Part shown: piece by piece, positions 1 through 64,000 of the stretch
How positions within the stretch are numbered: position 1 is the first letter of the stretch
Layout: each line of letters opens with the position of its first letter
From: Phytoactinopolyspora mesophila
GTDB taxonomy: Bacteria; Actinomycetota; Actinomycetes; Jiangellales; Jiangellaceae
DNA length: 64,000 bases
Reading direction: 5' to 3'
NCBI RefSeq assembly: GCF_010122465.1
Contig: NZ_WLZY01000002.1
Coordinates: forward strand, 571,076-635,075
The notes under the pieces: generated by a model
What the model saw: the letters and a program-made list of their open reading frames with translations, nothing else
Told to the model about the DNA's origin: nothing
The model's database searches: none
Translations under genes and position numbers: made by a program

Positions 1-1127
1 CTGGTGCGCCCCTTGGCGTTGCGGACGGCGTCGACCCACGGCTCGAGTTCCGGGCTGGACTCGAGCAACGCTTCCTGCCCGGCGTGTGTGGGCGGGATGT
101 AGTAGGCGAACGTGGTCGCTGTCTCCACCAGCCCTTCCGGTGTCGTCATACACTCGACGATCTGCGTGGTGACGTCGTAGCGGGCCTCGTCGCTTTGCAC
201 GGGCGCGGTGATGAACTCGCCGCCGGTAGGTGTCGGGGCGACACCGCCGTCCCGGCCGGGCAGCGCGATGACGCCCGTCGGGAAGTCAGCTTCGGCGGCA
301 CTGTTCACCTGCCAGGTGCCGTTGAGGGCGAAGGCGAACCGCCCGGTGAGGAACTCTTCCCACACGGTGTTCTGGGAGTTCGTGATCACTGAGTTGGGTG
401 CGTAACCGGCGTCTACCCAGCTGGTCCACAACTCGAGCGCCTCGACGGCCTCGGGGGAGTCCAGCGCGCGAAGGTCCGCGCCGGCGCCCCAGTACCAGGG
501 CAGGAACTGGAACGATCCCTCTTCGGTCCCGATTCCGGCGAAGGTGATGCCTTGCGAGCCGGCGGCGTCGATCTGTTCCAGCGCCTCGGTGAGCGAGCTC
601 CAGTCGGAGATGGCGTCCGGGGCGACGCCGGCCTCGTCGAGGATGTCTTCGTTGTAGTAGAGGGCCAGCGTGTTGGCGCCGATGGGGATTCCGTACGGTT
701 CGCCGTCGACGACGCCCGCGGCGAGGAGGTTCTCGTCGATCTCCGAGGTGTCGAAGCCGAACTCGTCCATCGTGGTCAGCATCCCGGTGTCGGCGAGGGT
801 GGAGACGGCGGGGTTGTCCAGCAGAATGATGTCCGGTGCCGAGCCCTCTTGAGCGGCAAGCAGTGCCTGGTTGGTCAGTGCCGTCGTGTCGTAGGCGGTG
901 CGCTCGATCGTCACACCGGCCTCGTCGCCGCACGCGTCGACCCGCTGGGCCCAGTCGGACGAGTCTTCGTGCTGCGGGTACGGATCCCACCAGGTGTAGG
1001 TGCCGCCTGATGCGGTCGTGCCGTTCCCGTCGCCGTCGTCGGACGACGAACACGCCGCCGTGGCGGCCACACAAGCGGCGATTCCGACCACACCGAAGAC
1101 TCGCATGAGTCTGTTCGGACGTGTCAT
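1..1127 (-). CDS. Sugar ABC transporter substrate-binding lipoprotein (3' end cut by window edge)
   Basis: The reading frame is open from an ATG at 1127 to the left edge, so the C-terminus is missing and about 375 residues are visible. The start is fixed by a strong ribosome site, AAGGAGGAAAG, just upstream (1129-1140). The N-terminus is a lipoprotein signal: basic residues, a short hydrophobic stretch, and a lipobox TAAC with the modified Cys at residue 26, followed by a Ser/Asp/Gly linker. The mature part begins TYTWWDPYPQ and carries features typical of family 1 extracellular solute-binding proteins, such as a YGIPIGANTLALYYNEDIL segment. It should capture a sugar or oligosaccharide outside the membrane for an ABC importer whose permeases probably lie beyond the edge. 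It follows a LacI regulator and a secreted glycosidase on the same strand. The ligand is unknown. Confidence 0.9.
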   Translation of the reverse strand, partial: MTRPNRLMRVFGVVGIAACVAATAACSSSDDGDGNGTTASGGTYTWWDPYPQHEDSSDWAQRVDACGDEAGVTIERTAYDTTALTNQALLAAQEGSAPDIILLDNPAVSTLADTGMLTTMDEFGFDTSEIDENLLAAGVVDGEPYGIPIGANTLALYYNEDILDEAGVAPDAISDWSSLTEALEQIDAAGSQGITFAGIGTEEGSFQFLPWYWGAGADLRALDSPEAVEALELWTSWVDAGYAPNSVITNSQNTVWEEFLTGRFAFALNGTWQVNSAAEADFPTGVIALPGRDGGVAPTPTGGEFITAPVQSDEARYDVTTQIVECMTTPEGLVETATTFAYYIPPTHAGQEALLESSPELEPWVDAVRNAKGRT

Positions 1128-1158
1128 GGCTTTCCTCCTTGAATCTGGCAATTCATGG

Positions 1159-1177
1159 CACCCACTGGCCGTGGGTG
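1159..1177 (-). terminator. Small hairpin between lacI-type gene and binding-protein gene
   Basis: CACCCAC and GTGGGTG form a perfect 7-bp stem with a 5-base loop in the 91-bp gap between the regulator and the binding protein. There is no T tract. It may be a weak terminator or an attenuator that sets their relative expression. Confidence 0.3.
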
Positions 1178-1218
1178 GATATGTCGTTGACGAGCGGTGA
1201 AATGTTGGTCGTGGTCCC

Positions 1219-2244
1219 TCAGCTGGCTGGGCCCGGAGCCCCTGTGCTGCCCCGGTCGATGAGCTCCGGGGAGATGAATCGCACGACGTACGGTTCCTCG
1301 CCCTGCTCGGTCGACTCGATCCGCCGCACAAGCTGGCGCACCGCCATCCGGCCCAGCCGGTCCGGGGCGCTCTCGATGGAGGAGTACGGCAGGGAGAACG
1401 TGCGGGCGAACTCGTCGGAATACCGGCCGATCACCGAGAGATCGTGGGGTACGGCGAGCCCGCGGGTATGCAGGACGGACGGCAAAGCCGCGGCGGCGGC
1501 TTCGTTGTTCAGCAGCAGCCCGGTGGCCGCGGGATGTGCGTCCAGCAGGGCGTGCAGGGTCTGGCCGATGGCCGGCTGTCGGGATTCGCCGAACACGGCA
1601 TGAAGCCGGATCTCACGCCTTTCTGCCTGCTGCAACGCGGCGTCCTGCAACCGCCAGACGTAGGCGCCACCCCGTTCCACGACATGTTCGGGCTGGGACA
1701 CCAGGATCAGCTCCCGGTGTCCCAGCGCATACATGTGCTCGATCATCATCCGGCCGGCTTCCTCGAAGTCCAGGTCGAAGACGTCCAGGCCGGTGCAGTC
1801 GCCGGGCAGTCCGATCAGCGCACCGGGTTGCGGGGCGGCTCGCAGGATCGGCAGCCGGAGGTCGTCCTGGGCGACGTTGAGCAGCACGATCCCGTCCACC
1901 ATGCGGGAGTCGGTGATCCGGCTGAGCGCTCGCGCGCCGTCGGCCTCGGTCACCAGGAGGATGTCGTAGTCGAGTTCGCGGGCGGTGTCGGAGACACCCA
2001 GCATGTACTGCAGCATGGCGGGCGCGAACTCGTCTTCCAGGAACTGCGCGAGCAAACCGATGACCATGGTCTGCGACGTCGCCAGCGCCCGGGCGCCGGC
2101 GTTGGGGGTGTATCCGAGCCGGCGCACGGCGTCGTTGACCCGCTGGCGCACCTCCGCGGAGATGGTCCGCTTACCCGACAGGGCATACGACGCGGTGCTC
2201 CGCGAGACCCCCGCCGCCTGGGCGACATCGCCGATGGTGACCAA
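1219..2244 (-). CDS. LacI-family transcriptional regulator (first of three)
   Basis: A 341-aa protein with the classic LacI layout. Residues 1-22 (VTIGDVAQAAGVSRSTASYAL) are the helix-turn-helix, followed by the hinge helix segment near residues 48-58 and a periplasmic-binding-protein-like effector domain to the C-terminus. It should repress a sugar locus until a sugar binds. It lies between a secreted GH-A glycosidase and a sugar-binding lipoprotein on the same strand, so these are its likely targets. A CGAACCGGTTCG palindrome lies 18-29 bases upstream of its start, which suggests autoregulation. The same core recurs upstream of the glycosidase gene. The start is the ATG directly before the HTH. 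The effector sugar cannot be read from the sequence. Confidence 0.95.
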   Translation of the reverse strand: MVTIGDVAQAAGVSRSTASYALSGKRTISAEVRQRVNDAVRRLGYTPNAGARALATSQTMVIGLLAQFLEDEFAPAMLQYMLGVSDTARELDYDILLVTEADGARALSRITDSRMVDGIVLLNVAQDDLRLPILRAAPQPGALIGLPGDCTGLDVFDLDFEEAGRMMIEHMYALGHRELILVSQPEHVVERGGAYVWRLQDAALQQAERREIRLHAVFGESRQPAIGQTLHALLDAHPAATGLLLNNEAAAAALPSVLHTRGLAVPHDLSVIGRYSDEFARTFSLPYSSIESAPDRLGRMAVRQLVRRIESTEQGEEPYVVRFISPELIDRGSTGAPGPAS

Positions 2245-2261
2245 TCTGTCCTCCGTGAAAG

Positions 2262-2273
2262 CGAACCGGTTCG
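2262..2273. promoter_or_regulatory. LacI-type operator upstream of first LacI gene
   Basis: CGAACCGGTTCG is a perfect 12-bp palindrome with the CG-centred arms usual for LacI-family sites. It lies just upstream of the regulator start and matches the core of the 18-bp palindrome at 6178-6195. Confidence 0.6.
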
Positions 2274-2300
2274 AAAGCCTGACGGTACCTGGCCGGGCTG

Positions 2301-2389
2301 GGGTCCTCGCGGACTCATCTGATGATCATTGACGATTAACCCCCGGATGCGGTGGTTAAGTGCCAATGATCATGGGTCCGCGAGAACCC
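2301..2389. repeat. Large imperfect palindromic element between glycosidase and LacI genes
   Basis: The outer arms 2301-2318 and 2372-2389 pair at 16 of 18 positions. An inner pair GATCATTG/CAATGATC (2324-2331 and 2364-2371) and a further TTAACC/GGTTAA pair (2336-2341 and 2354-2359) extend the structure to an 89-base cruciform. It shares GATCATGGG with the palindrome at 24074-24137, which suggests a genome-wide intergenic repeat family. It may also act as a terminator for the glycosidase gene. Confidence 0.6.
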
Positions 2390-2419
2390 CGGTCCCCGGC
2401 GTTGTCTATCCGGGCGACA

Positions 2420-5400
2420 TCAGGGCCGTCCGAGGCGTTTGCTGTTGAACTCCGCGATGGTGATGTTGTCGATCACCGGACCGTACGGGGAGCGCAGCAG
2501 AATGCCTGGCCACGTGTCCGACGCGTAGGTCTCACCGTCGAAGTTGGGCTGCTCTTCGGCGGAGAACGTGATGGTGTTCGCTCCCCGCTCCAGCTCCACC
2601 GGCACGGTCATCTCCCAGAAGTTGTTCTCGTGGAACGACGGCGGGAAGAGGACCATCTCCGGGTCGGCACCGTTGACCGAGATGTCGGCGTGCCGCGCCA
2701 CCGGGTTCGGGTTGTAGTGCGTGGGCGGCGAGGTCTCCGGGTTGGAGTACCGGATGCGCATCGCATAGGTGCCGGCCTTCTTCACGTCTACCTCGAAGGT
2801 GAGCGTGTTCGAATTGCCCGGATCGCCACCGATACCCGTGACCGCGGCCCCGGTGCTGGCCAGGGAGAGTTCCGCGACGGCGGCATCTCCGTCGAGCTGC
2901 GCGTCCTCGGCCTGGTAGACCGTCGACGCCAGCTGGTCCGTGGCCGGCGTGACACCGATGCGGTCGATCAGCGTCGTGCGCGACGTCCCGGTGATGGTCA
3001 CCTTGTTGATGCCGCCGGACAGAGAGACCGCTACCGACGACGACGTGGGGCCTACCCGCATGACGTCATGGCCGTTCACGGCGAGCTGGGCCTGGCCCGT
3101 GCCGAGTGTGTGGACATCAATGGTGGACTCCGCGTCGTCGGCGGAATACACCCAGAAGGTGACCGAGTCGCCCTCGCCGACTTCCACCGCGCCTGCACCG
3201 GAAGAGCTGCGCCGCTGGAGCTGCGCGTGGGCGTAGACCGGGGTGGCGCCGTCCAGCTCCGCGAGCTCGGCCTCGTAGGTGGCCGTGGCGGCCTCGGGGT
3301 TGGGCAGAGCCAGGGTGATGCGGTCGATGAGCGCGTCGCCCTGGGTGGCGCCGGAGCCGTCGAGGCTCTGCGCCGCCAGGCTGATGACGTTCTCGCCGGC
3401 CTTCAGATCGACGGTTGTCTCCGTGTGATCCCAGACCACCCACTTGTACCCGAGTGGCAGGAAGACCTCCTGCTCGGCCTCGCCGTTGACCCGGAGGAAC
3501 ACGTTGGTCGGGCCCTGGTCCTGAACGAGGTCGAACGTGTAGTTGGAGTTGGCGAAGACGCGCAGGTCATAGGTGCCGTCCTCGGGGACGTCGACGGTGA
3601 AGTCGAGCACCCCGTCCGAGCCGGTGCGCAACCCACCGACGTTGTAGCCACCGGAGGTGTAGTACCCCCAGAGATTCGACGGCGATCCTTCTGGACCGTT
3701 GAGGCTGTAGCCGCTTCCGGTGTAGGTGGCGTCCTCGGCCTCGAACGAACCTTCCCACAGCTTCGGCGCCACGCCGGTCGGCGAACCGTCACCGGCCGGG
3801 GTGAGGACGATCTCGTAAGCGGACGACTCCTCGAGCTCGGGCAGGGAACCACCGAAGTCGAAGGTGACCCGGCCGTCCGTGACGTCGAAGACCTCCTCGG
3901 TGATCAGTTCAGGCGGGCCGGAGTCGCCGATCTGCCCGGTCCACGGGATCTCGCGCACCCAGGCGTGCACCCGGCTGCCGAAGATCTCGTCCGGAACGTT
4001 CTCGAACTCGACCCAGGCCGGCCCGGTGGTGCCGCCGAAGAGCGCCTTGGCCCTGGACTTCTCCTCGTCCAATGTGCCGATGCCCTGGAGGGTGTAGTTG
4101 ACGCCCGGCGACGGCGGCGTGACCTCGACAGTGTGCCCGGTCATCCGGCTGTACGTGTGCAACAGCCACCACTGGCCGTTAGCCCGGTTGGCCTCCACCG
4201 CGGAGTCGGTGAGATTGCCGTTGACGTTCCAGAACGCGATCATCGCGTCGACCTTCGAGTCCTCGATCGCCGAGACCCACTGGATCATCTGACCCGGTAC
4301 GGACGTGTGGTAGTTGTGGGCGTACTCGTTGACGTTGATCGGCAGCTCGGTGCCCTCGTGCTCGGTGCCGGCGAAGACTTCGCGTTCCCATTGCCGGAAC
4401 CGGTCCACCGAGGTGCGGATCTGAGCGGGGTGGCTCAACTCGTGCCACGAGATGATGTCTGGAACTGTTCCTGCCTCGACGGTGTGCTCCATGAACCCGC
4501 GGACCTGGTTGTACAGGATGCTCGTGTTCGGTCCAGAGATCCGGATGTCACCGAGCTTCTCCCTGATCAGCGCGTACACGTCGTCCCAGGCCTGGAAGTA
4601 GTCCGTTGGATCGTTGAGCCAGCTGACTCCGTTGTAGCTCCACTGACCGGTGCCGAACATGTTGCCTTCAGGCTCGTTGAACGGCTCGATGACGAGGTGA
4701 TCGCGGTACCTGGGGTCGAGTTCCAGGATCTGATCCAGCTGCGTCTCGATGACCTCCATGAAGCCGGAAAGCTTCTCGTCGGGCGTGTCACCGGGCCATT
4801 GATAGGGGAAGCCACGGTAATAGTCCGTCAGGCGGACGTAGATGTCCCCGCCGGACGAATCGGCCATCGGCCCGACCACCTCGAGGGCATCGGACCCCGG
4901 GTGCTGGGCGCCGTCTTGGCCCTTCGTGGCCACGGTGCGCAGGTTCATGCCTTCGATGAGGTTGTTGGAGGGCAGGCCCGGGCCGTAGAGGCCGTAGAGC
5001 GAGCCGGAGGCGCCCCCGTGGAAGTCACCGGTGTTCGTGCTCAGGTCGACGGTGAGCTGACCCTCCCTGATCACAGTGACGTTCGCGGTGACCTCCCAGT
5101 TTCCGGCCGTGCCGGAAACGGAGAAGGTGCCGAGATCGGCGTACTCGTCTTCGTCGATCTCGTCCCACTCGATGCCGAGCGGGCGGTCGTAGCCGTCGGA
5201 GAACGTGGCCGGCGCGGTGTCCGGCAGCTCCGGTGCGGCACCGATGGCGGTGGTCACGTCGAACGTATCTTCGGTGAGGCCGGTGGGTGTGGGCATCTCG
5301 CCTCCGACGACGTCGGCGACCTGGTCGGCGGACAGCGCCTCATGGTAGACGCGGAAGTCGTCGATCGCGCCGGCGAACAGCGGGTCAGGGTAGAAAGACT

Positions 5401-6091
5401 TGCCGATGAAGCCGGCGATGCTCGGCGATCCGGTGAGGAGGTCGCCTGCGGTGAGCGACGTCGGTGTGGAGTCGATGGCCGCACCGTCGAGGTACGTGGT
5501 GATCTGGCCAGCGCCGGTGTCGAGGGTGACCGTGAGGGTCTTCCACTCCTGCGCGGGCAACGCCGCCGAGCCGGTGTTCTGGTCTTCGTTGCTGCCCCCG
5601 CCGTTCTGGGTGATGGCGGTCCGGATCAGGCCGTCGCTGTTGTACGGCGTGCTGAAGAGATACCGCGTGGAGTTGGTGCCGAGGGCATAGATCCACTGCC
5701 ACGCCGTGTTGCCGCCGTCCCATTTCACCCGCGTCGAGACGGTCAGATCGGTCGCATCCTGCAGGACGCCGATGGGCATCTCGACGTAGGCGCCGTCCGA
5801 GTTGGGAGAGCCACCGGGCAGCTGTAGTGCCGTGCCCTCATCGGCGCCGTCGACCAGCGCCGCGGTCTCGCCGTTGACCAGCGCGGCGTTCCGTCCATGC
5901 CCGGATGTGTCCTCGATGGTTCCGGCGGACAGGTCGGCGGATTCGAAGTCGTAGTGGACTGCTGGTTCGGGCGGTTCGCCGGTGTCTGCCGGTGCGGCCG
6001 CTCCGGCGGACACTGTGCCAGCGATAAGCGTGCTCGCGAGCAGTGCTGACAGCACGCCGGCGCGTGCTCGTGTCGGTCTCAATGGCAACAT
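2420..6091 (-). CDS. Secreted multidomain clan GH-A glycoside hydrolase (GH39-like) with LamG and CBM domains
   Basis: A 1223-aa secreted enzyme. The ATG at 6091 is chosen because AGGAG precedes it by eight bases and a Sec signal peptide follows directly (VLSALLASTLIAGTVSAGAAA). A longer in-frame start exists but adds an unlikely Arg-rich leader. Domains in order: signal peptide 1-33; LamG/concanavalin-like sandwich about 45-255; an Ig-like (Big_4 type) module; a TIM barrel about 330-650; then two or three beta-sandwich carbohydrate-binding modules of CBM6/CBM35 type to the end (including a YQAEDAQLDG segment). In the barrel, the NEP motif gives a probable acid/base Glu473, and INVNEYAHN gives a probable nucleophile Glu589. 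This is the two-glutamate pattern of retaining GH-A enzymes such as GH39. It probably attacks a plant polysaccharide outside the cell. The exact family and substrate are uncertain. Confidence 0.85.
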   Translation of the reverse strand: MLPLRPTRARAGVLSALLASTLIAGTVSAGAAAPADTGEPPEPAVHYDFESADLSAGTIEDTSGHGRNAALVNGETAALVDGADEGTALQLPGGSPNSDGAYVEMPIGVLQDATDLTVSTRVKWDGGNTAWQWIYALGTNSTRYLFSTPYNSDGLIRTAITQNGGGSNEDQNTGSAALPAQEWKTLTVTLDTGAGQITTYLDGAAIDSTPTSLTAGDLLTGSPSIAGFIGKSFYPDPLFAGAIDDFRVYHEALSADQVADVVGGEMPTPTGLTEDTFDVTTAIGAAPELPDTAPATFSDGYDRPLGIEWDEIDEDEYADLGTFSVSGTAGNWEVTANVTVIREGQLTVDLSTNTGDFHGGASGSLYGLYGPGLPSNNLIEGMNLRTVATKGQDGAQHPGSDALEVVGPMADSSGGDIYVRLTDYYRGFPYQWPGDTPDEKLSGFMEVIETQLDQILELDPRYRDHLVIEPFNEPEGNMFGTGQWSYNGVSWLNDPTDYFQAWDDVYALIREKLGDIRISGPNTSILYNQVRGFMEHTVEAGTVPDIISWHELSHPAQIRTSVDRFRQWEREVFAGTEHEGTELPINVNEYAHNYHTSVPGQMIQWVSAIEDSKVDAMIAFWNVNGNLTDSAVEANRANGQWWLLHTYSRMTGHTVEVTPPSPGVNYTLQGIGTLDEEKSRAKALFGGTTGPAWVEFENVPDEIFGSRVHAWVREIPWTGQIGDSGPPELITEEVFDVTDGRVTFDFGGSLPELEESSAYEIVLTPAGDGSPTGVAPKLWEGSFEAEDATYTGSGYSLNGPEGSPSNLWGYYTSGGYNVGGLRTGSDGVLDFTVDVPEDGTYDLRVFANSNYTFDLVQDQGPTNVFLRVNGEAEQEVFLPLGYKWVVWDHTETTVDLKAGENVISLAAQSLDGSGATQGDALIDRITLALPNPEAATATYEAELAELDGATPVYAHAQLQRRSSSGAGAVEVGEGDSVTFWVYSADDAESTIDVHTLGTGQAQLAVNGHDVMRVGPTSSSVAVSLSGGINKVTITGTSRTTLIDRIGVTPATDQLASTVYQAEDAQLDGDAAVAELSLASTGAAVTGIGGDPGNSNTLTFEVDVKKAGTYAMRIRYSNPETSPPTHYNPNPVARHADISVNGADPEMVLFPPSFHENNFWEMTVPVELERGANTITFSAEEQPNFDGETYASDTWPGILLRSPYGPVIDNITIAEFNSKRLGRP

Positions 6092-6177
6092 CCTTGCTGC
6101 TCCTGACGTTGTCGCGGGTGTGTTGTCGCGTCTACTCCGGGGCAGGGTGGGCGGTGGGCCTCCCTCTCGTCGACCTG

Positions 6178-6195
6178 TGTCGAACCGGTTCGACA
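6178..6195. promoter_or_regulatory. 18-bp perfect LacI-type operator upstream of GH-A glycosidase
   Basis: TGTCGAACCGGTTCGACA is a perfect 18-bp palindrome 87-104 bases upstream of the glycosidase start. Its core equals the site upstream of the first LacI gene, so the same regulator probably controls both. Confidence 0.75.
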
Positions 6196-6268
6196 ATGCG
6201 CCGATTTTCGCGTCCGGATTCCTTGTGGGATTGTGTCCGGCTGGTTACGTGCAGGGTATGGCGAACCA

Positions 6269-6284
6269 TTGTGAACGCTCACAA
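6269..6284. promoter_or_regulatory. Second operator-like palindrome (lac-like)
   Basis: TTGTGAACGCTCACAA is palindromic at 14 of 16 positions and resembles half-sites of lac-type operators. The half-site spacing (TGTGA-N4-TCACA) is shorter than the CRP consensus. It lies about 180 bases upstream of the glycosidase start. Confidence 0.4.
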
Positions 6285-6400
6285 AACTCCAGTCAAGAGG
6301 CAACTTTGTTGCGACCTCACGTCGCAAGGCTTCTGCCCGGCGCGAGATAGGCGTTGGCCTGCCTGCGGTGGCCCTGTTTCCCTGACGGCCGTCCGTTCGA

Positions 6401-6416
6401 TCGAACCGCTTCGACA
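6401..6416. promoter_or_regulatory. Degenerate LacI-type operator near LVIVD gene promoter
   Basis: TCGAACCGCTTCGACA keeps the TCGAA-N4-TTCGA pattern of the 6178 site, with only the central bases non-palindromic. It lies about 35 bases upstream of the putative -35 box at 6451, which could bring the LVIVD genes under the same sugar control. Confidence 0.5.
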
Positions 6417-6450
6417 ACCTGCACAAAAAAAACTGCTCAGCCGCTAACGG

Positions 6451-6479
6451 TTGACAGCAGCGCGTGTCGGTCGTAGCTT
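6451..6479 (+). promoter_or_regulatory. Putative sigma-70-type promoter for LVIVD genes
   Basis: TTGACA at 6451-6456 and TAGCTT at 6474-6479 are separated by 17 bases, which matches the actinobacterial housekeeping promoter pattern. If used, the leader to the gene at 6846 would be about 360 bases long. Confidence 0.4.
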
Positions 6480-6845
6480 CCGGAGATCCGGGTGCGCTCA
6501 GGGCACGCGTCCCGGCACGAAAGGGGGGCATGTGCGGCTTGAACTCGCCGATGTTCGGGGGCCAACAGGTAGTTCGCCAACGGTTGTTCGAGCCGTGGCA
6601 CGAATGTCCCAGGAGCTATGTTCTCGGGACGTCACGTTGACCTGATCACCTTCCGCGTCCTCTTCGCAGTTCTGACGAACCGTCCTGCGACACACGTGCG
6701 AAATTGAGAAGTCGCGCCACCATCCGGACGAGCCGGCCTAGCGCGTCGTTCACGTGCACTCGGTTGCCTACCGAGTGACACGAGGCACTGCGTTGGCTTC
6801 GCCGACGGCGTGCTCGTGTCCAGACTTCACGAGAGGGGCGCAGCC

Positions 6846-8252
6846 ATGAAAAGACGGACCCGAATCGCCATACTGGGCGTGGCCGTCGTGGCACTGCTGG
6901 CCGTCAGCATACCGGCCACAGCTGATCCGGACCACCGGATTGATCATCCTGGCTCCGGAACCAACGGACCCGATCAGCATTCAAAGAACATGAAGCTGCT
7001 TGGGAATAGCCCGAACCCCGACGCGGTCAACTCCGACCTTGCCTTCGACGGCAAGCTGACCTACGCCGGGAACTACGCGGGGTTCCGGATTCTGAACACC
7101 GCGGCGCCAGCGAATCCCAAGGTCCTGGCCGACTTCTTCTGCAACGGCGCACAAGGCGACGTGTCGGTCTACGGCGGGTTGCTGTTCCGATCGGTGGACA
7201 CTCCGCAGTCGAGTGAGGACTGCGACAGCGAGAACGTCACGGCGAGCACCCCCGGGATGTTCGAAGGCATCCAGGTGTTCGACGTGAGTGACTCGACCGC
7301 ACCCGAGCACCTCGGCTCGATCCAGACCGACTGCGGCTCCCACACGCACACCCTGGTCCCGGAGCCGGACCAGAACCGGGTGCACATCTACGTGTCGTCG
7401 TACCCCTTGACGCTGGCCTCCCAGGGGCCCGAATGCCAGCAACCCCATGGCTACATCTCCATCATCACGGTTCCGCTCGACGACCCCGTCGACGGGGCGA
7501 CGGTGACGACGTACGACCTGGACCCAGCGACGACGGTGTCCACCTACGATCTCGACGCCATCTTCGGCACGCCTCCAGGCACCCTCGGCACCTCGACGTT
7601 CAGCGGCTGCCACGACATCAGTGTCTTCCTTGAGCTGAACATGGCGGCGGCGGCTTGCTTCGAGGAAGCGCAGATGTGGGACATCTCCGATCCGCTCAAT
7701 CCGCAGTTCCTATGGCGCTACCTGAACGACGCGATCGATCCCGGCAAGCTCGACCTGTTCCATTCCGCGGCGTTCAGCTGGGACGGCGAGGTGGTCGCGT
7801 TCGGCGACGAGTCCGGCGGCGGGGCGTTCCCACGATGTGTCGACCCGACGGATGACCAGGGCCGGGTGTGGTTCCTCGACGTCGAGACCGGTGAGGAGCT
7901 GGCGAGCTTCAAGCCGCCGCGCTCGATCGAGGGCGTCTGCACTATGCACAACTTCAACTTCATCCCGCTCAAGAGCGGTGCGAAGGTCCTCGTGTCCGCC
8001 GCTTATCAGGGTGGAACCACCGTCGTCGACGTCGACGCGCTCATCGCCGGCGCGACCGAGGCCGATGCCGAGATCGGATTCTACGTGCCGTCCGGCGCGG
8101 ACACGTGGTCGTCGTACTGGCACAACGGCTTCATCATCACCAACGACATCGTCCGCGGTGTCGACATCATGCTGCTCAGCGACAAATCCCGTGCAGGAGC
8201 GGTCAAGTTCGGGTTGAACAACCCGCAAACGCAAGAGTCCCTTATCCGCTGA
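6846..8252 (+). CDS. Secreted LVIVD-repeat protein (paralogue 1)
   Basis: A 468-aa protein of unknown function. The ATG at 6846 is chosen because a Sec signal peptide follows at once (KRRTRIAILGVAVVALLAVSIPATA) with GAGAGGGG upstream. The mature part has repeated blocks ending in patterns such as GFRILNTAAPANPKVL, GIQVFDVSDSTAPEHL and MWDISDPLNPQFL. These fit the LVIVD repeat family, thought to form a beta-propeller-like fold. Several Cys residues (for example CNGAQGD, DCGSHTHT and SGCHDIS) are shared with the next gene and may form disulfides. The conserved SHTHTLVP and SGCHDISV segments could bind metal, but this is a guess. It is the first gene of a tandem pair, and a third relative lies opposite at 9978-11900. 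Confidence 0.85.
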   Translation: MKRRTRIAILGVAVVALLAVSIPATADPDHRIDHPGSGTNGPDQHSKNMKLLGNSPNPDAVNSDLAFDGKLTYAGNYAGFRILNTAAPANPKVLADFFCNGAQGDVSVYGGLLFRSVDTPQSSEDCDSENVTASTPGMFEGIQVFDVSDSTAPEHLGSIQTDCGSHTHTLVPEPDQNRVHIYVSSYPLTLASQGPECQQPHGYISIITVPLDDPVDGATVTTYDLDPATTVSTYDLDAIFGTPPGTLGTSTFSGCHDISVFLELNMAAAACFEEAQMWDISDPLNPQFLWRYLNDAIDPGKLDLFHSAAFSWDGEVVAFGDESGGGAFPRCVDPTDDQGRVWFLDVETGEELASFKPPRSIEGVCTMHNFNFIPLKSGAKVLVSAAYQGGTTVVDVDALIAGATEADAEIGFYVPSGADTWSSYWHNGFIITNDIVRGVDIMLLSDKSRAGAVKFGLNNPQTQESLIR

Positions 8253-8269
8253 GTCATCTGTCGTGAAGG

Positions 8270-8308
8270 GCCGCGTGGCCGCCACGGAAAACACGGAGGC
8301 CACGCGGC
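8270..8308. terminator. Hairpin between the tandem LVIVD genes
   Basis: GCCGCGTGGCC (8270-8280) and GGCCACGCGGC (8298-8308) form a perfect 11-bp GC-rich stem with a 17-base loop in the 88-bp gap between the two genes. No U tract follows. It could be a partial terminator or an mRNA stabiliser. Confidence 0.5.
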
Positions 8309-8340
8309 GTCCGAGCTCACAAGACTGCAAGGAGCGAAGC

Positions 8341-9873
8341 ATGCGGAAACACGTTCACGCATCAATCGCCGCGGCAGCTGTCGTACTGCTGGTCAGCGCC
8401 GCGGTGCCAGCGATCGCCGATCATGACCCCGACCACGAACTCGACGTCAAGAGCCGGCCGGCGCCGGCGGAGCTCGGCGTTCCGCCTGGGCAGGCGGATC
8501 ACCGGGACTTCCCCAGCATGCGGAACATGCACGCCCTGGGGCAGAGCCCCCATCCGGCGGCGTTCGAGGTACCGATCGCGGAGCGGGAGATCAGCTCCGA
8601 CCTCGCGTTCTGGGGCAAGCTGGCGATCCAGGGCAATTACGACGGGTTCCGGGTCATCGACATCTCGTCACCAGCTAAGCCCAAACTGATATCGCACCCC
8701 CGGTGCAATGGTGACCAAGGCGACGTCGTCGTATGGGAGAACATCGTCGTCCGGTCCTGGAACTCGCCCGCGCCGGAAGGTCGCCTGTGTATGGGCGAAG
8801 AGGTGCCGGTTGGTTTCGAGGGTGTGCACGTCTTCGACATCAGCGACCCGGCGAACCCGGAGCTGCTCACCGCTGTAGAGTTCAGCGCGGTCGGCGCCGA
8901 AGAACGGGGTACAGCCGACGGGTGCGGATCGCACACATCGACACTGGTTCCGGACCTCGACAACAACCGGCTCATCGTCTACAGCAACAACTCCAGCGGT
9001 GACAACCGGCCGGTGTGTGATGCGATGGACATCATCGAGGTGCCGATCGACGACCCCGCAGCGGCCAGTCATATCGGCTATGTCCCGCTGATGGACGGCA
9101 CGCTGGGCACAAACAACGGCTGCCACGACGCTGGCGTGATCCTCGGTGACGTCAATATGCTCACCTGCGCCAGCGGCCATGCGGCGAACGTGTTCAGCAT
9201 CGGCGAGCCAGGCGGCGGCACGCTGGAAGAGCCGCTCTGGCTGTTCAACATCGAAGAAGAAGACCCGGAATCCGGCGTGAAGGTCGGCACTCCCGGCGTC
9301 GGGCGGTGGCACTCCGCCGCGTTCACCTTCGACGGCGAAGTGATCATTCTCGGTTGGGAGCCAGGCGGCGGCGGTCAGGCCCGCTGCACGGCGGACGACC
9401 CGGACATCAACAAGAGCCTGTTCTTCTACAGTGCCGAGGACGGCTCGAAGCTGGGCCAGTGGGTGCTGGAGAACCCGCAGGGACACGACGAGAACTGCAC
9501 CATCCACAACTACAACGTCGTGCCGCTGCGCAGTGGCGACTATGTCCTGGCCAGCGGTCACTACCAGGCCGGAAGCTGGATAGTCGACTTCACTGGGATC
9601 CAGGAGGGTGTCGAGCCCGAGTCGGTTGCCTGGGCCGACCCGCCGTCGCTCGGTCCCGGCCCGTTCTGCACCACGACGTGGGACGGTGAGGACACCCCCA
9701 CGGATGGGTGCCGCCTCGGCGGATCGTGGTCGTCGTACTGGTACAACGGCACCTTCTACGAGAGCGACATCACTCGTGGGTTGAACATCTACAAGGTCAG
9801 TGATCGCGCGCTGGCCGGCGCCATCAGGCTGCCACACCTCAACCCGCAGACCCAGGAGTTCACCCTCAGATAA
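8341..9873 (+). CDS. Secreted LVIVD-repeat protein (paralogue 2)
   Basis: A 510-aa paralogue of the preceding gene. The ATG at 8341 is supported by AAGGAGCGAAGC directly upstream and by a following signal peptide (HASIAAAAVVLLVSAAVPAIA). LVIVD-type units are visible as GFRVIDISSPAKPKL and GVHVFDISDPANPELL. The cysteine-containing blocks CNGDQGDVV, GCGSHTSTLVPD, NNGCHDAGV and ENCTIHNYNVVPL align with blocks in the upstream gene. Both proteins end in an NPQTQE motif. This indicates duplication followed by divergence. The two genes are in one orientation 88 bp apart and are probably co-transcribed. The function is unknown. A secreted beta-propeller acting in binding or as an enzyme is a family-level inference. 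Confidence 0.85.
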   Translation: MRKHVHASIAAAAVVLLVSAAVPAIADHDPDHELDVKSRPAPAELGVPPGQADHRDFPSMRNMHALGQSPHPAAFEVPIAEREISSDLAFWGKLAIQGNYDGFRVIDISSPAKPKLISHPRCNGDQGDVVVWENIVVRSWNSPAPEGRLCMGEEVPVGFEGVHVFDISDPANPELLTAVEFSAVGAEERGTADGCGSHTSTLVPDLDNNRLIVYSNNSSGDNRPVCDAMDIIEVPIDDPAAASHIGYVPLMDGTLGTNNGCHDAGVILGDVNMLTCASGHAANVFSIGEPGGGTLEEPLWLFNIEEEDPESGVKVGTPGVGRWHSAAFTFDGEVIILGWEPGGGGQARCTADDPDINKSLFFYSAEDGSKLGQWVLENPQGHDENCTIHNYNVVPLRSGDYVLASGHYQAGSWIVDFTGIQEGVEPESVAWADPPSLGPGPFCTTTWDGEDTPTDGCRLGGSWSSYWYNGTFYESDITRGLNIYKVSDRALAGAIRLPHLNPQTQEFTLR

Positions 9874-9910
9874 CGAGAAGATGTGCGGTTGACGGTTCCC
9901 GCGCACCACA

Positions 9911-9943
9911 GATGGGCCCGCCGGACGCACCGGCGGGCCCATC
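9911..9943. terminator. Bidirectional terminator between converging LVIVD genes
   Basis: Arms 9911-9924 (GATGGGCCCGCCGG) and 9930-9943 are perfectly complementary over 14 bp with a 5-base loop. It lies in the 104-bp gap between the plus gene ending at 9873 and the minus gene ending at 9978, so it can serve both. Confidence 0.85.
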
Positions 9944-9977
9944 GCTGTGTGTGGCCGACGCCGTCAGCCACCGTTGA

Positions 9978-11900
9978 TCACCGTCCGCGGATCTTGCCCG
10001 TGTACTGGAAGATGTACAGCCCGAAGTCGCGGTCGCTGGCGAGCACGTAGTACTGGCCGTCGTTGTGCTTGTGCACTTCGACGCCCCAGAAGTTGTTGCC
10101 TCCCTCATCGATGAAGGCGCCCACTTCCTGGATCCCCCGATTGCCGTACTCGGCGACCCGGAAGCCTCCGGCGTAGTACGAGAAGTACGCGAGGCCGCTG
10201 CCCTTCCGTGGATCGACAGCTACTTCGTGAACCGAGAGATCGCCGTAACCGATGGCGAACTCGGGATCCTGCGCTTCCGGAATGGCGTACGTGTCGGTCT
10301 GGGTGATCGAGCCCGGCTGCCCCGGAGCTCCGGGCACCTTGGTGCGGAACAGTCGCACGTAGCCCCAGCCGGCGAATTCCGCCTCGATCAAGACCTCCGC
10401 GCTCGGCGTCCCGACGTCTGGCGTGGCGGATTCACATGCGGCATCTCCGGCAGCGTCCACACCGAGCAACATCAGGCCTGTCTCCCGAGCGACGAAAAGG
10501 AACGGGATGTCGCCGACCGCCAGCATGTTGAGCAGCGAGTTGCAGCCCGGGACCGGGCTGTTGAACACGATTCCCGACGTGTAGCCGGCGGCTTGCACGT
10601 TGTCCAGCTTGTCCTGGAAGGCACAGACGCCGCGCTCGATGAGGGCGATGCCGCTACCGGCTGGCACGTCACTCGGATCGCAGGCGAGGCCGACGAACGT
10701 TGGAGTGCCGTCGAGCGGCTCCTCCTCGGTGACCGGTCGGGCATCACCGGCCATCGCGGCATTGAACTGAGCGCCGGCGAACGGACCCGATGTGATCTCC
10801 GCGTGGGTGATCCGGTACGGGCTGAAGTCTTCGTCCGTGCCGATGAGGAACCGGAAGTCGGGGGAGAACTCCGACTGATGCGCGTTGCCCTCAGGGGCGA
10901 TCTCGTGACCCCGCTTGAGGCGTTCCTCGTCGAGCAGCGCGTAATCGGATTCGGCGATGAGCGTGACGTTGCCCGGCGTCGGGTCGGTGACGTCGAGCAG
11001 CACGTAGCCGCCGTCCCAGTAGTTCACGTTCATGACGTACCGGGCGCCTTTGCGGTAGACCATCATGTCGTGGTTGAAGATCGAGGTGAGGTTGTCGGGC
11101 TCGTCCTGACCGACCCCGAACTGATCGACGAGGTCCAGAGTGTCGTTGATCATCACCGGGTTCGCCGGATCGGTGATGTCCATGATGTCGACATCGGTGA
11201 ACTCTTCGTTGTCGACCAGCACGGCGTAGACCTTCTCATCGACGTGCGAGTTCCATGCGAACATCGAGTGGACCGTGTTGGGATTCTGCCGGACGTCGTC
11301 GTCGTCGCCGGCATGCTCCACCAGCAGCTCCGGGTTGAGCGGGTCGGTCACGTCCCAGATGTTGATGCCGCCGAGGAACCGGTCCTTGCCTGTGTCTTCA
11401 GCGAGGAAGGGGTCGCATGTCTCGTTCTGGTGCAGGAACAACTGCCGGCCGGCGAACGGGCCGAACTCGACGTCGATGACCTGTGCACCCTCACCGGCGT
11501 AGTTGCCGTCGGTGGTAGGCATGAATCCGGCTTCTACCGGCGCGGTCGGATCGGAGATGTCAACGATCCAGGCCCCGCCACCGAGACAGTCCGCCGCCCG
11601 GAAGGATGTCAGATAGGCGTAGTCACCGAAGGCGGCGACATCCGCGACTCTGCCGGTCATGTCGCCGTCGGTTCCCGCGGGCGCGTCCAGCCCGGCTTTG
11701 CCGATGACGGCGACGTTCTCCTGTTTGGGTGGGAGATGCCCGGACGCGAGGCCGTGCTGCTTGTCGCCCAGCACGCCTTCGCCCGGGAACAACTCCTGAT
11801 CCGAAAAACCGTCGCCATGGCCTGGATGTGCCATGGCGACGCCACTCCCTGCCAGCGCTACCACCGTGACGACTGATATCGCCGTTCGCCGATGCTTCAT
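9978..11900 (-). CDS. Secreted LVIVD-repeat protein with PA domain (paralogue 3)
   Basis: A 640-aa protein. The ATG at 11900 has GGGAGGA upstream and is followed by a signal peptide (TAISVVTVVALAGSGVAMA). LVIVD-type units appear as GAWIVDISDPTAPVEAG, GINIWDVTDPLNPELL, VDIMDITDPANPVMI and GYVLLDVTDPTPGNV. A protease-associated (PA) domain is inserted at about residues 400-500, recognisable by IALIERGVCAFQDKLDNVQ and GIVFNSPVPG. The repeat fold resumes afterwards (GFRVAEYGNRGIQEVGAF). PA domains usually mediate protein contact or lid functions in secreted hydrolases. Its role here is unknown. It faces the tandem LVIVD pair across a shared terminator and is preceded by an 18-bp palindrome at 11922-11939. 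Confidence 0.85.
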   Translation of the reverse strand: MKHRRTAISVVTVVALAGSGVAMAHPGHGDGFSDQELFPGEGVLGDKQHGLASGHLPPKQENVAVIGKAGLDAPAGTDGDMTGRVADVAAFGDYAYLTSFRAADCLGGGAWIVDISDPTAPVEAGFMPTTDGNYAGEGAQVIDVEFGPFAGRQLFLHQNETCDPFLAEDTGKDRFLGGINIWDVTDPLNPELLVEHAGDDDDVRQNPNTVHSMFAWNSHVDEKVYAVLVDNEEFTDVDIMDITDPANPVMINDTLDLVDQFGVGQDEPDNLTSIFNHDMMVYRKGARYVMNVNYWDGGYVLLDVTDPTPGNVTLIAESDYALLDEERLKRGHEIAPEGNAHQSEFSPDFRFLIGTDEDFSPYRITHAEITSGPFAGAQFNAAMAGDARPVTEEEPLDGTPTFVGLACDPSDVPAGSGIALIERGVCAFQDKLDNVQAAGYTSGIVFNSPVPGCNSLLNMLAVGDIPFLFVARETGLMLLGVDAAGDAACESATPDVGTPSAEVLIEAEFAGWGYVRLFRTKVPGAPGQPGSITQTDTYAIPEAQDPEFAIGYGDLSVHEVAVDPRKGSGLAYFSYYAGGFRVAEYGNRGIQEVGAFIDEGGNNFWGVEVHKHNDGQYYVLASDRDFGLYIFQYTGKIRGR

Positions 11901-11921
11901 GTGGCTGTCCTCCCGAGTACA

Positions 11922-11939
11922 GCGATCCGATCGGATCGC
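11922..11939. promoter_or_regulatory. 18-bp perfect palindrome upstream of LVIVD-PA gene
   Basis: GCGATCCGATCGGATCGC is a perfect palindrome 22-39 bases upstream of the start codon. It is a candidate operator in the 5' leader or promoter. It does not match the TCGAA-type LacI sites elsewhere in the window. Confidence 0.5.
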
Positions 11940-11944
11940 GAACC

Positions 11945-11973
11945 TGCCCGGCCCTCGGATGGAGGGCCGGGCA
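11945..11973 (-). terminator. Hairpin terminator between second LacI gene and LVIVD-PA gene
   Basis: Arms 11945-11956 and 11962-11973 (TGCCCGGCCCTC on the plus strand) are perfectly complementary over 12 bp with a 5-base loop. Both flanking genes run leftward, so it probably ends the regulator transcript. No T run follows, as is common in actinobacteria. Confidence 0.6.
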
Positions 11974-12166
11974 TCACACGGGGGATGACCTGCAGAGTCA
12001 GAGAAATGCTGATCTGCTGGCCACAAGTGTGATTGCGTGAATCTAGTGTCATTACCGGTGTGAGGGAAGCCCCTGCCGATAGTCATGTTCGAGGTCAGGG
12101 CCGTTTCATCCTCTAATGCCTGGAACCGCCGACGATTACCTCATGGCAGCACGAACGGGCCAACGA

Positions 12167-13210
12167 TCACCGGGAAGCGGGGGCGGGGCCGGAGCTGCCC
12201 CCGACAACGAGGCGGCACGGCAGCAGAACCTGTGTTGGCGAAAGCGGTTCGCCGTCCTTGGTGTCGAGTTGGTCGAGCAGCATCCGCACGCCGAGGCGAC
12301 CGAGTTCGGTGCTGGGCGGCTCGAGGGTGGTGAGCTTGGGCCGCATCATCTCGGTGACCTGGGTGGACGATGCGATCGAGACAATGGAGAAGTGATCGGG
12401 GACCCGCCAGCCGATCTCGTCGAGGGCGTCCATGACCCCCACAACGGCCCGATCGTTCATCACGACCAACGCGGTCATGTCTGGGCTGGTGGCACGCAGC
12501 TCGTGGAACGCGGCCTCACCTGCGGCCACGCTGTCACCGCATAGGCGTTCGAGATGCGCCAGGCCGGCAGCCGAGGCCGCGCGCCGGAATCCTTCCGCGG
12601 CGCGAACCGTCGGCCCGTAGCCGACGGAGTAGGCCGAAGGTGAGTGGTTGAGGAACCCGACGCTGCGGTGGCCCAGGCCAACCAGATGTTCGATCGCGTC
12701 TCGTGTGGTTTGTTCGAAGTCGATGTCGGCGTAGCTGATCGCTCCGGGGTCGCTGGTGCGCCCGATCATGCTGAACGGGATGCCGGCTTGCCGCAGCAGG
12801 TTGACGCGCTCGTCGTCGATGTGGACCTCCATGACGAGCGCGCCGTCGATCAACCCCTGACCCGTCAGCTGCTCGAGCTCGTGAACACTGCGAAGCTCGC
12901 TGGGGGAGAGGATCAGATGGTAGCCGTGCTCACGCGCGGCGTCGGCCGCGCCGGTGGCGAACTCCATTTCGGTGACGCCCAGGCCGCGCTCGGGTGTGGG
13001 AAAGAGCAGCGCGATGATGTGGGTGCGTTTGCCGGCCAGGCCTTGGGCGAGAGCGTTGGGCCGGTACCCGAGCTCTTCCATGGCGCGAAGGATGCGCCGC
13101 CGGGTGCTGGCCGAGACCGGCCGCGTTCCGTTGAGCGCATACGAGACCGTGCTCAGTGCGACGTCGGCCCGCTTGGCGACGTCGATCATTCTCGGCGGCA
13201 CGGCGACCAT
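12167..13210 (-). CDS. LacI-family transcriptional regulator (second of three)
   Basis: A 347-aa LacI-type repressor. The helix-turn-helix is at residues 8-29 (MIDVAKRADVALSTVSYAL), the hinge at about 55-65, then a periplasmic-binding-protein-like sensor domain. It is divergent from a secreted GH3 glycosidase, its probable target together with itself. A palindrome with arms GATTGTCGAA and TTCGACAATC lies 21-44 bases upstream of its start, and a related 14-bp palindrome lies at 13452-13465 before the GH3 gene. The ATG at 13210 has only weak ribosome-site support (GGGG). A start at the second Met, seven residues later, is possible. The sugar effector is unknown. Confidence 0.95.
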   Translation of the reverse strand: MVAVPPRMIDVAKRADVALSTVSYALNGTRPVSASTRRRILRAMEELGYRPNALAQGLAGKRTHIIALLFPTPERGLGVTEMEFATGAADAAREHGYHLILSPSELRSVHELEQLTGQGLIDGALVMEVHIDDERVNLLRQAGIPFSMIGRTSDPGAISYADIDFEQTTRDAIEHLVGLGHRSVGFLNHSPSAYSVGYGPTVRAAEGFRRAASAAGLAHLERLCGDSVAAGEAAFHELRATSPDMTALVVMNDRAVVGVMDALDEIGWRVPDHFSIVSIASSTQVTEMMRPKLTTLEPPSTELGRLGVRMLLDQLDTKDGEPLSPTQVLLPCRLVVGGSSGPAPASR

Positions 13211-13230
13211 CCCCGAATGTTGTCAAGGCA

Positions 13231-13254
13231 GATTGTCGAAGGGCTTCGACAATC
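13231..13254. promoter_or_regulatory. LacI-type operator upstream of second LacI gene
   Basis: Two 10-bp arms, GATTGTCGAA and TTCGACAATC, are perfectly complementary and separated by GGGC. The TGTCGAA-N4-TTCGACA core matches the operator at 6178-6195. Confidence 0.8.
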
Positions 13255-13451
13255 CGGGAAACTGAATATTTGCGAACGTCAATGATCAGAGTACATGTTA
13301 CCCGCCGCCGCACGGCGGCAAGCGCCCGAGCTGTGCCGCTCATTGAACTGCCTGACCAGGTGCGACAGAGTCCGCCGCTGGCTTTGGCGAGCGCTCGGCG
13401 GGCTACCTGCCGGAAACATGCTCTTGACCAGACCGACAACCTGTGCCAGAT

Positions 13452-13465
13452 TCGAAGCGCTTCGA
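13452..13465. promoter_or_regulatory. LacI-type operator upstream of GH3 gene
   Basis: TCGAAGCGCTTCGA is a perfect 14-bp palindrome 125-138 bases upstream of the GH3 start. It fits the TCGAA-N4-TTCGA pattern shared by the regulator upstream regions. The rest of the 379-bp gap 13211-13589 holds no evident gene. Confidence 0.7.
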
Positions 13466-13589
13466 CCCCGCTGGTTCAGAGACGGGCAACGGGGAAAACC
13501 CCTTGCTGCCCGGCCCCTCCAGCACCCTGCTCACCGGTCGTCGCCGACGTCGGGTCGGTGCGGCCACGACCGAGAGGATCACGGAGCCG

Positions 13590-16500
13590 ATGAATCTCAA
13601 TTCACCTCAAAGGACACGCCGTTCAGGACCGCCGGGCGGTCGCGGACGCCGCTTCTCCACGGTCGCCGGATTGCTCGCCGTTCCGCTGCTGGCGGTCGGC
13701 TTCCTTCAGGCACCCAGCGCCGCAGCCGACGGAGATTACCCCTTCCGAGACCCTGACCTGCCGCTCGACGAACGGATCGATGACCTGATCGACCGGCTCA
13801 CGCTGGACGAGAAGCTCTCCCTGCTGCATCAGTCCCAGGAGCCGATCGAGCGCCTGGATATCCCGTACTTCAAGGCCGGCACCGAAGCGTTGCACGGCGT
13901 GGCCTGGTCCAACGATCTATACGACGGCTGGGATCAGGTGCTGGCCACTGACGCCACCGTGTTTCCGCAGGCCGTAGGGCTGGCGAGCACATGGAACACC
14001 GACCTGATCGAGAATGTCGGCTCCGTCGTGGGTGACGAACTTCGCGCCTACAACTCCATCGATCCGGTGCTCTGGGGCCTTCAGGTGTGGGCACCCGTCG
14101 TCGATCTGCTGCGGGACCCGCGCTGGGGCCGCAACGAAGAAGGCTATTCCGAGGACCCCCTGCTCACCGGCGCCATGGCTACCGCGTACGGCTCGGGACT
14201 GTCCGGCGACGATCCGGAGTACCTGAAGGTCGCGCCGGTGCTGAAGCACTACTACGGCTACAACAACGAGGCTAACCGCAGCTTGACCTCGTCGAACCTG
14301 CCGCCGCGGGTCAAGCGCGAGTACGCTCAGGCCGCATTCAAGCCGGCCATCTCGGCCGACGCCGTGACGGGCGTGATGGCGTCGTACAACCTGGTCAACG
14401 GTCGCCCGACACACGTCGACGTCGACATCGACGAGGTGGTGCGATCCTGGACCGACCGCGACCTGTACAACGTGAGTGACGCGTGGGGCCCGCGGGCACT
14501 AGTCGAGCTGCAGGGCTACTTCGACGAGCACGACGAGGCCTACGCCGCGATGCTCAAAGCCGGGCTCGACGGGTTCACCGTCGACGGCAGCGACACCGGC
14601 CCCACCATCGAGTTCCTGGAGTCCGCGCTCGACAAGGGCTACCTGACCGTCGAGGACGTGGATTACTCCGTACGTAACGTGCTGTCCGTCCGTTTCCGCC
14701 TCGGGCATTTCGATCCCGACGGCGGGCCGTACGCGGACATCGGCGAAGAAGTGTTGGGCCAGCCGGCTCACCAGGAACTGAACCGGCAGACCGCCGAGGA
14801 AGCGCTCGTGCTCCTGAACAACTCGGCCGGCACGCTGCCGCTCGACGCGGCGGCGACCGACGAGGTGGCCGTCATCGGCCCGCTGCATGACACCCTGTTC
14901 AGCGACTGGTACGGCGGGACCATGCCGTATGAGGTCACGCCGCTGGAGGGCATCACCGAACTGCTCGGGGACGACGCCGCGGTCGATGGGGTCGAAGGGC
15001 TGGACCGGGTCCGGTTCAAAGACGTCGAGACGGGCGCATACCTCACCGCCACCGGGACTGGGGCCAGCGACGCGGTGATCGCCGCCGACGAGCCCACGGC
15101 GGCCTCGGAGTGGGACTTCAACGAATGGATGGCGGACTACGCCACGCTGCGCAACGCCGACAACGGCAAGTACCTAACCGGCGACGGCGGTGCCTACAAC
15201 ACCTCGTCCGACGAGCCCGGCGGCTGGTACGTCCAGCAGCAGTTCCGGGTGGAGGCCCAGGACGACGGTACCTACCTGATCCAGTACGTCGGTTATGAGA
15301 CCAACGAGGACTGGTGGTGGATTCCGGAGCACTACATCACCGTCGCCGCCGATGGCTCGGTCGGCACCGGTGCGAAGGCCGACGCGGCCCGCTTCGACCG
15401 TGAGGTCGTGGACAGTGGCATCGACGCCGCCGTCGCAGCGTCGTCCGAGGCCGACGCCGCGATCGTCGTCGTCGGGAGCCAGCCGTTCGTCTACGGCCGG
15501 GAGATCCATGACCGCGAGACGCTGGCGCTGGGCACCAGTCAGCAAGAGCTCGTCGAGGCGGTCACCGCGGCCAACCCGAACACCGTGGTGGTGCTGGAGA
15601 CCAGCTATCCGACAACGATGGACGTCGAGCCGGAGACGCTGCTGTGGACCACCCACGCGGGCTCGGAAACGGGCAACGCCGTCGCCGGGGCCGTCTTCGG
15701 TGACACGAACCCCGCGGGTCGGCTGACGCAGACGTGGTACGACGGCACGGACGACCTGCCGAGCATCCTCGACTACGACATCATCAGCTCCGGGATGACT
15801 TACATGTACTACGACGGGACGCCGCTCTACCCGTTCGGTCATGGGTTGTCTTACACCACGTTCGAGTACTCGAACCTGAAAACCAACGGCAAGGCCGTCG
15901 GCGGCAACGGCAAGATCAAGGTCAGCGTGGACGTGACGAACACCGGGGATCTACCAGGCGACGAGGTAGTTCAGCTGTACACCTCGCAGCAGACCTCGCG
16001 TGACGTCGTGGCCGACAGACAGCTCCGCGATTTCGAGCGGATCTCGCTCGAGCCCGGCGAGACGACCACGGTCCAGTTCGAGATGCGAGCCGGGGACCTG
16101 GCCCGCTGGGACGTCACCCGCGAGACGTGGGTGGTGGAGCGAGCGAGCTACGACTTCATGGTCGGCGCTTCGTCCGATGACATCCGGCAGCAGGCGACGC
16201 TGCGGGTGAACGGCGAGACGATTCCGTCGCGGGACCTGTCGGTGACCACCAGAGCGGTCAACTTCGACGACTACTCCGGCATCGAGCTGGTCGACGAGAG
16301 CAAGGAGCGTGGTACGTCGATCGAGGGCGACGACGGCAACTGGGCGAAGTTCGCCGACGCCGCGCTCCCGGGCGGATCCGCGACGTTCACCGCCGAGGTG
16401 GCGAAGGCCAGCTCGGGCACCGGTTCGATCGAGATCCGGCTCGACTCGCCCACCGGTCCGTTGGCGGGAACGGTGGAGGTCGAGAGCACTGGCGACGTCT

Positions 16501-16607
16501 ACGAGTATGTGACCGCCAGCGCGTCGTTGTCGGATATCGATGGCACGCGCGATGTGTATCTGGTTTTCGACGGCGAGGTGCGCCTAGCCACCTTCTCGAT
16601 CGAATGA
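13590..16607 (+). CDS. Secreted GH3 beta-xylosidase/beta-glucosidase with inserted beta-trefoil-like domain
   Basis: A 1005-aa secreted enzyme that should remove terminal beta-linked sugars from oligosaccharides outside the cell. The ATG at 13590 is chosen for its GGAG ribosome site and the signal peptide that follows (STVAGLLAVPLLAVGFLQAPSAAA). Residues about 55-400 are the GH3 TIM-like barrel. The nucleophile is probably Asp297 in NVSDAWG, a variant closer to the SDCGA form of GH3 beta-xylosidases than to the SDW form of many glucosidases. The second GH3 domain (about 400-760) is interrupted at about 468-605 by a block that resembles fascin or ricin-type beta-trefoil repeats (RFKDVETGAYLTATG, LRNADNGKYLTGDGG). 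A FN3-like domain with YPFGHGLSYTTF at its entry follows, then a C-terminal CBM6-like module. It is divergent from the second LacI gene. Confidence 0.9.
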   Translation: MNLNSPQRTRRSGPPGGRGRRFSTVAGLLAVPLLAVGFLQAPSAAADGDYPFRDPDLPLDERIDDLIDRLTLDEKLSLLHQSQEPIERLDIPYFKAGTEALHGVAWSNDLYDGWDQVLATDATVFPQAVGLASTWNTDLIENVGSVVGDELRAYNSIDPVLWGLQVWAPVVDLLRDPRWGRNEEGYSEDPLLTGAMATAYGSGLSGDDPEYLKVAPVLKHYYGYNNEANRSLTSSNLPPRVKREYAQAAFKPAISADAVTGVMASYNLVNGRPTHVDVDIDEVVRSWTDRDLYNVSDAWGPRALVELQGYFDEHDEAYAAMLKAGLDGFTVDGSDTGPTIEFLESALDKGYLTVEDVDYSVRNVLSVRFRLGHFDPDGGPYADIGEEVLGQPAHQELNRQTAEEALVLLNNSAGTLPLDAAATDEVAVIGPLHDTLFSDWYGGTMPYEVTPLEGITELLGDDAAVDGVEGLDRVRFKDVETGAYLTATGTGASDAVIAADEPTAASEWDFNEWMADYATLRNADNGKYLTGDGGAYNTSSDEPGGWYVQQQFRVEAQDDGTYLIQYVGYETNEDWWWIPEHYITVAADGSVGTGAKADAARFDREVVDSGIDAAVAASSEADAAIVVVGSQPFVYGREIHDRETLALGTSQQELVEAVTAANPNTVVVLETSYPTTMDVEPETLLWTTHAGSETGNAVAGAVFGDTNPAGRLTQTWYDGTDDLPSILDYDIISSGMTYMYYDGTPLYPFGHGLSYTTFEYSNLKTNGKAVGGNGKIKVSVDVTNTGDLPGDEVVQLYTSQQTSRDVVADRQLRDFERISLEPGETTTVQFEMRAGDLARWDVTRETWVVERASYDFMVGASSDDIRQQATLRVNGETIPSRDLSVTTRAVNFDDYSGIELVDESKERGTSIEGDDGNWAKFADAALPGGSATFTAEVAKASSGTGSIEIRLDSPTGPLAGTVEVESTGDVYEYVTASASLSDIDGTRDVYLVFDGEVRLATFSIE

Positions 16608-16653
16608 CCTCAAGCTACGGCTGACCGGCTCGCCCGGCCAGCCGGTGGTGACT

Positions 16654-16691
16654 GGCGCTGGCACGGCTGAACTGACCGCCGTGCCAGCGCC
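16654..16691 (+). terminator. Terminator downstream of GH3 gene
   Basis: Arms 16654-16667 (GGCGCTGGCACGGC) and 16678-16691 are perfectly complementary over 14 bp with a 10-base loop, 47 bases after the stop codon. Confidence 0.8.
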
Positions 16692-16893
16692 GACTCATCG
16701 CCAGCGTCCTGCAACCGGAGGGTCAGGGCGCTCGCCTTGAAGGACGTTAGATGATGCCGCGACATTGTGCGCGGTGATCACGAGGTGTCTCCCACATCGA
16801 CGCGGCAGAGCTCATGTGTCGCGGCCACATGTCCCGAGGTGCTGTGCCGGTGCAGAATCGTCGGCACAGCATTCCTACGATGAGGTTGGTGTG

Positions 16894-18225
16894 ATGGGAC
16901 CGGTGTCGATCGCGTATGCAGGATGGGCGAGCCTCCGGCGGGCGATGACGGCCGTGGGAATGGTCGCGCTGTTCCTGACGTCGATGGGTGTGGCGGCCGC
17001 TGCGGATGGGACCGCGGCCACCCTGGCACCACCGGCCGCGGCCTCCTCTGCTCCGGCCCACCTGGACAAGCTGGGCGACCACACGAACGTCGGCAACGGC
17101 TGGGACCGGGTGGAGCATTACCGCGACACCCGGTCCGGATTCGCCCAGGAGCAGTTCCCGCCGGACGGGCGCGGCGATCAGGACGGCCAACGGGTGACCT
17201 TCTTCGGCGGCGACGCCCAGCCTCATTCGGCGGAATTCCTGCTCTACCACGCTCCCGGCTGGGACGCCGCCACCGAACGTCGGCCCGTCCTGCTCGTCCA
17301 TGGCGCGAACGACACGCCCGACAGGGCATGGGCCAACCCGGGGGAGTCCGGCGACTACGGATGTGGGCGCTCGACCTGCCCGTCCACCGGGCTGATGCAG
17401 GACCTCGTGGCTGAAGGGATCCCGGTCTTCGCCGTCGGGTTCGCGCACAAACAGGGTGACAACCTGTTGCAGGCCCAGCACGTGGGCAACGCGGTCGCGC
17501 TCATCCGCGACAAGACCGGCGCGGACAAGGTCGACGTCGTCGGGTGGAGCAAAGGCATGATGTCCGCCCGGATGTACGTCTCGTCGGTGGCCCCGGCCTG
17601 GGGTTCCGGCTATGCGGGCGACGTCGGCCGGTTGATCCTCATCGGCGGACCGAATGGCGGTTACGACTATCCGTTCGCCCACGGCTGGGCGCACAACTTC
17701 ACCATCTGGCCCGAATGCGGCGGCACCGTCAACGCTCCGTCCCCACACACCCGCATGACCTGCTACGGGGCCTACACACACCACCCGGAGTTCTCTTTCG
17801 TGTCGGATTCCGGATGGGACGTCTATCCAGGACAACGGCAGATGCTCGCCCGGTGGGACCACGTCTACGGGATCAACACCGCCGCTCAAGACTGGTACAC
17901 GACGTATCACGGCGGGCAGGGCTTCTACACCCGTGGTCCGGGGATCCAGGCGGCGATCGACGCGGGCTCACTGATCTCGCAGATCCGCGCGGCTGGCACC
18001 CCCGGCGACGTCAGCGTGTACTTGCTGGCCGGCGGCGCACCGACCATCACCGGCATCTGGAACGAGACCCGGGGTCCGAGCGACGGCGTCGTGTTCGTCT
18101 CGAGCGCGCTGGACACCACCGGTATCGGCGACGTCGGCGGAACTCGCCTGGCTGGTGCGGTCAACCACCTGGAACTCGGCTGGCATCCAACGGCCCGGGA
18201 CCAGATCATCTCCTGGCTCCAGTGA
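16894..18225 (+). CDS. Secreted alpha/beta hydrolase (lipase/polyester-depolymerase-like)
   Basis: A 443-aa secreted hydrolase. The ATG at 16894 lies just before an N-terminal hydrophobic signal (MTAVGMVALFLTSMGVAAA). A start 129 bases upstream would add an unlikely Arg/Cys/His-rich leader. The fold signature is VLLVHGAND for the oxyanion region and VVGWSKGM for the nucleophile elbow, with Ser219. GRLILIGGPNGG follows. A His near the end (NHLELG) is the likely third catalytic residue. Four to six Cys in the mature part suggest disulfides. The order of motifs resembles secreted lipases and PhaZ7-type polyester depolymerases, but the family was not confirmed. It heads a probable three-hydrolase operon, 16 bp before the next gene. 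The substrate is unknown. Confidence 0.8.
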   Translation: MGPVSIAYAGWASLRRAMTAVGMVALFLTSMGVAAAADGTAATLAPPAAASSAPAHLDKLGDHTNVGNGWDRVEHYRDTRSGFAQEQFPPDGRGDQDGQRVTFFGGDAQPHSAEFLLYHAPGWDAATERRPVLLVHGANDTPDRAWANPGESGDYGCGRSTCPSTGLMQDLVAEGIPVFAVGFAHKQGDNLLQAQHVGNAVALIRDKTGADKVDVVGWSKGMMSARMYVSSVAPAWGSGYAGDVGRLILIGGPNGGYDYPFAHGWAHNFTIWPECGGTVNAPSPHTRMTCYGAYTHHPEFSFVSDSGWDVYPGQRQMLARWDHVYGINTAAQDWYTTYHGGQGFYTRGPGIQAAIDAGSLISQIRAAGTPGDVSVYLLAGGAPTITGIWNETRGPSDGVVFVSSALDTTGIGDVGGTRLAGAVNHLELGWHPTARDQIISWLQ

Positions 18226-18241
18226 AAGGAACCGTCGACCT

Positions 18242-19315
18242 ATGACAACTCGACTCCGGCCCGGCGTTGTGTCGGCCCAGGTGCCCACGGCCCGGCTCGC
18301 TGTTCATACGCTCCATTGCGACCGGACCGGCGAGCCCGTGGTGTTCATTCACGGCAACGTCTCGTCCGCGTTGTTCTGGCAGCAGAGCATGCTGGACCTG
18401 CCGGAGCGGTACCGCCCCATCGCCGTCGACCTGCGCGGCTTCGGCGACACCGAGGCCAAAGAGGTCGACGCCACCCGCGGCCTGCGCGATTATGCCGACG
18501 ACGTCCGTGCGGTCCTGGACGGTCTCGGGCTGGCGGCCGTCCATCTGGTGGGCTGGAGTATGGGCGGCGGCGTGGCCATGCAACTACTCCGCGACGACCC
18601 CGCGCGGGTGCGGTCGCTGACCCTGGTCAATCCGGTATCGCCGTATGGCTTTGGCGGCACGCACGGCCCTGATGGCGTGCTCAATGACCCGTCCGGAGCG
18701 GGATCCGGAGGCGGGTGCGCCAACCCGGACTTCGTCGCTCGCCTCGGCGCGGGAGACCGCTCGGCCGACGCTCCGACCGCGCCGCGCTCGGTGTTCCAAG
18801 GCGCCTACGTCCACCCCGGCTACCAACCGGGCGACGATGCTGAGGTGGAGACCTACCTGGACTCGATGCTGACCACCCGGATCGGTGACGGCCACTACCC
18901 AGGTGATCTACAGTCCACCGAAGTATGGCCCGGCGTAGCTCCCGGTGAGCATGGCGTGCTCAACGCGATGTCGCCGGTCCACTTCCGCATCGACGACCTG
19001 CACACGATCGAGCCCAAGCCGCCCGTGACGTGGATCCGGGGCGAGGGCGACGTGATCGTCTCCGACACGTCGCTGTTCGACCTCGCCTATTTGGGCTCCA
19101 TCGGCGCCGTGGAGGGCTGGCCCGGGGACCGCGTCGCGCCGCCGCAGCCGATGATCGCCCAGACCAGACATGTGCTGGAGCGGTATTCGGCCGCCGGAGG
19201 GGCATACACGGAGACGGTGATCGAGCAGGCCGGGCACAGCCCGCACATCGAACGGCCGAAAGAGTTCATGGCCGCGCTGGTCGCCGGTCTCGACGCCGGG
19301 AGCCGCGTCGAATGA
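18242..19315 (+). CDS. Alpha/beta hydrolase
   Basis: A 357-aa cytoplasmic alpha/beta hydrolase without a signal peptide. VVFIHGNVSS is the oxyanion-hole loop, GWSMGG is the nucleophile elbow with Ser106, and GHSPHIERP near the C-terminus gives the catalytic His. The ATG at 18242 follows GAAAGGA. It sits 16 bp after the secreted hydrolase, and its stop overlaps the start of the following hydrolase by 4 bp (ATGA), so the three are probably co-translated. It could cleave oligomers or esters released by the secreted enzyme. This role comes from gene context only. Confidence 0.85.
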   Translation: MTTRLRPGVVSAQVPTARLAVHTLHCDRTGEPVVFIHGNVSSALFWQQSMLDLPERYRPIAVDLRGFGDTEAKEVDATRGLRDYADDVRAVLDGLGLAAVHLVGWSMGGGVAMQLLRDDPARVRSLTLVNPVSPYGFGGTHGPDGVLNDPSGAGSGGGCANPDFVARLGAGDRSADAPTAPRSVFQGAYVHPGYQPGDDAEVETYLDSMLTTRIGDGHYPGDLQSTEVWPGVAPGEHGVLNAMSPVHFRIDDLHTIEPKPPVTWIRGEGDVIVSDTSLFDLAYLGSIGAVEGWPGDRVAPPQPMIAQTRHVLERYSAAGGAYTETVIEQAGHSPHIERPKEFMAALVAGLDAGSRVE

Positions 19316-20196
19316 AAGCCGCGGCCGTTCCGGTCGGCGGCGGTGAACTCGCGGCCCTGGTCTGGGAGGCATCCGGAGAGGCGACGCACGCCGCCCGCGA
19401 CGCGCTGCCGGTGCTGGGTGTACACGGCATCACCGCGAACGCGGCTGCATTCGGGCGCCTCGCCGCCGAGCTCGGCGGCCGGCGTCTGCTGATCGCTCCC
19501 GACCTGCGTGGCCGTGCTGGCAGCGCCGGCCTGCCGGGGCCGTTCGGGCTGGCCCGGCACGTCGGTGACCTGATCGCGGTGCTGGACCACCTCGATATCG
19601 ACCGGGCGATCCTGGTCGGCCACTCGATGGGAGCGTTTGTCGGGTGCCTGACGGCCGCCCGGCATCCGGAGCGAGTTGGGGGAGTGGTGCTCGTCGACGG
19701 CGGTCTGGCCCTGCCTATGCCAGCGGATACCGACATCGACGCTATGCTCGGCCCCGCCATGGCACGCCTCGGCATGACTTTCGCTGACCTGGACACCTAC
19801 CGCGCGTTCTGGCAGGCGCATCCGGCGTTCGAAGACCGGTGGAACGAGTACTCGGAGGCCTACATCCGGCGCGACCTCACCGGACAGCCGCCCGCGCTCC
19901 GCTCGGCTTGCAACGAGACCGCGATCCGGGCCGACGGCGCCGACGTGTTGGGCGATCCGGACACTCTCGGTGCCGTTCACCGGATGCCCCGTCCGGCGCG
20001 GCTGCTCTGGGCCTCGCGCGGGCTGATGGACGAATCTCCGGGCCTGTACACGCCGGAGCGGCTGGCCGAGCTGAACGTGCCCCTGCCCGCACGTGAACTG
20101 GCCGATGAGAACCACTACTCGGTGCTGTTCTCCTCAGCCGTCCGGGAGATCGTCGCCGAGATCGACGCCGTGGCGGAGCAGTCCGTTCACGCGTAG
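19312..20196 (+). CDS. Alpha/beta hydrolase
   Basis: A 294-aa cytoplasmic alpha/beta hydrolase. GVHGITAN forms the oxyanion loop, GHSMGA holds nucleophile Ser105, and ENHYSVLF near the end contains the likely catalytic His. The start is the ATG in the ATGA overlap with the previous gene. Its last 63 bases overlap the 3' end of the convergent GAF-PucR regulator at 20134-20196, so both proteins are encoded on opposite strands there. It belongs to the three-hydrolase cluster. The substrate is unknown. Confidence 0.85.
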   Translation: MKAAAVPVGGGELAALVWEASGEATHAARDALPVLGVHGITANAAAFGRLAAELGGRRLLIAPDLRGRAGSAGLPGPFGLARHVGDLIAVLDHLDIDRAILVGHSMGAFVGCLTAARHPERVGGVVLVDGGLALPMPADTDIDAMLGPAMARLGMTFADLDTYRAFWQAHPAFEDRWNEYSEAYIRRDLTGQPPALRSACNETAIRADGADVLGDPDTLGAVHRMPRPARLLWASRGLMDESPGLYTPERLAELNVPLPARELADENHYSVLFSSAVREIVAEIDAVAEQSVHA

Positions 20197-22101
20197 CGCC
20201 AGCTGGAGTTCCAGCGCGCGTTCCGGCTCGTTCCAGTCGGCGCCGATGAGCTGAGAGATCCGGTCGAGCCGCTGCGACACGGTGTTGACGTGGACGTGCA
20301 GCGCATCTTTCGCCCGGATCAGGCTGCCGCCGCTGGCGAAGTACGCCGCGAGTGTCTCCACGAGTGCGGTTCCGCGTTCGGCGTCGTAGTCGACCAGTGG
20401 GCCGAGGGTACCGGCGACGAAGGACCCCGCGTCGTGGTTGTCGCCGAGCAGCACCCCCAGGAAGCCGAGATCGGCCGGCACCGCGGCCGTGCCGGAACGG
20501 CCAAGAGCGTGCAGCGCTTTCAGGCACCGCACGGCCTCGCGGTGCACCCGGGGAAACGAAGCCAGGCCGTTGGTGGGACCCGACGCGGCCGCGGTGAGCT
20601 GGGTTCCGATGGCGGTACGCAAATCCGCCGCCACCGTGGCGACCCACTCTTTCGGACTCTCCGCGGGCAGCGCCAGCACGGTACGCCCGTCGCGCCTGCC
20701 GGCCAGCCCGCGGCGGACCTCGGCGATATGCCGCGCGGCGGCATCCAGCCGCTCCGGGTCAGCGTCCGCAGCATCGGCTACGACGATGACGTAGGGCTGT
20801 TCCGGATCGGTGGCGACCCGGCGGGCTCGTTGGCGCAACGACTCGGGGTCGCCGCGGGGTGTATCGAGCACCTCGTCGAGCAGTTCACCGCGGACACGAT
20901 GTTCGGCGTCGCTGACCGACCGGCGCCGGAGCAGCAGCAATGCGGCGACGACGGCCGCGCGTTCCAGGATGCGTTGCTCGGCGGCACCAAGCTCACTCGG
21001 GCGATGCAGGATCAGGGCGACGAGCGGTTCGCTGCCCGCTGCTGCGGCGGCCACCCACGTGTCGTGGCTGGTGCCTGACCGAACCACCCGTGCCTTGGCC
21101 AGTGATTCAGTGATGGCCTGCGCCAGCGTGTCGTCGTCGTTCCTCGTGCCGTCGGCCGGATCGACGAGTTTCACCGTGCCCCCGAGCAGTGCCGCGACAG
21201 CCGCGGTGATGTCCTCGGTATCCGCGCCCCGCAGGAGTAGATCGGTGAGCTTGTCGTGAGCGTCGGCGGCGCGTTCGACCTCGTCGGTGCGGGCCCGAAG
21301 CTGGGCGTTCACGGCGTTCAGCTCGTCGAGCGCGGTGCGGGTGCGGTCGATCAGGTTGGCGGAGTCGATGGCGATCGCCGCGTGGGTGGCGAGGGAGCGC
21401 AGCAACGCGATCTCGGCCTGGGCGAACGGGCGTTCGCGCCGGTTGGCGGCGAACAAGACGCCGATCACCTGCCCGTTGAGTTCGAGCGGCACGCCGAGGA
21501 TGGCCACCAGACCTTCCTCGCGTACCGCGGAGTCGATCAGCTCGGTGTGGGCGAACCGGTCGTCGGTGAAATAGTTCGCGGTCACGTACGGGCGCGCGGT
21601 GGCGGCGACGAGCCCGCCGAGTCCCTCACCAGGGCCGAGCCGCACCTGCTGGAACTGTGCGGACACCGACCCGGAGGTGACTCGCATGGTGGTGTCCTCG
21701 GAGTGTGCCTCGCGCAGCGTGAGGTAGGCGATGTCGGTGCCGAGCAGGGCACGGGCGCGGTCCACGATGGCCCGCAGTACCTGGTCCAGATTGCGCATCC
21801 CGGCGAGGTCGTTGGCGGTTTCGTACAGGGCAGCCAGCTCGGACTCGCGTCGCCGGTAGTCATGCAGCAGGGCACGGACCTTGAGCGCGGCGACCTTCGC
21901 ATCGTCGACGGCGGCGAGTTCGGCGTCCGTTGCGCCCGCGGAACGTGTTTCGATGACGGGGCGCTCGTACTCGACCGCGGGTGCATCGTTCAAGAGCATC
22001 TCGAAGTATGCGGCGATGGTCGCGTCCACGCCGTCGGGCGATCGCCGTGACGCGTCCTCACGATCGTGACTACCGTCGTTGCGCTCGTTCGTCATTGGCA
22101 C
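20134..22101 (-). CDS. GAF-domain PucR/CdaR-family transcriptional regulator
   Basis: A 655-aa regulator. Residues about 60-100 form a charged helical segment (LRRRESELAALYETANDL). A GAF sensor domain occupies about 105-255 (DIAYLTLREAHSEDTTMRV, VLGVPLELNGQVIGVLF type features), followed by a coiled-coil helix (LNAVNAQLRARTDEVERAAD). A second sensor-like region leads to a C-terminal PucR helix-turn-helix (SLIRAKDALHVHVNTVSQRL, about 590-645). Proteins of this build are transcriptional activators for catabolic genes. It converges on, and overlaps by 63 bp, the last of three hydrolase genes, which makes them plausible targets. The inducer is unknown. A start two residues later (22095) is equally possible. 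Confidence 0.9.
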   Translation of the reverse strand: MPMTNERNDGSHDREDASRRSPDGVDATIAAYFEMLLNDAPAVEYERPVIETRSAGATDAELAAVDDAKVAALKVRALLHDYRRRESELAALYETANDLAGMRNLDQVLRAIVDRARALLGTDIAYLTLREAHSEDTTMRVTSGSVSAQFQQVRLGPGEGLGGLVAATARPYVTANYFTDDRFAHTELIDSAVREEGLVAILGVPLELNGQVIGVLFAANRRERPFAQAEIALLRSLATHAAIAIDSANLIDRTRTALDELNAVNAQLRARTDEVERAADAHDKLTDLLLRGADTEDITAAVAALLGGTVKLVDPADGTRNDDDTLAQAITESLAKARVVRSGTSHDTWVAAAAAGSEPLVALILHRPSELGAAEQRILERAAVVAALLLLRRRSVSDAEHRVRGELLDEVLDTPRGDPESLRQRARRVATDPEQPYVIVVADAADADPERLDAAARHIAEVRRGLAGRRDGRTVLALPAESPKEWVATVAADLRTAIGTQLTAAASGPTNGLASFPRVHREAVRCLKALHALGRSGTAAVPADLGFLGVLLGDNHDAGSFVAGTLGPLVDYDAERGTALVETLAAYFASGGSLIRAKDALHVHVNTVSQRLDRISQLIGADWNEPERALELQLALRVNGLLRHGVDLGDDLPDG

Positions 22102-22187
22102 CTGTCAGGTTGTCGGTCAGCCCGCCGACGGATGTCGATGGTCGCGCTGACCGTATTCTCTCGAATGGCACGGTAGTCTGTTCGAAT

Positions 22188-22610
22188 ATGGGGCGCACGG
22201 CACGGGACGGGTTTCAGTTGCTGCGGCAGCTGGCAGTGGCGGGGGATCTTGCTGCCTTGTGTGACCGCAACGACGTCGCGCTCCTGGTCGTCCATGGCAG
22301 CGTCGTCCGGAACCACCTAGACACCGAACCCCGTGATCTTGACCTGGCGTTTCTTGGTCGGATCGGAGCGAGGGCCGACGTGGTCGGATTGACTAATGAG
22401 CTGATCGATGCGGGTCGTTACGGCCGGATCGATCTTATGGATCTCGATCAGGCAGGGCCGGTGGCGAGGTCGCGTGCGCTTGCTCCGGACGCCATTGTTC
22501 TTCATGAAGAGCAGTCCGGCCTCTTTGCGCAGGAGCAGATCCGGGCGATCACCGAGGAGATGGAGACACGTCCACTGCGCCGGCTGGACCTGAAACTCAT
22601 GGCCGCCTGA
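22188..22610 (+). CDS. mntA: MntA-like antitoxin nucleotidyltransferase
   Basis: A 140-aa minimal nucleotidyltransferase. The signature is VVHGSVVRN followed by RDLDLAF, giving the GS (residues 37-38) and DxD (Asp50, Asp52) metal and ATP-binding motif of the MNT fold. In MntA-HepT systems this protein AMPylates the HepT toxin and neutralises it. The TGATG overlap with the downstream gene means translational coupling. The ATG at 22188 was chosen because the nucleotidyltransferase fold begins soon after. An upstream extension reads into the promoter shared with the PucR gene. Confidence 0.85.
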   Translation: MGRTARDGFQLLRQLAVAGDLAALCDRNDVALLVVHGSVVRNHLDTEPRDLDLAFLGRIGARADVVGLTNELIDAGRYGRIDLMDLDQAGPVARSRALAPDAIVLHEEQSGLFAQEQIRAITEEMETRPLRRLDLKLMAA

Positions 22611-23080
22611 TGAGTAGAAGGTCGCTCGACGCTGACATCATCCGGAACAAGCTCGACGCTATCGAGCGCTCGCTGCAGACTTTGGTGAGTATAGGCAACA
22701 TCGATACCGAGCGCCTTGACCATGATCCGATCATCGCCGCAGCTGTCGAGCGGTTGATCTGCCGGGTGGTAGACCTTGCCGTTGAGACGAACACTCATAT
22801 CAGCGCCTCCGTCCTTGCGCGCTCACCTGGTGACTACCGGGAGAGCTTTGACTTTGCACACCGCGCCGGTGCCTTGGACAGCGAACTGTTGAAGAAGATC
22901 AAACCATCGGTAGGTATGCGCAACGCGATTGTTCACGAGTACGTGAAGGTCGACTACTCCATCGTTGCCACCGCTGTCCCCTTGGCTATCGAGGTCTACA
23001 CCGACTACCGCCGCCAGGTGGCCGCCTTCACTCTGGCGCACATCGAGGATGCTAGCTCGCCAGACGGTGCGGCACCGTAG
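22610..23080 (+). CDS. hepT: HepT-like toxin ribonuclease (HEPN family)
   Basis: A 156-aa all-helical protein. RNAIVHEY at residues 104-111 is the R-X4-H-X-Y motif (Arg104, His109, Tyr111) of HEPN-domain ribonucleases of the HepT/DUF86 family. These act as toxins cleaving RNA, held in check by an adjacent MntA. Its ATG shares one base with the stop codon of the mntA-like gene. Its length is near the family range. Activity is not shown by sequence alone, but the active-site residues are intact. Confidence 0.88.
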   Translation: MSRRSLDADIIRNKLDAIERSLQTLVSIGNIDTERLDHDPIIAAAVERLICRVVDLAVETNTHISASVLARSPGDYRESFDFAHRAGALDSELLKKIKPSVGMRNAIVHEYVKVDYSIVATAVPLAIEVYTDYRRQVAAFTLAHIEDASSPDGAAP

Positions 23081-23118
23081 TGTCAGCATTCGACAAGAGA
23101 TCTGGCCGCTGACATCAA

Positions 23119-23874
23119 TCAGCCCGCAGTCCAGCCGCCGTCGACGGTGATTGAGGTGCCGTTGACGAATGACGCCTCCGGCCCGCACACGTAAGCCACT
23201 GCGGCGGCCACTTCTTCCGGCTCGACGAGCCGCTTGATCGGACTGCGTGCCAGCAGGACGTCTTCGACGACCTGGTCTGCGGAGATTCCGTGGGTCTCGG
23301 CCTGCGCGGCGATCTGGTTCTCCACGAGGGGTGTGCGCACGTAGCCGGGGCTGATGCAGTTGGACGTGACGCCCTTCGGGCCGCCCTCGAGGGCGGCCAC
23401 CTTGGAGAGGCCTTCGAGTCCGTGTTTCGCCGTGACGTAAGCCGACTTGAACGCCGACGCGCGCAGCCCGTGTACCGAGGAGATGTTGACCACCCGGCCC
23501 CAGCCTTGCGCGTACATGTGCGGCAACGCGGCGCGGACAAGCCGGAACGGTGCCTCGACCATCAGCCGCAGCATCATCGAGAAGCGCTCTGGTGGAAACT
23601 CTTCGAGAGGGCTGACGGTCTGCACGCCGGCATTGTTGACGATGATGTCGGTGCCCACGGCCAGCGAGGAGGCTAGGTCGAGGTCGGTGAGGTCAGCCAC
23701 CTGAGCTTCGCCGCCCGCCTCTGCCGCCACCGCTTTCGCGGCGGCTTCGTCGATGTCGACGACGAGCACGTAGGCGCCCTCGGCAGCCAGCCGCAGCGCA
23801 CAGGCCCGGCCGATACCGCCGCCCGCGCCGGTGACCAGCGCCACCTTGCCGGACAGGTCAGATGCGGAGCTCAT
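23119..23874 (-). CDS. bdhA: 3-hydroxybutyrate dehydrogenase (SDR family)
   Basis: A 251-aa short-chain dehydrogenase that should oxidise D-3-hydroxybutyrate to acetoacetate with NAD. TGAGGGIG at residues 15-22 is the nucleotide-binding loop, NNAG follows strand 4, and YVTAK supplies catalytic Tyr146 and Lys150. The segments ISSVHGL, HGLEGLSK and SPGYVRTPLVENQI are typical of the 3-hydroxybutyrate dehydrogenase subgroup. A GTG two codons upstream (23880) could also serve as start, but the ATG at 23874 is preferred. It is next to the HepT gene but on the other strand. It may connect to the hydrolase cluster if that cluster degrades hydroxyalkanoate esters, which is an inference. Confidence 0.85.
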   Translation of the reverse strand: MSSASDLSGKVALVTGAGGGIGRACALRLAAEGAYVLVVDIDEAAAKAVAAEAGGEAQVADLTDLDLASSLAVGTDIIVNNAGVQTVSPLEEFPPERFSMMLRLMVEAPFRLVRAALPHMYAQGWGRVVNISSVHGLRASAFKSAYVTAKHGLEGLSKVAALEGGPKGVTSNCISPGYVRTPLVENQIAAQAETHGISADQVVEDVLLARSPIKRLVEPEEVAAAVAYVCGPEASFVNGTSITVDGGWTAG

Positions 23875-24036
23875 GCACACACCCTAGGCGTGGCGTGGTA
23901 GCCGGCACATGGCGTCTGGGCACATCGTGGGGCGGAGCGACATGTGAGAACACCCCATGCTGCGCTGAGCCTCTACATCCTCCGCGCCCGCCCCGACCGC
24001 GACCCCGACCCACGCCACCACCCCGAACCCAACCCC

Positions 24037-24072
24037 GAACCCCGCCCCGAACCCGAACCCCGCCCCGAACCC
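24037..24072. repeat. 18-bp perfect tandem duplication in a CCCGAA-rich tract
   Basis: GAACCCCGCCCCGAACCC occurs twice in direct succession (24037-24054 and 24055-24072) within a simple-sequence tract starting near 23985. The tract is C-rich on the plus strand and seems non-coding. The gap 23875-24215 holds nothing else except the palindrome at 24074-24137. Confidence 0.75.
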
Positions 24073-24073
24073 G

Positions 24074-24137
24074 CGTTGATCATGGGCAGATGGCACCTAT
24101 TGGAGGCCCAAAAGGCGGCAGACGCCCATGATCAACG
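24074..24137. repeat. Palindromic repeat element with GTTGATCATGGGC arms
   Basis: CGTTGATCATGGGC (24074-24087) and its exact complement (24124-24137) flank 36 bases that contain a further pairing between TTGGAGGCC and nearby bases. It shares GATCATGGG with the element at 2301-2389 and GTTGATC with the one at 42043-42090. Confidence 0.7.
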
Positions 24138-24215
24138 GGGCGGGCGGGGGCTCAAGTACGTGCGGGACCACCGATCTTGGGAATGAATGCGCTCGCTGCA
24201 GGGGTTGTGGGCAGC

Positions 24216-25043
24216 ATGGCGGTTGACCTTGGAACCTTGGGAATCTGGCAGCGAGCCGGAGCTCTGAACGGCGGTTTTGCCGCCGAGATCGAAGCGCTCG
24301 GATACGGCACCATCTGGATCGGCGGCTCGCCACCGGGCGACCTACGTCTGGCCGAAGAACTTCTCGACGCCACCAGCAGCGTCGCGGTGGCGACCGGCAT
24401 CGTGAACGTCTGGGCGGTCGACGCCCGTACGGTCGCGGAGTCCTACCACCGCATCGCCGCGCGGCACCCGGGGCGGTTCCTGCTCGGCGTGGGCATCGGC
24501 CATCCCGAGGCGACGAGCAGCTATCAGCGTCCCTTCGACACCGTCGTGGCCTATCTGGACCAGCTCGACCAGGACGGCGTTCCGGCAGCTGACCGGGCGC
24601 TGGCCGCTCTGGGGCCCAACATGCTCCGGCTGGCGGCCGAGCGCAGCGCCGGCACGCACCCGTATCTGACGACGCCCGAGCACACGCGGCTCGCACGGGA
24701 GATCATGGGCGACGGTCCGTTGCTGGCTCCCGAGCAGAAGGTCGTGGTCGACACCGATACCCGGCGTGCACGTGAGCTGGCCCGGCAAGCCGTCAGCAAC
24801 CCCTACCTGAAGCTCGCCAACTACGTCGCCAACCTGCGGCGGCTCGGCTACACCGACGACGACCTCGCAGGTGGTGACGGCAGCGACCGCCTGATCGACG
24901 ACCTCGCGCCGCAGGGGACCGCTGCCAGCGTCGCCGGAAGTGTCACGGCCCATCTGCAGGCCGGGGCCGACCACGTGTGTGTCCAGGTGCTGGGTGATGA
25001 CCGCATGCCCGGGTACCGCCAGCTGGCGGAGGTGCTCCTGTGA
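24216..25043 (+). CDS. F420-dependent LLM-class oxidoreductase (MSMEG_4141-like)
   Basis: A luciferase-like TIM-barrel flavin enzyme of about 275 aa, probably using coenzyme F420. The opening [13 protein letters not shown] and the segments [15 protein letters not shown] and [13 protein letters not shown] match the TIGR03620 subgroup of actinobacterial LLM proteins. The start is uncertain. The Met at 24216 just before VDLG is preferred, but an ATG at 24183 and a TTG at 24177 are also in frame. Its stop overlaps the GTG of the next LLM gene by 4 bp, so the two flavin enzymes are coupled. The substrate is unknown. Confidence 0.85.
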
Positions 25044-26038
25044 CCGCGGCTGCGATGCGGCTCTCGGTGCTCGACCTGGCCACCGTCATCGAAGAGCAGG
25101 AGCCGCGGGAGGTCTTCCAGGCAAGTGTGGACACCGCCCGGGCGGCTGAGGAACTCGGCTACGCACGGTACTGGTTCGCCGAGCACCACAACATGCCTTC
25201 GATCTTGTCGTCGGCCACCAGCGTGCTCATCGGACACGTCGCGGCGCACACCTCCAGTATCCGGATCGGCTCGGGCGGCATCATGCTGCCCAACCACTCA
25301 CCACTGGTGATCGCCGAGCAGTTCGGCACGCTGGAAACCCTGCACCCGGGCCGGATCGACCTCGGTGTGGGCCGCGCACCAGGAGGCGACCGCGAGACGT
25401 TCCTGGCGCTGCGCCGCGATCCGGCCGCGGCCGAGTACTTCCCGCAGGACGTCGCCGAACTGCGCGATCTGCTCGGCCCCGCGCAGCCTGGCCAACGGGT
25501 GCGGGCCATTCCGGGGACTGGAACCAACGTCCCTATCTACATCCTCGGCTCGTCCCTGTTCGGTGCGAAGCTCGCGGCGTCGCTGGGTCTGCCCTACGCC
25601 TTCGCCTCGCACTTCGCGCCCGCCGCGCTCGACGACGCGCTGGCCGCCTACCGGCAGAACTTCGAGCCGTCTGAGCAGCTCAGCCGGCCGTACGTGATCG
25701 TGGCGATGAACGTCTATGCCGCCCAGACGCGTGAGGCCGCCGAGGCGCTGCTGACCGGCAACCTGGTCCGGATGGCCCGCGGCCTGGTGAGCCGGAGTGG
25801 TTCGCCGGTGCCAGAGGTGAGCGACGAGACGCTGCTCGCCTCGCCGGTAGGGCAGCAGGTCCGGTCCATGCTGCAGCACACCGCCTTCGGGACGTCCGAC
25901 GAAGTCGGCGAGGGGGTGCGGACCTTCGCCGAGCACACGAAAGCCGACGAGATCATGGTGGTGACCAACACGCCTGACGTCGAGGCGAGGATCCGCTCCT
26001 ACCAGATCCTGGCCCGCGCAACGGGTATCACCGGCTGA
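25040..26038 (+). CDS. LLM-class flavin-dependent oxidoreductase (MsnO8-like)
   Basis: A 332-aa bacterial-luciferase-like monooxygenase. [15 protein letters not shown] is the signature near the flavin site of the MsnO8/YceB-like group, and [15 protein letters not shown] and [13 protein letters not shown] follow as usual. It starts with GTG in a GTGA overlap with the upstream F420 enzyme, which marks a two-gene operon. A long palindrome at 26060-26127 follows the stop and separates it from the convergent rpmE2 gene. The physiological substrate is unknown. Confidence 0.88.
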
Positions 26039-26059
26039 CCCGACCCGCGTTCGGCGTGG

Positions 26060-26127
26060 ACTTCAATACCGTCAGGCGGCGTTACGGACCTCGGAGGAGG
26101 GTTATCGCCACCTGACGGTATTGAAGT
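26060..26127. repeat. Long palindrome between converging genes, possible bidirectional terminator
   Basis: ACTTCAATACCGTCAGG (26060-26076) and its exact complement (26111-26127) form 17-bp arms, extended by three more pairs (GGC/GCC) after one mismatch. The element lies between two convergent genes and could stop both, or be a member of the intergenic palindrome family. Confidence 0.7.
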
Positions 26128-26144
26128 GGATCCGCGGGGGTCGG

Positions 26145-26396
26145 CTATTTGCCGGGCTTCTCGAAGCGGCGACGGAACTTCTCCACCTGGCCGGCCGTGT
26201 CGAGGATCTTGGCCTTGCCGGTGTAGAAGGGGTGGCTGCCGGACGAGATCTCGACGTCCACGACCGGATACGTCTGCCCGTCCTCCCACTCGATCGTCTT
26301 CTCCGACGTGGCCGTGGATCGGGTGAGAAAGGACAGGCCGGCGCTGCTGTCGCGGAAGACCACCGGGTGGTACTCGGGGTGGATCCCCTTCTTCAT
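26145..26396 (-). CDS. rpmE2: 50S ribosomal protein L31 type B (zinc-independent)
   Basis: An 83-aa L31 paralogue. [16 protein letters not shown] and GSHPFYTGK are conserved L31 segments. The protein has no cysteine, so it lacks the zinc-binding Cys motif of the standard L31 and is the type B form made under zinc shortage. It is divergent from an equally zinc-free L36 gene, and a Zur-like box lies between them at 26439-26449. ACGGAGAG upstream serves as ribosome site. By replacing zinc L31 it would free zinc for the cell. Confidence 0.95.
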
Positions 26397-26438
26397 CAGA
26401 CTCTCCGTTCGACGGGTGCTGCGCCACTATACATAGAG

Positions 26439-26449
26439 ATGATAATCAT
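26439..26449. promoter_or_regulatory. Zur-like operator between rpmE2 and rpmJ2
   Basis: ATGATAATCAT is a perfect 5-1-5 palindrome within GATGATAATCATTTGC, which fits the A/T-rich Zur box pattern of actinobacteria. It lies 43 bases from the rpmE2 start and 107 from the rpmJ2 start. Repression by zinc-loaded Zur of both genes is the expected behaviour. Confidence 0.7.
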
Positions 26450-26555
26450 TTGCTAAAGTGGCTCAGGTTCGGCCGTCGTTCATGGCGGGGAAGTGGTGTG
26501 AGGGGTGGCGACGGAGCCTCCCAGGCACACCTGGACATCGGCAGAGGAGAAGCTC

Positions 26556-26678
26556 GTGAAGGTGCGCAACTCGCTACGTTCGATGAAGAAGAAGCCGGGT
26601 GCCCAGGTGGTTCGGCGCCGCGGCCGGACGTTCGTGATCAACAAGCAGAACCCACGATTCAAGGCGCGTCAAGGTTAG
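26556..26678 (+). CDS. rpmJ2: 50S ribosomal protein L36 type B (zinc-independent)
   Basis: A 40-aa protein. It begins with GTG preceded by AGAGGAGA. The translation [19 protein letters not shown] followed by [21 protein letters not shown] is a typical YkgO-type L36. The Cys and His zinc ligands of the standard L36 are absent. The gene is divergent from rpmE2 with a Zur-like box in the shared gap, so both are probably induced when zinc is scarce. Its size makes it easy to miss in automated calls. Confidence 0.95.
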
Positions 26679-26730
26679 TCTCACGTCGCAAGGCCCGGCA
26701 CCCCATTTGTATGCTCGATGTCGGCGGCTG

Positions 26731-27261
26731 TCACAGCCGTTTGGTGAACATGAGCGACGGTCCGTCGTCGATCACGATGGTGGTGCCGGGCGCCACTGGA
26801 CGACATCCAAGGACGACGCCCGCGCCGTCGGGGATGTAGCCGCGCTTGACGTACATGCGTTGTGCGCTGCCGTAGTCGGAGTAGAGCCCCACGCCGATCC
26901 CGGCATGATCAGATCGGCGCGCGATCCGGTCCTCCGCCTCGTCCATTAGCGTTGATCCGGCGCCGCGTCGGCGATGCCGCGCGAGCACATTGAAGTCGAC
27001 GATTTCCGGGATGCTCGCCGCCGCGAACGGTGGATAAGGCGAATCCCACGCGATGGTCAGGTAGCCGATCGGGTCCGAATTGGACCATGCCACGATCACA
27101 TCACGCTTGGCGGACCTCACCATGTCGGCGTACTCGAGAAATTGAGCGCGCGACTTCGGCCAGTCCGCGAACGCGTGCGACAGATCTTCGACGTGCTCCA
27201 CACCCAGGTCCCGCAGTTCAACCACGGGTCCCAATCTGCCACAGCCCGCAGAGAAAGCCAC
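26731..27261 (-). CDS. GNAT-family N-acetyltransferase
   Basis: A protein of up to 176 aa. The acetyl-CoA site appears as VLARHRRRGAGSTLMDEAE (the RRRGAG loop of motif A), followed by GVGLYSDYGSAQRMYVKRGY, a typical GNAT C-terminal segment. The substrate is unknown. The GTG at 27261 gives the longest form. A later GTG (27225 or 27222, before VELRDLG) would match many GNAT proteins better. It stands alone between rpmJ2 and a membrane protein gene. Confidence 0.85.
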   Translation of the reverse strand: MAFSAGCGRLGPVVELRDLGVEHVEDLSHAFADWPKSRAQFLEYADMVRSAKRDVIVAWSNSDPIGYLTIAWDSPYPPFAAASIPEIVDFNVLARHRRRGAGSTLMDEAEDRIARRSDHAGIGVGLYSDYGSAQRMYVKRGYIPDGAGVVLGCRPVAPGTTIVIDDGPSLMFTKRL

Positions 27262-27335
27262 CCGGTAGCGCCATAGGGTTCGGCTGTGCCCAATGCAAAG
27301 ACTTTTGTAGGCGTTACCGCGTAGACGTCCGCTGC

Positions 27336-27470
27336 TTACTCCTTGCTGTTGTACGGTCCGGACCCGTAGCGGGCCGGGTGGCCGCTGATCTCGAAGTTGA
27401 GCATCGCCGCCATCGGTTCGATACGCAGCCGGACCGGCCAGCCCGGCGTGTCGCTGCGCTGACTAGGCAT
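27336..27470 (-). CDS. Possible 44-aa small protein overlapping a membrane-protein gene
   Basis: An ATG at 27470 overlaps the stop of the upstream membrane-protein gene by 8 bases and opens a 44-codon frame ending in TAA. The product contains GWPVRLRIEPMAAMLNFEI and ends SGPYNSKE. The coupling geometry suggests real translation, but no family was recognised. It could equally be a frame-shifted remnant of a longer protein. Confidence 0.3.
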   Translation of the reverse strand: MPSQRSDTPGWPVRLRIEPMAAMLNFEISGHPARYGSGPYNSKE

Positions 27471-28017
27471 CGGTGGACCCGGGCTCGGTGCTGCTGCCGG
27501 TGAGCTTCTCCCAGGCGGCGAGGTCGAAGCTGGTGAGCACCAGCCCGACGGTCATCGCCAGCGCCAGCACACCGGCGAACAACAGGGACCAGGACAACGC
27601 CTGCCGGCCGGGAGCCCAGCCATCGAGCACCCACGGCAGTGCCACGGTGAGCAGGACGATGGGCCATACCAGCCACGGCGATTCTCGGGGGATGGGCATT
27701 ACGGCGCGCAGGTCGTGATAGCGACGCGTCCATTCGAGTAGTACCCGGATAGCCGCGACGCTCAACACGATGAACACGACGGCGAACCAGGCTGGTCGGA
27801 GCATCACCACGCCAAGTGAGATGCCGAGTACCAGTGTGTACAGCAGCAAGGTCAGTTTGGTGGTAGCGCGCAGGAACGGCGCGCCTTGCGGCGCCACAGC
27901 CGCTGCGCGTCGCAGGCCGGTCTCGACGTAGAAGAACGCACCCAGTAGCAGCAGACCGATCAGAGTGGCCGCGATTTGTGCTGTTGCCAGCAGAAGATCG
28001 TCGGTGATCTCATGCAT
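27463..28017 (-). CDS. Hypothetical membrane protein
   Basis: A 184-aa protein with about five hydrophobic helices (for example ATLIGLLLLGAFFYV, WFAVVFIVLSVAAI, PWLVWPIVLLTVALP and LFAGVLALAMTVGLVL). No catalytic motif or known family was recognised. The ATG at 28017 opens directly into a short amphipathic segment and the first membrane helix. It is followed by an overlapping small frame at 27336-27470. The 250-bp gap upstream (28018-28267) shows no convincing gene. Confidence 0.7.
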   Translation of the reverse strand: MHEITDDLLLATAQIAATLIGLLLLGAFFYVETGLRRAAAVAPQGAPFLRATTKLTLLLYTLVLGISLGVVMLRPAWFAVVFIVLSVAAIRVLLEWTRRYHDLRAVMPIPRESPWLVWPIVLLTVALPWVLDGWAPGRQALSWSLLFAGVLALAMTVGLVLTSFDLAAWEKLTGSSTEPGSTDA

Positions 28018-28267
28018 GACTGATCGGTCCTGGCGTGATCGAGTGGGCCCGCAGGCGCCGACGGGTCGGAGGCTGGTGGGTCCGCTTCATGGGCACCTCC
28101 GGTGACGAGACGGTCTATCTCAACTCTGGGCCGGCCTGCTCCTTCCCGAACAGGGCCGAAGTGCCGCAACGGGTTGGGACCTTGGGCAGCGGCTCGGCCA
28201 CCGTGGTGGGCCGCCTCGGCAAGCTCTCCTGAATCATCGGCTTCGGCACGCTGGCCTACGGCCACGC

Positions 28268-28720
28268 TCAGCTGGCGCGTGCCGCGGGCAGTTCCGGGGT
28301 GGCATCGCCGAAGTCCGGCCGTACTGGTTGGTAGAACCCCGACAGTAGCGGGGATGAGATGATCATGTCCGCGCTCGTGATGTTCGAGGCGACGCCGATG
28401 TTCCATACGGCGGCGATGCGCAGCAAGGCCTTGACGTCGGGATCGTGTGGTTGCGGCTCGAGCGGGTCCCAGAAGAAGATCAGCACGTCGATGACGCCTT
28501 CGGCTATCTTCGCGCCGATCTGTTGATCTCCGCCGACGGGGCCGGAGAGGAACCGGTGCACGGGGAGCCCGAGTTCGTGCTGGAGCATGGTTCCGGTCGT
28601 CCCGGTCGCGTAGAGGTGGTGCCGCGCCAGTGTTCCACGGTTGAACGCGGCCCATTCCAGCAGCGACTCCTTCTTGTTGTCGTGTGCGACGAGCGCGATG
28701 TGGCGCGGGGCTGGGCTCAT
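28268..28720 (-). CDS. mgsA: Methylglyoxal synthase
   Basis: A 150-aa enzyme that converts dihydroxyacetone phosphate to methylglyoxal and phosphate, a bypass that relieves phosphate-limited glycolysis. HIALVAHDNKK is the phosphate-binding N-terminus, TGTTG lies in the substrate site, and SGPVGGDQQIGA and FFWDPLEPQPHDPD hold the two family aspartates involved in catalysis. ITSADMIISSPL is also conserved. The ATG at 28720 sits close before the fold. An upstream ATG (28774) would add a non-conserved extension. No clear ribosome site is seen, so the mRNA may be leaderless. Confidence 0.93.
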   Translation of the reverse strand: MSPAPRHIALVAHDNKKESLLEWAAFNRGTLARHHLYATGTTGTMLQHELGLPVHRFLSGPVGGDQQIGAKIAEGVIDVLIFFWDPLEPQPHDPDVKALLRIAAVWNIGVASNITSADMIISSPLLSGFYQPVRPDFGDATPELPAARAS

Positions 28721-28847
28721 GCGGCCAGTGTGAGTGGTTTCGGTGTCGGGATCGTTACGGCAGGCTACGAGCACGGGAAGAGTGCCGGTATTCGAACCGC
28801 GACGGACCGGCCTCTCGGTGATCCGGGGTAAAATAGCGGATGTAACC

Positions 28848-28889
28848 AGAGCCTTCTGCTGCCACTAGTGCAGCTGAAGGCTCTTTTTT
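28848..28889 (+). terminator. Rho-independent terminator with U tract, possible leader or small RNA
   Basis: AGAGCCTTC (28848-28856) pairs with GAAGGCTCT (28876-28884), with an inner GCTGC/GCAGC pairing, and six T follow directly (28884-28889). This canonical form is uncommon in GC-rich genomes. No plus-strand gene lies upstream, so it must end a short RNA or attenuate the aldo/keto reductase transcript. A TAAAAT box at 28829-28834 is too close to be its promoter. Confidence 0.8.
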
Positions 28890-28996
28890 GTGCCGGCGCG
28901 GCTCTCGGTATCCCGGAGCATCCTCAAAGTCCGCCGGGCTTGGGCAGCGTCACGCAGCCGCACCGCCGTTATCCCTCGTGCCCGTAAGGAGATCCC

Positions 28997-29890
28997 ATGA
29001 ATGATCACCGGTCCGCAACCTCCGCCGGCTCCTGGAAGCTCGGTGACCGGACCGTCAATCGGCTCGGGTTCGGTGCGATGCGCTTGGTAGGCGGCCCACC
29101 CTTCGCCGTCGATGCCGCGCGCGACCGATCGCAGCTCATTCGGGTGCTTCGGCGCGCCGTCGAACTCGGTGTGAATCATATCGACACAGCAGCTTTCTAT
29201 TTCTCGTCAACGCGTTCGGCCAACCAGCTGATCAGCCGGGCTTTGGCGCCGTATCCCGAGGACCTGGTCATCGCCACCAAGGTCGGGCCGGGCCGGGACA
29301 CCTCGGGGGCATGGTGGTGGGCGACCCCCGAACAGCTACGCGGCCAGGTGGAGGAGAACCTGCGGCAGCTCGGCCGCGAACACCTGGACGTGGTGAACCT
29401 GCGGGTACCGCCGAGTGGCAGGTCTGGCTCGATCGCCGAGCACTTCTCCGCCTTGGCCGAACTGCGCACTGCGGGCCTCATCCGGCACCTCGGCATCTCC
29501 AACGTCACCTCCGAGCAACTGGCCGAAGCTCGCGCCATCGCGCCCGTGGTCTGTGTGCAGAATGCCTTCAGCATCGACGCCTCGAGCGACGAACACCACT
29601 TACTCCGGCTATGTGGCGAGCTCGGCATCGCGTATGTGCCATTCTTCGCGATCGCCGGTGACGGGCGCGAAGCCGGTGCGCGCGCCGTCGACGAAGCGGC
29701 CGTGCTGACCGTCGCCCGCAAACATGGAGCGTCGCCCGCGCAGATCCGATTGGCGTGGACTTTGCACCAAGGGGAACATGTCTTGGCGATTCCTGGAACC
29801 GGGGATCCGGATCACCTCACCGAGAACGTCGCCGCGGGCGCGATCCGGCTTTCCGGCGACGATCTCGCGTACCTTCAGAGCCGGACGTGA
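28997..29890 (+). CDS. Aldo/keto reductase
   Basis: A 297-aa TIM-barrel NADPH-dependent oxidoreductase. The catalytic tetrad is mostly visible: Asp63 and Tyr68 in HIDTAAFYFSS, Lys95 in VIATKVG. The usual His is Asn134 in VVNLRVPP, a substitution found in one subgroup of actinobacterial AKRs. IPGTGDPDHLTENV near the end binds the cofactor phosphate. AAGGAG lies at good spacing before the ATG. A strong terminator lies about 110 bases upstream. The substrate is unknown. Confidence 0.9.
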   Translation: MNDHRSATSAGSWKLGDRTVNRLGFGAMRLVGGPPFAVDAARDRSQLIRVLRRAVELGVNHIDTAAFYFSSTRSANQLISRALAPYPEDLVIATKVGPGRDTSGAWWWATPEQLRGQVEENLRQLGREHLDVVNLRVPPSGRSGSIAEHFSALAELRTAGLIRHLGISNVTSEQLAEARAIAPVVCVQNAFSIDASSDEHHLLRLCGELGIAYVPFFAIAGDGREAGARAVDEAAVLTVARKHGASPAQIRLAWTLHQGEHVLAIPGTGDPDHLTENVAAGAIRLSGDDLAYLQSRT

Positions 29891-29985
29891 ACCGTCCGGT
29901 TTGTGGTTTACCGTCGGTCCATGCCGTGGACGCTGCACGGCGCATGTGGGACTCAATGCCGTTGTTCGATGACAGGAGCGCAGAA

Positions 29986-30588
29986 GTGGCCGAGATCGTG
30001 TTGTTCCACCACGTGCAGGGACTCACCGACGGGGTGCGCGCCTTCGCCGACCAGTTACGCGCCGGTGGGCATGTTGTGCACGCGCCTGACCTGTTCGACG
30101 GCGAGCGGCCGGCGACCATCGACGACGGCGTCGCTCTGGTCGAGAGCATCGGGCGCCAGCTGCTGCGCGAGCGTGCCGACGGGGTGTTGGACGAGTTGCC
30201 GGACGCTCTGGTGTATGCCGGGTTCTCGTTCGGTGCCGGTATGGCGCAGCGGCGTGCGCAGACCCGTGCCGGGGCGCGTGGCGCGCTGCTGTATGAGTCC
30301 TGTATCTCGATCACGGGTGAGTGGGCCGTCGGGCCGTGGCCAGAGGGGGTCCCGGTGCAGATCCACGGAATGGAGGCAGACCCGTTCTTCGCGTTGGAGG
30401 GCGACCTCGAGGCCGCGCGTGAGCTGGTCGAGACGGTTGGGCCGGAGCTGGCGAGCCTGTTCGTCTACCCGGGCGATCAGCACTTGTTCACCGACAGTTC
30501 GCTTCCGTCATACGACGCGGAGGCGACGGCCTTGGTCGTGCGGCGTTCGTTGGACTTCCTCGACGGATTGCCGAGTACATCGCTTTGA
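29986..30588 (+). CDS. Dienelactone hydrolase family protein
   Basis: A 200-aa alpha/beta hydrolase of the dienelactone hydrolase family. The GTG at 29986 is chosen for the AGGAG eight bases before it and because VAEIVLFHHVQG matches the usual family start. HAPDLFDGERPAT is a conserved DLH segment. The nucleophile elbow is GFSFGAG, with Ser in place of the classical Cys, and PGDQHLF carries the catalytic His. It follows the aldo/keto reductase by 95 bp on the same strand. The substrate is unknown. Confidence 0.85.
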   Translation: MAEIVLFHHVQGLTDGVRAFADQLRAGGHVVHAPDLFDGERPATIDDGVALVESIGRQLLRERADGVLDELPDALVYAGFSFGAGMAQRRAQTRAGARGALLYESCISITGEWAVGPWPEGVPVQIHGMEADPFFALEGDLEAARELVETVGPELASLFVYPGDQHLFTDSSLPSYDAEATALVVRRSLDFLDGLPSTSL

Positions 30589-30642
30589 CGCAGCTACAAG
30601 CCGACGCATTCGTGACCCTTGATGAGCAACTCGCAGGTGCCG

Positions 30643-31068
30643 TCAAGGACCTGGTGACCGTCGCTCCGATTGAGGAGCTGTCCTAACCGAAAGCCCAGCG
30701 ATCCGCTCGACTGCCGCGACCGCCGGCTCGAGGTCCTTGCGGGCCTCGACCGTCCACAACGAACTGTCGAGGGCCTCGATCACCAGGATGTCCTCGGCGT
30801 TGCCATGCGATGTCCGGGCGACGAGCCGGCCGTCGATCATCTGATGTACGCCATCGGCGAAACGCAGCAGTTGTTGCCAGTTGTAGTCGACACTCGCGCC
30901 ACGGGCCAAGCGTTCTTCGAGGTCGAGAACGTTCAGGCCACTTCCTGGCCGGGACATGCCGTGGAAGTCCTCGAGTCGCCAGGCCCAGGTGTTGCTCCCG
31001 ACGAAGTCGAGTACCTGGCGAAGTCCCACGTAGTGACCATGGATCCATGCGGGCACGGTGACCTTCAT
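30643..31068 (-). CDS. Hypothetical protein
   Basis: A 141-aa protein from the ATG at 31068 (a Met six codons upstream is less likely). It contains PAWIHGHYVGLRQVLDFV, DYNWQQLLRFADGVHQMIDGRL and EDILVIEALDSSLWTVEARKDL segments and no signal peptide. No family was recognised. It is convergent with the dienelactone hydrolase gene and divergent from the MarR gene, whose operator lies in the shared promoter gap. Confidence 0.5.
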   Translation of the reverse strand: MKVTVPAWIHGHYVGLRQVLDFVGSNTWAWRLEDFHGMSRPGSGLNVLDLEERLARGASVDYNWQQLLRFADGVHQMIDGRLVARTSHGNAEDILVIEALDSSLWTVEARKDLEPAVAAVERIAGLSVRTAPQSERRSPGP

Positions 31069-31130
31069 GGGAGCAGGCTCGCACATGAAGGCCTGTCGTA
31101 CGGATCTCCTGTGGCGCGGACCAACGTCAA

Positions 31131-31149
31131 TATGACAACATTGTTGTCA
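31131..31149. promoter_or_regulatory. MarR-type operator overlapping the regulator's start codon
   Basis: ATGACAACATTGTTGTCAT is a perfect 19-bp palindrome whose last base is the A of the marR start ATG. With a one-base bulge the symmetry extends five more base pairs (TCAAT/ATTGA). Binding here would block the regulator's own transcription. Confidence 0.8.
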
Positions 31150-31631
31150 TGATTGACGAGCGAGGAGCCGCACTCTACGCGTTGCTGCGACATGTCCGAC
31201 CGCTTGTGCTGAACTCCGCGCGGGTGGTTGAGGCGTTAGTGCACGATGCCGGCTGGACGGTTGGGATGCGTGCGGTTATGGAAGTGATCGACGAGATCGG
31301 CCCCACACCTGCTCCCGCTATCGCGTCGAGGCTGGACCTGCCCCGGCAGGGGGTTCAGCGACATATCAACGACCTCTTGGAGCTTGGCCACGTCGAAGCG
31401 CAGCCGAACCCGGCGCACCGTCGCTCGAACTTGATCGCCCACACTCCACGTGGTGCGGAGGTCTACGCGCGCATCCGGGCCGACGAACTGCGGCGGTTGG
31501 ATTCCCTCGCGGGAGAGTGCAGCCCGACGGACATCGACGTCGCGGTACAGGTACTCGCGGCGCTCAACCGTGATGTGCGTGATCAGGCGGCCCGACTGAC
31601 GTACACGAGAAAGAAGCGGGACAATGACTGA
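31149..31631 (+). CDS. MarR-family transcriptional regulator
   Basis: A 160-aa winged-helix regulator. The recognition region is TPAPAIASRLDLPRQGVQRHINDLLELGHVE type sequence at about residues 55-85, followed by the wing with NPAHRRSNLIAHT and a C-terminal dimer helix. The start codon overlaps a perfect palindromic operator at 31131-31149, which indicates autorepression. It overlaps the next gene by 8 bp, so it probably controls that gene as one operon. The ligand is unknown, and many relatives sense phenolic or oxidising compounds. Confidence 0.92.
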   Translation: MIDERGAALYALLRHVRPLVLNSARVVEALVHDAGWTVGMRAVMEVIDEIGPTPAPAIASRLDLPRQGVQRHINDLLELGHVEAQPNPAHRRSNLIAHTPRGAEVYARIRADELRRLDSLAGECSPTDIDVAVQVLAALNRDVRDQAARLTYTRKKRDND

Positions 31632-32271
31632 CGACGAGATCTACGCACTCACCACCACCAACCGGAGGAAGATCGCGGCGTTGCTCGACGGGTTCGACGA
31701 TGACCAGTGGGCGGCACTGACTCTCTGCCCTGGCTGGACGGTGCACCACATGGCCGCTCATTTTCTGCAGCCGATGGTCGTCGGCTTCGGCCAGTTTCTT
31801 CGTGCGGCGTTCCGCCATCGTGGCGACACAGACAAGACCGTGGCGCACGTGACGGAGCGGCTTGCTCGAAAGTCTCGCGCCGACCTGATCGCACTGCTGG
31901 ACAAACACGCCGGGGACCGCGTGAGTCCTACTCGGGTCGGCCCGATGGGGCCGTTCGCCGAGACGTGCATCCACCTGCGGGACATCGCGCGTCCGTTAGG
32001 TCTGGATGCCGACGTCCCGGATGAGCACTGGCTGATCCTGCTCGACTACCTCACATCCTCCTCCGTTGCCCCAGCACTCGTACCGGCCGGGCGGCTGGAT
32101 GGGCTGGCCCTGTTGGCCGCCGACGGCGATTGGCAGTCCGGGGTGGGGGAGGAATTGCGAGGACCGGCCGAGGCGCTTGCCATGGGCGCGGCCGGGCGCG
32201 TCGTCGCTCTCGACGACCTCACCGGGAATGGTGTGACAATGCTGCGCCGCAGGCTTGCGGCGACCGAGTGA
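31624..32271 (+). CDS. Maleylpyruvate isomerase/DinB-like mycothiol-dependent protein
   Basis: A 215-aa protein of the DinB four-helix superfamily. LCPGWTVHHMAAHF near residue 40 carries the first metal-binding His, and TCIHLRDIARPLG supplies another, as in the mycothiol-dependent maleylpyruvate isomerase family common in actinobacteria. It overlaps the marR gene by 8 bp and should be regulated by it, perhaps for detoxification. The 45-bp repeat at 32290-32334 follows its stop. The exact reaction is unknown. Confidence 0.8.
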   Translation: MTDDEIYALTTTNRRKIAALLDGFDDDQWAALTLCPGWTVHHMAAHFLQPMVVGFGQFLRAAFRHRGDTDKTVAHVTERLARKSRADLIALLDKHAGDRVSPTRVGPMGPFAETCIHLRDIARPLGLDADVPDEHWLILLDYLTSSSVAPALVPAGRLDGLALLAADGDWQSGVGEELRGPAEALAMGAAGRVVALDDLTGNGVTMLRRRLAATE

Positions 32272-32289
32272 ATCCGCGCTCCCTCCGCA

Positions 32290-32334
32290 GCGTCCTGCGG
32301 AGTGTGCGCGATGGCACTCGCTCCGCAGGACGCA
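32290..32334. repeat. 45-bp palindromic repeat, copy 1
   Basis: Arms GCGTCCTGCGGAG (32290-32302) and CTCCGCAGGACGC (32321-32333) are perfectly complementary. An element of identical length and similar interior (ATGGC-A/G-CTC) occurs at 40384-40428. Between convergent genes it may also serve as terminator. Confidence 0.75.
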
Positions 32335-32355
32335 CACGGCGCAGGTCCCGGTGCG

Positions 32356-33621
32356 TCAGCGGGTGGGGTCGAACGGCGCGAGCTCGGCCGGCGCCCGGCC
32401 GGTGGTCATCAGTTCCGCCAGAAGTTCTCCGGTAGCGGGGCCGAGCGTGACCCCCCACATGCCGTGGCCGCCGGCGGTGAAGACCCGCGACGAGGTGGTC
32501 CGCCCGATCAGGGGAAGGCCGTCGGGAGTGCACGGGCGTGCACCAACCCACTCGTCAGCCCGGTTGTCCAGCTCGGCGCCGTCCAGGAGCGGGCGCACCG
32601 CTTCGGTGATGGCGGCGATACGACGCGGGTCGAGTTTGGCGTCGGGGGAGCGGAATTCCATCATGCCGGCTACCCGGAGCCGATCTCCGAGCGGCGTGCA
32701 GGCTACCCGCTGCGCCGGGAAGTACAACGGGCCGGCGGGCACCCGTGGCGTCTTGACACTGAAGCTGTAGCCGCGTCCGGCCTGGACATGGGTGCGCACA
32801 CCGTGGGGCTTCGCGAGGCGGCTCAGCCACGAACCGTTGGCCAGCACCACTGCGTCGAACGACTGCTGTATGCCGTCGGTGGTCTCGACCACGGCCTGGC
32901 CGGGTTTGTTGTGCACGGCGGTGACGGCGGTGCCGATGCGGAACCGGGCGCCCCGGACCCGCACCGCCTCGGCCAGTTCGGAGACGAACGTCCCCGGGTC
33001 GATGAACCGCTGGCCGTGCAGCCGGATGGCCGCGCCCACGGCGGGGCCGAGGAGAGGTTCGAGTTCACGAGCCTGCTCACCGCTGAGGGTGTCGAACTCG
33101 ATCCCCAGCCCGGCGGCGCGGATGTGTTCCAGCTCCTCCAGCAGGGTGGTGCGCTCGGCTTCGGTGCGGTAGGCGGCGAGGAATGGGGCCGCCTCCTGCG
33201 TCGGCGTGTGCACTCCGCCGTCGGTGAGCCGGTCGAAGGCGGGCAGCGCACGCTGGTTGATCGGCACGAGTGCGTCCATGGCCCGGCGCCAGCGGGTGGC
33301 GGTGCTGTTGCGGGTGAATCGGGTGAGGAAGCCGAGCAGCTTCGGGTCGGGTCGTAGAGGCACGTACACCGGCGACGACGGACTCAGCACCGCCCGCACG
33401 CCATAACGGAGCACGGCCGGCTCCGGCAGGGGCGTGGCCAGTCCCGGGGTGAGCCAGCCGGCGTTGCCCCACGACGCGCCGGAGGCGACTCCCTCGCGGT
33501 CGATGACGGTGACAGAGACGCCACGTTCTTGCAGGAACCAGGCGGTGGCCAGGCCTACCATGCCGGCTCCCACGATGGCGACGTCACCTGGGGTGCCGGT
33601 TGCCGGAGTCTGAGAGGTCAT
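32356..33621 (-). CDS. FAD-dependent D-amino-acid dehydrogenase-like oxidoreductase
   Basis: A 421-aa DAO-family flavoprotein. DVAIVGAGMVGLATAWFLQERG is the FAD-binding Rossmann motif at about residues 14-35, and SGASWGNAGWLTP is the second conserved FAD segment, typical of DadA-like enzymes. GARPCTPDGLPLIGRT and AGGHGMWGVTLGPATGELLAEL near the C-terminus complete the flavin site. It should oxidise a D-amino acid or related amine to the keto acid. The ATG at 33621 is chosen since the Rossmann motif follows closely. It is divergent, by 91 bp, from a PucR-type regulator gene that probably controls it. Confidence 0.88.
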   Translation of the reverse strand: MTSQTPATGTPGDVAIVGAGMVGLATAWFLQERGVSVTVIDREGVASGASWGNAGWLTPGLATPLPEPAVLRYGVRAVLSPSSPVYVPLRPDPKLLGFLTRFTRNSTATRWRRAMDALVPINQRALPAFDRLTDGGVHTPTQEAAPFLAAYRTEAERTTLLEELEHIRAAGLGIEFDTLSGEQARELEPLLGPAVGAAIRLHGQRFIDPGTFVSELAEAVRVRGARFRIGTAVTAVHNKPGQAVVETTDGIQQSFDAVVLANGSWLSRLAKPHGVRTHVQAGRGYSFSVKTPRVPAGPLYFPAQRVACTPLGDRLRVAGMMEFRSPDAKLDPRRIAAITEAVRPLLDGAELDNRADEWVGARPCTPDGLPLIGRTTSSRVFTAGGHGMWGVTLGPATGELLAELMTTGRAPAELAPFDPTR

Positions 33622-33712
33622 GTCTTCGATGCTGCCCGTCGAAAGGCGATCCGTCTTGGTCTTCGGCGCGCAACGTTTGCGCGGATCGTTGTTCTGAGAG
33701 CACAATGCCGAT

Positions 33713-35286
33713 GTGAGCTCGCCCATCGACATCGTGGCTGCCCTGGGTGCGCCGTTGCTGCACGTGGTCGTCGCCGGTGCTGATCGCGGCGACGTCCGTG
33801 ACGTGTTCCTCGCCGAGCCGCACGACGCCGTCCCCGGCGAGCCCGGCGATCTGGTCCTCGGCATCGGCGTGCCTGGTCCGGAAGAAGCGGTCCAGCTAGT
33901 GCGGCGGTGTGCCGCGTCGGGCGCAGCCGCGGTGATCATGCGGACGGCCGTCGCCACACCTGTTCCGGTGGCCGAGGCAGCGCAGGAATCTTCCATCACC
34001 CTCGTCGCCGCCGGAGACGGGGTGCCGTGGGCACACCTGGTGTGGCTGTTGCGGGGGGTGATCGATAGGTCGATGCCGCCGCCGGGCGCGTCGTCAGCCG
34101 CAGACACCTCGCCGGGCACGTATGACGACCTCTTCGCACTCGCGGACACCGTCGCGGCGATCGTCGGGGCGCCGGTGACGTTCGAGGACAGCGGATCACG
34201 CGTCCTGGCCTATTCGTCCGGGCAGGGGCAGACGGACACCGCCCGCGTGGCGACGATCGTCGGACGCCGGGTCCCCGAGGAGGTCGCCGCACACTACCGA
34301 GCCCGCGGGGTGTTCCGTCGCCTGGTCCGCTCCGACGAGCCGTTTCTCGTACCAGCCGGCCCGGACGGAATGCTGCCGCGGCTGGTGGTGCCGGTCCGGG
34401 CAGGTGGGAGTGGCTGGGCTCCATCTGGGCGGTCGTCGATGGACCCGTCGACGACGCGACAACGGCTGAGCTGCGCCGGGCGGCATCCGTCCTCGCGCTG
34501 CACCTGCTGCGGTTACGGGCGCAGACCGACATCGTCCGGCGCAGCGCTACGGAGCTGATCCGCTCGGCGCTCTGGCAGTACTCGCCGGAGCGGGGTATCG
34601 ATCAGGCGTTGCCGGGTACGGGTCCGTGGCGCGTCGTCGCACTCAGCGCGCCGGAGAGCCACGAATCCGACGAGCACCTGCAGGTGTGGGAGACGGTGCT
34701 GCGCCGCCACGGCTGGCGACGTGCGGTGCTGGCCGATCTGGCCGGCGACGTCTTCGCGGTGGTCGACGCCGAGGATGGTGACGGTCCCGGCACGTGGGCG
34801 TGGCTTCGGGCCGTGGTTCACGAAATGGACGACGACGGCCGGGGTTGGGTGGCCGCGGCCGGAACGGCGGCGATAACCGCGGAGTTGCCCCGCTCGCGGG
34901 TGGAGGCGGCCGAGCTGTTGAGTATTGTGCGCTCGGGACAAGGCACCGATCCGGCGATGTCGGTCGAGGGCGCGTGGGACGCCGTTGTGCTGCACCGTGT
35001 GCTTGGTGCCGTCGACCTCGCCGTTCCTGGAAGCCCGCTGCGAGCGTTGCTTGACCACGACGCCGAACACGGCACGGCCTACGTGCCGACACTCGGAGCG
35101 TGGCTGGAGCACTATGGCGAGCCGTTACGGGCCGCCAAGGCGCTCCTGATCCACCCCAATACGCTGCGTTATCGCATGCGTCGGCTCCGCGACGTCGTCG
35201 ACATCAACGTGCACGACCCGCGTCAGCGTCTCGCCCTTTACCTTCAGATCGAGGCCGCGCGAAAAACGACGGAGCGGGCGACCTGA
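33713..35286 (+). pseudogene. PucR-family transcriptional regulator with a frameshift
   Basis: Two overlapping frames together encode one PucR-type regulator of about 524 aa. The first runs from the GTG at 33713 through an N-terminal sensor region (TYDDLFALADTVAAIVGAPV) to RLVVPVRAGG. The coding then jumps by one base near 34402-34409 (AGGTGGGA), and the continuation EWLGSIWAVVDGPVDD, LRLRAQTDIVRRSATELI and the C-terminal helix-turn-helix (AKALLIHPNTLRYRMRRL) lies in another frame to 35286. One base is missing for a continuous frame. It may be a true inactivating deletion or an assembly error in a G-rich run. It is divergent from the D-amino-acid dehydrogenase-like gene, its likely target. 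Confidence 0.8.
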
Positions 35287-35439
35287 GGGTCGGCCCGGCA
35301 GCAACCGACGTCCACGACACGCGCTGGTCCGGTTGCCGGCGCCCCGGATAGGGACAGCCCGAACGGCACGCCGTCGGCGGTAGGCCTCCGCCGCGATGAG
35401 CGTGCCCACATCCTCGAAGAGCCGCGTCGTGCCGGCTCA

Positions 35440-36154
35440 CTAGAGGAGCGCCAGCAGACCAGCGGTAACCCGCGGATCCCACTCAGCACTACGGATGTGC
35501 AGTTGTCCCGCGCGATTGGGCGAGTCAGGTGAACCCACCCGATACTCCAGGACAACCTCACCGTTCACGCGCCAGCTGATTCCTGGCGGACGACGTGTCG
35601 GGTCGGCGGGATCCAGCGTGAGGAGGGAGAGGATAAAGAAGACGCCCAGCAGGGGGGGCGGTCACGCATCGGGCCGGCCGCGACAGGGCGCGACCCTGGT
35701 AACCGACGGCGGCCGGCTGGCCGGCTTGCTCAACGATCCAGCGCGTGCGCCGAGGAGATAACCACGCGGCCCGCCTGCAGGTGATCGACGCCAATGATTC
35801 TCCCTGCGACCCGTTCACCGTATATCGCGCCATCCGGCGTGAATAGATGGACTCGGTCACCACGCGGGCGAACACCTCATGCCGGCGGGTATCAGCCCAC
35901 AGGATGAAGGACCGGGACCCGTGCGTGTCGCCTGTTTCGTTGTCGCCCGTTGCATCCACCGGCATGAGGCGTTCGAGAATGGCGAGAACGTCGATGTCAA
36001 CGTGCTCCGCCACCTCGACACTGGCGTCGGTCCCGCGCACCTCCCAGACCGCATCGCCGCCGTCGGAGGGCTCATCCGGCCGCACGGAATCCGCGTCGCG
36101 TCGCCATGCCCGACACTGCTCGAGCCAGAGGACACGGCCCATCCGGTCCGACAT
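35440..36154 (-). pseudogene. Hypothetical membrane-associated protein with frameshift in a G7 tract
   Basis: The frame from the ATG at 36154 reads MSDRMGRVLWLEQCRAW, then HVDIDVLAILERLMP and CRRAAWLSPRRTRWIVEQAG. After a run of seven G on the plus strand (35652-35658), plausible coding switches frame: PLLGVFFILSLLTLDPADP looks like a membrane helix, and ISWRVNGEVVLEYRVGS and SAEWDPRVTAGLLALL follow to a stop at 35440. Removing one base from the run restores a 237-codon gene. No family was recognised. This is either a slipped homopolymer (phase variation or decay) or a sequence error. The 153-bp gap downstream to 35287 shows nothing. Confidence 0.6.
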
Positions 36155-36233
36155 TGTTCTCCCTCCGGCCGCGTTGATCACCCTACCGACACCCGGCCGC
36201 GGCGTTGAATGCCGCCGGAACGCCCGCCTGCCT

Positions 36234-36303
36234 AGCTTCGTGGCCTCACGTAACGTTTAGACCGGTTCTCGGGCCGCGAAACGTTACGTGAGGCCACGAA
36301 GCT
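36234..36303. repeat. 25-bp perfect inverted repeat with 20-base loop
   Basis: The arms 36234-36258 and 36279-36303 are exactly complementary and include the palindromic core ACGTAACGTT. It lies between the SNF2 helicase gene and the hypothetical gene, both leftward. This is the longest perfect hairpin in the window and could be a terminator or a mobile intergenic palindrome. Confidence 0.85.
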
Positions 36304-36355
36304 CAGCTGAGCGAGGTGAAGCGCGGGGAGTCCCGAGCCGCAGCACCCAGCGCGA

Positions 36356-38476
36356 TCAGGCCCGACGGTCGGCTAGCGCCTCGGTCAGTAGTCCCACCAA
36401 TGCCTCGAGCTGGACGTCGGCCGAGGAAGCGATCTCTTCACCGGAGCCGTCGAGTGCGCGCGCGGCAAGGCTCGCCTTGGCGTCGATGAGTTCGGCGATC
36501 TTGGCGTCGATCGTCTGGGCGGCGATGATCCGCCAGGCCGTGACGGGTTCGGTCTGCCCGATCCGGTGGACCCGGTCGATCGCCTGGGTCTGCTCGGCGT
36601 TGGTCCACGAGAGCTCGGCGAGGACGACGTTGCTGGCGACCTGCAGGTTGAGGCCGACGCCGGCGGCGGTGAGAGAGCAGACCGCGATGGCTACGTCCGG
36701 GTCGTTGATGAACGCGTCGATGTTGCGCTGGCGTTCTCTGGGGGACTGATCGCCGCGGACTGAGGCGTAGCCGATTCCCCGCGATTCCAGGAGCTCCGAG
36801 GCAGCGTCCATCACGTCGATGTGCTTGGCGAAGAACACGACCTTGCCCGCGTTGCGGGCCAGCTGTGCGGCGTAGTCGGCCGCCAGGGTGGCCTTGGAAC
36901 GGCCGATCCGGCGCACTACGGCGAACACGTTCTCGCCCGACGACCGGTCCGCGTCCTTGAGTTCCGAGCGCACGACTCGCCGGACAAGCTCGTGATCGAT
37001 GCCCTCGACGACCTTGTCCGAGCGTTCCGCACGCGCGGCGACGGCCGCGTCGTACCGCTGGACCAGGCGCAGCGCGAGCTCACGTTCGGCGTTGCGGATC
37101 GAACGCGTGGTGGCGACGTCGAGCTCAACGGGCAGGTCAGCGATCCGCCGGGCGGGGATGTCGCTGGCGACGTCCACCTTGCGCCGCCGGACGATGCCGA
37201 GATCGATCACGGCTTGGCGTGCCGCGGGCTGGAAGCCCCGATCGGCAGGGGTCTGGCCGGTTTTCTCCAGCGCCGTCATGAGCTGCGGGCCGGGTTTGTT
37301 GTCCTCGATCCAGCCGAGGAACTGCCAGATTGCGCGGAAGTCGTCGATGTCATTGATCAGTGGCGTGCCCGTGAGCGCCATCATCAGCGGCCGCGGGAGG
37401 CGCTGCCGGATCCGATCGGCGATCTCGAGCACATGCTGGGATCGCTGAGACTTCTTGTTCTTGATGAAGTGCGCCTCATCGACGACCATGCCGCGGAAGC
37501 CGTGGGTGGCGATCCAGCCGACGTGGCGGTCCAGCACCTCGTAGTTCACGACGACGATGTCAGCGAACCCATCGATAGTCTCCCCACTGCCGTGAATCAC
37601 CGTCACGCTCCGTGAAGGCGTCCAGAGAGCGACCTCACGGGCCCAGTTCGTCTTGACCACGCTCGGCACCACACACAGCAGCGGGTAGGCGTTCGCGGCC
37701 TGTGCAGCGAGCAGCGCCTGCGCGGTCTTGCCCAGTCCCGGCTCATCAGCCAGCAGGAACGTGCGGTGCCCCTGGGCCGCGGCAGTGATCACGCGGGCCT
37801 GGTGCGGCATAAGTTCGAGTTTGGAAGGCAGCTGCGACGGCGCCGGTTCGGGCAGTTGCATGCACGACCCTGCTCCGGGCGAAGCGTTCTCGAACGAGTT
37901 CAGCAGTGGCGTGATCAGCTCCCAGCCGGCGAGGCGCCGCTGCGTCGGGCGCTGCTGTTCGGCGTCGCCGAAATCGGGTGCGAGGAACGGGTTGGCCAGC
38001 TGCGCGGCGGCGACGGAGCGCGGCACCACCTGTCGCTCACTGGGTGCGACGGTCTGGGGCGTCCGTGGCTTCTCGAGCTCCGGATCTGGCGCCAGGCCAC
38101 CGGCAACCTGCATCTCACGCTTCAGCCGCAATGCTGAGTCGCTGGCCTCGGCGTCCTCGGCGAGGAGCAGGTACAGCGACGGCTGACGGGCCGCGGTCTG
38201 CGCAAGGATGGTCGCGATTCCGTCCAGCCGTCTCAGTTCCGTGTCTCGCTGAGCGTCGGACACGGAAGTGTCGGCTTTAATACGCGCGCGTTCGTCACGC
38301 ACCTGCAACGCGACGGCCTGGAACTTCGCCGCGTCTACCTGGCCCCGCTGGGCGCGGTTCTCGAGTTCTCGGACCGCTTTGGCAAGGACGGGCAGGATCC
38401 CGTCGTTGTCACGCGCGCGACGCTTGCCGCGCTGGGCTGTCCCGGTCCCCCCGGAACGACGTACACGTTGTGCCAC
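36356..38476 (-). CDS. SNF2-family DEAD/DEAH-box helicase
   Basis: A 706-aa ATP-dependent DNA translocase of the SNF2/SMARCAL1-like group. Residues 1-200 are a helical, low-conservation N-terminus. LPHQ-type entry (ELMPHQARVITAAAQG) leads to Walker A DEPGLGKT, the DEAH-type box VVDEAHF, LTGTPLINDIDDF, and in the second lobe VVFFAKHIDVMD, VCSLTAAGVGLNLQ and IDRVHRIGQTEPV. All helicase motifs look intact. AGGAGG lies just before the GTG at 38476. A TTG one codon earlier is too close to it. Such proteins remodel nucleoprotein or stalled DNA structures. The specific role here is unknown. Confidence 0.9.
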   Translation of the reverse strand: MAQRVRRSGGTGTAQRGKRRARDNDGILPVLAKAVRELENRAQRGQVDAAKFQAVALQVRDERARIKADTSVSDAQRDTELRRLDGIATILAQTAARQPSLYLLLAEDAEASDSALRLKREMQVAGGLAPDPELEKPRTPQTVAPSERQVVPRSVAAAQLANPFLAPDFGDAEQQRPTQRRLAGWELITPLLNSFENASPGAGSCMQLPEPAPSQLPSKLELMPHQARVITAAAQGHRTFLLADEPGLGKTAQALLAAQAANAYPLLCVVPSVVKTNWAREVALWTPSRSVTVIHGSGETIDGFADIVVVNYEVLDRHVGWIATHGFRGMVVDEAHFIKNKKSQRSQHVLEIADRIRQRLPRPLMMALTGTPLINDIDDFRAIWQFLGWIEDNKPGPQLMTALEKTGQTPADRGFQPAARQAVIDLGIVRRRKVDVASDIPARRIADLPVELDVATTRSIRNAERELALRLVQRYDAAVAARAERSDKVVEGIDHELVRRVVRSELKDADRSSGENVFAVVRRIGRSKATLAADYAAQLARNAGKVVFFAKHIDVMDAASELLESRGIGYASVRGDQSPRERQRNIDAFINDPDVAIAVCSLTAAGVGLNLQVASNVVLAELSWTNAEQTQAIDRVHRIGQTEPVTAWRIIAAQTIDAKIAELIDAKASLAARALDGSGEEIASSADVQLEALVGLLTEALADRRA

Positions 38477-38768
38477 CAAGCCTCCTGCTGGGTACTACCT
38501 GGACATGGATCGAGCCCCAGCTGCTGTGCCCGTGCGACGGTCCGTCCAGCCGTCGAACTGGCACGGCAAGCACTCCTTGACGAGTGCCTGCCCCAGACGG
38601 GACCGTCACGCGCGTCTCAGCGCCGACGCACCGACGTCGAACAGCGATCTCTCAAGAAGGGGACGCTGCTGGAAAGAAGTCCCTCGAAAGGGACGCCCGA
38701 CGAGCCGGTGTTGTGTCCATGGTACCTGGAGGCGCACGGAGCCGCCTCAAGAGCGCATACTGGAACCA

Positions 38769-38990
38769 ATGACGAAACGAATCCCGGCCAAGCGGCGACA
38801 TCTTGCGAGTAGCCCTTTCCTACCTCAGTCCGAGCCGGTCATCGAGGAGTTCGCCCTCGGGGACCGGGTTTCACATGACCGATACGGCGTTGGCCGGGTC
38901 ACGGCTGAAGAGACCGGGGCGGTGACCGTCGACTTCGGTTCCCAAACGGTCCGCATCGCCAGCCCCTTCCACAAGATGGCGAGATTGTAG
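38769..38990 (+). CDS. Small tudor-like/UvrD-C-type protein
   Basis: A 73-aa basic N-terminus plus a small beta-barrel domain. LGDRVSHDRYGVGRVTAEET followed by VTVDFGSQTVRIASPFHKMARL resembles the C-terminal tudor-like module of UvrD/PcrA helicases, which contacts RNA polymerase or DNA. Short stand-alone versions occur in actinobacteria. It starts at the ATG at 38769 with no clear ribosome site. It is divergent from the SNF2 helicase gene, with 292 bp between their starts. A link with DNA or RNA polymerase is an inference from the domain. Confidence 0.75.
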   Translation: MTKRIPAKRRHLASSPFLPQSEPVIEEFALGDRVSHDRYGVGRVTAEETGAVTVDFGSQTVRIASPFHKMARL

Positions 38991-39007
38991 GCAGCCCCGC
39001 TTGGAAA

Positions 39008-39422
39008 TCAGCGCGGCGTAGCCGGTTTGTAGGCGCGGATCTGGATCCCGGCTGACTCGTGTCCGTTCATGGTGGCGACTGTGAATCGGCGTGTCTCAGA
39101 GATGCTGAAGTCGGTGAGCAGCGCGGCGAGCCTCTCGGGGGAGTGGTGTCGGCAGACTGCCTGCATCTAGCCCGGAGAAGTGCAGAGCAGGATTCAGGGT
39201 ACGGGCCCGGGCGATCATTTCTGGTGAGGTGTCGACGCCTGTCAGGTTGTTGAAGCCCTCACGTCCTAGAGCGTGCATGGTGCGTCCATAGCCGCAGCCG
39301 TAGTCGAGGATCGTGGCATCCCTGGCGACGCCGTTCAGCCAGGGCATGTACAGCGGATGTGTGAATGTCTTGGTCGCCGCGGCAGCATCCCAGTAGGTGG
39401 TTTGAGTATCGAGATCGGACAT
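39008..39422 (-). pseudogene. SAM-dependent methyltransferase with internal deletion
   Basis: The ATG at 39422 opens a class I methyltransferase N-terminus: TTYWDAAAATKTFTHPLY, then the SAM-binding motif ILDYGCGYGRTMHAL and GVDTSPEMIARAR. After ALHFSGLD the reading frame no longer fits. A separate frame supplies what looks like the C-terminus (AVCRHHSPERLAALLTDF, ETRRFTVATMNGHESAG) ending at 39008. The middle third of a usual protein of about 190-200 aa, with the substrate half of the fold, is missing. This points to an internal deletion with a frame change near 39175, so the product is probably inactive. Confidence 0.7.
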
Positions 39423-39525
39423 GACTGGCACCTCCATCGGCGTCCCGGCACGGATCTCATGCTGTCATGGCGCGCGAATCCGTGCGGCGTACCAATGTGT
39501 CGACCTGCGGTGCCAATCGGACTAA

Positions 39526-39687
39526 GAATCCGCGCGAATAGGGATTCGCCGGGCTCACGGGCCCGGGCATCCGGGCTAGCTGCGTTGTCGTCAGTCGACG
39601 CACAAACCCAGTGCGACTCCTGCCTCGGCCTTGCTACCCAGGCGCCCGACCTCGCTCCCTATCCGGCGCCCCTATTCGCGCGGGTTC
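39526..39687. mobile_element. MITE-like element with 18-bp terminal inverted repeats
   Basis: GAATCCGCGCGAATAGGG (39526-39543) and its complement at 39670-39687 match at 17 of 18 positions, with a T-G pair as the sole deviation, and similarity continues inward (CGCCGG on both sides). The 4-bp direct repeat CTAA borders both ends (39522-39525 and 39688-39691), as a target-site duplication would. The 162-bp element has no coding capacity. It fills the gap between the broken methyltransferase and the DHFR-like gene. Confidence 0.6.
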
Positions 39688-39705
39688 CTAAGTCTTCCCC
39701 CCGCG

Positions 39706-40296
39706 TCACAGTACGCGGTAGCGCAGGTGGGTCACCCACGGGGATTTCACGGCATCGAGCTGTTCGAGCCTGACGTCGGGGCTGACCCCGTCGAAGAGCC
39801 GCTTGCCCGCGCCGAGAAGGACCGGGGCGACCGACACGGCGAGTTCGTCCAGCCGGCCGGAGGCGAGGACCTGGCGGATCACGTCTCCACCCATGATCCC
39901 GACGTCCTTCTGGCCTGCTGCTTCCTTCGCCTGGGCAAGTGCGGAGTCGAGGCCGTTCACGAACTGGAACCCTGCGCCGCTGGGTTCGTCCTCTGGTCGG
40001 TGCGTGAGGATGAAGAAGGGGACGGGCCAGGGGTTTGTGCCGCCCCATGCGCCCGCTGACTCGTACGTCCAGCGTCCTCCGACGACGGCGCCGATCCGCT
40101 GAATGGAGTCATCTAGGACTTGTTTGTCCACACCTGTCGCTTCGCCTTTCGGTCCTTGGTCGTAGGACCACGCACCTCCGAACACCCAGTAGTGGAGCTG
40201 CTCGCCACCGTCGCCGAGCCCGCGTCCAGGACCGTCGTTCGGGCCGGTGAAGTAGCCATCGAGGGATACCGTCATCTGGGCCACGATTTTGCTCAT
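39706..40296 (-). CDS. Dihydrofolate reductase-family protein (RibD C-terminal fold)
   Basis: A 196-aa protein of the DHFR/RibD-C superfamily. MSKIVAQMTVSLDGYFTGPND is the typical N-terminus, GAVVGGRWTYE and PFFILTHRPEDEP are core strands, and DVGIMGGDVIRQVLASGRLDEL contains the NADPH-binding GG motif. It reduces a pteridine- or flavin-like substrate by family analogy, but most stand-alone members are uncharacterised. GGGAGGAACAG before the ATG is a strong ribosome site. The MITE-like element follows its 3' end. Confidence 0.9.
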   Translation of the reverse strand: MSKIVAQMTVSLDGYFTGPNDGPGRGLGDGGEQLHYWVFGGAWSYDQGPKGEATGVDKQVLDDSIQRIGAVVGGRWTYESAGAWGGTNPWPVPFFILTHRPEDEPSGAGFQFVNGLDSALAQAKEAAGQKDVGIMGGDVIRQVLASGRLDELAVSVAPVLLGAGKRLFDGVSPDVRLEQLDAVKSPWVTHLRYRVL

Positions 40297-40383
40297 CTGT
40301 TCCTCCCGGGTTGAGGTCGGTAGTGCTCTCCATTGCTACCGACCCGGGCGAGCGGCGAAACTCACCGCCGCGCTGGCTTCGTA

Positions 40384-40428
40384 GCGTCCTGCAGATGGTG
40401 GGCTATGGCGCTCACTGTGCAGGACGCA
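40384..40428. repeat. 45-bp palindromic repeat, copy 2
   Basis: Arms GCGTCCTGCA (40384-40393) and TGCAGGACGC (40418-40427) pair perfectly. The length and the interior TATGGCGCTCACT match the copy at 32290-32334, with compensating changes in the stem. This copy lies between divergent genes. Confidence 0.75.
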
Positions 40429-40471
40429 ACCGGGCGTCGCGGGATCCCGGAGAAGGTGGCGTAATCGTGCG

Positions 40472-40500
40472 TGCAATGTGTGCAAAGTGCTACCATTGCA
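40472..40500. promoter_or_regulatory. Putative VapBC operator
   Basis: TGCAATG (40472-40478) and CATTGCA (40494-40500) form an inverted repeat just upstream of the antitoxin start, in a tract with several TGC triplets. VapB-type antitoxins commonly bind such a site for autoregulation. Confidence 0.5.
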
Positions 40501-40503
40501 TGC

Positions 40504-40737
40504 ATGGAGACCAAGCCGATTCAGATACGCGACGTGCCTGCCGACGCACTCGACGTTATGCGCATTCGTGCGGCGGCTGAGGGGATGAGTCTCACTGCCT
40601 ATCTCCGGCGAATGGTGATCGAGGCGGCGGCCCAGCCCACGGTGGCCGAGGTCTTGGCTCGCGCAGCTCAGCGGCCTCCGGCTGGGCTGACCATGGCAGA
40701 CATTGTGGCGGCGACACGTGCCGGGAGGGGCGAGTGA
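40504..40737 (+). CDS. vapB: VapB/FitA-type antitoxin
   Basis: A 77-aa antitoxin with a ribbon-helix-helix DNA-binding N-terminus. IQIRDVPADALDVMRIRAAA followed by GMSLTAYLRRMV is the FitA-like RHH fold. The C-terminal part (PTVAEVLARAAQRPPAG) would wrap the toxin. Its stop overlaps the GTG of the PIN-domain toxin by 4 bp. An inverted repeat lies directly upstream of its start for autoregulation. The ATG at 40504 is chosen since the RHH strand starts there. Confidence 0.9.
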   Translation: METKPIQIRDVPADALDVMRIRAAAEGMSLTAYLRRMVIEAAAQPTVAEVLARAAQRPPAGLTMADIVAATRAGRGE

Positions 40738-41132
40738 GTGCACTCGTCGTTGACAACTCGGTTCTTGTTTACGTTCTCACCCAAGCGCAAACCAACGACG
40801 TGCTACGCCAGAGGCTCTCCGCGCCGCGTGTGCTGAGCGCGCCCCATCTCGTCGACTATGAGTTTGCTAACGCGCTACGTGGCTTGGTCCAGGCAGGGAA
40901 ACTGGCACCAGAGCACGCGGACGATGCCAGACTCGATTTCGCCGACCTGCGGATCCAGCGTTACCCGGGGGCGGTCACTGCTGAACGTGCGTGGGAACTG
41001 CGCGACAACTTCACCGCCTACGACGCCGCCTACATCGCGCTGGCAGAGGTACTCGACTGCCCGCTGCTGACCGGCGATCAAAAGCTCATCGGAGCGCACC
41101 GCGCCAACGTCGAACTCCACCCCAGCTCGTAA
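40734..41132 (+). CDS. vapC: VapC-type PIN-domain toxin ribonuclease
   Basis: A 132-aa PIN-domain protein. The acidic metal-binding residues are in place: Asp7 in VVDNSVLV, Glu in VDYEFANAL, and the aspartates in TAYDAAYIALAE and LLTGDQKL. This makes it a plausible Mg-dependent RNA-cleaving toxin of the VapC family. It starts at GTG in a GTGA overlap with the antitoxin gene. It is the second toxin-antitoxin pair of the window. Confidence 0.93.
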   Translation: MSALVVDNSVLVYVLTQAQTNDVLRQRLSAPRVLSAPHLVDYEFANALRGLVQAGKLAPEHADDARLDFADLRIQRYPGAVTAERAWELRDNFTAYDAAYIALAEVLDCPLLTGDQKLIGAHRANVELHPSS

Positions 41133-41304
41133 CTTCCTTACTGGGGTCATCGGACCTGGCCGAGCGTGAGAAGGATGTCCCGGCCTCCCAGCGCCGGCGA
41201 GGTCGGAGAGAACCGCGGAAGCTGACGACGCCTCACAAAATCCTGGGCGACGGTGCCGCGATGGGGTAGCGTTTTTCGCTCGCCGGCCACGGAGGTTGCG
41301 AGCC

Positions 41305-42003
41305 ATGACACTTTCGGCACAGACGTTCATCGCGACACTTCGCGAACACGAATCGGAGAGCGAGCGCGCGAAGATCAGCCGATACTTCCGCGGCAGCGCG
41401 GATACGCAGATCATTGGCGTCCGGATGAAGACTACTTTCGACACCGCCGCCAAATATCGCGACGTCCCGCTGGCGGAAGTCGAAGCGCTGCTGGAATCTC
41501 CGTACTACGAGGCGCGAATCGGCGCGGTCAGCATTCTCGACTTCAAAGCCCGCCGCAAAGGCATCACCGATGCCGAGCGCGCAGAGCTCTACAACCTCTA
41601 TCTCCGCCGCCACGACCGCATCGACAATTGGGATCTCGTCGACCGGGCCGCGCCTCGGGTGATCGGTTGGTATCTGTTCGACAAACCTCGAGACCCGCTC
41701 TACAAGCTCGCGGGTTCGGCGAACATCTGGGAGCGCCGGACGGCGATCACCGCGACGTTCTGGTTCATCCGTCAGAGGGACATCGACGACGCGCTGAAGA
41801 TCGCCGAAATGCTGATCGACGACGACGAGGAACTGATCAACAAGTCGGTCGGCACCGGGCTGCGAGAAATTGGCAAGGTCGATCCGGACCGTTTGGTCGA
41901 ATTCCTTCGTACGCATGCCGCCAAGACGCCGCGAGTGACCCTTCGCTACGCGACCGAGCGGCTACCGGCGGACGTGCGAAAACAACTCCTCGGCCCGCGG
42001 TGA
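41305..42003 (+). CDS. DNA alkylation repair protein (AlkD-like)
   Basis: A 232-aa HEAT-like helical-repeat protein of the AlkD DNA glycosylase family. RGSADTQIIGVRMKTTF is the usual N-terminal segment, LLESPYYEARIGAVSILDFK marks the first repeats, and RIDNWDLVDRAAPRVIG carries the conserved Trp-Asp for damaged DNA. NIWERRTAITATFWFIRQ follows. It should remove bulky N3- or N7-alkylated bases. The ATG at 41305 is preferred over an upstream TTG because GGAGG lies ten bases before it. The palindrome at 42043-42090 follows the gene. Confidence 0.9.
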   Translation: MTLSAQTFIATLREHESESERAKISRYFRGSADTQIIGVRMKTTFDTAAKYRDVPLAEVEALLESPYYEARIGAVSILDFKARRKGITDAERAELYNLYLRRHDRIDNWDLVDRAAPRVIGWYLFDKPRDPLYKLAGSANIWERRTAITATFWFIRQRDIDDALKIAEMLIDDDEELINKSVGTGLREIGKVDPDRLVEFLRTHAAKTPRVTLRYATERLPADVRKQLLGPR

Positions 42004-42042
42004 GGGCAGTTACTAGCAGGTGAGACGCCGGTTCCTCGCCGG

Positions 42043-42090
42043 GATCAACGGCGTCGGCTGAGGAAACTCCATGAGCCAACGCCGTTGATC
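42043..42090. repeat. Palindromic element between alkD-like and lyase genes
   Basis: GATCAACGGCGT (42043-42054) and ACGCCGTTGATC (42079-42090) pair perfectly over 12 bp and, after one mismatch, over four more (GGCT/AGCC). It lies between convergent genes and shares GTTGATC with 24074-24137. It could act as a bidirectional terminator. Confidence 0.7.
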
Positions 42091-42112
42091 ACTGTGGGGA
42101 TGGGCGTATTCA

Positions 42113-43768
42113 CTATCGGGCAAATGTGAGGCTTCCGAGGCCCAGCTGATCGTACGTGCTGGCATGGCCGCCGGCGCCGCTCTCGGGGCGGAGACGGGCG
42201 ACCATTTCGGCGACATTCGGCGTGGAGAGCCCGCGGCGGCCCGCATAGTGGCCCAGGATCATCTCCCAGACCGGACGCAACTGGCCACGCTGGTTGGTGG
42301 AGATGACGGTCTGCTGTTGCGGGTCGCAGTTGTGTCCGTTCTCCCAGCGGTAGGTCTCGTATGGAACGCTGTGGCCGTTGTTGTACCGGGCGACGTACTC
42401 CGCACCGGCCAGGAATCGGTTGCCGTCCCAGCCGTACATGTCGTCTCCCTGGTTCCAGGCCATCTCGCAGAGCGCGGCCATCAACCCCACGCCCATGATG
42501 GTGTGTGCCTGGTCGCGTCCGGACTCCTGCCACTGTCCCAGCGACGACGAGTGCAGGTGCCACACCGCGCGGCCGATCGAGCCGTTGCCCGCACCGTGGC
42601 GGAAATACTCCAGGCCCTGCTCGTAGATCGGCCAGTCGTCGCAGAGCGCGCCGATCGCGACCATTGTCGCCATATTGCCGAGCTCCCAGTTCGCCCAGTA
42701 GTGGGTGACGCAGGTGTCGCTGTGGTTGAGCATGAACCAGTTGCTACGCGGGTAGAACTTGTCGAGCATCATGGCCTGGAACCCGGCCAGGTCGAACCCG
42801 GGATAGCCGCGCATCATCTCCGCGGCGTTGGCGAACTGGTAGCCGTTGATTCCCGCCAGCAAGGCCACGTGCTGGTCGCCGCCAAGGTTCTCCAGCGTGC
42901 TCGACCACGCGTTCATGATCTCGACGGATTTGTCGGCGTACCGGTCGTCACCACTGATCTTCCAGCGCAGCGCGGTCTGGTACGCCGCATGCACGTCCCG
43001 CGCCAGCAGCATGAAATTCTCGTTGGTGCCGGCTCCCCGGCGCACTTCCGGCTGCGGCCGCGGCGACCAGCTCAACTGGGCTTCCGGGCTCGCGGTCAGC
43101 TTTTCCCAGCTGCCCAGCCACGGCTGCTCACCCGCCTGCACTTTGGCCACCATCCGGTCGAAGTCCGCCTGGGTGTGCAGCAGACCCGGATGCGTGAATG
43201 TGCGTGAGCCGCCTGCGATGGGGACGAACCGCCAGCGCTGCTGGGGCCCGCCGTGGTCGGTCCACTGCATCGTGCGCGCGCCGTCTGCGGTCGAACTGCC
43301 GTTGTCGAGCGCCTTGCCGCTGTACGCGCAGATCAGCTTCTGGTAGCCGCCGCCCACGTCGACGATCTGCCACCGCTGCTGCGACTCGCCGTTACCGCGC
43401 CACTGGATCACAGAGGCACCGTCTTCGTTCGAGCTGCCGTTGTCGAGTGCTCGCCACGTGCCGCTGTACAGGGCGATCAGCTGATATAGCCCGTCGCCTT
43501 CGTGCGACACCAGCCACCGCTGGGGCAGGCCACCCCAGTGGGCCCACTGGCCGACGTTTGTCGCGTCGGTCGTCGAACGCAGGTTGTCCAGCGCCTTGCC
43601 ACTGAACTCGTTGATCAGGCAGTACGTCCCGTCGGGTACTGCCGCCTGTGCCTGTTGGGCCGAGACGACACTTGCCGTTCCGACCAGTCCTAATCCGGCG
43701 ACCGCCTGGAGCAATGGCCGCCGCCCGATCGTCCTCTTCCGCCCTGCTTTGCCGTGCTGAGCCGTCAT
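42113..43768 (-). CDS. Secreted polysaccharide lyase-like protein: RICIN (CBM13) plus alginate-lyase-fold domain
   Basis: A 551-aa secreted protein. The N-terminus has a twin-arginine-like signal (GRRPLLQAVAGLGLVG), so it may leave through the Tat pathway. Residues about 45-180 form a ricin-type beta-trefoil with three repeats (ALDNLRSTTDATNVGQW, ALDNGSSNEDGASVIQW, ALDNGSSTADGARTMQW), a carbohydrate-binding module of CBM13 type. Residues about 190-550 are an alpha/alpha-toroid of the alginate lyase family (THPGLLHTQADFDRMVAKV, WFMLNHSDTCVTHYWANWELG, with Asn, His and Tyr as candidate catalytic residues). AAAGGAG lies before the ATG. It is on the same strand as the third LacI gene and probably cuts a uronic-acid-containing glycan. 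The substrate is unknown. Confidence 0.85.
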   Translation of the reverse strand: MTAQHGKAGRKRTIGRRPLLQAVAGLGLVGTASVVSAQQAQAAVPDGTYCLINEFSGKALDNLRSTTDATNVGQWAHWGGLPQRWLVSHEGDGLYQLIALYSGTWRALDNGSSNEDGASVIQWRGNGESQQRWQIVDVGGGYQKLICAYSGKALDNGSSTADGARTMQWTDHGGPQQRWRFVPIAGGSRTFTHPGLLHTQADFDRMVAKVQAGEQPWLGSWEKLTASPEAQLSWSPRPQPEVRRGAGTNENFMLLARDVHAAYQTALRWKISGDDRYADKSVEIMNAWSSTLENLGGDQHVALLAGINGYQFANAAEMMRGYPGFDLAGFQAMMLDKFYPRSNWFMLNHSDTCVTHYWANWELGNMATMVAIGALCDDWPIYEQGLEYFRHGAGNGSIGRAVWHLHSSSLGQWQESGRDQAHTIMGVGLMAALCEMAWNQGDDMYGWDGNRFLAGAEYVARYNNGHSVPYETYRWENGHNCDPQQQTVISTNQRGQLRPVWEMILGHYAGRRGLSTPNVAEMVARLRPESGAGGHASTYDQLGLGSLTFAR

Positions 43769-43803
43769 CGTCGAGGCTCCTTTCCTGATCGATGGTCAGC
43801 CAT

Positions 43804-44106
43804 CGACGAGGTCAGCGCAGCGGACTTCAGGCGCCGATGTCGCGGCGTGCGGCGGGTTCACGATCTGGCCGCGTTCGCGTCGATGAGCACGCCGTCGTTC
43901 TGAGCTCACTGGTGACCTGGCTGACGTGGCTGACGAACGCACGTGGTCGGGCCAGTCCTCCTCTTCGAGAATGAGATCGTTGATGGTCGTGCCGCTGGTC
44001 AGGCCGCTGTCGGCGCCCCCGGCGACCGCGATGGGCCCGGCGACCACGATCTCGACCAGTTGCCGGTCGCCGGTGTCGCCGGCGACATAGATCAGGCGGT
44101 GCCCGA
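43804..44106 (-). pseudogene. Decayed C-terminal fragment of a secreted protein
   Basis: The segment reads VGHRLIYVAGDTGDRQLVEIV, then TTINDLILEEEDWPDHV in one frame. After that, recognisable pieces (VSHVSQVTSEL, NDGVLIDANAA, ERGQIVN) scatter over other frames, so at least two indels have occurred. It starts directly after the stop of the LacI gene with no start codon of its own, so the N-terminal part has been lost. Similar tails occur at the C-terminus of secreted glycan-active proteins. It occupies the gap between the lyase and LacI genes. Confidence 0.5.
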
Positions 44107-44109
44107 CCT

Positions 44110-45192
44110 CTAGGTGCCGTCCGGGGTTCTGACCCGGCGGATGGTAGGTGGGGCTACGGAGTCGCGAACGACGATGTGGGTTCCGAGTACGACGTGCTGG
44201 TTGTGGGCGTATTCGTCGCGGTGGATGGCCAGGCGGACGGCCGTGCGGCCGAGCTCGTCGGTGGGGATGTGAACGGTGGTGAGCGCCGGGTAGAGATCGG
44301 AGGCGAAGGGTACGTCGTCGTAGCCCACCACAGAGATGTCCTCCGGGCAGCGCACATCGCTTTGCCGCAGGGCTTGCAGGACACCGGCGGCCACCATGTC
44401 GGTGGCAGCGAAGATGGCCGTCACGTCGGGCCGTTCGGCGAGCAGCCGCCGCGTGGCGGTGAGGCCGAACGAATGCAGAAACCGGCCCTCGATGATGAGC
44501 TCCGAGTCGACCTCGAGACCCATGTCGGTGTGGGCGCGGGTGAACCCATTGATCCGAGCGGTCGTGGTCGTCAGGCTCGTATGAGCACCGAGATATGCGA
44601 TCTTCCGATGACCCTGCGACAAGAGGTGGCTGGTCATCGAATATGCGCCACCCTCATTGTCGTATTCGACAACGGTGGCAGGCACGTCGTCGCCGAGCGA
44701 TGGACGGCCGCACAGGACAAGGCGCGAGCCGGCCTTGTCGAGGCTGTGCGCCAGGTGCACCATGCGATCGCGGTATTCATCGGTCTCGATACCGCCGCCG
44801 ACGAGTATGACGGCGTCAGCGGACTGTTCACGCATGAGATCGATCACGGCCAGCTCGCGCGCGGTGTCGTCATGGGTGGTGCAGACCAGGCACAGCCGCC
44901 CTTCCTCGGTTGCCTGCTTCTCCACGCCCTGCGCAACGTGAGCGAAGAACGGCCCGGTGACGTCGTTGACCACGAACGCGATCGTCTTGGACGTCGCTCC
45001 TTTGAGAGCGCGGGCCTGTGCGTTGGCGACATAGTCGAGCTCGCGCACGGCGCGCATCACTCGTGTGCGCGTCGACGCGGCCACAGGGTAGGTGCCTCCC
45101 AGGACACGTGAGACCGTGGCGGGGGAGACCCCCGCTCTGGCCGCCACATCCTTGACCGTGTAGCGCCGGTCACCATCGCTGCGCATCGTCAT
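44110..45192 (-). CDS. LacI-family transcriptional regulator (third of three)
   Basis: A 360-aa LacI-type repressor. YTVKDVAARAGVSPATVSRVL at residues 11-31 is the helix-turn-helix, and LDYVANAQARALKG is the hinge helix. The sensor domain follows (FVVNDVTGPFFAHVAQGVE, FAATDMVAAGVLQAL, VVGYDDVPFASDLYPALTTV). Its start overlaps the stop of the 2-hydroxyacid dehydrogenase gene by 4 bp (ATGA), so both are in one operon. Two related palindromes at 46219-46236 and 46415-46432 lie in the divergent promoter region and are its probable binding sites. It should control the dehydrogenase, the ABC importer and the lyases. Confidence 0.95.
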   Translation of the reverse strand: MTMRSDGDRRYTVKDVAARAGVSPATVSRVLGGTYPVAASTRTRVMRAVRELDYVANAQARALKGATSKTIAFVVNDVTGPFFAHVAQGVEKQATEEGRLCLVCTTHDDTARELAVIDLMREQSADAVILVGGGIETDEYRDRMVHLAHSLDKAGSRLVLCGRPSLGDDVPATVVEYDNEGGAYSMTSHLLSQGHRKIAYLGAHTSLTTTTARINGFTRAHTDMGLEVDSELIIEGRFLHSFGLTATRRLLAERPDVTAIFAATDMVAAGVLQALRQSDVRCPEDISVVGYDDVPFASDLYPALTTVHIPTDELGRTAVRLAIHRDEYAHNQHVVLGTHIVVRDSVAPPTIRRVRTPDGT

Positions 45193-46196
45193 GCCACCCT
45201 GTCGATATCCGCGGCCGTCACTTGGTGGGCCAGCCGGCGACCATTGACGAGTCGTTCCAGCTCATTCACCACGCTGCGGCCCAACCGTTTCACCTCATTG
45301 CCCTGAGAACCCGCGAGGTGCGGGGTGACGAATACGTTGGGCAGCTCGAAGAGCACGGACTCGGGCGGCAGCGGCTCAGGATCGGTGACGTCGAGCACAG
45401 CGGACAGGCGTCCCGATACCAGCTCGGCGGTCAAGGCCATGGTGTCGACCAGCCCGCCACGTGCCGTATTGACCAACGTCGCGCCGTCGCGCATCATCGC
45501 AAGCCGGTCGCGATCAATCATGTGGTAGGTCTCCGCCGTCTCGGGCGCATGCAAGCTGATCACATCGCAAGTTGACAGCATCTGCTCGAGGCTGGTCAAT
45601 CGGACGCCGAGTTCGGCGGCGTCAGCTGCCTCGACATAGGGGTCGGTCAGCGACACGTCGATGTCGAACGGACGCATCAAATCGATCAGGCGGCGGCCCA
45701 CTCGCGATGCGCCGACGACCCCGACGCGCACGCCGAAGTTGCCGATCCCAGAGATCGCCTGGTCGAGGACGAAGGTGCGGTCCCGCCGATATCGCTCGCG
45801 GTGGAGGAACGCGTGCTTGCCCGACATCAGCACGGTCGCGAGTGTGTACTCCGCGGTGGGAATCGCATTCGCCGCCGCCGCGGACGATACGACGATGGCC
45901 CGTTCCCAGCAGTGGGGTGTGACGTGTGCTTTGACCGACCCGGCGGCGTGCAGAATCGCGCGCAGCCGCGGAGCCTGGTCGAGCGTGTCGGCGTCGAGCG
46001 GCGGACAACCCCACCCCGTGATCAGGATTTCGGTCTCTGTGAGCAGTCGGAGCGCTCGATCCGTGGTGAAGTCGTCAACGGTCACCATCTGGTCGATGTC
46101 GCAGAGCTCGGCGAGACGTTCCATCAACGGAGGCGGGAAGAGGCGCGGGCGATGGATGGCGCGCATCGCGAACAGTCCCTTTGGGCGATGGCTCAC
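45189..46196 (-). CDS. D-isomer-specific 2-hydroxyacid dehydrogenase
   Basis: A 335-aa NAD-dependent dehydrogenase of the phosphoglycerate/formate dehydrogenase superfamily. The cofactor loop appears as RVGVVGASRVGRRLIDLM with an acidic residue after strand 2 (TDPYVE). NTARGGLVDTMAL and VTDPEPLPPESVLFELPNV are the catalytic-domain signatures with the conserved Arg and Glu, and TPHLAGSQG holds the catalytic His. It should interconvert a 2-keto acid and a 2-hydroxy acid, possibly on a sugar acid from the imported oligomer. This last point is an inference from context. A start at a later Met (residue 11) is possible. An operator lies 23-40 bases upstream. Confidence 0.88.
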   Translation of the reverse strand: MSHRPKGLFAMRAIHRPRLFPPPLMERLAELCDIDQMVTVDDFTTDRALRLLTETEILITGWGCPPLDADTLDQAPRLRAILHAAGSVKAHVTPHCWERAIVVSSAAAANAIPTAEYTLATVLMSGKHAFLHRERYRRDRTFVLDQAISGIGNFGVRVGVVGASRVGRRLIDLMRPFDIDVSLTDPYVEAADAAELGVRLTSLEQMLSTCDVISLHAPETAETYHMIDRDRLAMMRDGATLVNTARGGLVDTMALTAELVSGRLSAVLDVTDPEPLPPESVLFELPNVFVTPHLAGSQGNEVKRLGRSVVNELERLVNGRRLAHQVTAADIDRVA

Positions 46197-46218
46197 AAAC
46201 CTGCTCCTGTCGTCATCA

Positions 46219-46236
46219 GTAGCAAACGTTTTCTAC
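46219..46236. promoter_or_regulatory. LacI-type operator upstream of 2-hydroxyacid dehydrogenase
   Basis: GTAGCAAACGTTTTCTAC is an 18-bp palindrome with a single mismatched pair and the central ACGT of many LacI-type sites. It shares eleven consecutive bases (AACGTTTTCTA) with the site at 46415-46432. Confidence 0.75.
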
Positions 46237-46356
46237 GATAGTCACCGACGTCTGGAACGTCAATGATCCGACGCAGCGCTTGCCCGAATCAAAGGGAAAA
46301 CTCGTTGACCTGCGGATTCGATGCGACACGTCGGTGAGGCGAGGGGAAATGTGACG

Positions 46357-46368
46357 CGTTATATAACG
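46357..46368. promoter_or_regulatory. AT-rich palindrome in divergent promoter region
   Basis: CGTTATATAACG is a perfect 12-bp palindrome, followed by a second TAACGT at 46375-46380 that is spaced 11 bp from the first. This is the most AT-rich spot of the 46197-46595 gap and may include promoter elements or another regulator site. Confidence 0.4.
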
Positions 46369-46414
46369 TTTATGTAACGTGACCTTGTTCGGTTTGCAGC
46401 TCCACCCGTATGGT

Positions 46415-46432
46415 CGCGACAACGTTTTCTAT
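46415..46432. promoter_or_regulatory. LacI-type operator upstream of ABC importer operon
   Basis: CGCGACAACGTTTTCTAT contains the same AACGTTTTCTA as the site at 46219-46236 but is less symmetric. It lies about 165 bases upstream of the first permease gene, so the third LacI protein could control both divergent operons. Confidence 0.6.
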
Positions 46433-46595
46433 CGACGTGTCTAATGCCCAGAGTGCCTGGGTGCCCGACGGTCCGCGACGGCTTGTGACTCGCCGAGCAA
46501 CGGTGCCGCTGGGCAATACAGGTAGCTACGGCTGGAAGGACGAGTCATGTGCAGACGAGTCGACCGCGATGCTGCCCGGCAGGCACTGAGCCGCG

Positions 46596-47576
46596 ATGGC
46601 TGAGTCGATCCGGACGAGTGGTGACACCCGGCGATCCGGACGTCCGGGCCGCAGGAAGCGCTCCTCGCCTACGGAGCGTGTCTCCTGGTCGCTCGCCCTG
46701 CTGGCGATTCCTGGCGTGGTCTACTTCTTGGTCTTCGCGTACCTGCCGATGGTCGGGCTGATCGTCGCCTTCAAGGACTTCAACGTCTCCGACGGCATCT
46801 TCGGTAGCCCCTGGAATGGGCTGGACAACTTCGAGTACTTCGTCTCTACCGGCGCGGCGCCGCGCATCATCTTCAACACGGTGTTCCTGAACGCCCTGTT
46901 TCTCAGCGCGACGCTGGCATGGGGCCTGCTGCTGGCGATCATGCTGAATGAGATCCGGCTGCATCTGTACAAGCGGGTCACCCAGTCGGTGGTGTTCTTC
47001 CCGTACTTCGTCTCGCCGATCGTCATCAGCGTGATGCTGCAGGTCCTGCTGGCCGGCGTCGGCGGCGAAGGCGGCGCGGTCAACGACATGCTCGGCGTCT
47101 TCAATCTGCCCGATGTGACCTGGTACACCGAGCCCGGTCCCTGGCCATGGATCCTGACGATCGTCAAGGTCTGGCAGCTGGGGGGATACATGTCGGTCAT
47201 CTTCCTGGCCGCCATCACGGCCATCTCGCCGGACGTGTACGAGGCGGGTGTGATCGACGGAGCCAGCCGGGCGCGGATGGCCCTCTCGATCACCGTGCCC
47301 CTGCTACGGCCCACCGCGGCGATCCTCGTAGTGCTCGGGATCGGGCGGATCTTCTACGGGGACTTCGCGATGATCTACGCGATCATCGGGGACAACGGTG
47401 TGCTGTTCTCCACGACCGACGTGATCGACACGTATGTCTTTCGTGCGCTGCGCAGTCTCGGCAACTTCGGCACCACCGCGGCCGTCGGCTTGTTCCAAGC
47501 CGTCCTCGGTTTCATCTTCGTATCCGTCGCGGTCATCCTTCAGCGCCGTTACGCCCGAGAGAGCAGCCTCCTATGA
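46596..47576 (+). CDS. ABC transporter permease (LplB-type)
   Basis: A 326-aa inner-membrane permease with about six membrane helices of a carbohydrate CUT1-type importer. EAGVIDGASRARMALSITVPLLRP is the EAA loop that contacts the ATPase. SLALLAIPGVVYFLVFAYLPMVG and GLIVAFKDFN near the N-terminus are typical of LplB/YtcP-associated permeases, which often move oligosaccharides or uronides. The start is the ATG at 46596. Its stop overlaps the start of the second permease (ATGA). No ATPase gene is present in the locus, so a shared MsmK-like ATPase elsewhere must power it. Confidence 0.93.
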   Translation: MAESIRTSGDTRRSGRPGRRKRSSPTERVSWSLALLAIPGVVYFLVFAYLPMVGLIVAFKDFNVSDGIFGSPWNGLDNFEYFVSTGAAPRIIFNTVFLNALFLSATLAWGLLLAIMLNEIRLHLYKRVTQSVVFFPYFVSPIVISVMLQVLLAGVGGEGGAVNDMLGVFNLPDVTWYTEPGPWPWILTIVKVWQLGGYMSVIFLAAITAISPDVYEAGVIDGASRARMALSITVPLLRPTAAILVVLGIGRIFYGDFAMIYAIIGDNGVLFSTTDVIDTYVFRALRSLGNFGTTAAVGLFQAVLGFIFVSVAVILQRRYARESSLL

Positions 47577-48586
47577 GCGCCGCGACCAATCACCGAAGGG
47601 CCGGTGCCGGCAACGTGGAACAGGAGACCGGTATGGCATCCACTCGCGTGTCCGGGCACGAGTCGGCGCCCGCGACCGTCCCGAGCCGACTGCGGGCGCC
47701 CCGGCGCAGGCGCGGACCTCGAGGCGTGCGGGCCGCCGAACCGTTCACGGTGGTCAGTTACGTGGTGGTCACCCTGTTCGCGCTGTTCTGCCTGATCCCG
47801 CTGTGGATGATCGTGGCGGGCTCGTTCACCGACGAGACCGTTCTCTCCCTCAAGGGCTACAGCCTGTTTCCCGACCCGTTGTCGCTGGATGCGTACAAAC
47901 AGCTGTTTTCCGGCCAGGCGATCGGGAGGGCATACCAGGCGACGTTGTTCATCACCGTCGTCGGGACGGCGCTTTCGGTCTCCTGTACGGCGGGGCTCGC
48001 GTGGGTGATCGCCCGCCGGATGCGCATTGTCAGCCGGCCGCTGACGATCTTCGCGTACCTGCCCCTGCTGTTCAACGTGGGGCTGGTCCCGATGTATCTG
48101 CTGATCACCCAGGTGCTACAGCTACGCAACAGCTGGTTCGCGGTGATTCTGCCGCACATGCTGATGCCGTTCCTGGTGTTCATCACGGTGGCGTTCTTTC
48201 GCCAGATCCCCCAGGAGATCCTGGACTCCGCGCGCGTCGACGGCGCCAGCGAACTGCGGATCTTCTTCCGGATCGTGCTTCCGCTGTCCAAGGCGGTGAT
48301 AGCCGTGATCGCCCTGTTTTATGCCGTTTCGTACTGGAACGAGTGGTTCTGGGCGGTGCTGTTCCTCTCCGACCCCGACAAGTACCCACTGCAGCAATTG
48401 CTGCAGAACATGATCGCGAACGTCACGAACGCCACGATGTTGCCAGGCGGCAACACCCCGACGATCCCGGTCTATCAGCTACGGCTGGCATTGACCGTGG
48501 TCACCATCGGACCGGTCATCCTCGCCTACCCCTTCGCCCAGAGGTTCTTCGTGAAGGGCCTGACCCTTGGCGCCACCAAGGGCTGA
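47573..48586 (+). CDS. ABC transporter permease (LplC/YtcP-type)
   Basis: A 337-aa second permease of the importer, with six predicted membrane helices after a basic N-terminal stretch of about 55 residues. DSARVDGASELRIFFRIVLPLSKAV is its EAA loop. GSFTDETVLSLKGYSLFPDPLSL is typical of the YtcP group. It starts in a 4-bp ATGA overlap with the first permease gene and precedes the binding-protein gene by 53 bp, forming a clear operon. Confidence 0.93.
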   Translation: MSAATNHRRAGAGNVEQETGMASTRVSGHESAPATVPSRLRAPRRRRGPRGVRAAEPFTVVSYVVVTLFALFCLIPLWMIVAGSFTDETVLSLKGYSLFPDPLSLDAYKQLFSGQAIGRAYQATLFITVVGTALSVSCTAGLAWVIARRMRIVSRPLTIFAYLPLLFNVGLVPMYLLITQVLQLRNSWFAVILPHMLMPFLVFITVAFFRQIPQEILDSARVDGASELRIFFRIVLPLSKAVIAVIALFYAVSYWNEWFWAVLFLSDPDKYPLQQLLQNMIANVTNATMLPGGNTPTIPVYQLRLALTVVTIGPVILAYPFAQRFFVKGLTLGATKG

Positions 48587-48639
48587 ACGCCTTTCGCCAA
48601 CGCTGACCATCATCCGTATCGAGCTCGAAGGAGCCGCTC

Positions 48640-50205
48640 ATGTCTCGCCCCAATACACTCTCTCGTCGAGGTTTCCTGGGAATGTCAGGCAGCCTCGGTA
48701 TCGCCGCCGCGTTCGGGCTGTCGAGCTGCGGTAACAACTCCGGGTCCGGTTCCTCGGGCGGCGGAGGCGGCGGCACGGTGACGGCGATCCTGCCCAGCAC
48801 GACGCCCACCGGCTGGAACGCCGTCCTGGAACGGGTCAACGAGAAGCTGGAGGCCGACACCGGGCTGACGCTTCGGGCCGAGTTCATCAACTGGTCGAGC
48901 TACCAGGAACAGACGCTGCTGAAGTTCACCGCCGGAGAGAGCTTTGACAACGCCCTTCAGGCGCTGTGGCTCAACATGGCCCAGTTGCAGCAAGACGGCG
49001 CGCTCGCCGACCTCACCGATCAATTGGACAACTACGAGAACTTGAGCGCGACCCTTGATAGCCGGCTGATCGAATCCAACTCGTGGGACGGCCAGCTATG
49101 GGGCATCCCGCAGGCCAACAGCGCGGGCCGGTGCCAGCACTTCGCTGTGCGCCAGGACCTCGCCGACGAGCTGGGCTTCTCTGAGATCACCGACTACGAG
49201 ACCCTGGAGCGATTCTTCTACGCGGTCAAGGAGAAAGACGACGGCACCATCCCGTTCGGCGCCGGCTCCGGCAGCGGGTATCTCAACGTGATGCCTGTGC
49301 CCGCAGGGATGCTCAACGCCGCCTCCTGGGAGGACCCGCACACCATCGCCAGGGCGTTCACCGGCCGGGGGATGTACTTCGTCTTCGCCCGGGACGCTGC
49401 CGAGACCGGATCGAGCCGCCCCGTTCCGTTCTGGGAGGACGAGGGGGCACTCGATGCGCTGTACCGGATCCGCCAGTATTACGAGGACGGCCTCATCAAC
49501 AAGGACGCCATCAACTCCGACTCGGACACCATCAAGAGCCAGTGGACCGCCGGCAAGTACGCGGCGACCTGGGCGATGACCGATGGCCTGACGAGCAACG
49601 ACATGCCGGCCCTCACCAGGTCTGTACCAGGGGCGATGCTGGCCAACGTCATCCCGTACACGGGCGGGCTCGGAGCCTTGCCCAACCAGACCTTCCAAGC
49701 CGACAACCTCGTCGTCGTCAACGCCAACGGCGGCAACGTCGAGAACGCCCTGACCCTTCAGGACTGGGTCTCCATCCAAGAGAACCACGACCTCATCGAG
49801 TACGGCATCGAAGGAACCGACTGGCAACCGGTCGGCGAGGACAAGTTCGAGTCGCTCAGCGACTACGAGTTCCCGGGGTACGCCCTGTGCTGGCGGGCAA
49901 GCCTGCAGCGAAAGTCGTCGTACATGACCGAGTCGGAAGAACGAGTGTTCAGCTGGGCCCAGGACTTCGACAATTTCACCGTCGACCCGTTCGCCTCGTT
50001 CATCCCCCAGACCGAGCCCGTGGGCCGGGAGATCTCCGCGATGGAATCGGTGATCTCCGAGTTCGCCAACCCGCTGTACTACGGCGTCGTCGACGTTGAC
50101 GACCAACTCGACAAGCTCAAGAGGGCCGCCGAGAACGCCGGCCTCAACAAGCTCCAAGCCGAAATGGAGAAGCAGGCGGACGAGCACCTCTCCAAGAACG
50201 CCTAG
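48640..50205 (+). CDS. ABC transporter extracellular binding protein (Tat lipoprotein, LipO-like)
   Basis: A 521-aa extracellular solute-binding protein of the large LipO/LplA-like type. The N-terminus SRRGFLGMSGSLGIAAAFGLSSC is a twin-arginine signal ending in a lipobox Cys at about residue 31, so it is exported folded and anchored as a lipoprotein. A Gly/Ser linker follows. GGLGALPNQTFQADNLVVV and WLNMAQLQQDGALADLTD are typical binding-protein segments. GAAGGAG lies upstream of the ATG. It should deliver oligosaccharide ligands, produced by the neighbouring lyases, to the two permeases. Confidence 0.92.
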   Translation: MSRPNTLSRRGFLGMSGSLGIAAAFGLSSCGNNSGSGSSGGGGGGTVTAILPSTTPTGWNAVLERVNEKLEADTGLTLRAEFINWSSYQEQTLLKFTAGESFDNALQALWLNMAQLQQDGALADLTDQLDNYENLSATLDSRLIESNSWDGQLWGIPQANSAGRCQHFAVRQDLADELGFSEITDYETLERFFYAVKEKDDGTIPFGAGSGSGYLNVMPVPAGMLNAASWEDPHTIARAFTGRGMYFVFARDAAETGSSRPVPFWEDEGALDALYRIRQYYEDGLINKDAINSDSDTIKSQWTAGKYAATWAMTDGLTSNDMPALTRSVPGAMLANVIPYTGGLGALPNQTFQADNLVVVNANGGNVENALTLQDWVSIQENHDLIEYGIEGTDWQPVGEDKFESLSDYEFPGYALCWRASLQRKSSYMTESEERVFSWAQDFDNFTVDPFASFIPQTEPVGREISAMESVISEFANPLYYGVVDVDDQLDKLKRAAENAGLNKLQAEMEKQADEHLSKNA

Positions 50206-50266
50206 CCGCTCCGGTTCGGGCTTCTGCTGACCTCGCTACCGATTCGTGTTCCGAGCTGGAGGCATC

Positions 50267-53200
50267 ATGATCAACTTTCGGCTGTCGAACGGTGTTGGCC
50301 CATTGTTCTACTCGCTCGTCGTCTGCACGGTACTGGCCGTCGTGACCGGCCTCGGGCAGGCTGTGCCCGCGTCGCCCAGCCCCGAGTCCGCGTCCTCGGG
50401 TGCGCCGGACCGGTTCCTCGATGTCGTCGACCTCGGCGATACGGAGTCGGAAGCGGAGCACGACTTCGAGGCGGACGAGTCGAGCGTCGCCGACGGCGCG
50501 AACGGTCAGGCGGCGCGCGTCGCGCACCGCACTGACGGTTCGACGTCGTACCTCCAAGACCTGCACATGACCATGCGCGTCGACCCGGCCCGGCAGAACT
50601 ACGTCACGCTGAAACTCTGGGGCGGCGACACCACGTCGGCTACGACGATCATCCTGGTGGACGGTGAACAAGCCAACTATCAAAGCACCGCCGACTACGA
50701 GCCGATTCGCACCGGAACCGGGGACGGCGCGGTCGAGGGCCGGTTCTTCTACGCCACCTCGATGCTGCCGCTCTCCTCGACACAGGGCCGGAGCACGGTC
50801 CAGATCACGATTCGCACGCTCACGTCCTCCGTCGACAGCTCGCGGCCGTATTACGAGATCTACACCCACACCCAGCCGTGGGTCGAGCCCGCTGAAGGCG
50901 ACCTCACCGGGTACGAACCGGAGCCGGCGGTGGCGCCTGGCATGAGCAAGGAAGAGGAGCAAGAGCTCGTCGACGGCGTCCGGACGCTGCAGATCGACCT
51001 GTTCGACTCGCTGTCGACTCGCTCGGACAACGACGCGAACTTCGCCATGCCGATCTCGCGTTACCAAGATGAGCTGCGTTTCTACTCGGAGGCCCTGCTC
51101 ATGGACTGGTCCCCGGCGCGCACGGCGGAGGAGAAGCGGGCCGGCCTGGAGCGGATTTTCCAGTCCATCGACGTGTACACCAGGAGGTACTACGGCGACG
51201 TGAAGAGCCTCGGCAGCGGCGGGCACCAGTCGGACTGGGGAGGTTATTACGCCGCGCTGGGCGAGGCGCTGTACATCGTCGAGAACCTCATCGCCGACGA
51301 CGAGATCTATGGCACCGCCGAGTTCGAGGCGTTCCTGGACGAGCCGTTCGAGACAGAGACCGAGGACGGGCCGAACAGCATCGCGGGTGTCGATTGGGAG
51401 GGCGGTGAGCTGAGCCGGGGCGAGGCTTGGGAACGGGTGCTGAAGGCGAACTTCGACTTCGCCCGTTCGCGGCTCTCCTACATCTACAACCAGATGATGT
51501 ACACCTACGAGGGTGCCTGGAAAGCGCATGAGGGCCTGCGGGTGATCGGCTCGGACTTCTACGAGGGAAAGGAGCGCAGCCACCGGATCGTCGGCGAGTC
51601 GCTGGGCTGGGAGCCGTTCCTCGGCGAAGAGGTACTGGTGGGCCCGGAGGGCGAGGATCTCGACGTCTACCACTCGCTGTTCCAGCACGATCAGAACGTC
51701 GTCTACACCGACGACTACCTGCAGGTGATCATGAAGGGACACGCCCGGAGCAAGCTGGACGACAACGGCGAGGTCGTGCGCCGGCGACCGTACGGCGAGC
51801 ACTACACCGGCATCACCCACCACGGCCTGACCCGGGAGAACGGCTACGTCGGCAATTACGGCGAGTCCACCAACTACCTGCCGTCGTGGTTCTTCCGCAC
51901 CCTCGGCCACGAGGGCGACGAGGCGATCAACGACGAGATCCTCAAGCTGGCGCTGCGCAATAACCATGCGCGCGGGCAGACCCGCTACCCGGGGGTGAAC
52001 GGCAATGGCGAGCGGGTGATGTACATGCAGCAGGTGGTCGACGATCGCAACACTGCCTATCCGGGGAAGATCGCCTACGGCACGGGCGTGGACACCGGCA
52101 GGGGCCTGTTGTATGCGTCGCTGGAGCAGTACATGGCCGAGTACGAGGAGCGGTACGCCGGCGCGGAGTGGGACGAGTATTGGGAGTACGCACGCGAGGC
52201 GTCCGGCTGGGCGCAGCAGCAGCTGATGGACAACCAGTACTTCAACCATTTCGGTCACGTCCGGTCGAACCACAAGTACGACCTTCGCCTCGATCAGACC
52301 TACGCCTACCTGACCGAGACCCGCGACGACTACGACCGGTTCGACTCCGTCGCGGCCCGGGCGGTGCTCCCGCAGACGGATCTGGACCGCTACACCGACG
52401 AGGAACTGAGTGAGCTGGGCGTCTCGCGCGAGGACCACGAGGACAGTTACGCCTGGGTGGACATCGACAACTTGTTCGTGTCGGTCCGTGATGGCGACAC
52501 CCGCATCTTCGGCAACCTGCACATGCGCAACCGCGGCTTTGCCCGCAACGGCCGGCTGCACGTCATGGAACCCACACACGACCACATCGTGCAGGTGGCA
52601 ACGGAGGGGGTCCTGCAGTATGAGGACTACACGCTGCGCTCGCCGGCGGTTGAGCAAGCGATGTTCTACGACCGCAGCACCGGCTACGACGCCTCGCTGG
52701 CGCTGGCGGGCGAGCTGTCACCGATCGCCTACCAGCCGGGGGTGGGGACCACCGTTCGGGACAACTGGAACGAGGACACGCCCTACTCCGGATACCCCGA
52801 CCTGATCAGCACCCGGTACGGCGATTACTTCATTGCCGTCAACACCACCCGCGAGGTCTACGGCAACACGAAGACCCACACCGTCGAGCTTCCGGCCGGC
52901 TTCACCGGCGACACAGTCGACGATCTCGTGAGTGGTGCAGAGCTGACCGTCGACGACGGCACGATCTCCATCGAAGCGTTCACCGCCGTGATCCTCGATC
53001 TCGCGACCACCGACGTCGCCCCCGAAGCTCCGGACGCCGTGGACGTGGTCGTCGCCACTCCCGGCGCGGGTGGCGTGGGTCTCACCTGGCGCGCGGCTGC
53101 AGGTGCCGAGTCCTACACCATCAGCCGGGCCACCAGGGAGGGCGGCCGTTACAGGACCATCGCCGAGGGTGTCACCGGAACCTCCCACATCGACGACACC

Positions 53201-54901
53201 CGGAGCCGCGCGGTCAACGTCACCCACTACTACAAGGTCACGCCCGTCAACGCCGTCGGCGACGGCCGCCCGTCCAGCCCGGTAGCAGCGCAGCTGACCG
53301 TTCCGCACACGCCCTCGCTGCTCAGCACTGACTGGCGCGACGATCTGCTCGGTACCGTCGATGCCGGCAAGACCACGGTTGACGGCGACACGATCACCAT
53401 CTCGGGCGGCAGCGGATCCGGCTTCGGCGGCGGCGACGACAGCGTGCTCGACGAGCGTGGTCGTCCCGACTCGATGGTGCTGGTGAGCACGCTGGCCCAG
53501 GGCAGCGTCTCGGTGTCGGCGCAGTTGACCGCTGGCCAGGACGCGGCGCGTGGCGTCATGCTGCGCGACGAGCTCGCCGACGTCGCACGGTACGTCTACC
53601 TGGGGGTTGGTGCGGACGGCAACCTGACGTTCGGCACCCGCAACCGGCTCACGCAGGCGGACATCAGTGAGACCCACCTCAAGATCGATCCCCGTGACCT
53701 GACACCACGTAGCCCCTACACCGTGCCGCTCGACGGCGAGTACGCGGCCGAGGAGTACCCGTACGTGCGGCTCGTGCGGCTGGCCGACAGTCACACGGTG
53801 CTCGCTCAGGCCTCCGCCGACGGGCAGCACTGGCAGCAGCTGGGCACCCAGAAGGTGCCGATGGTCGACGTGATCAACGCCGGCGTGGTGGCCACGGACG
53901 AGGCCAGCTTCGACGACGTCGCGGTCGAACCCGTCGACGACGAGTTGCCGCTGGTCACTGGATGGTTCAACGAGCAATCTGGCACCATCCGGTGGACCAA
54001 GCCGACCCACGCGTATGCGTTCGACCTGTACCGCACCCGCGATCCTGAGCTCGCGCGGACCGATCCGCGCGACGACGACGCATGGGAGCTCGTGGCCGGC
54101 GGCGTGCGCTCGTGGTCGCACGAAGACGTTGTCTACGGCGGCGAGATGTACTACAAGGTCGTGGCCAGGTACGTCGACGGTCGCACCACGGTGTCGCCGG
54201 AGCCGGCGCGCATCGCGGGAGATTCCCTGGAATCCGTGGTGCGGGAAGCCCGGTCGCTTGACCCCGAGGATTTCACGGCGGTCAGCTGGGCGGCGTTCGA
54301 CGCCGAGATCACGGCGGTGGAAGAGGTCATGGATGATCCTGGAGCGGACGAGGGAGCGCTGATCAAGCGCGTCTACGATGCTTACGACCTGCTGGTGGCG
54401 GTGTACCGCGACAGCTTCGAGGAGTCCGACCCGGATGTGTGGGCGCCCAGCGGCTCGGCGCCGTCCACCTACACCCGGACCATCGACGACTCCTACGGGC
54501 GGACGGGCCAGCGGTCGCTGCACTTCACCAGCACCGACACCACCTATGACGCTTCACATAACTTGTGGTTCCGCAGTAACAAGGGCGGGTCGCCGATCAC
54601 GGCGACGCCCGGCACCACGTACAAGGTGTCCTTCTGGTACCAGCTCAGCGACTACGAGCACGGCTCGGGTGTCGGCGCCTATTACTTCATCCGCTCGTAC
54701 AGCGGCGGGAGCGGCGTCGGGACCGATCAGCGCAACTGGATCCGCGCCGAGGACACGGCGCCGGGGGAGTGGAGGTACTTCGAGCGGGAGTACACCACTG
54801 AGGGCGGCAGCGTGGACAACGTGGTGATCGACTTCGGGTTCCGCGGTTCATCCGGTGAGTTCCGGGTGGACGACCTGCGGGTGGAGCCGGTCGAGGAGTA
54901 G
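50267..54901 (+). CDS. Very large secreted multidomain protein of unrecognised family (possible polysaccharide lyase)
   Basis: A 1544-aa secreted protein from the ATG at 50267 (GGAGG upstream). Visible parts: a signal peptide/hydrophobic segment at about 12-35; an N-terminal beta-rich region to about 225; a long helical region rich in Trp, Tyr and acidic residues, about 230-700 (TRRYYGDVKSLGSGGHQSDW, THHGLTRENGYVGNYGEST, YGTGVDTGRGLLYASLEQYM); and a beta-sandwich about 700-910 (NLFVSVRDGDTRIFGNLHM). Then come a FN3 domain (about 925-1015), a concanavalin-like domain (about 1020-1240), a second FN3-like domain, a small FIVAR-like helical hairpin (about 1330-1395) and a C-terminal carbohydrate-binding module. 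The toroid-plus-sandwich order resembles hyaluronate- or alginate-type lyases, but no family signature was found. Context makes a glycan-cleaving enzyme likely. Confidence 0.75.
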   Translation: MINFRLSNGVGPLFYSLVVCTVLAVVTGLGQAVPASPSPESASSGAPDRFLDVVDLGDTESEAEHDFEADESSVADGANGQAARVAHRTDGSTSYLQDLHMTMRVDPARQNYVTLKLWGGDTTSATTIILVDGEQANYQSTADYEPIRTGTGDGAVEGRFFYATSMLPLSSTQGRSTVQITIRTLTSSVDSSRPYYEIYTHTQPWVEPAEGDLTGYEPEPAVAPGMSKEEEQELVDGVRTLQIDLFDSLSTRSDNDANFAMPISRYQDELRFYSEALLMDWSPARTAEEKRAGLERIFQSIDVYTRRYYGDVKSLGSGGHQSDWGGYYAALGEALYIVENLIADDEIYGTAEFEAFLDEPFETETEDGPNSIAGVDWEGGELSRGEAWERVLKANFDFARSRLSYIYNQMMYTYEGAWKAHEGLRVIGSDFYEGKERSHRIVGESLGWEPFLGEEVLVGPEGEDLDVYHSLFQHDQNVVYTDDYLQVIMKGHARSKLDDNGEVVRRRPYGEHYTGITHHGLTRENGYVGNYGESTNYLPSWFFRTLGHEGDEAINDEILKLALRNNHARGQTRYPGVNGNGERVMYMQQVVDDRNTAYPGKIAYGTGVDTGRGLLYASLEQYMAEYEERYAGAEWDEYWEYAREASGWAQQQLMDNQYFNHFGHVRSNHKYDLRLDQTYAYLTETRDDYDRFDSVAARAVLPQTDLDRYTDEELSELGVSREDHEDSYAWVDIDNLFVSVRDGDTRIFGNLHMRNRGFARNGRLHVMEPTHDHIVQVATEGVLQYEDYTLRSPAVEQAMFYDRSTGYDASLALAGELSPIAYQPGVGTTVRDNWNEDTPYSGYPDLISTRYGDYFIAVNTTREVYGNTKTHTVELPAGFTGDTVDDLVSGAELTVDDGTISIEAFTAVILDLATTDVAPEAPDAVDVVVATPGAGGVGLTWRAAAGAESYTISRATREGGRYRTIAEGVTGTSHIDDTRSRAVNVTHYYKVTPVNAVGDGRPSSPVAAQLTVPHTPSLLSTDWRDDLLGTVDAGKTTVDGDTITISGGSGSGFGGGDDSVLDERGRPDSMVLVSTLAQGSVSVSAQLTAGQDAARGVMLRDELADVARYVYLGVGADGNLTFGTRNRLTQADISETHLKIDPRDLTPRSPYTVPLDGEYAAEEYPYVRLVRLADSHTVLAQASADGQHWQQLGTQKVPMVDVINAGVVATDEASFDDVAVEPVDDELPLVTGWFNEQSGTIRWTKPTHAYAFDLYRTRDPELARTDPRDDDAWELVAGGVRSWSHEDVVYGGEMYYKVVARYVDGRTTVSPEPARIAGDSLESVVREARSLDPEDFTAVSWAAFDAEITAVEEVMDDPGADEGALIKRVYDAYDLLVAVYRDSFEESDPDVWAPSGSAPSTYTRTIDDSYGRTGQRSLHFTSTDTTYDASHNLWFRSNKGGSPITATPGTTYKVSFWYQLSDYEHGSGVGAYYFIRSYSGGSGVGTDQRNWIRAEDTAPGEWRYFEREYTTEGGSVDNVVIDFGFRGSSGEFRVDDLRVEPVEE

Positions 54902-55049
54902 ACGGGCGTTACCGGAGCCGATCGAGGAGCACCGAGACGGCTTCGAGACGCCTGACTGGCGATGGGAGGTGCGTCGATGGCACGTGCACACGCGTCATCG
55001 ACGACTCCCACGGTCGTGCCAGCACCGACAGCCGAGAGAGGACTTCGCA

Positions 55050-57809
55050 ATGAAGAAAGCCACGAGATCGCGGTTCTGCGCTGCGCTAGCCACAGTAGGG
55101 CTGGGCCTGACCGGATTGGCGGCCGCGCCGTCGTCTACTACCGCGGCAACTCCGGTGACCGGCGCGTACTCGGTACCGGCCGACCTCGTCGAGATTCGCG
55201 AGACGACGAGCGAAGCCGGATTCATCCACCCCGGTGTCGGCCTGACGGCGGACCACCTCGAGAACATGCGGACCCAGGTACACGCCGGTGTCGAGCCGTG
55301 GGCGAGCTACTACGACGCCATGACGCAGACCCGGTACGCAGCCGCGGACTTCACGGCGTCGATCCAGGGCCCGACGGATGAGCAGCCGACCAGTACCGCT
55401 TACGACAACGCGGGCATGCGGAGCCGGCAGCACGCGGACAGCATCGGCGCGATGACTCAAACCCTGATGTACCTGGTCACCGGTGACGAACTCTATCGCG
55501 CGAACGCGCTGCGCATCATCCGGTCCTGGAGCAGCCTGGACCCGACCCAGTACCGGTACTTCCCCGACGCGCACATCCATACCGGCGTCCCGCTTTACCA
55601 GACGCTGGTCGCGGCCGAGATCATCCGCTCCACCGAGCCTGTGAACGATGAGCTGGACGGGTACGACCTGCGTTGGACCGCGCGCGACCAGCAGAGGATC
55701 GAGGACAACCTCATCAGGCCCGTCCTCGACACATTCCTGTACTCGCAGAACCGGTTGTGGAACCAGCACCTGTACGGCGTGATCGGCATGGTCGGCGCCG
55801 CCATATTCCTGGACGACCCGGAGCTCTACGCCGAGCGCGTCGAGTGGTTCACCGTCAACTCGACGTATGAGAGCGAACACACCATCAACGGCGGTGACGT
55901 GAACGGCTCCCTGGCCGCGATCATCCGGATCATCGACGCCGACGACCCGTTGAACACCTACGGCGAGGACTTCCTTCAAGTCATGGAGATGGGCCGGGAC
56001 CAGGCGCACGCCGAGGGCGACATCGGCCTGCTGACGGCTCTGGCCCGGATCGTCGACAATCAGGGCACGCGGGTCGACCCCGTTGAGGGGACGGTGTCGA
56101 CCGACCCGGATGCCGTGTCCCCGTACGAGTTCCTGGACAACCGGATCCTTGCCGGCGGCGATGTCTTCGCCGCGTTCATGATGGGCGAGGAGCTGCCCTG
56201 GGTCGACACCTCCGGGGGATCGGGCAAGCTCGCCGAGGCCTACCGCGGACGCCTGCGTGAGCCGCTCACCGAGCTCTACTACCAGTACAAGTATGTCGCG
56301 GACGTGGACGTCGAGAAGGAGGCGCCGCACGTCGCCGAGGTGTACGAGCACCGGGACGGGCCGCTGTTCTACTACGGCTCGAACGTGTTGAACTTCTGGA
56401 ACGAGCGCGGCTCGGACTTCACCGGGGCCGAGTACTGGGTGGCCTTCCCGCCAGAACTCGCCGAGCAGGACATCACGGTCCCGGCGGCCGGCGACGGGCC
56501 CGAGCTCCCCCTGGAGAAGTTCGGCCACACCCTCGGCATGGGCGCCAAACACATGGTTGACAACGCCGGGGAGGCCTTCGTGCGCTTGGACGCCAAGAAG
56601 GACGACGCCCAAGTGGCCGTCCGGCGTGTCGTCTGGGCTGACCGCACCAGCACCGCGCTGGTCGGCGTGCGGGTACGAACGAACGGTACCGCGCTCCTGG
56701 AGGCGGCACGGAACTCGAAGGCCGAGCCGTTCACCACTGTGCAACTTCCCGACACCCATGGGCGGTGGCGTTACGTGTGGTTCGACGTCGACTCCTCGAA
56801 GGTGCCGACGGTGGGTGACAACATCGTGTTCTTCCGCGCAACGGGCGGCCAGGCCCACGTGGATGTCGAGGCCGTGCTTGCGGACGCGAACAGTACACTC
56901 ACCCCGCCGGTTTTCGACGACGGTGCCTCGCTCGACCGCGTCGCAGTGGCGGGGGAGCCGTACACCCGGACCTTCGGCGTGACGGGCTCGGCCGGCAACG
57001 ACGTCGTGCTGGAGCTTCAGGACGCTCCGAAGGGCGCCGAGCTGTCCGATAACGGCACGCTGACATGGCTTCCCGGCGGCAAGAAGAAAGACCGCGGAGC
57101 GCACGACCTGGTCGTTGTCGCCTCTGACGAGCTGACGGACACGGCGCTGGCCGTGACGATCACGGTCGCACCGGACCGCCCGGCGGCGATCAAGACCCTT
57201 GTTGCTGGTCTCGACGCGCCTTCGGCGTACACCACGTCGACCTGGCAACCGGTGGCCGAAGCACGCGATGCGGCCTCGGCGGCCGCCGAGAATGCCGGGC
57301 CGGCGGAGTTCGCGGGTTTACTCGAAGACCTGAGTGTCCGGATCGACAGCCTGGAGCTGCTCAACCCCCGATTGCCGGACGGAACGCTCGACTTTTCCGG
57401 GCTGGTGACGTCTCCGGACCTGTCGCCGGCGATGCTTGCGATCCTGGTCGACGGCGACAACCAGACATTCTGGGGCGACATCCGCCGCCCGAGCGTCCTG
57501 CTGGACTTCGGTGCCGGATACGGCTTCCGCGCCGACGCATTCGGCTGGCTCGCCCGCGACACGTTCCCGGACCGCTCCCACGGCGCAAACGCCTATGGCT
57601 CCAATGACGGAACTACCTGGACGCTACTCACCGAGCACCCCACCGAGGGCGACGACGTGGCGATCGAAACGATTGCCGTCCGCGAGGACGTGCGCGACAG
57701 CCGGTTCCGCTACCTCAAGCTCCAGGTCGACGAGCCAAAGGGTCCGGGGATCTTCTCCATGGCCGACATCCGCATCCACGGCGAACGCATCGAGGCCGGC
57801 CTTGATTGA
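55050..57809 (+). CDS. Secreted alginate-lyase-fold protein with Ig-like and discoidin (F5/8) domains
   Basis: A 919-aa secreted protein. The ATG at 55050 follows AGAGGA and precedes a signal peptide (FCAALATVGLGLTGLAAAPSS). Residues about 50-470 form an alginate lyase family alpha-toroid (FIHPGVGLTADHLENMRTQV, NRLWNQHLYGVIGMVGAAIF, with Asn/His residues in the cleft, and DPTQYRYFPDAHIHTGVPLY). A beta-rich segment at 470-610 and an Ig-like domain of He_PIG type (about 620-705, PKGAELSDNGTLTWLPGG) follow. A helical linker and a C-terminal F5/8 discoidin-like domain (about 770-915) should bind sugar. It follows the 1544-aa gene by 148 bp and precedes the GH43 gene. It likely works with these on the same polysaccharide. 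Confidence 0.82.
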   Translation: MKKATRSRFCAALATVGLGLTGLAAAPSSTTAATPVTGAYSVPADLVEIRETTSEAGFIHPGVGLTADHLENMRTQVHAGVEPWASYYDAMTQTRYAAADFTASIQGPTDEQPTSTAYDNAGMRSRQHADSIGAMTQTLMYLVTGDELYRANALRIIRSWSSLDPTQYRYFPDAHIHTGVPLYQTLVAAEIIRSTEPVNDELDGYDLRWTARDQQRIEDNLIRPVLDTFLYSQNRLWNQHLYGVIGMVGAAIFLDDPELYAERVEWFTVNSTYESEHTINGGDVNGSLAAIIRIIDADDPLNTYGEDFLQVMEMGRDQAHAEGDIGLLTALARIVDNQGTRVDPVEGTVSTDPDAVSPYEFLDNRILAGGDVFAAFMMGEELPWVDTSGGSGKLAEAYRGRLREPLTELYYQYKYVADVDVEKEAPHVAEVYEHRDGPLFYYGSNVLNFWNERGSDFTGAEYWVAFPPELAEQDITVPAAGDGPELPLEKFGHTLGMGAKHMVDNAGEAFVRLDAKKDDAQVAVRRVVWADRTSTALVGVRVRTNGTALLEAARNSKAEPFTTVQLPDTHGRWRYVWFDVDSSKVPTVGDNIVFFRATGGQAHVDVEAVLADANSTLTPPVFDDGASLDRVAVAGEPYTRTFGVTGSAGNDVVLELQDAPKGAELSDNGTLTWLPGGKKKDRGAHDLVVVASDELTDTALAVTITVAPDRPAAIKTLVAGLDAPSAYTTSTWQPVAEARDAASAAAENAGPAEFAGLLEDLSVRIDSLELLNPRLPDGTLDFSGLVTSPDLSPAMLAILVDGDNQTFWGDIRRPSVLLDFGAGYGFRADAFGWLARDTFPDRSHGANAYGSNDGTTWTLLTEHPTEGDDVAIETIAVREDVRDSRFRYLKLQVDEPKGPGIFSMADIRIHGERIEAGLD

Positions 57810-57899
57810 CCGCTGGCGCCGCGACGGTGTTCATGATCGCGATGCAGCGGTGCTCGAGGTGGGGTCACCCCTCGGCAGCCCGACGTAGGAGTTGTTTCC

Positions 57900-59510
57900 T
57901 TGCAGATCATCAACCCTGTACTTCCCGGATTTCATCCGGACCCTTCGATCGTCCGGGCCGGCGACGGGTACATCGTCGCCACGAGCACGTTCGAGTGGTT
58001 CCCAGGAGTACGTTTGCACCGTTCGGCCGACCTGGTCACCTGGAAGCCCGCGGGGCATGTGCTCACCAGCGTTGACCAGCTCGACCTGGCCGGCATTCCC
58101 GACTCCGGTGGCGTGTGGGCACCGTCGCTCAGTTATGCCGGCGGCCGGTACTGGCTCGTCTATTCGGTGTTGCGCACATTGGGCAAGCCGTACAAGGACC
58201 TGGACAACTTCCTCGTGACCGCCCCGGCGCCGGAGGGGCCATGGTCGGACCCGGTGTACTTGAACTCCAGTGGGTTCGATCCGTCCCTGTTCCACGACGA
58301 CGACGGCCGCCACTACCTGCTGAACGTGCGTTGGGATCACCGGGAGGGGCAGCGCCGTTTTGGTGGCATTCTGCTCCAGGAGTTCGACGCCGCTGCTGGG
58401 CGTCTGATCGGGCGGCCGCAGGTGATCATGGCCAGCGAGGAGCTGATCGAGGGCCCGGACTTGTACAAGCGGGGCAGCGAATACTTCCTCATGCTCGCCG
58501 AAGGTGGCACTGGAGCGAACCACGGTATCCGGATGGCTCGGGCTCCGTCGGTTGACGGGCCGTACCAGCCGGATGACGTTGCCCTGCTGACCACCAGGGA
58601 CGTGCCGGCGTACCCGCTGCAGAATGCCGGACATGGTTCGTTGGTCGAGACGCCGGGAGGCGAGTGGTACCTTGCGCATCTCGCCTCCCGCCCGCTGCGC
58701 ACGCCCGAGGGCCCACGCAGCATTCTCGGCCGCGAGACGTGTCTGCAGAAGGTGGTCTGGGCCGACGACGGCTGGCTCCGGCTTGCTCATGGCGGTCATC
58801 ATCCGGCCCTGACCGTGGCCGTGCCTGACCGCGCAGCCGGCGCCGCCGTCGTCCCCGAGCCGATGGGGTTGGCCTGTGCCGAGGAGTCTGGGTTCGACCC
58901 CGGGGGTCTCAGCGAGGGATGGGCCAGTCTGCGTCGTCCGACCGGTGCCGACTGGCTGGATCTCACCACCCGGCCCGGATGGGCTCGGCTGCGTGGTGGC
59001 CACAGCCTGCAGTCGCAGTTCGCGCAGTCGCTCGTCGCCCGGCGTCTCGTCACCACTCGCTGCACCATCACCACCGCTGTCGAGTTCTGCCCCCGGGACA
59101 TCACCCATATGGCTGGGCTCGTCCTCTACTACGACACCCGCGGCTACTACTACCTCCGGCTCAGCCATGACGACCACCTCGGACGGGTGCTCGGAATCGT
59201 CGCGAACGAGGCGGAGGACACCAGCGAGCACGCCAACATCCCGCTCGACGAAGGCAGGTGCCCGGTGGTGCATCTGCGCGCCGACCTCGGCGATGCTCGA
59301 CTGCGTTTCAGCTACTCGCACGACGGCGCCCAGTGGACACCCATTGGCCCCGTCTTCGACGCCGGTACCTTGTCCGACGACTACGGCGGGCGGCTTAGGT
59401 TCACCGGCGCCTTCGCCGGGATATGCGCCCAGGACCTCAGTGGTTCCAGCATCTATGCAGACTTCGCCCATTTCACCACCCGCCTGGAAGACAGCGCGCG
59501 GTGGGATTGA
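57900..59510 (+). CDS. GH43 beta-xylosidase (intracellular)
   Basis: A 536-aa GH43 enzyme. It starts at TTG (57900) with AGGAG eleven bases upstream. INPVLPGFHPDPSIVRAGDGY contains the general base Asp of the five-bladed propeller, SGFDPSLFHDDDGRHYLLN the second Asp, and EELIEGPDLYKRG the general acid Glu. The C-terminal beta-sandwich (about 335-530, LASRPLRTPEGPRSILGRET boundary, then AGLVLYYDTRGYYYLRLSHD) is the GH43_C2 domain typical of beta-xylosidases of the XynB type. No signal peptide is present, so it acts on imported oligosaccharides, releasing xylose or a related sugar. It ends the locus, 91 bp after the lyase gene. Confidence 0.92.
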   Translation: MQIINPVLPGFHPDPSIVRAGDGYIVATSTFEWFPGVRLHRSADLVTWKPAGHVLTSVDQLDLAGIPDSGGVWAPSLSYAGGRYWLVYSVLRTLGKPYKDLDNFLVTAPAPEGPWSDPVYLNSSGFDPSLFHDDDGRHYLLNVRWDHREGQRRFGGILLQEFDAAAGRLIGRPQVIMASEELIEGPDLYKRGSEYFLMLAEGGTGANHGIRMARAPSVDGPYQPDDVALLTTRDVPAYPLQNAGHGSLVETPGGEWYLAHLASRPLRTPEGPRSILGRETCLQKVVWADDGWLRLAHGGHHPALTVAVPDRAAGAAVVPEPMGLACAEESGFDPGGLSEGWASLRRPTGADWLDLTTRPGWARLRGGHSLQSQFAQSLVARRLVTTRCTITTAVEFCPRDITHMAGLVLYYDTRGYYYLRLSHDDHLGRVLGIVANEAEDTSEHANIPLDEGRCPVVHLRADLGDARLRFSYSHDGAQWTPIGPVFDAGTLSDDYGGRLRFTGAFAGICAQDLSGSSIYADFAHFTTRLEDSARWD

Positions 59511-59552
59511 GTGTCATCGTCAGGCGGCATGTTCCGAGGGGCCGCGCTGGTA

Positions 59553-59938
59553 ATGAGGACGAGCTGGCCTATAAGCCGGATCCTGTGCCTCCCGGCGGAC
59601 CGGGAGCGGCGACCATCCATCTAGGACCGCCGTTGCCGGCGGTCTCGTGCGGTCTACCCGGGAACTCGGGCGGGCAGCCCTCGAACGTTCCCTGTCTGAC
59701 CTTGCTCCGGGTGGGGTTTACCTAGCCGCCCTGGTCGCCCAGGGCGCTGGTGGTCTCTTACACCACCGTTTCACCCTTACCAGCGCGCCGGAGCGCGCAG
59801 GCGGTCTGCTTTCTGTGGCACTGTCCCGCGGGTCACCCCGGGTGGGTGTTACCCACCACCCTGCCCTGTGGAGTCCGGACTTTCCTCGGCGGCACCCGGG
59901 GGTGCCGACGCGGCCGCCCGGCCAGCTCGTCCTCTGCT
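59553..59938 (-). ncRNA. rnpB: RNase P RNA (class A)
   Basis: Read on the minus strand, the sequence begins with GAGGACGAGCTGGCC and ends with its complement, forming the long P1 helix (59555-59568 with 59920-59934). The P4 strand GAGGAAAGTCCGGACT follows a GC-rich P3 region near 59870-59885. ACAGAAAGCAGACC lies at about 59805-59820. The overall length is about 385 nucleotides, which fits the bacterial class A RNA of actinobacteria. This is the catalytic RNA that matures tRNA 5' ends. The ends are approximate. Confidence 0.95.
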
Positions 59939-59982
59939 AAGAGGATACCGGCATCGGGCGGCCGTCGTTGCCGACAACGCGG

Positions 59983-60032
59983 CGTCGTTGCGGAATCGGT
60001 GTAGCTATAGCGACAGCAATCCCGCAACGACG
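59983..60032. terminator. Inverted repeat between reductase gene and rnpB
   Basis: CGTCGTTGCGGAAT (59983-59996) and the complement at 60019-60032 match at 13 of 14 positions. It lies just after the leftward reductase gene and before rnpB, so it can end the reductase transcript. The loop is 22 bases. Confidence 0.5.
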
Positions 60033-60062
60033 ACCCAGCGACGCCGTCAACGCCATCGACGC

Positions 60063-61082
60063 TCAGAGCTTGACGAGCATCTTTCCGGTGTTCGCACCGA
60101 GGAGTACCCCCAGGAACGCCTCGGGTGCCTTGGGGAGCCCTTCGACGACTGTCTCCTGGGTGCGCAGCGTGCCGTCGGCGAGCCAGCCGACCGCCTTGGC
60201 GATGTATTCGGGGAAGAGGTGGAAATAGTCGCTGACCAGCATGCCCCGGATGGTCAGCCGCTTGCCGTAGACGCGGAAGAAGTCGCGTGGCCCCGGTACG
60301 GGGCCGGTCGCGTTGTAACTGCTGATCATGCCGACGCCAGCGATCCGGCCATTCTGCCGCAGCGTCCCGATAGCCGCCTCCAGGTGATCGCCGCCGACAT
60401 TGTCGACATACAGGTCGATGCCGTCTGGAGCGGCCTCGGCGAGCTGGTCGGCGACGGACCCGGCACGGTAGTCGATCGCCGCGTCGAAGCCGAAGTCCTC
60501 CACCACCCGCTTGGCCTTTTCCGGTCCGCCGGCTGAGCCGATCACCTTCGCCGCTCCGAACTTGCGAGCGAGCTGACCGGTGACGCTGCCCACGGCGCCC
60601 GCCGCGGCGGAGATGAACACAACGTCGCCCGGGCGGACCGGCGTGACGTCGGTGAGTGTGGCGTAAGCGGTCAGCCCCGTAGTGCCGAGCGCACCGAGAT
60701 AGTCCTGGGGGCGGGCGATGGTGGTGTCGATGACGACGGCGGACGCCGCGTCAACCACGGCATGACTGCGCCAGCCGGCGAAGTGCGAGACGGAGGCGCC
60801 CACCGGCACGTCGGCAGATCTGGAAGCCACCACCTCGCCGATCGCGCTGCCCTCCAGCGCCGCGCCGAGCTGGAACGGTGGAATGTAGGACTCGCCCTCG
60901 TTCATGCGGCCACGCATATACGGATCTACGGACATCCAGGTGTTGCGCACCAGTATCTGCGCATCGGCCAACTCAGGGATCTCGGTCTCGACGAGGGCGA
61001 AGTTGCTCAGCTCGGGTTCGCCGGTGGGCCGGGAGGCGAGCTGGATCTCCTGTGCGGTGCTGCTGGTGGCGGTGTTGGACAT
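60063..61082 (-). CDS. NADP-dependent medium-chain oxidoreductase (leukotriene B4 reductase-like)
   Basis: A 339-aa zinc-free medium-chain reductase. VDPYMRGRMNEGESYIPPF is the signature of the LTB4 dehydrogenase/CurA group, and VFISAAAGAVGSVTGQLARK is the cofactor site. VDNVGGDHLEAAIGTLRQNGRIA and YFHLFPEYIAKAVGWL are also typical. It reduces the double bond of an enone-type substrate with NADPH. It lies 24 bp after an NmrA-like gene on the same strand and is probably co-transcribed with it. The physiological substrate is unknown. Confidence 0.92.
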   Translation of the reverse strand: MSNTATSSTAQEIQLASRPTGEPELSNFALVETEIPELADAQILVRNTWMSVDPYMRGRMNEGESYIPPFQLGAALEGSAIGEVVASRSADVPVGASVSHFAGWRSHAVVDAASAVVIDTTIARPQDYLGALGTTGLTAYATLTDVTPVRPGDVVFISAAAGAVGSVTGQLARKFGAAKVIGSAGGPEKAKRVVEDFGFDAAIDYRAGSVADQLAEAAPDGIDLYVDNVGGDHLEAAIGTLRQNGRIAGVGMISSYNATGPVPGPRDFFRVYGKRLTIRGMLVSDYFHLFPEYIAKAVGWLADGTLRTQETVVEGLPKAPEAFLGVLLGANTGKMLVKL

Positions 61083-61106
61083 GTGGTTCCTTTCAGAGGT
61101 GTGAGT

Positions 61107-61940
61107 TCAGGCGGTCCACCGGCCGCTGGCGGCCGTGGTGGCGACGTAGCTGGTGAAGTCTCGTGGTTCACGTCCCAGGGCTTGCTGGACGCCGTCGGAG
61201 AGGTGTGCGTCGTGACCATCGCGGATGTACTCGGTCAGACCTGCTACGAGCAGAGCGGTCTCCTTGTCGTAGAGGCCGCGGCTGACCAGGTAGTCGACAT
61301 AGTCATCCGGTGACGACGGCACGAACCGGATCGTGCGGCCGATGGTGGTGGAGATCGCCTCGACCGCTTCGGCCACGGTGATGGCCCGCGGCCCGGTCAG
61401 CTCGTAGGTCCGCCCCGCATGGCCCTCCTCGGTGAGCGCGGCGACTGCCACTGCGGCGATGTCCTCGGCGTCGATGAACGGATGCCGGCCGGCTCCAGTC
61501 GAGATGAGCACCTCGCCGTCGTCGACGCCGGCACTGAGGAACGGCTCCTCGCTGAAGTTCTGCGCGAACCAGACCGGGCGCAGGATGGTCCAGTCGATAC
61601 CGGACCGCTGCACGATCTCCTCGCGGGTGATCCCGACGGTGAGTCCCATATCGACGTATTCGCGCGCCGACAGCAGGACCAGCCGCCGCACACCCATCTT
61701 CCGGGCCAGCCCCGTGAACGCCTCTAGCTGGGCGCCGTCGTCGGCGTCGTTGGGCATGATGAACACTGCGCCGGCTCCGGCGAGCGCGTCGGCCCAGGTG
61801 CTCTGCTCGTTCCAGTCGAATCGTGTGTTGCTTCGCCGGGAGGCGGCCCGGGCGTCGTGCCCGAGTTCTTCGAGTTGGGCGACGACGCGCCGCCCAACCT
61901 TGCCGGTGCCACCGAGAACCAGAGTATGTGTGTTCGTCAT
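61107..61940 (-). CDS. NmrA-like NAD(P)-binding protein
   Basis: A 277-aa atypical short-chain dehydrogenase-like protein. VLGGTGKVGRRVVAQLEELG is the nucleotide-binding loop. There is no YxxxK pair, as is usual in NmrA-like redox-sensing proteins and azoreductase-like enzymes. WTILRPVWFAQNF and RHPFIDAEDIAAVAVAAL are the conserved family segments. It starts at the ATG at 61940, divergent from an AraC-type regulator gene that probably controls it, and leads a two-gene operon with the enone reductase. Confidence 0.9.
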   Translation of the reverse strand: MTNTHTLVLGGTGKVGRRVVAQLEELGHDARAASRRSNTRFDWNEQSTWADALAGAGAVFIMPNDADDGAQLEAFTGLARKMGVRRLVLLSAREYVDMGLTVGITREEIVQRSGIDWTILRPVWFAQNFSEEPFLSAGVDDGEVLISTGAGRHPFIDAEDIAAVAVAALTEEGHAGRTYELTGPRAITVAEAVEAISTTIGRTIRFVPSSPDDYVDYLVSRGLYDKETALLVAGLTEYIRDGHDAHLSDGVQQALGREPRDFTSYVATTAASGRWTA

Positions 61941-61991
61941 GCTTCAAGTGAAGCGTGATCGAATAGACGGCGGAATACTTCTGAAGCTCAC

Positions 61992-62981
61992 ATGGATATT
62001 AGTGCGTCTCAGGTCTCGGTTAAGATGGTCGCCGTGGACGTTCTCGCCAATCTCATGAATGATGTCCGCTCCAGCGGGTCCCTCTTCGGCCGCACCCTGA
62101 TGGAGCCACCGTGGTCCGTGAGATTCGCCGACGGCGCACCTCTCACTCTCGTCGCTATGCTTCGAGGCAATGGCTGGCTCGTTCCCGACGACGGCGCCCC
62201 GGTACGGCTGGCGGCGCGCGACATCGCGCTCGTCGTCGGCGGCACACATTTCTCGGTGACCGATGATCCAACCTTGGAGACGCCGCCCTACTACATCGTG
62301 AACGGGCCGGACCACTGCACCACTCCGGGTGGCCAGGTGGTCGGTTCGGAGGTGATGCTTGGGACCCGCACCTGTGGTGAGAATCGCGACAGCCCCAACG
62401 TGTTACTCACTGCCACTTACCAGGTCAAGGGCAGCATCTCGGAGAGGTTGCTGAACGGCCTGCCGACGGTGGTGGCGGTGCCGTGTGACAACGAGCCGTG
62501 TCCCATCCTGGACGTCACCACCGCCGAGATCGAGCGCGATGATCCGGGGCAGCAGGCGATTCTGGACCGGCTGCTCGATCTCTTGTTGCTGGGGACGCTG
62601 CGCGAGTGGTTCGCCCTGCCGGAAGCCACCCCGCCGCGCTGGTACCGGGCATGGGGCGATCCCGTCGTCGGCCCGGCGCTCCGGGCGATCCATGACAGTC
62701 CGGCGCAGCCGTGGACGGTAGCCTCACTCGCCGTTGAGGCGGGGACCTCACGGGCGACGTTCGCCCGGCGTTTCACCGAGATGCTCGATGAGCCGCCGAT
62801 GGCTTACGTGACCAACTGGCGGCTCAGCCTGGCAGCCGACCTGCTGCAACGGACCGACGCGACTCTCGAGTCGATCGCGCGGCAGGTCGGCTACTCCAAT
62901 GCCTACGCCTTGAGCGCGGCGTTCAAGCGCAATTTCGGCACCCGCCCCACAGTCCACCGGGCCTTGGTCACGGCGGCGTGA
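61992..62981 (+). CDS. AraC-family transcriptional regulator (cupin_6 type)
   Basis: A regulator of up to 329 aa. The N-terminal cupin-like sensor (about 15-190, VDVLANLMNDVRSSGSLFGR, LMEPPWSVRFADGAPLTLVAML) is of the cupin_6 type found in AraC regulators of redox enzymes. The C-terminal double helix-turn-helix occupies about 225-325 (WTVASLAVEAGTSRATFARRF, ESIARQVGYSNAYALSAAFK). The start may be a later GTG (62034) that opens directly at VDVLA. It is divergent from the NmrA-like/reductase operon, its likely target. Confidence 0.9.
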   Translation: MDISASQVSVKMVAVDVLANLMNDVRSSGSLFGRTLMEPPWSVRFADGAPLTLVAMLRGNGWLVPDDGAPVRLAARDIALVVGGTHFSVTDDPTLETPPYYIVNGPDHCTTPGGQVVGSEVMLGTRTCGENRDSPNVLLTATYQVKGSISERLLNGLPTVVAVPCDNEPCPILDVTTAEIERDDPGQQAILDRLLDLLLLGTLREWFALPEATPPRWYRAWGDPVVGPALRAIHDSPAQPWTVASLAVEAGTSRATFARRFTEMLDEPPMAYVTNWRLSLAADLLQRTDATLESIARQVGYSNAYALSAAFKRNFGTRPTVHRALVTAA

Positions 62982-63020
62982 GGCAACGGGCTCCGCATGC
63001 GCGTGGCCGGCACGGCCGCG

Positions 63021-64000
63021 TCACCGCTGCGGCGCGAGTTCGTCATCGGCGTCGGGGACCGACGGCTCGTGGGGTAGCGCCTCGGATGGTGTGTTGCGCC
63101 GCCGCAGAATCGCAGCGACCAGCACGGATGCGACGACCATAATCCCCGCGTTGACCATGCTCGCCGTGGTCAGCCCCTGGGTGAACGCGTCGCGGGTTGT
63201 GTCGAGCACCCCGGACGCGACGTCGGGGGGCAGTTGACCGGCCTCGTTGACGGCGCTGCCGAGGGTGTCACGCGCCGCCTCGCCGGCCCCGGCCGGCAAC
63301 CCGTCCGGCAAGGTGTCCAGGGTCACTCTGCTCCGATAGACGGCAGTGGCAACGCTGCCGCCGATCGCCACCCCCAGGGCGAGACCGAGTTCGGACGCGG
63401 TCTCGGCCATGCCGGACGCGGACCCGGCACGTTCAGGCGGCGCGCTGCCGATGATCAGGTCGTACGTCAGCGCGACAGCCGGATTGACGGCCACGTTGAC
63501 CAGACTGAATCCGAGCACTCCGGTGAGGAGACCCGAATCGGGTGTGACTTGGGTGATCATGATCAGCCCGGCCGCTCCGAGGAGCATCGCCGCACTGATC
63601 ACCGGCGCGTGCCCGAACCGGCGGGCGATTCTTGGTGCGAGCAGCGAGCTGACAACGGAGGCCAGCATCGCGGGGACGACGAGCGCCCCGGCTCGCAGCG
63701 CCGAGATGCCCAGAACGAGTTGCATGTACTGGAGCAGCAGGAACTGGGTTCCGGCAATGACAAGTAGCCCGGCGAGCTGTGCGCCGAGGGCCGTGCTGAA
63801 TGTCCGCCGGGTCAGCAGGCTGATGTCCATGATCGGATCGGCGAGTGTGCGCTGGCGCCGCACGAAGACCGTGCCGATGACGAGTCCGACGACGATGGTT
63901 GCCAGCGCGACGTCAACGCGCCCGCCCTTGGCCAGCTCTTTGATGCCGTAGATCAGGCCGATGATGGCGACCAGTGAAAGGCCGACGCTGGGTAGGTCCA
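63021..64000 (-). CDS. MFS drug transporter, DHA2-like (5' end beyond window)
   Basis: The frame stays open from the stop at 63021 to the right edge, giving about 326 residues of the C-terminal half. At least seven membrane helices are visible (for example SVGLSLVAIIGLIYGI, ALATIVVGLVIGTVFV, FSTALGAQLAGLLVIAGTQF, GVLGFSLVNVAVNPAVALTY and GIMVVASVLVAAIL). RRQRTLADPIMDISLL marks the loop typical of 14-helix EmrB/QacA-type efflux proteins. AGSASGMAETASELGLALGVAIGG is the conserved motif after it. A soluble acidic tail ends the protein. It probably exports small toxic compounds with protons. The substrate is unknown. Confidence 0.88.
   Translation of the reverse strand, partial: DLPSVGLSLVAIIGLIYGIKELAKGGRVDVALATIVVGLVIGTVFVRRQRTLADPIMDISLLTRRTFSTALGAQLAGLLVIAGTQFLLLQYMQLVLGISALRAGALVVPAMLASVVSSLLAPRIARRFGHAPVISAAMLLGAAGLIMITQVTPDSGLLTGVLGFSLVNVAVNPAVALTYDLIIGSAPPERAGSASGMAETASELGLALGVAIGGSVATAVYRSRVTLDTLPDGLPAGAGEAARDTLGSAVNEAGQLPPDVASGVLDTTRDAFTQGLTTASMVNAGIMVVASVLVAAILRRRNTPSEALPHEPSVPDADDELAPQR

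What the first reader, a model, noticed from the sequence alone, without database searches (positions are those of the whole stretch)
42113..59510. Candidate new polysaccharide utilisation locus with three lyase-like secreted proteins
A LacI-controlled divergent locus combines a RICIN/alginate-lyase-fold enzyme, a 1544-aa unknown, a 919-aa alginate-lyase-fold enzyme, an LplB/LplC/LipO importer, an intracellular GH43 beta-xylosidase and a 2-hydroxyacid dehydrogenase. The usual uronate catabolic genes (KDG kinase, KDPG aldolase) are absent, so the product may be handled by a different route. This is the best candidate for an undescribed system.
Basis: partly seen in the sequence, partly recalled or inferred. 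Interest (0 to 1): 0.72.

Follow-up and report, generated by a model that had tools for sequence, protein, structure and literature searches.

The report
Lyase locus with undescribed polysaccharide-cutting enzyme
An actinobacterium carries a sugar-controlled gene set that appears to cut an acidic polysaccharide with an enzyme family not named in the libraries searched, import the pieces and finish them with an unexpected dehydrogenase instead of the usual enzymes.

Summary
The gene set is real and its borders hold: one LacI-controlled, divergent polysaccharide-utilisation locus (window 42113-59510). Two secreted proteins are alpha/alpha-toroid lyase relatives (PF05426). The 1544-aa "unknown" (u1544) belongs to a family without catalytic-domain match in Pfam, NCBIfam, PHROGs or PDB sequences; it rings in 6 of 393 class genomes (own included, one only partial) and in Kribbella, Nonomuraea, Sphingobium and Halocatena. 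Context (GH88 beside relatives in Sphingobium and Halocatena, PL8 in its slot in Arthrobacter) points to a uronate lyase; weak profile similarity to PL8 is the only sequence hint, and its AlphaFold model failed. LacI and a D-2-hydroxyacid dehydrogenase homologue recur in 7 of 7 loci (a fragment in one); the dehydrogenase is the only non-secreted enzyme family found in all. Its subfamily also lies near PL8 and heparinase-like genes. Two published Actinobacterial xanthan loci also have a hydroxyacid dehydrogenase (subfamily untested) and lack GH88. The window's genome has no GH88/GH105-family match and no KduI, but has a KDPG aldolase. Most likely: a new variant of a lyase/importer locus with a new lyase family and a dehydrogenase-based uronate route. 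Substrate unknown.

The parts
42113..43768 (-). PLa: secreted (twin-arginine-like leader, read by eye) ricin-type beta-trefoil + PF05426 alpha/alpha-toroid lyase-like protein, 551 aa
   Evidence: Pfam RicinB 83 bits, Alginate_lyase 44.3 bits (cut-off 22.2); AlphaFold model of the PF05426 part pTM 0.69, Z about 19-23 to PL17/PL5/PL38/PL35
44110..45192 (-). LacI-family regulator
   Evidence: Pfam LacI + Peripla_BP_3; homologue in 7 of 7 u1544-family loci
45189..46196 (-). D-2-hydroxyacid dehydrogenase (DH) of a distinct subfamily, no signal peptide seen by eye
   Evidence: Pfam 2-Hacid_dh_C 160.8 bits; subfamily gap 238 vs 158 bits; tree
46220..46235 (.). LacI operator-like palindrome TAGCAAACGTTTTCTA upstream of DH
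   Evidence: like sites upstream of DH in the other four loci scanned
46416..46431 (.). second operator-like site (3 mismatches) upstream of the importer operon
46596..47576 (+). ABC permease (LplB-like)
   Evidence: Pfam BPD_transp_1
47573..48586 (+). ABC permease (LplC-like), start overlaps the stop of the first permease
   Evidence: NCBIfam UgpE/GlcU-type permease hits, below cut-offs; reading frame
48640..50205 (+). lipoprotein-like solute-binding protein with DUF3502 (LipO-like)
   Evidence: Pfam DUF3502 63 bits, SBP_bac_8 33 bits
50267..54901 (+). u1544: secreted multidomain protein; core 50414-53011 (beta N-terminal part, helical middle, beta C-terminal part by a poor model), fn3-like, CBM-like tail; founder of an unnamed family
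   Evidence: no Pfam/NCBIfam/PHROGs catalytic match, no PDB sequence match for the core profile; relatives; invariant residues; model
55050..57809 (+). PLb: secreted PF05426 lyase-like protein, 919 aa
   Evidence: Pfam 24.3 bits, cut-off 22.2; aligns with PLa, 25% over 334 residues
57900..59510 (+). intracellular GH43 beta-xylosidase-like protein
   Evidence: Pfam GH43 291.8 bits + GH43_C2; nearest solved 1yrz xylan beta-1,4-xylosidase

Best explanation
An acidic, probably uronic-acid- and xylose-containing polysaccharide is cut outside the cell by beta-elimination: by u1544 (a lyase family not in the libraries searched, inferred to have an alpha/alpha-toroid plus beta-sandwich plan) with the PF05426 proteins PLa and PLb. 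The unsaturated oligosaccharides bind the LipO-like lipoprotein and enter through the LplB/LplC permeases (ATPase encoded elsewhere, inferred). Inside, GH43 trims beta-xylosyl residues. The unsaturated uronyl unit, an alpha-keto acid once released and opened (4-deoxy-5-keto-uronate), is handled by the D-2-hydroxyacid dehydrogenase in place of KduI/KduD. LacI represses both transcripts through TAGNAAACGTTTNCTA-like operators. Shown: genes, families, recurrence of the set, operator-like sites, no genome match to PF07470 and no KduI. Inferred: beta-elimination by u1544, the chemistry of DH, LacI binding, the substrate.
For: Recurrent set: LacI and a DH homologue in 7 of 7 u1544-family loci (window, Kribbella L001, Nonomuraea L002, G314, G313, G431, G246; in G313 DH is a 102-residue piece); importer genes in 6 of 7 by clustering, in G313 only 26-30% permease homologues about 12 kb away and a binding-protein fragment at the contig end. 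Lyase context: the Sphingobium relative lies with GH88, a KduI/IolB-family protein and a TonB receptor, Halocatena relatives with GH88 and sulfatases or mannonate dehydratases, as annotated; in two Arthrobacter plasmids SBP-permease-permease-DH is followed by a PL8 lyase. PLa fold. DH subfamily: within about 10 kb of u1544-family, PL8 or heparinase-like genes in 10 of 14 members of five genomes, versus 0 of 20 regions around generic paralogues. No PF07470 match in the genome, only IolB for PF04962. Paenarthrobacter 6C and Microbacterium XT11 xanthan regions have a hydroxyacid dehydrogenase and no GH88 (PMC12772297); whether theirs is of this subfamily was not tested.
Against: u1544 has no confident similarity to any lyase: against 3 PL8 rows nothing (E 0.074), against 66 rows E 0.0021 but only 13% probability (five decoys E 0.1 or worse, but with 3-11 rows each, so not fully comparable); its AlphaFold model is unusable (pLDDT 37.9). 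Eight of the ten lyase-linked DH genes were known from earlier calls and led to the choice of genomes; of the six looked at blind two have a lyase-like neighbour (p 0.046; one of these two is just under the Pfam cut-off), one has DUF2264, and in three none was found. Only 9 of 60 PL8 regions hold a DH homologue, versus 0 of 20 control regions (p 0.10), and the genome's own PL8 locus has none. A review (PMC10881899, passages) says that in Microbacterium a beta-glucosidase releases unsaturated GlcA, so DH need not replace GH88 itself. Of six genomes searched that have PL8 without DH near it, four lack PF07470 too, so its absence is not tied to DH.
Confidence: 0.55

Rival explanations
1. u1544 is a glycoside hydrolase, and only PLa and PLb (or one of them) are lyases; DH then serves a general role such as hydroxypyruvate or keto-acid reduction.
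For: No lyase signature is recovered by any library used; the AlphaFold model is uninformative; GH43 and, in some loci, GH36 show that neutral sugars are also handled.
Against: PL8 takes the slot beside the same importer + DH order in two Arthrobacter plasmids; GH88 and KduI/IolB-family neighbours in Sphingobium. No lyase query matched near 20 generic dehydrogenases.
Confidence: 0.25
2. The lyases act exo-wise outside and release free unsaturated uronate; it is taken up as a monomer, so no GH88 is needed, and the importer carries only the neutral remainder.
For: No PF07470 match in the genome; PLa resembles PL17 and PL15 lyases in fold (Z up to 22.8 and 19.7; exo action of these recalled except where the entry title says so), though equally PL5 and PL38 ones.
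Against: A LipO/Lpl-type importer (oligosaccharide role recalled) accompanies the family in 6 of 7 loci; exo action cannot be read from the models.
Confidence: 0.2
3. DUF2264 (GH154-type, name recalled) encoded elsewhere in the genome does the work of GH88, and DH is unrelated to uronates.
For: DUF2264 lies in the genome's second DH + heparinase-like locus (G000:C13), and homologues lie in G314 C10 and G246 C2 near DH subfamily members.
Against: No DUF2264 hit among the ten window ORFs of the locus; DH is present with and without it.
Confidence: 0.2

Closest known systems
Xanthan utilisation region of Paenarthrobacter ilicis 6C and Microbacterium sp. XT11 (PMC12772297: section 15 read whole, otherwise passages)
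   Same: ABC importer, secreted lyase, hydroxyacid dehydrogenase, LacI regulators (in 6C), no GH88
   Different: uses PL8, GH9, GH38 and GH3; the window has u1544, two PF05426 proteins and GH43 and none of those four in the locus
PL8 lyase family (hyaluronate/chondroitin/xanthan lyases)
   Same: PL8 stands in the place of u1544 beside the same importer + DH order in two Arthrobacter plasmids; weak profile similarity over 505 columns
   Different: no Pfam Lyase_8 hit; the Asn/His/Tyr motifs (recalled) are not recovered by the profile alignment; the genome has a separate true PL8
PF05426 alginate-lyase superfamily; CAZy PL5, PL17, PL38
   Same: PLa and PLb match PF05426; PLa model Z about 20-23
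Bacterial DEH/DKI reductases and KduI/KduD
   Same: proposed metabolic place of DH
   Different: a 2019 paper lists bacterial DEH reductases as SDR or beta-hydroxyacid dehydrogenase family (PMC6426991, passages); DH is a D-isomer 2-hydroxyacid dehydrogenase

Membership tests
PL8 | match to the Lyase_8 / Lyase_8_N profiles (u1544) | tested here: not met
   no such Pfam hit at E 0.01; the genome's real PL8 is at G000:C2:186008
PL8 | common fold and ancestry of the toroid (u1544) | tested here: inconclusive
   hhalign against 66 PL8 rows: score 39.5, E 0.0021, probability 13%; five decoys with 3-11 rows score 13.6-22.7; against 3 rows E 0.074; AlphaFold failed
PF05426 alginate lyase superfamily | score above Pfam cut-off (PLa, PLb) | tested here: met
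   44.3 and 24.3 bits, cut-off 22.2; the second is marginal
PF05426 alginate lyase superfamily | alpha/alpha-toroid fold (PLa) | tested here: met
   model pLDDT 60.9, pTM 0.69, middling confidence; top rows Z 20-23, 285-312 aligned residues, rmsd 3.6-4.8
PL5 / PL17 / PL38 (CAZy) | membership of one named CAZy family | tested here: inconclusive
   best rows of all three lie within 2 Z units at 8-15% identity; CAZy models were not available
GH43 | GH43 domain with beta-xylosidase C-terminal domain | tested here: met
D-2-hydroxyacid dehydrogenases | NAD-binding domain profile and catalytic Arg/Glu/His | tested here: met
   Pfam 160.8 bits; NTARG, DPEP and TPHLAG stretches read, the motif itself recalled
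Canonical unsaturated-uronide route (GH88/GH105, KduI/KduD) | GH88/GH105 in the genome | tested here: not met
   0 matches to PF07470 (taken to cover both, recalled); the search rings in 3 of 14 control genomes
Canonical unsaturated-uronide route (GH88/GH105, KduI/KduD) | KduI in the genome | tested here: not met
   the only PF04962 match scores 285 bits on IolB (cut-off 205) and 21.6 on the KduI model (cut-off 250)
Canonical unsaturated-uronide route (GH88/GH105, KduI/KduD) | KDPG aldolase in the genome | tested here: met
   G000:C7:2469-2996, 141.7 bits to PF01081
Canonical unsaturated-uronide route (GH88/GH105, KduI/KduD) | KDG kinase and KduD in the genome | not tested
   no call made
Actinobacterial xanthan utilisation region | PL8, GH9, GH38 and GH3 in the locus | tested here: not met
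   no such Pfam hits among the ten ORFs tested

The most novel reading that the evidence does not exclude
The dehydrogenase subfamily is the missing intracellular enzyme of uronate-lyase catabolism in Actinomycetota: an NAD-dependent D-2-hydroxyacid dehydrogenase that reduces the alpha-keto acid formed from the unsaturated uronate (or acts on the unsaturated uronide itself), replacing GH88/KduI/KduD. It is shared by loci built on different lyase families, and u1544 founds a further polysaccharide lyase family among them.
Probability: 0.3. Interest if true: 0.78.

Novelty: new variant of a known kind. Interest (0 to 1): 0.6.

Why it matters
If right, it gives a sequence-defined candidate for a gap that the xanthan literature states openly (no GH88 in Paenarthrobacter 6C or Microbacterium XT11; PMC12772297), a further protein family for reduction of lyase-derived keto-uronates beside those listed in 2019 (PMC6426991), and a new lyase family with members in actinobacteria, a Sphingobium and a haloarchaeon. 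The dehydrogenase could then serve as a marker for uronate-lyase loci that profile libraries miss or score at the edge, as with the heparinase-like locus at G000:C13.

Tried and rejected
A viral-contig scan found no relative among 36 candidate stretches. PHROGs and NCBIfam gave nothing for u1544; PADLOC was not used. The similarity by eye of u1544 'YVGNYGE' to PL8 'YTGSYG' was not recovered by the profile alignment and is not used as evidence. Complementarity of DH with GH88 was looked for and not shown: of six genomes searched with PL8 but no DH near it, four (G425, G443, G656, G085) lack PF07470 and two (G310, G313) have it. The L065 match to the u1544 family falls in a carbohydrate-binding part, as I read it, not the core, so L065 is counted as heparinase-type only. 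L135's dehydrogenase falls outside the subfamily in the tree; without it the counts are 8 of 60 PL8 regions, and 6 of 13 regions with importer homologues versus 2 of 47 without.

Limits of the counts. The grouping of PL8 regions by importer homologues was made after seeing the data. The 60 PL8 regions were picked by hand from the places listed, leaving out fragments, some contig ends and some second copies. The generic-DH control used 20 of 34 listed places; L224 starts inside its gene and overlaps L234; its lyase queries included the heparinase-like proteins found at subfamily loci, and a lyase of another family would be missed. In the three blind DH regions without a lyase (L215, L217, L220) only tblastn with those queries and Pfam on 5 ORFs (3 of L215, 2 of L220, none of L217) were run. 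In the tree 18 of the 20 generic regions gave no row (matching stretch under 190 residues, a stop in it, or no match).

Papers: searches, of which I saw the listings with starts of abstracts; beyond that PMC12772297 (section 15 whole plus passages), and passages of PMC11790493, PMC10881899, PMC12021255 and PMC6426991. That no print describes this locus or this role of DH rests on those searches only.
Full report
Observation. The starts that fit leaders read by eye give its sizes: u1544 50267-54901 (1544 aa), PLb 55050-57809 (919 aa). The flanking genes tested are unrelated. LacI and DH overlap by four bases on the minus strand (probably one transcript), the importer, u1544, PLb and GH43 run the other way, and PLa lies behind LacI. 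The genome is G000, 99.46% complete, 27 contigs.

What recurs. u1544 has relatives at 54-56% identity in Kribbella steppae and Nonomuraea cypriaca, at 52-54% in two genomes of the window's own genus and at 46% in G431; a second branch at 22-28% (alignment) includes G246, a second G313 copy, Sphingobium sp. V4 and Halocatena marina plasmids. With a seven-row profile the family rings in 6 of 393 genomes drawn from the class, the window's own included and one (G500) only over 116 profile positions. I compared the window genes with six other loci and clustered genes of all seven: LacI and a DH homologue occur in 7 of 7, though in G313 DH is a 102-residue piece. Importer genes cluster in 6 of 7; in G313 there are only 26-30% permease homologues about 12 kb from u1544 and an 85% identical fragment of the binding protein at the contig end beside the second copy. 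PF05426-type homologues of PLa or PLb occur in the window, L002, G314, G313 and G246 (five of seven), and were not found in the stretches held of Kribbella and G431. GH43 homologues occur in the window, L002, G431 and G246 (four of seven), and beside the second G313 copy. In G314 the order is PLa, SBP, permeases, u1544, DH, LacI, then a HipA-type gene; open frames on the PLa side were not all tested. No enzyme family other than DH was found in all seven loci.

Regulation. TAGNAAACGTTTNCTA-like sites lie upstream of DH in the window (0 mismatches, plus one with 3 nearer the importer), L001 (2 and 3), L033 (2), L034 (2, where DH itself is a fragment) and L002 (3): five of five loci scanned. By shuffles the expected number is 0.01-0.17 per stretch, and 2 of 100, 0 of 100, 3 of 200, 4 of 200 and 6 of 100 shuffles reach the observed counts. 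The pattern came from the window, and the L002 site is weak. G431 and G246 were not scanned with it.

The secreted proteins. PLa and PLb match PF05426 and each other (25% over 334 residues). A three-row AlphaFold model of the PLa toroid has pLDDT 60.9 and pTM 0.69. Its best solved matches are lyases with one exception, a dermatan sulfate epimerase, among the 50 rows shown: PL17, PL5, PL38, PL35, PL15, PL40 and others (some family names recalled; Foldseek; VIA-align Z about 16-23, 8-15% identity). So the superfamily is well supported and the CAZy family is not. u1544 has no catalytic-domain match. Twelve family rows, the window's included, share among others D253, W275, R335, N359, Q360, E475, Y482, G483, D683, Y805 and N810 of the core. 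Against 66 PL8 rows its profile scores 39.5 (E 0.0021, probability 13%), against five decoys 13.6-22.7, against PLa/PLb 16.5 and against three heparinase-like rows 19.5; the other profiles have far fewer rows than PL8's. Against three PL8 rows nothing was found. This is a hint, not a proof.

Context for lyase function. In Sphingobium the relative stands with a TonB receptor, a KduI/IolB-family protein, GH88 and a LacY-type carrier; in Halocatena with sulfatases, GH88 and an epimerase or with two mannonate dehydratases, as annotated. In Arthrobacter sp. ERGS1:01 and A. alpinus plasmids the order SBP, permease, permease, DH is followed by PL8, that is, a known lyase in the place of u1544. A third plasmid (L065) has DH, GH36 and an importer facing a Hepar_II_III_C protein. 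In G431 one DH lies in the same open frame as a GH36 domain, and in Nonomuraea GH36 is next to DH.

The dehydrogenase. In five genomes 48 places match the window's DH; 14 score 238 bits or more and the next 158. In the tree 25 lyase-locus and subfamily rows separate from two generic rows and L135 (99/99), and four of seven u1544-locus DHs, the window's among them, form a supported group (97/97). Of the 14, five lie in u1544-family loci, three within about 8 kb of PL8 and two next to heparinase-like proteins (27.5 bits, and 23.7, just under the 24-bit cut-off): 10 of 14, against 0 of 20 regions around generic paralogues (p 8e-6). Eight of the ten were known before and led to the choice of genomes; of the six looked at blind, two have a lyase-like neighbour (p 0.046), one has DUF2264 without a lyase match, three have neither by the tests run. 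Among 60 PL8 regions 9 have a DH homologue (8 of the subfamily) against 0 of 20 control regions (p 0.10); where importer homologues are present it is 7 of 13, elsewhere 2 of 47 (p 1.3e-4, grouping made afterwards).

What is missing. The genome has no PF07470 match (GH88/GH105) and its single PF04962 protein is IolB, but it has a KDPG aldolase. Of ten genomes with a DH homologue near PL8, six have no PF07470 match; in the other four, and in G313 and Kribbella, the matches lie on other contigs or megabases away. Four of six genomes with PL8 but no DH near it lack PF07470 as well, so the absence is a habit of these bacteria rather than a partner of DH. The authors of the Paenarthrobacter xanthan study write that they cannot name the enzyme that removes glucuronic acid and that Microbacterium XT11 also lacks GH88, and both regions hold a hydroxyacid dehydrogenase, 76% identical between them (PMC12772297). 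A review credits a beta-glucosidase with release of unsaturated glucuronate in Microbacterium (PMC10881899); no GH3 was seen in the window locus. Neither passage that I saw assigns the later step, from keto-uronate onwards.

Mechanism. I propose beta-elimination outside, import of unsaturated oligosaccharides, removal of xylose by GH43, and reduction of the 5-keto (alpha to the carboxylate) of 4-deoxy-5-keto-uronate by DH. That this keto-uronate is an alpha-keto acid, the substrate type of D-2-hydroxyacid dehydrogenases, is established chemistry (recalled); that DH acts on it is inference. How the unsaturated uronyl unit is released from the oligosaccharide here is open.

Substrate. GH43 of the beta-xylosidase type in four of seven loci and GH36 in two suggest a branched acidic heteropolysaccharide of plant, fungal or bacterial origin; glucuronoxylan alone would not need GH36. 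I cannot choose further.

Verdict. Observation confirmed, interpretation partly supported; a new variant of a known kind (lyase/importer locus) with a secreted family not found in the libraries searched and a recurring, unexplained dehydrogenase.

Noticed in passing
G000:C13:49500-69000 (L216): A second lyase-type locus in the same genome: LacI-like regulator, heparinase-II/III-like protein (just under the Pfam cut-off), DH subfamily member, DUF2264 and importer genes.
   Followed up: partly
L037 (G304), 10490-13906: A PLb relative (89% identical) beside or running into a stretch 80% identical to the C-terminal part of u1544, inside one open frame: domain exchange between two genera of one family.
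   Followed up: no
L034 (G313), 11236-16489: u1544 relative split over three frames and DH reduced to a 102-residue piece: decayed locus or sequencing errors.
   Followed up: no
L040 and L064 (Halocatena marina plasmids): Several paralogues of the u1544 family in a haloarchaeon, beside sulfatases, GH88 and mannonate dehydratases; annotated as hypothetical.
   Followed up: partly
L075, L125, L126, next to DH: A phosphodiesterase-HAD fusion protein near DH in three PL8 regions; a phosphorylated intermediate is conceivable.
   Followed up: no
window 40503-41130: A short gene pair read by eye as an antitoxin-like and a PIN-like protein; not tested.
   Followed up: no
G000:C2:186008-186940 (L074): The same genome also has a true PL8 lyase beside permease homologues but without the dehydrogenase.
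   Followed up: partly
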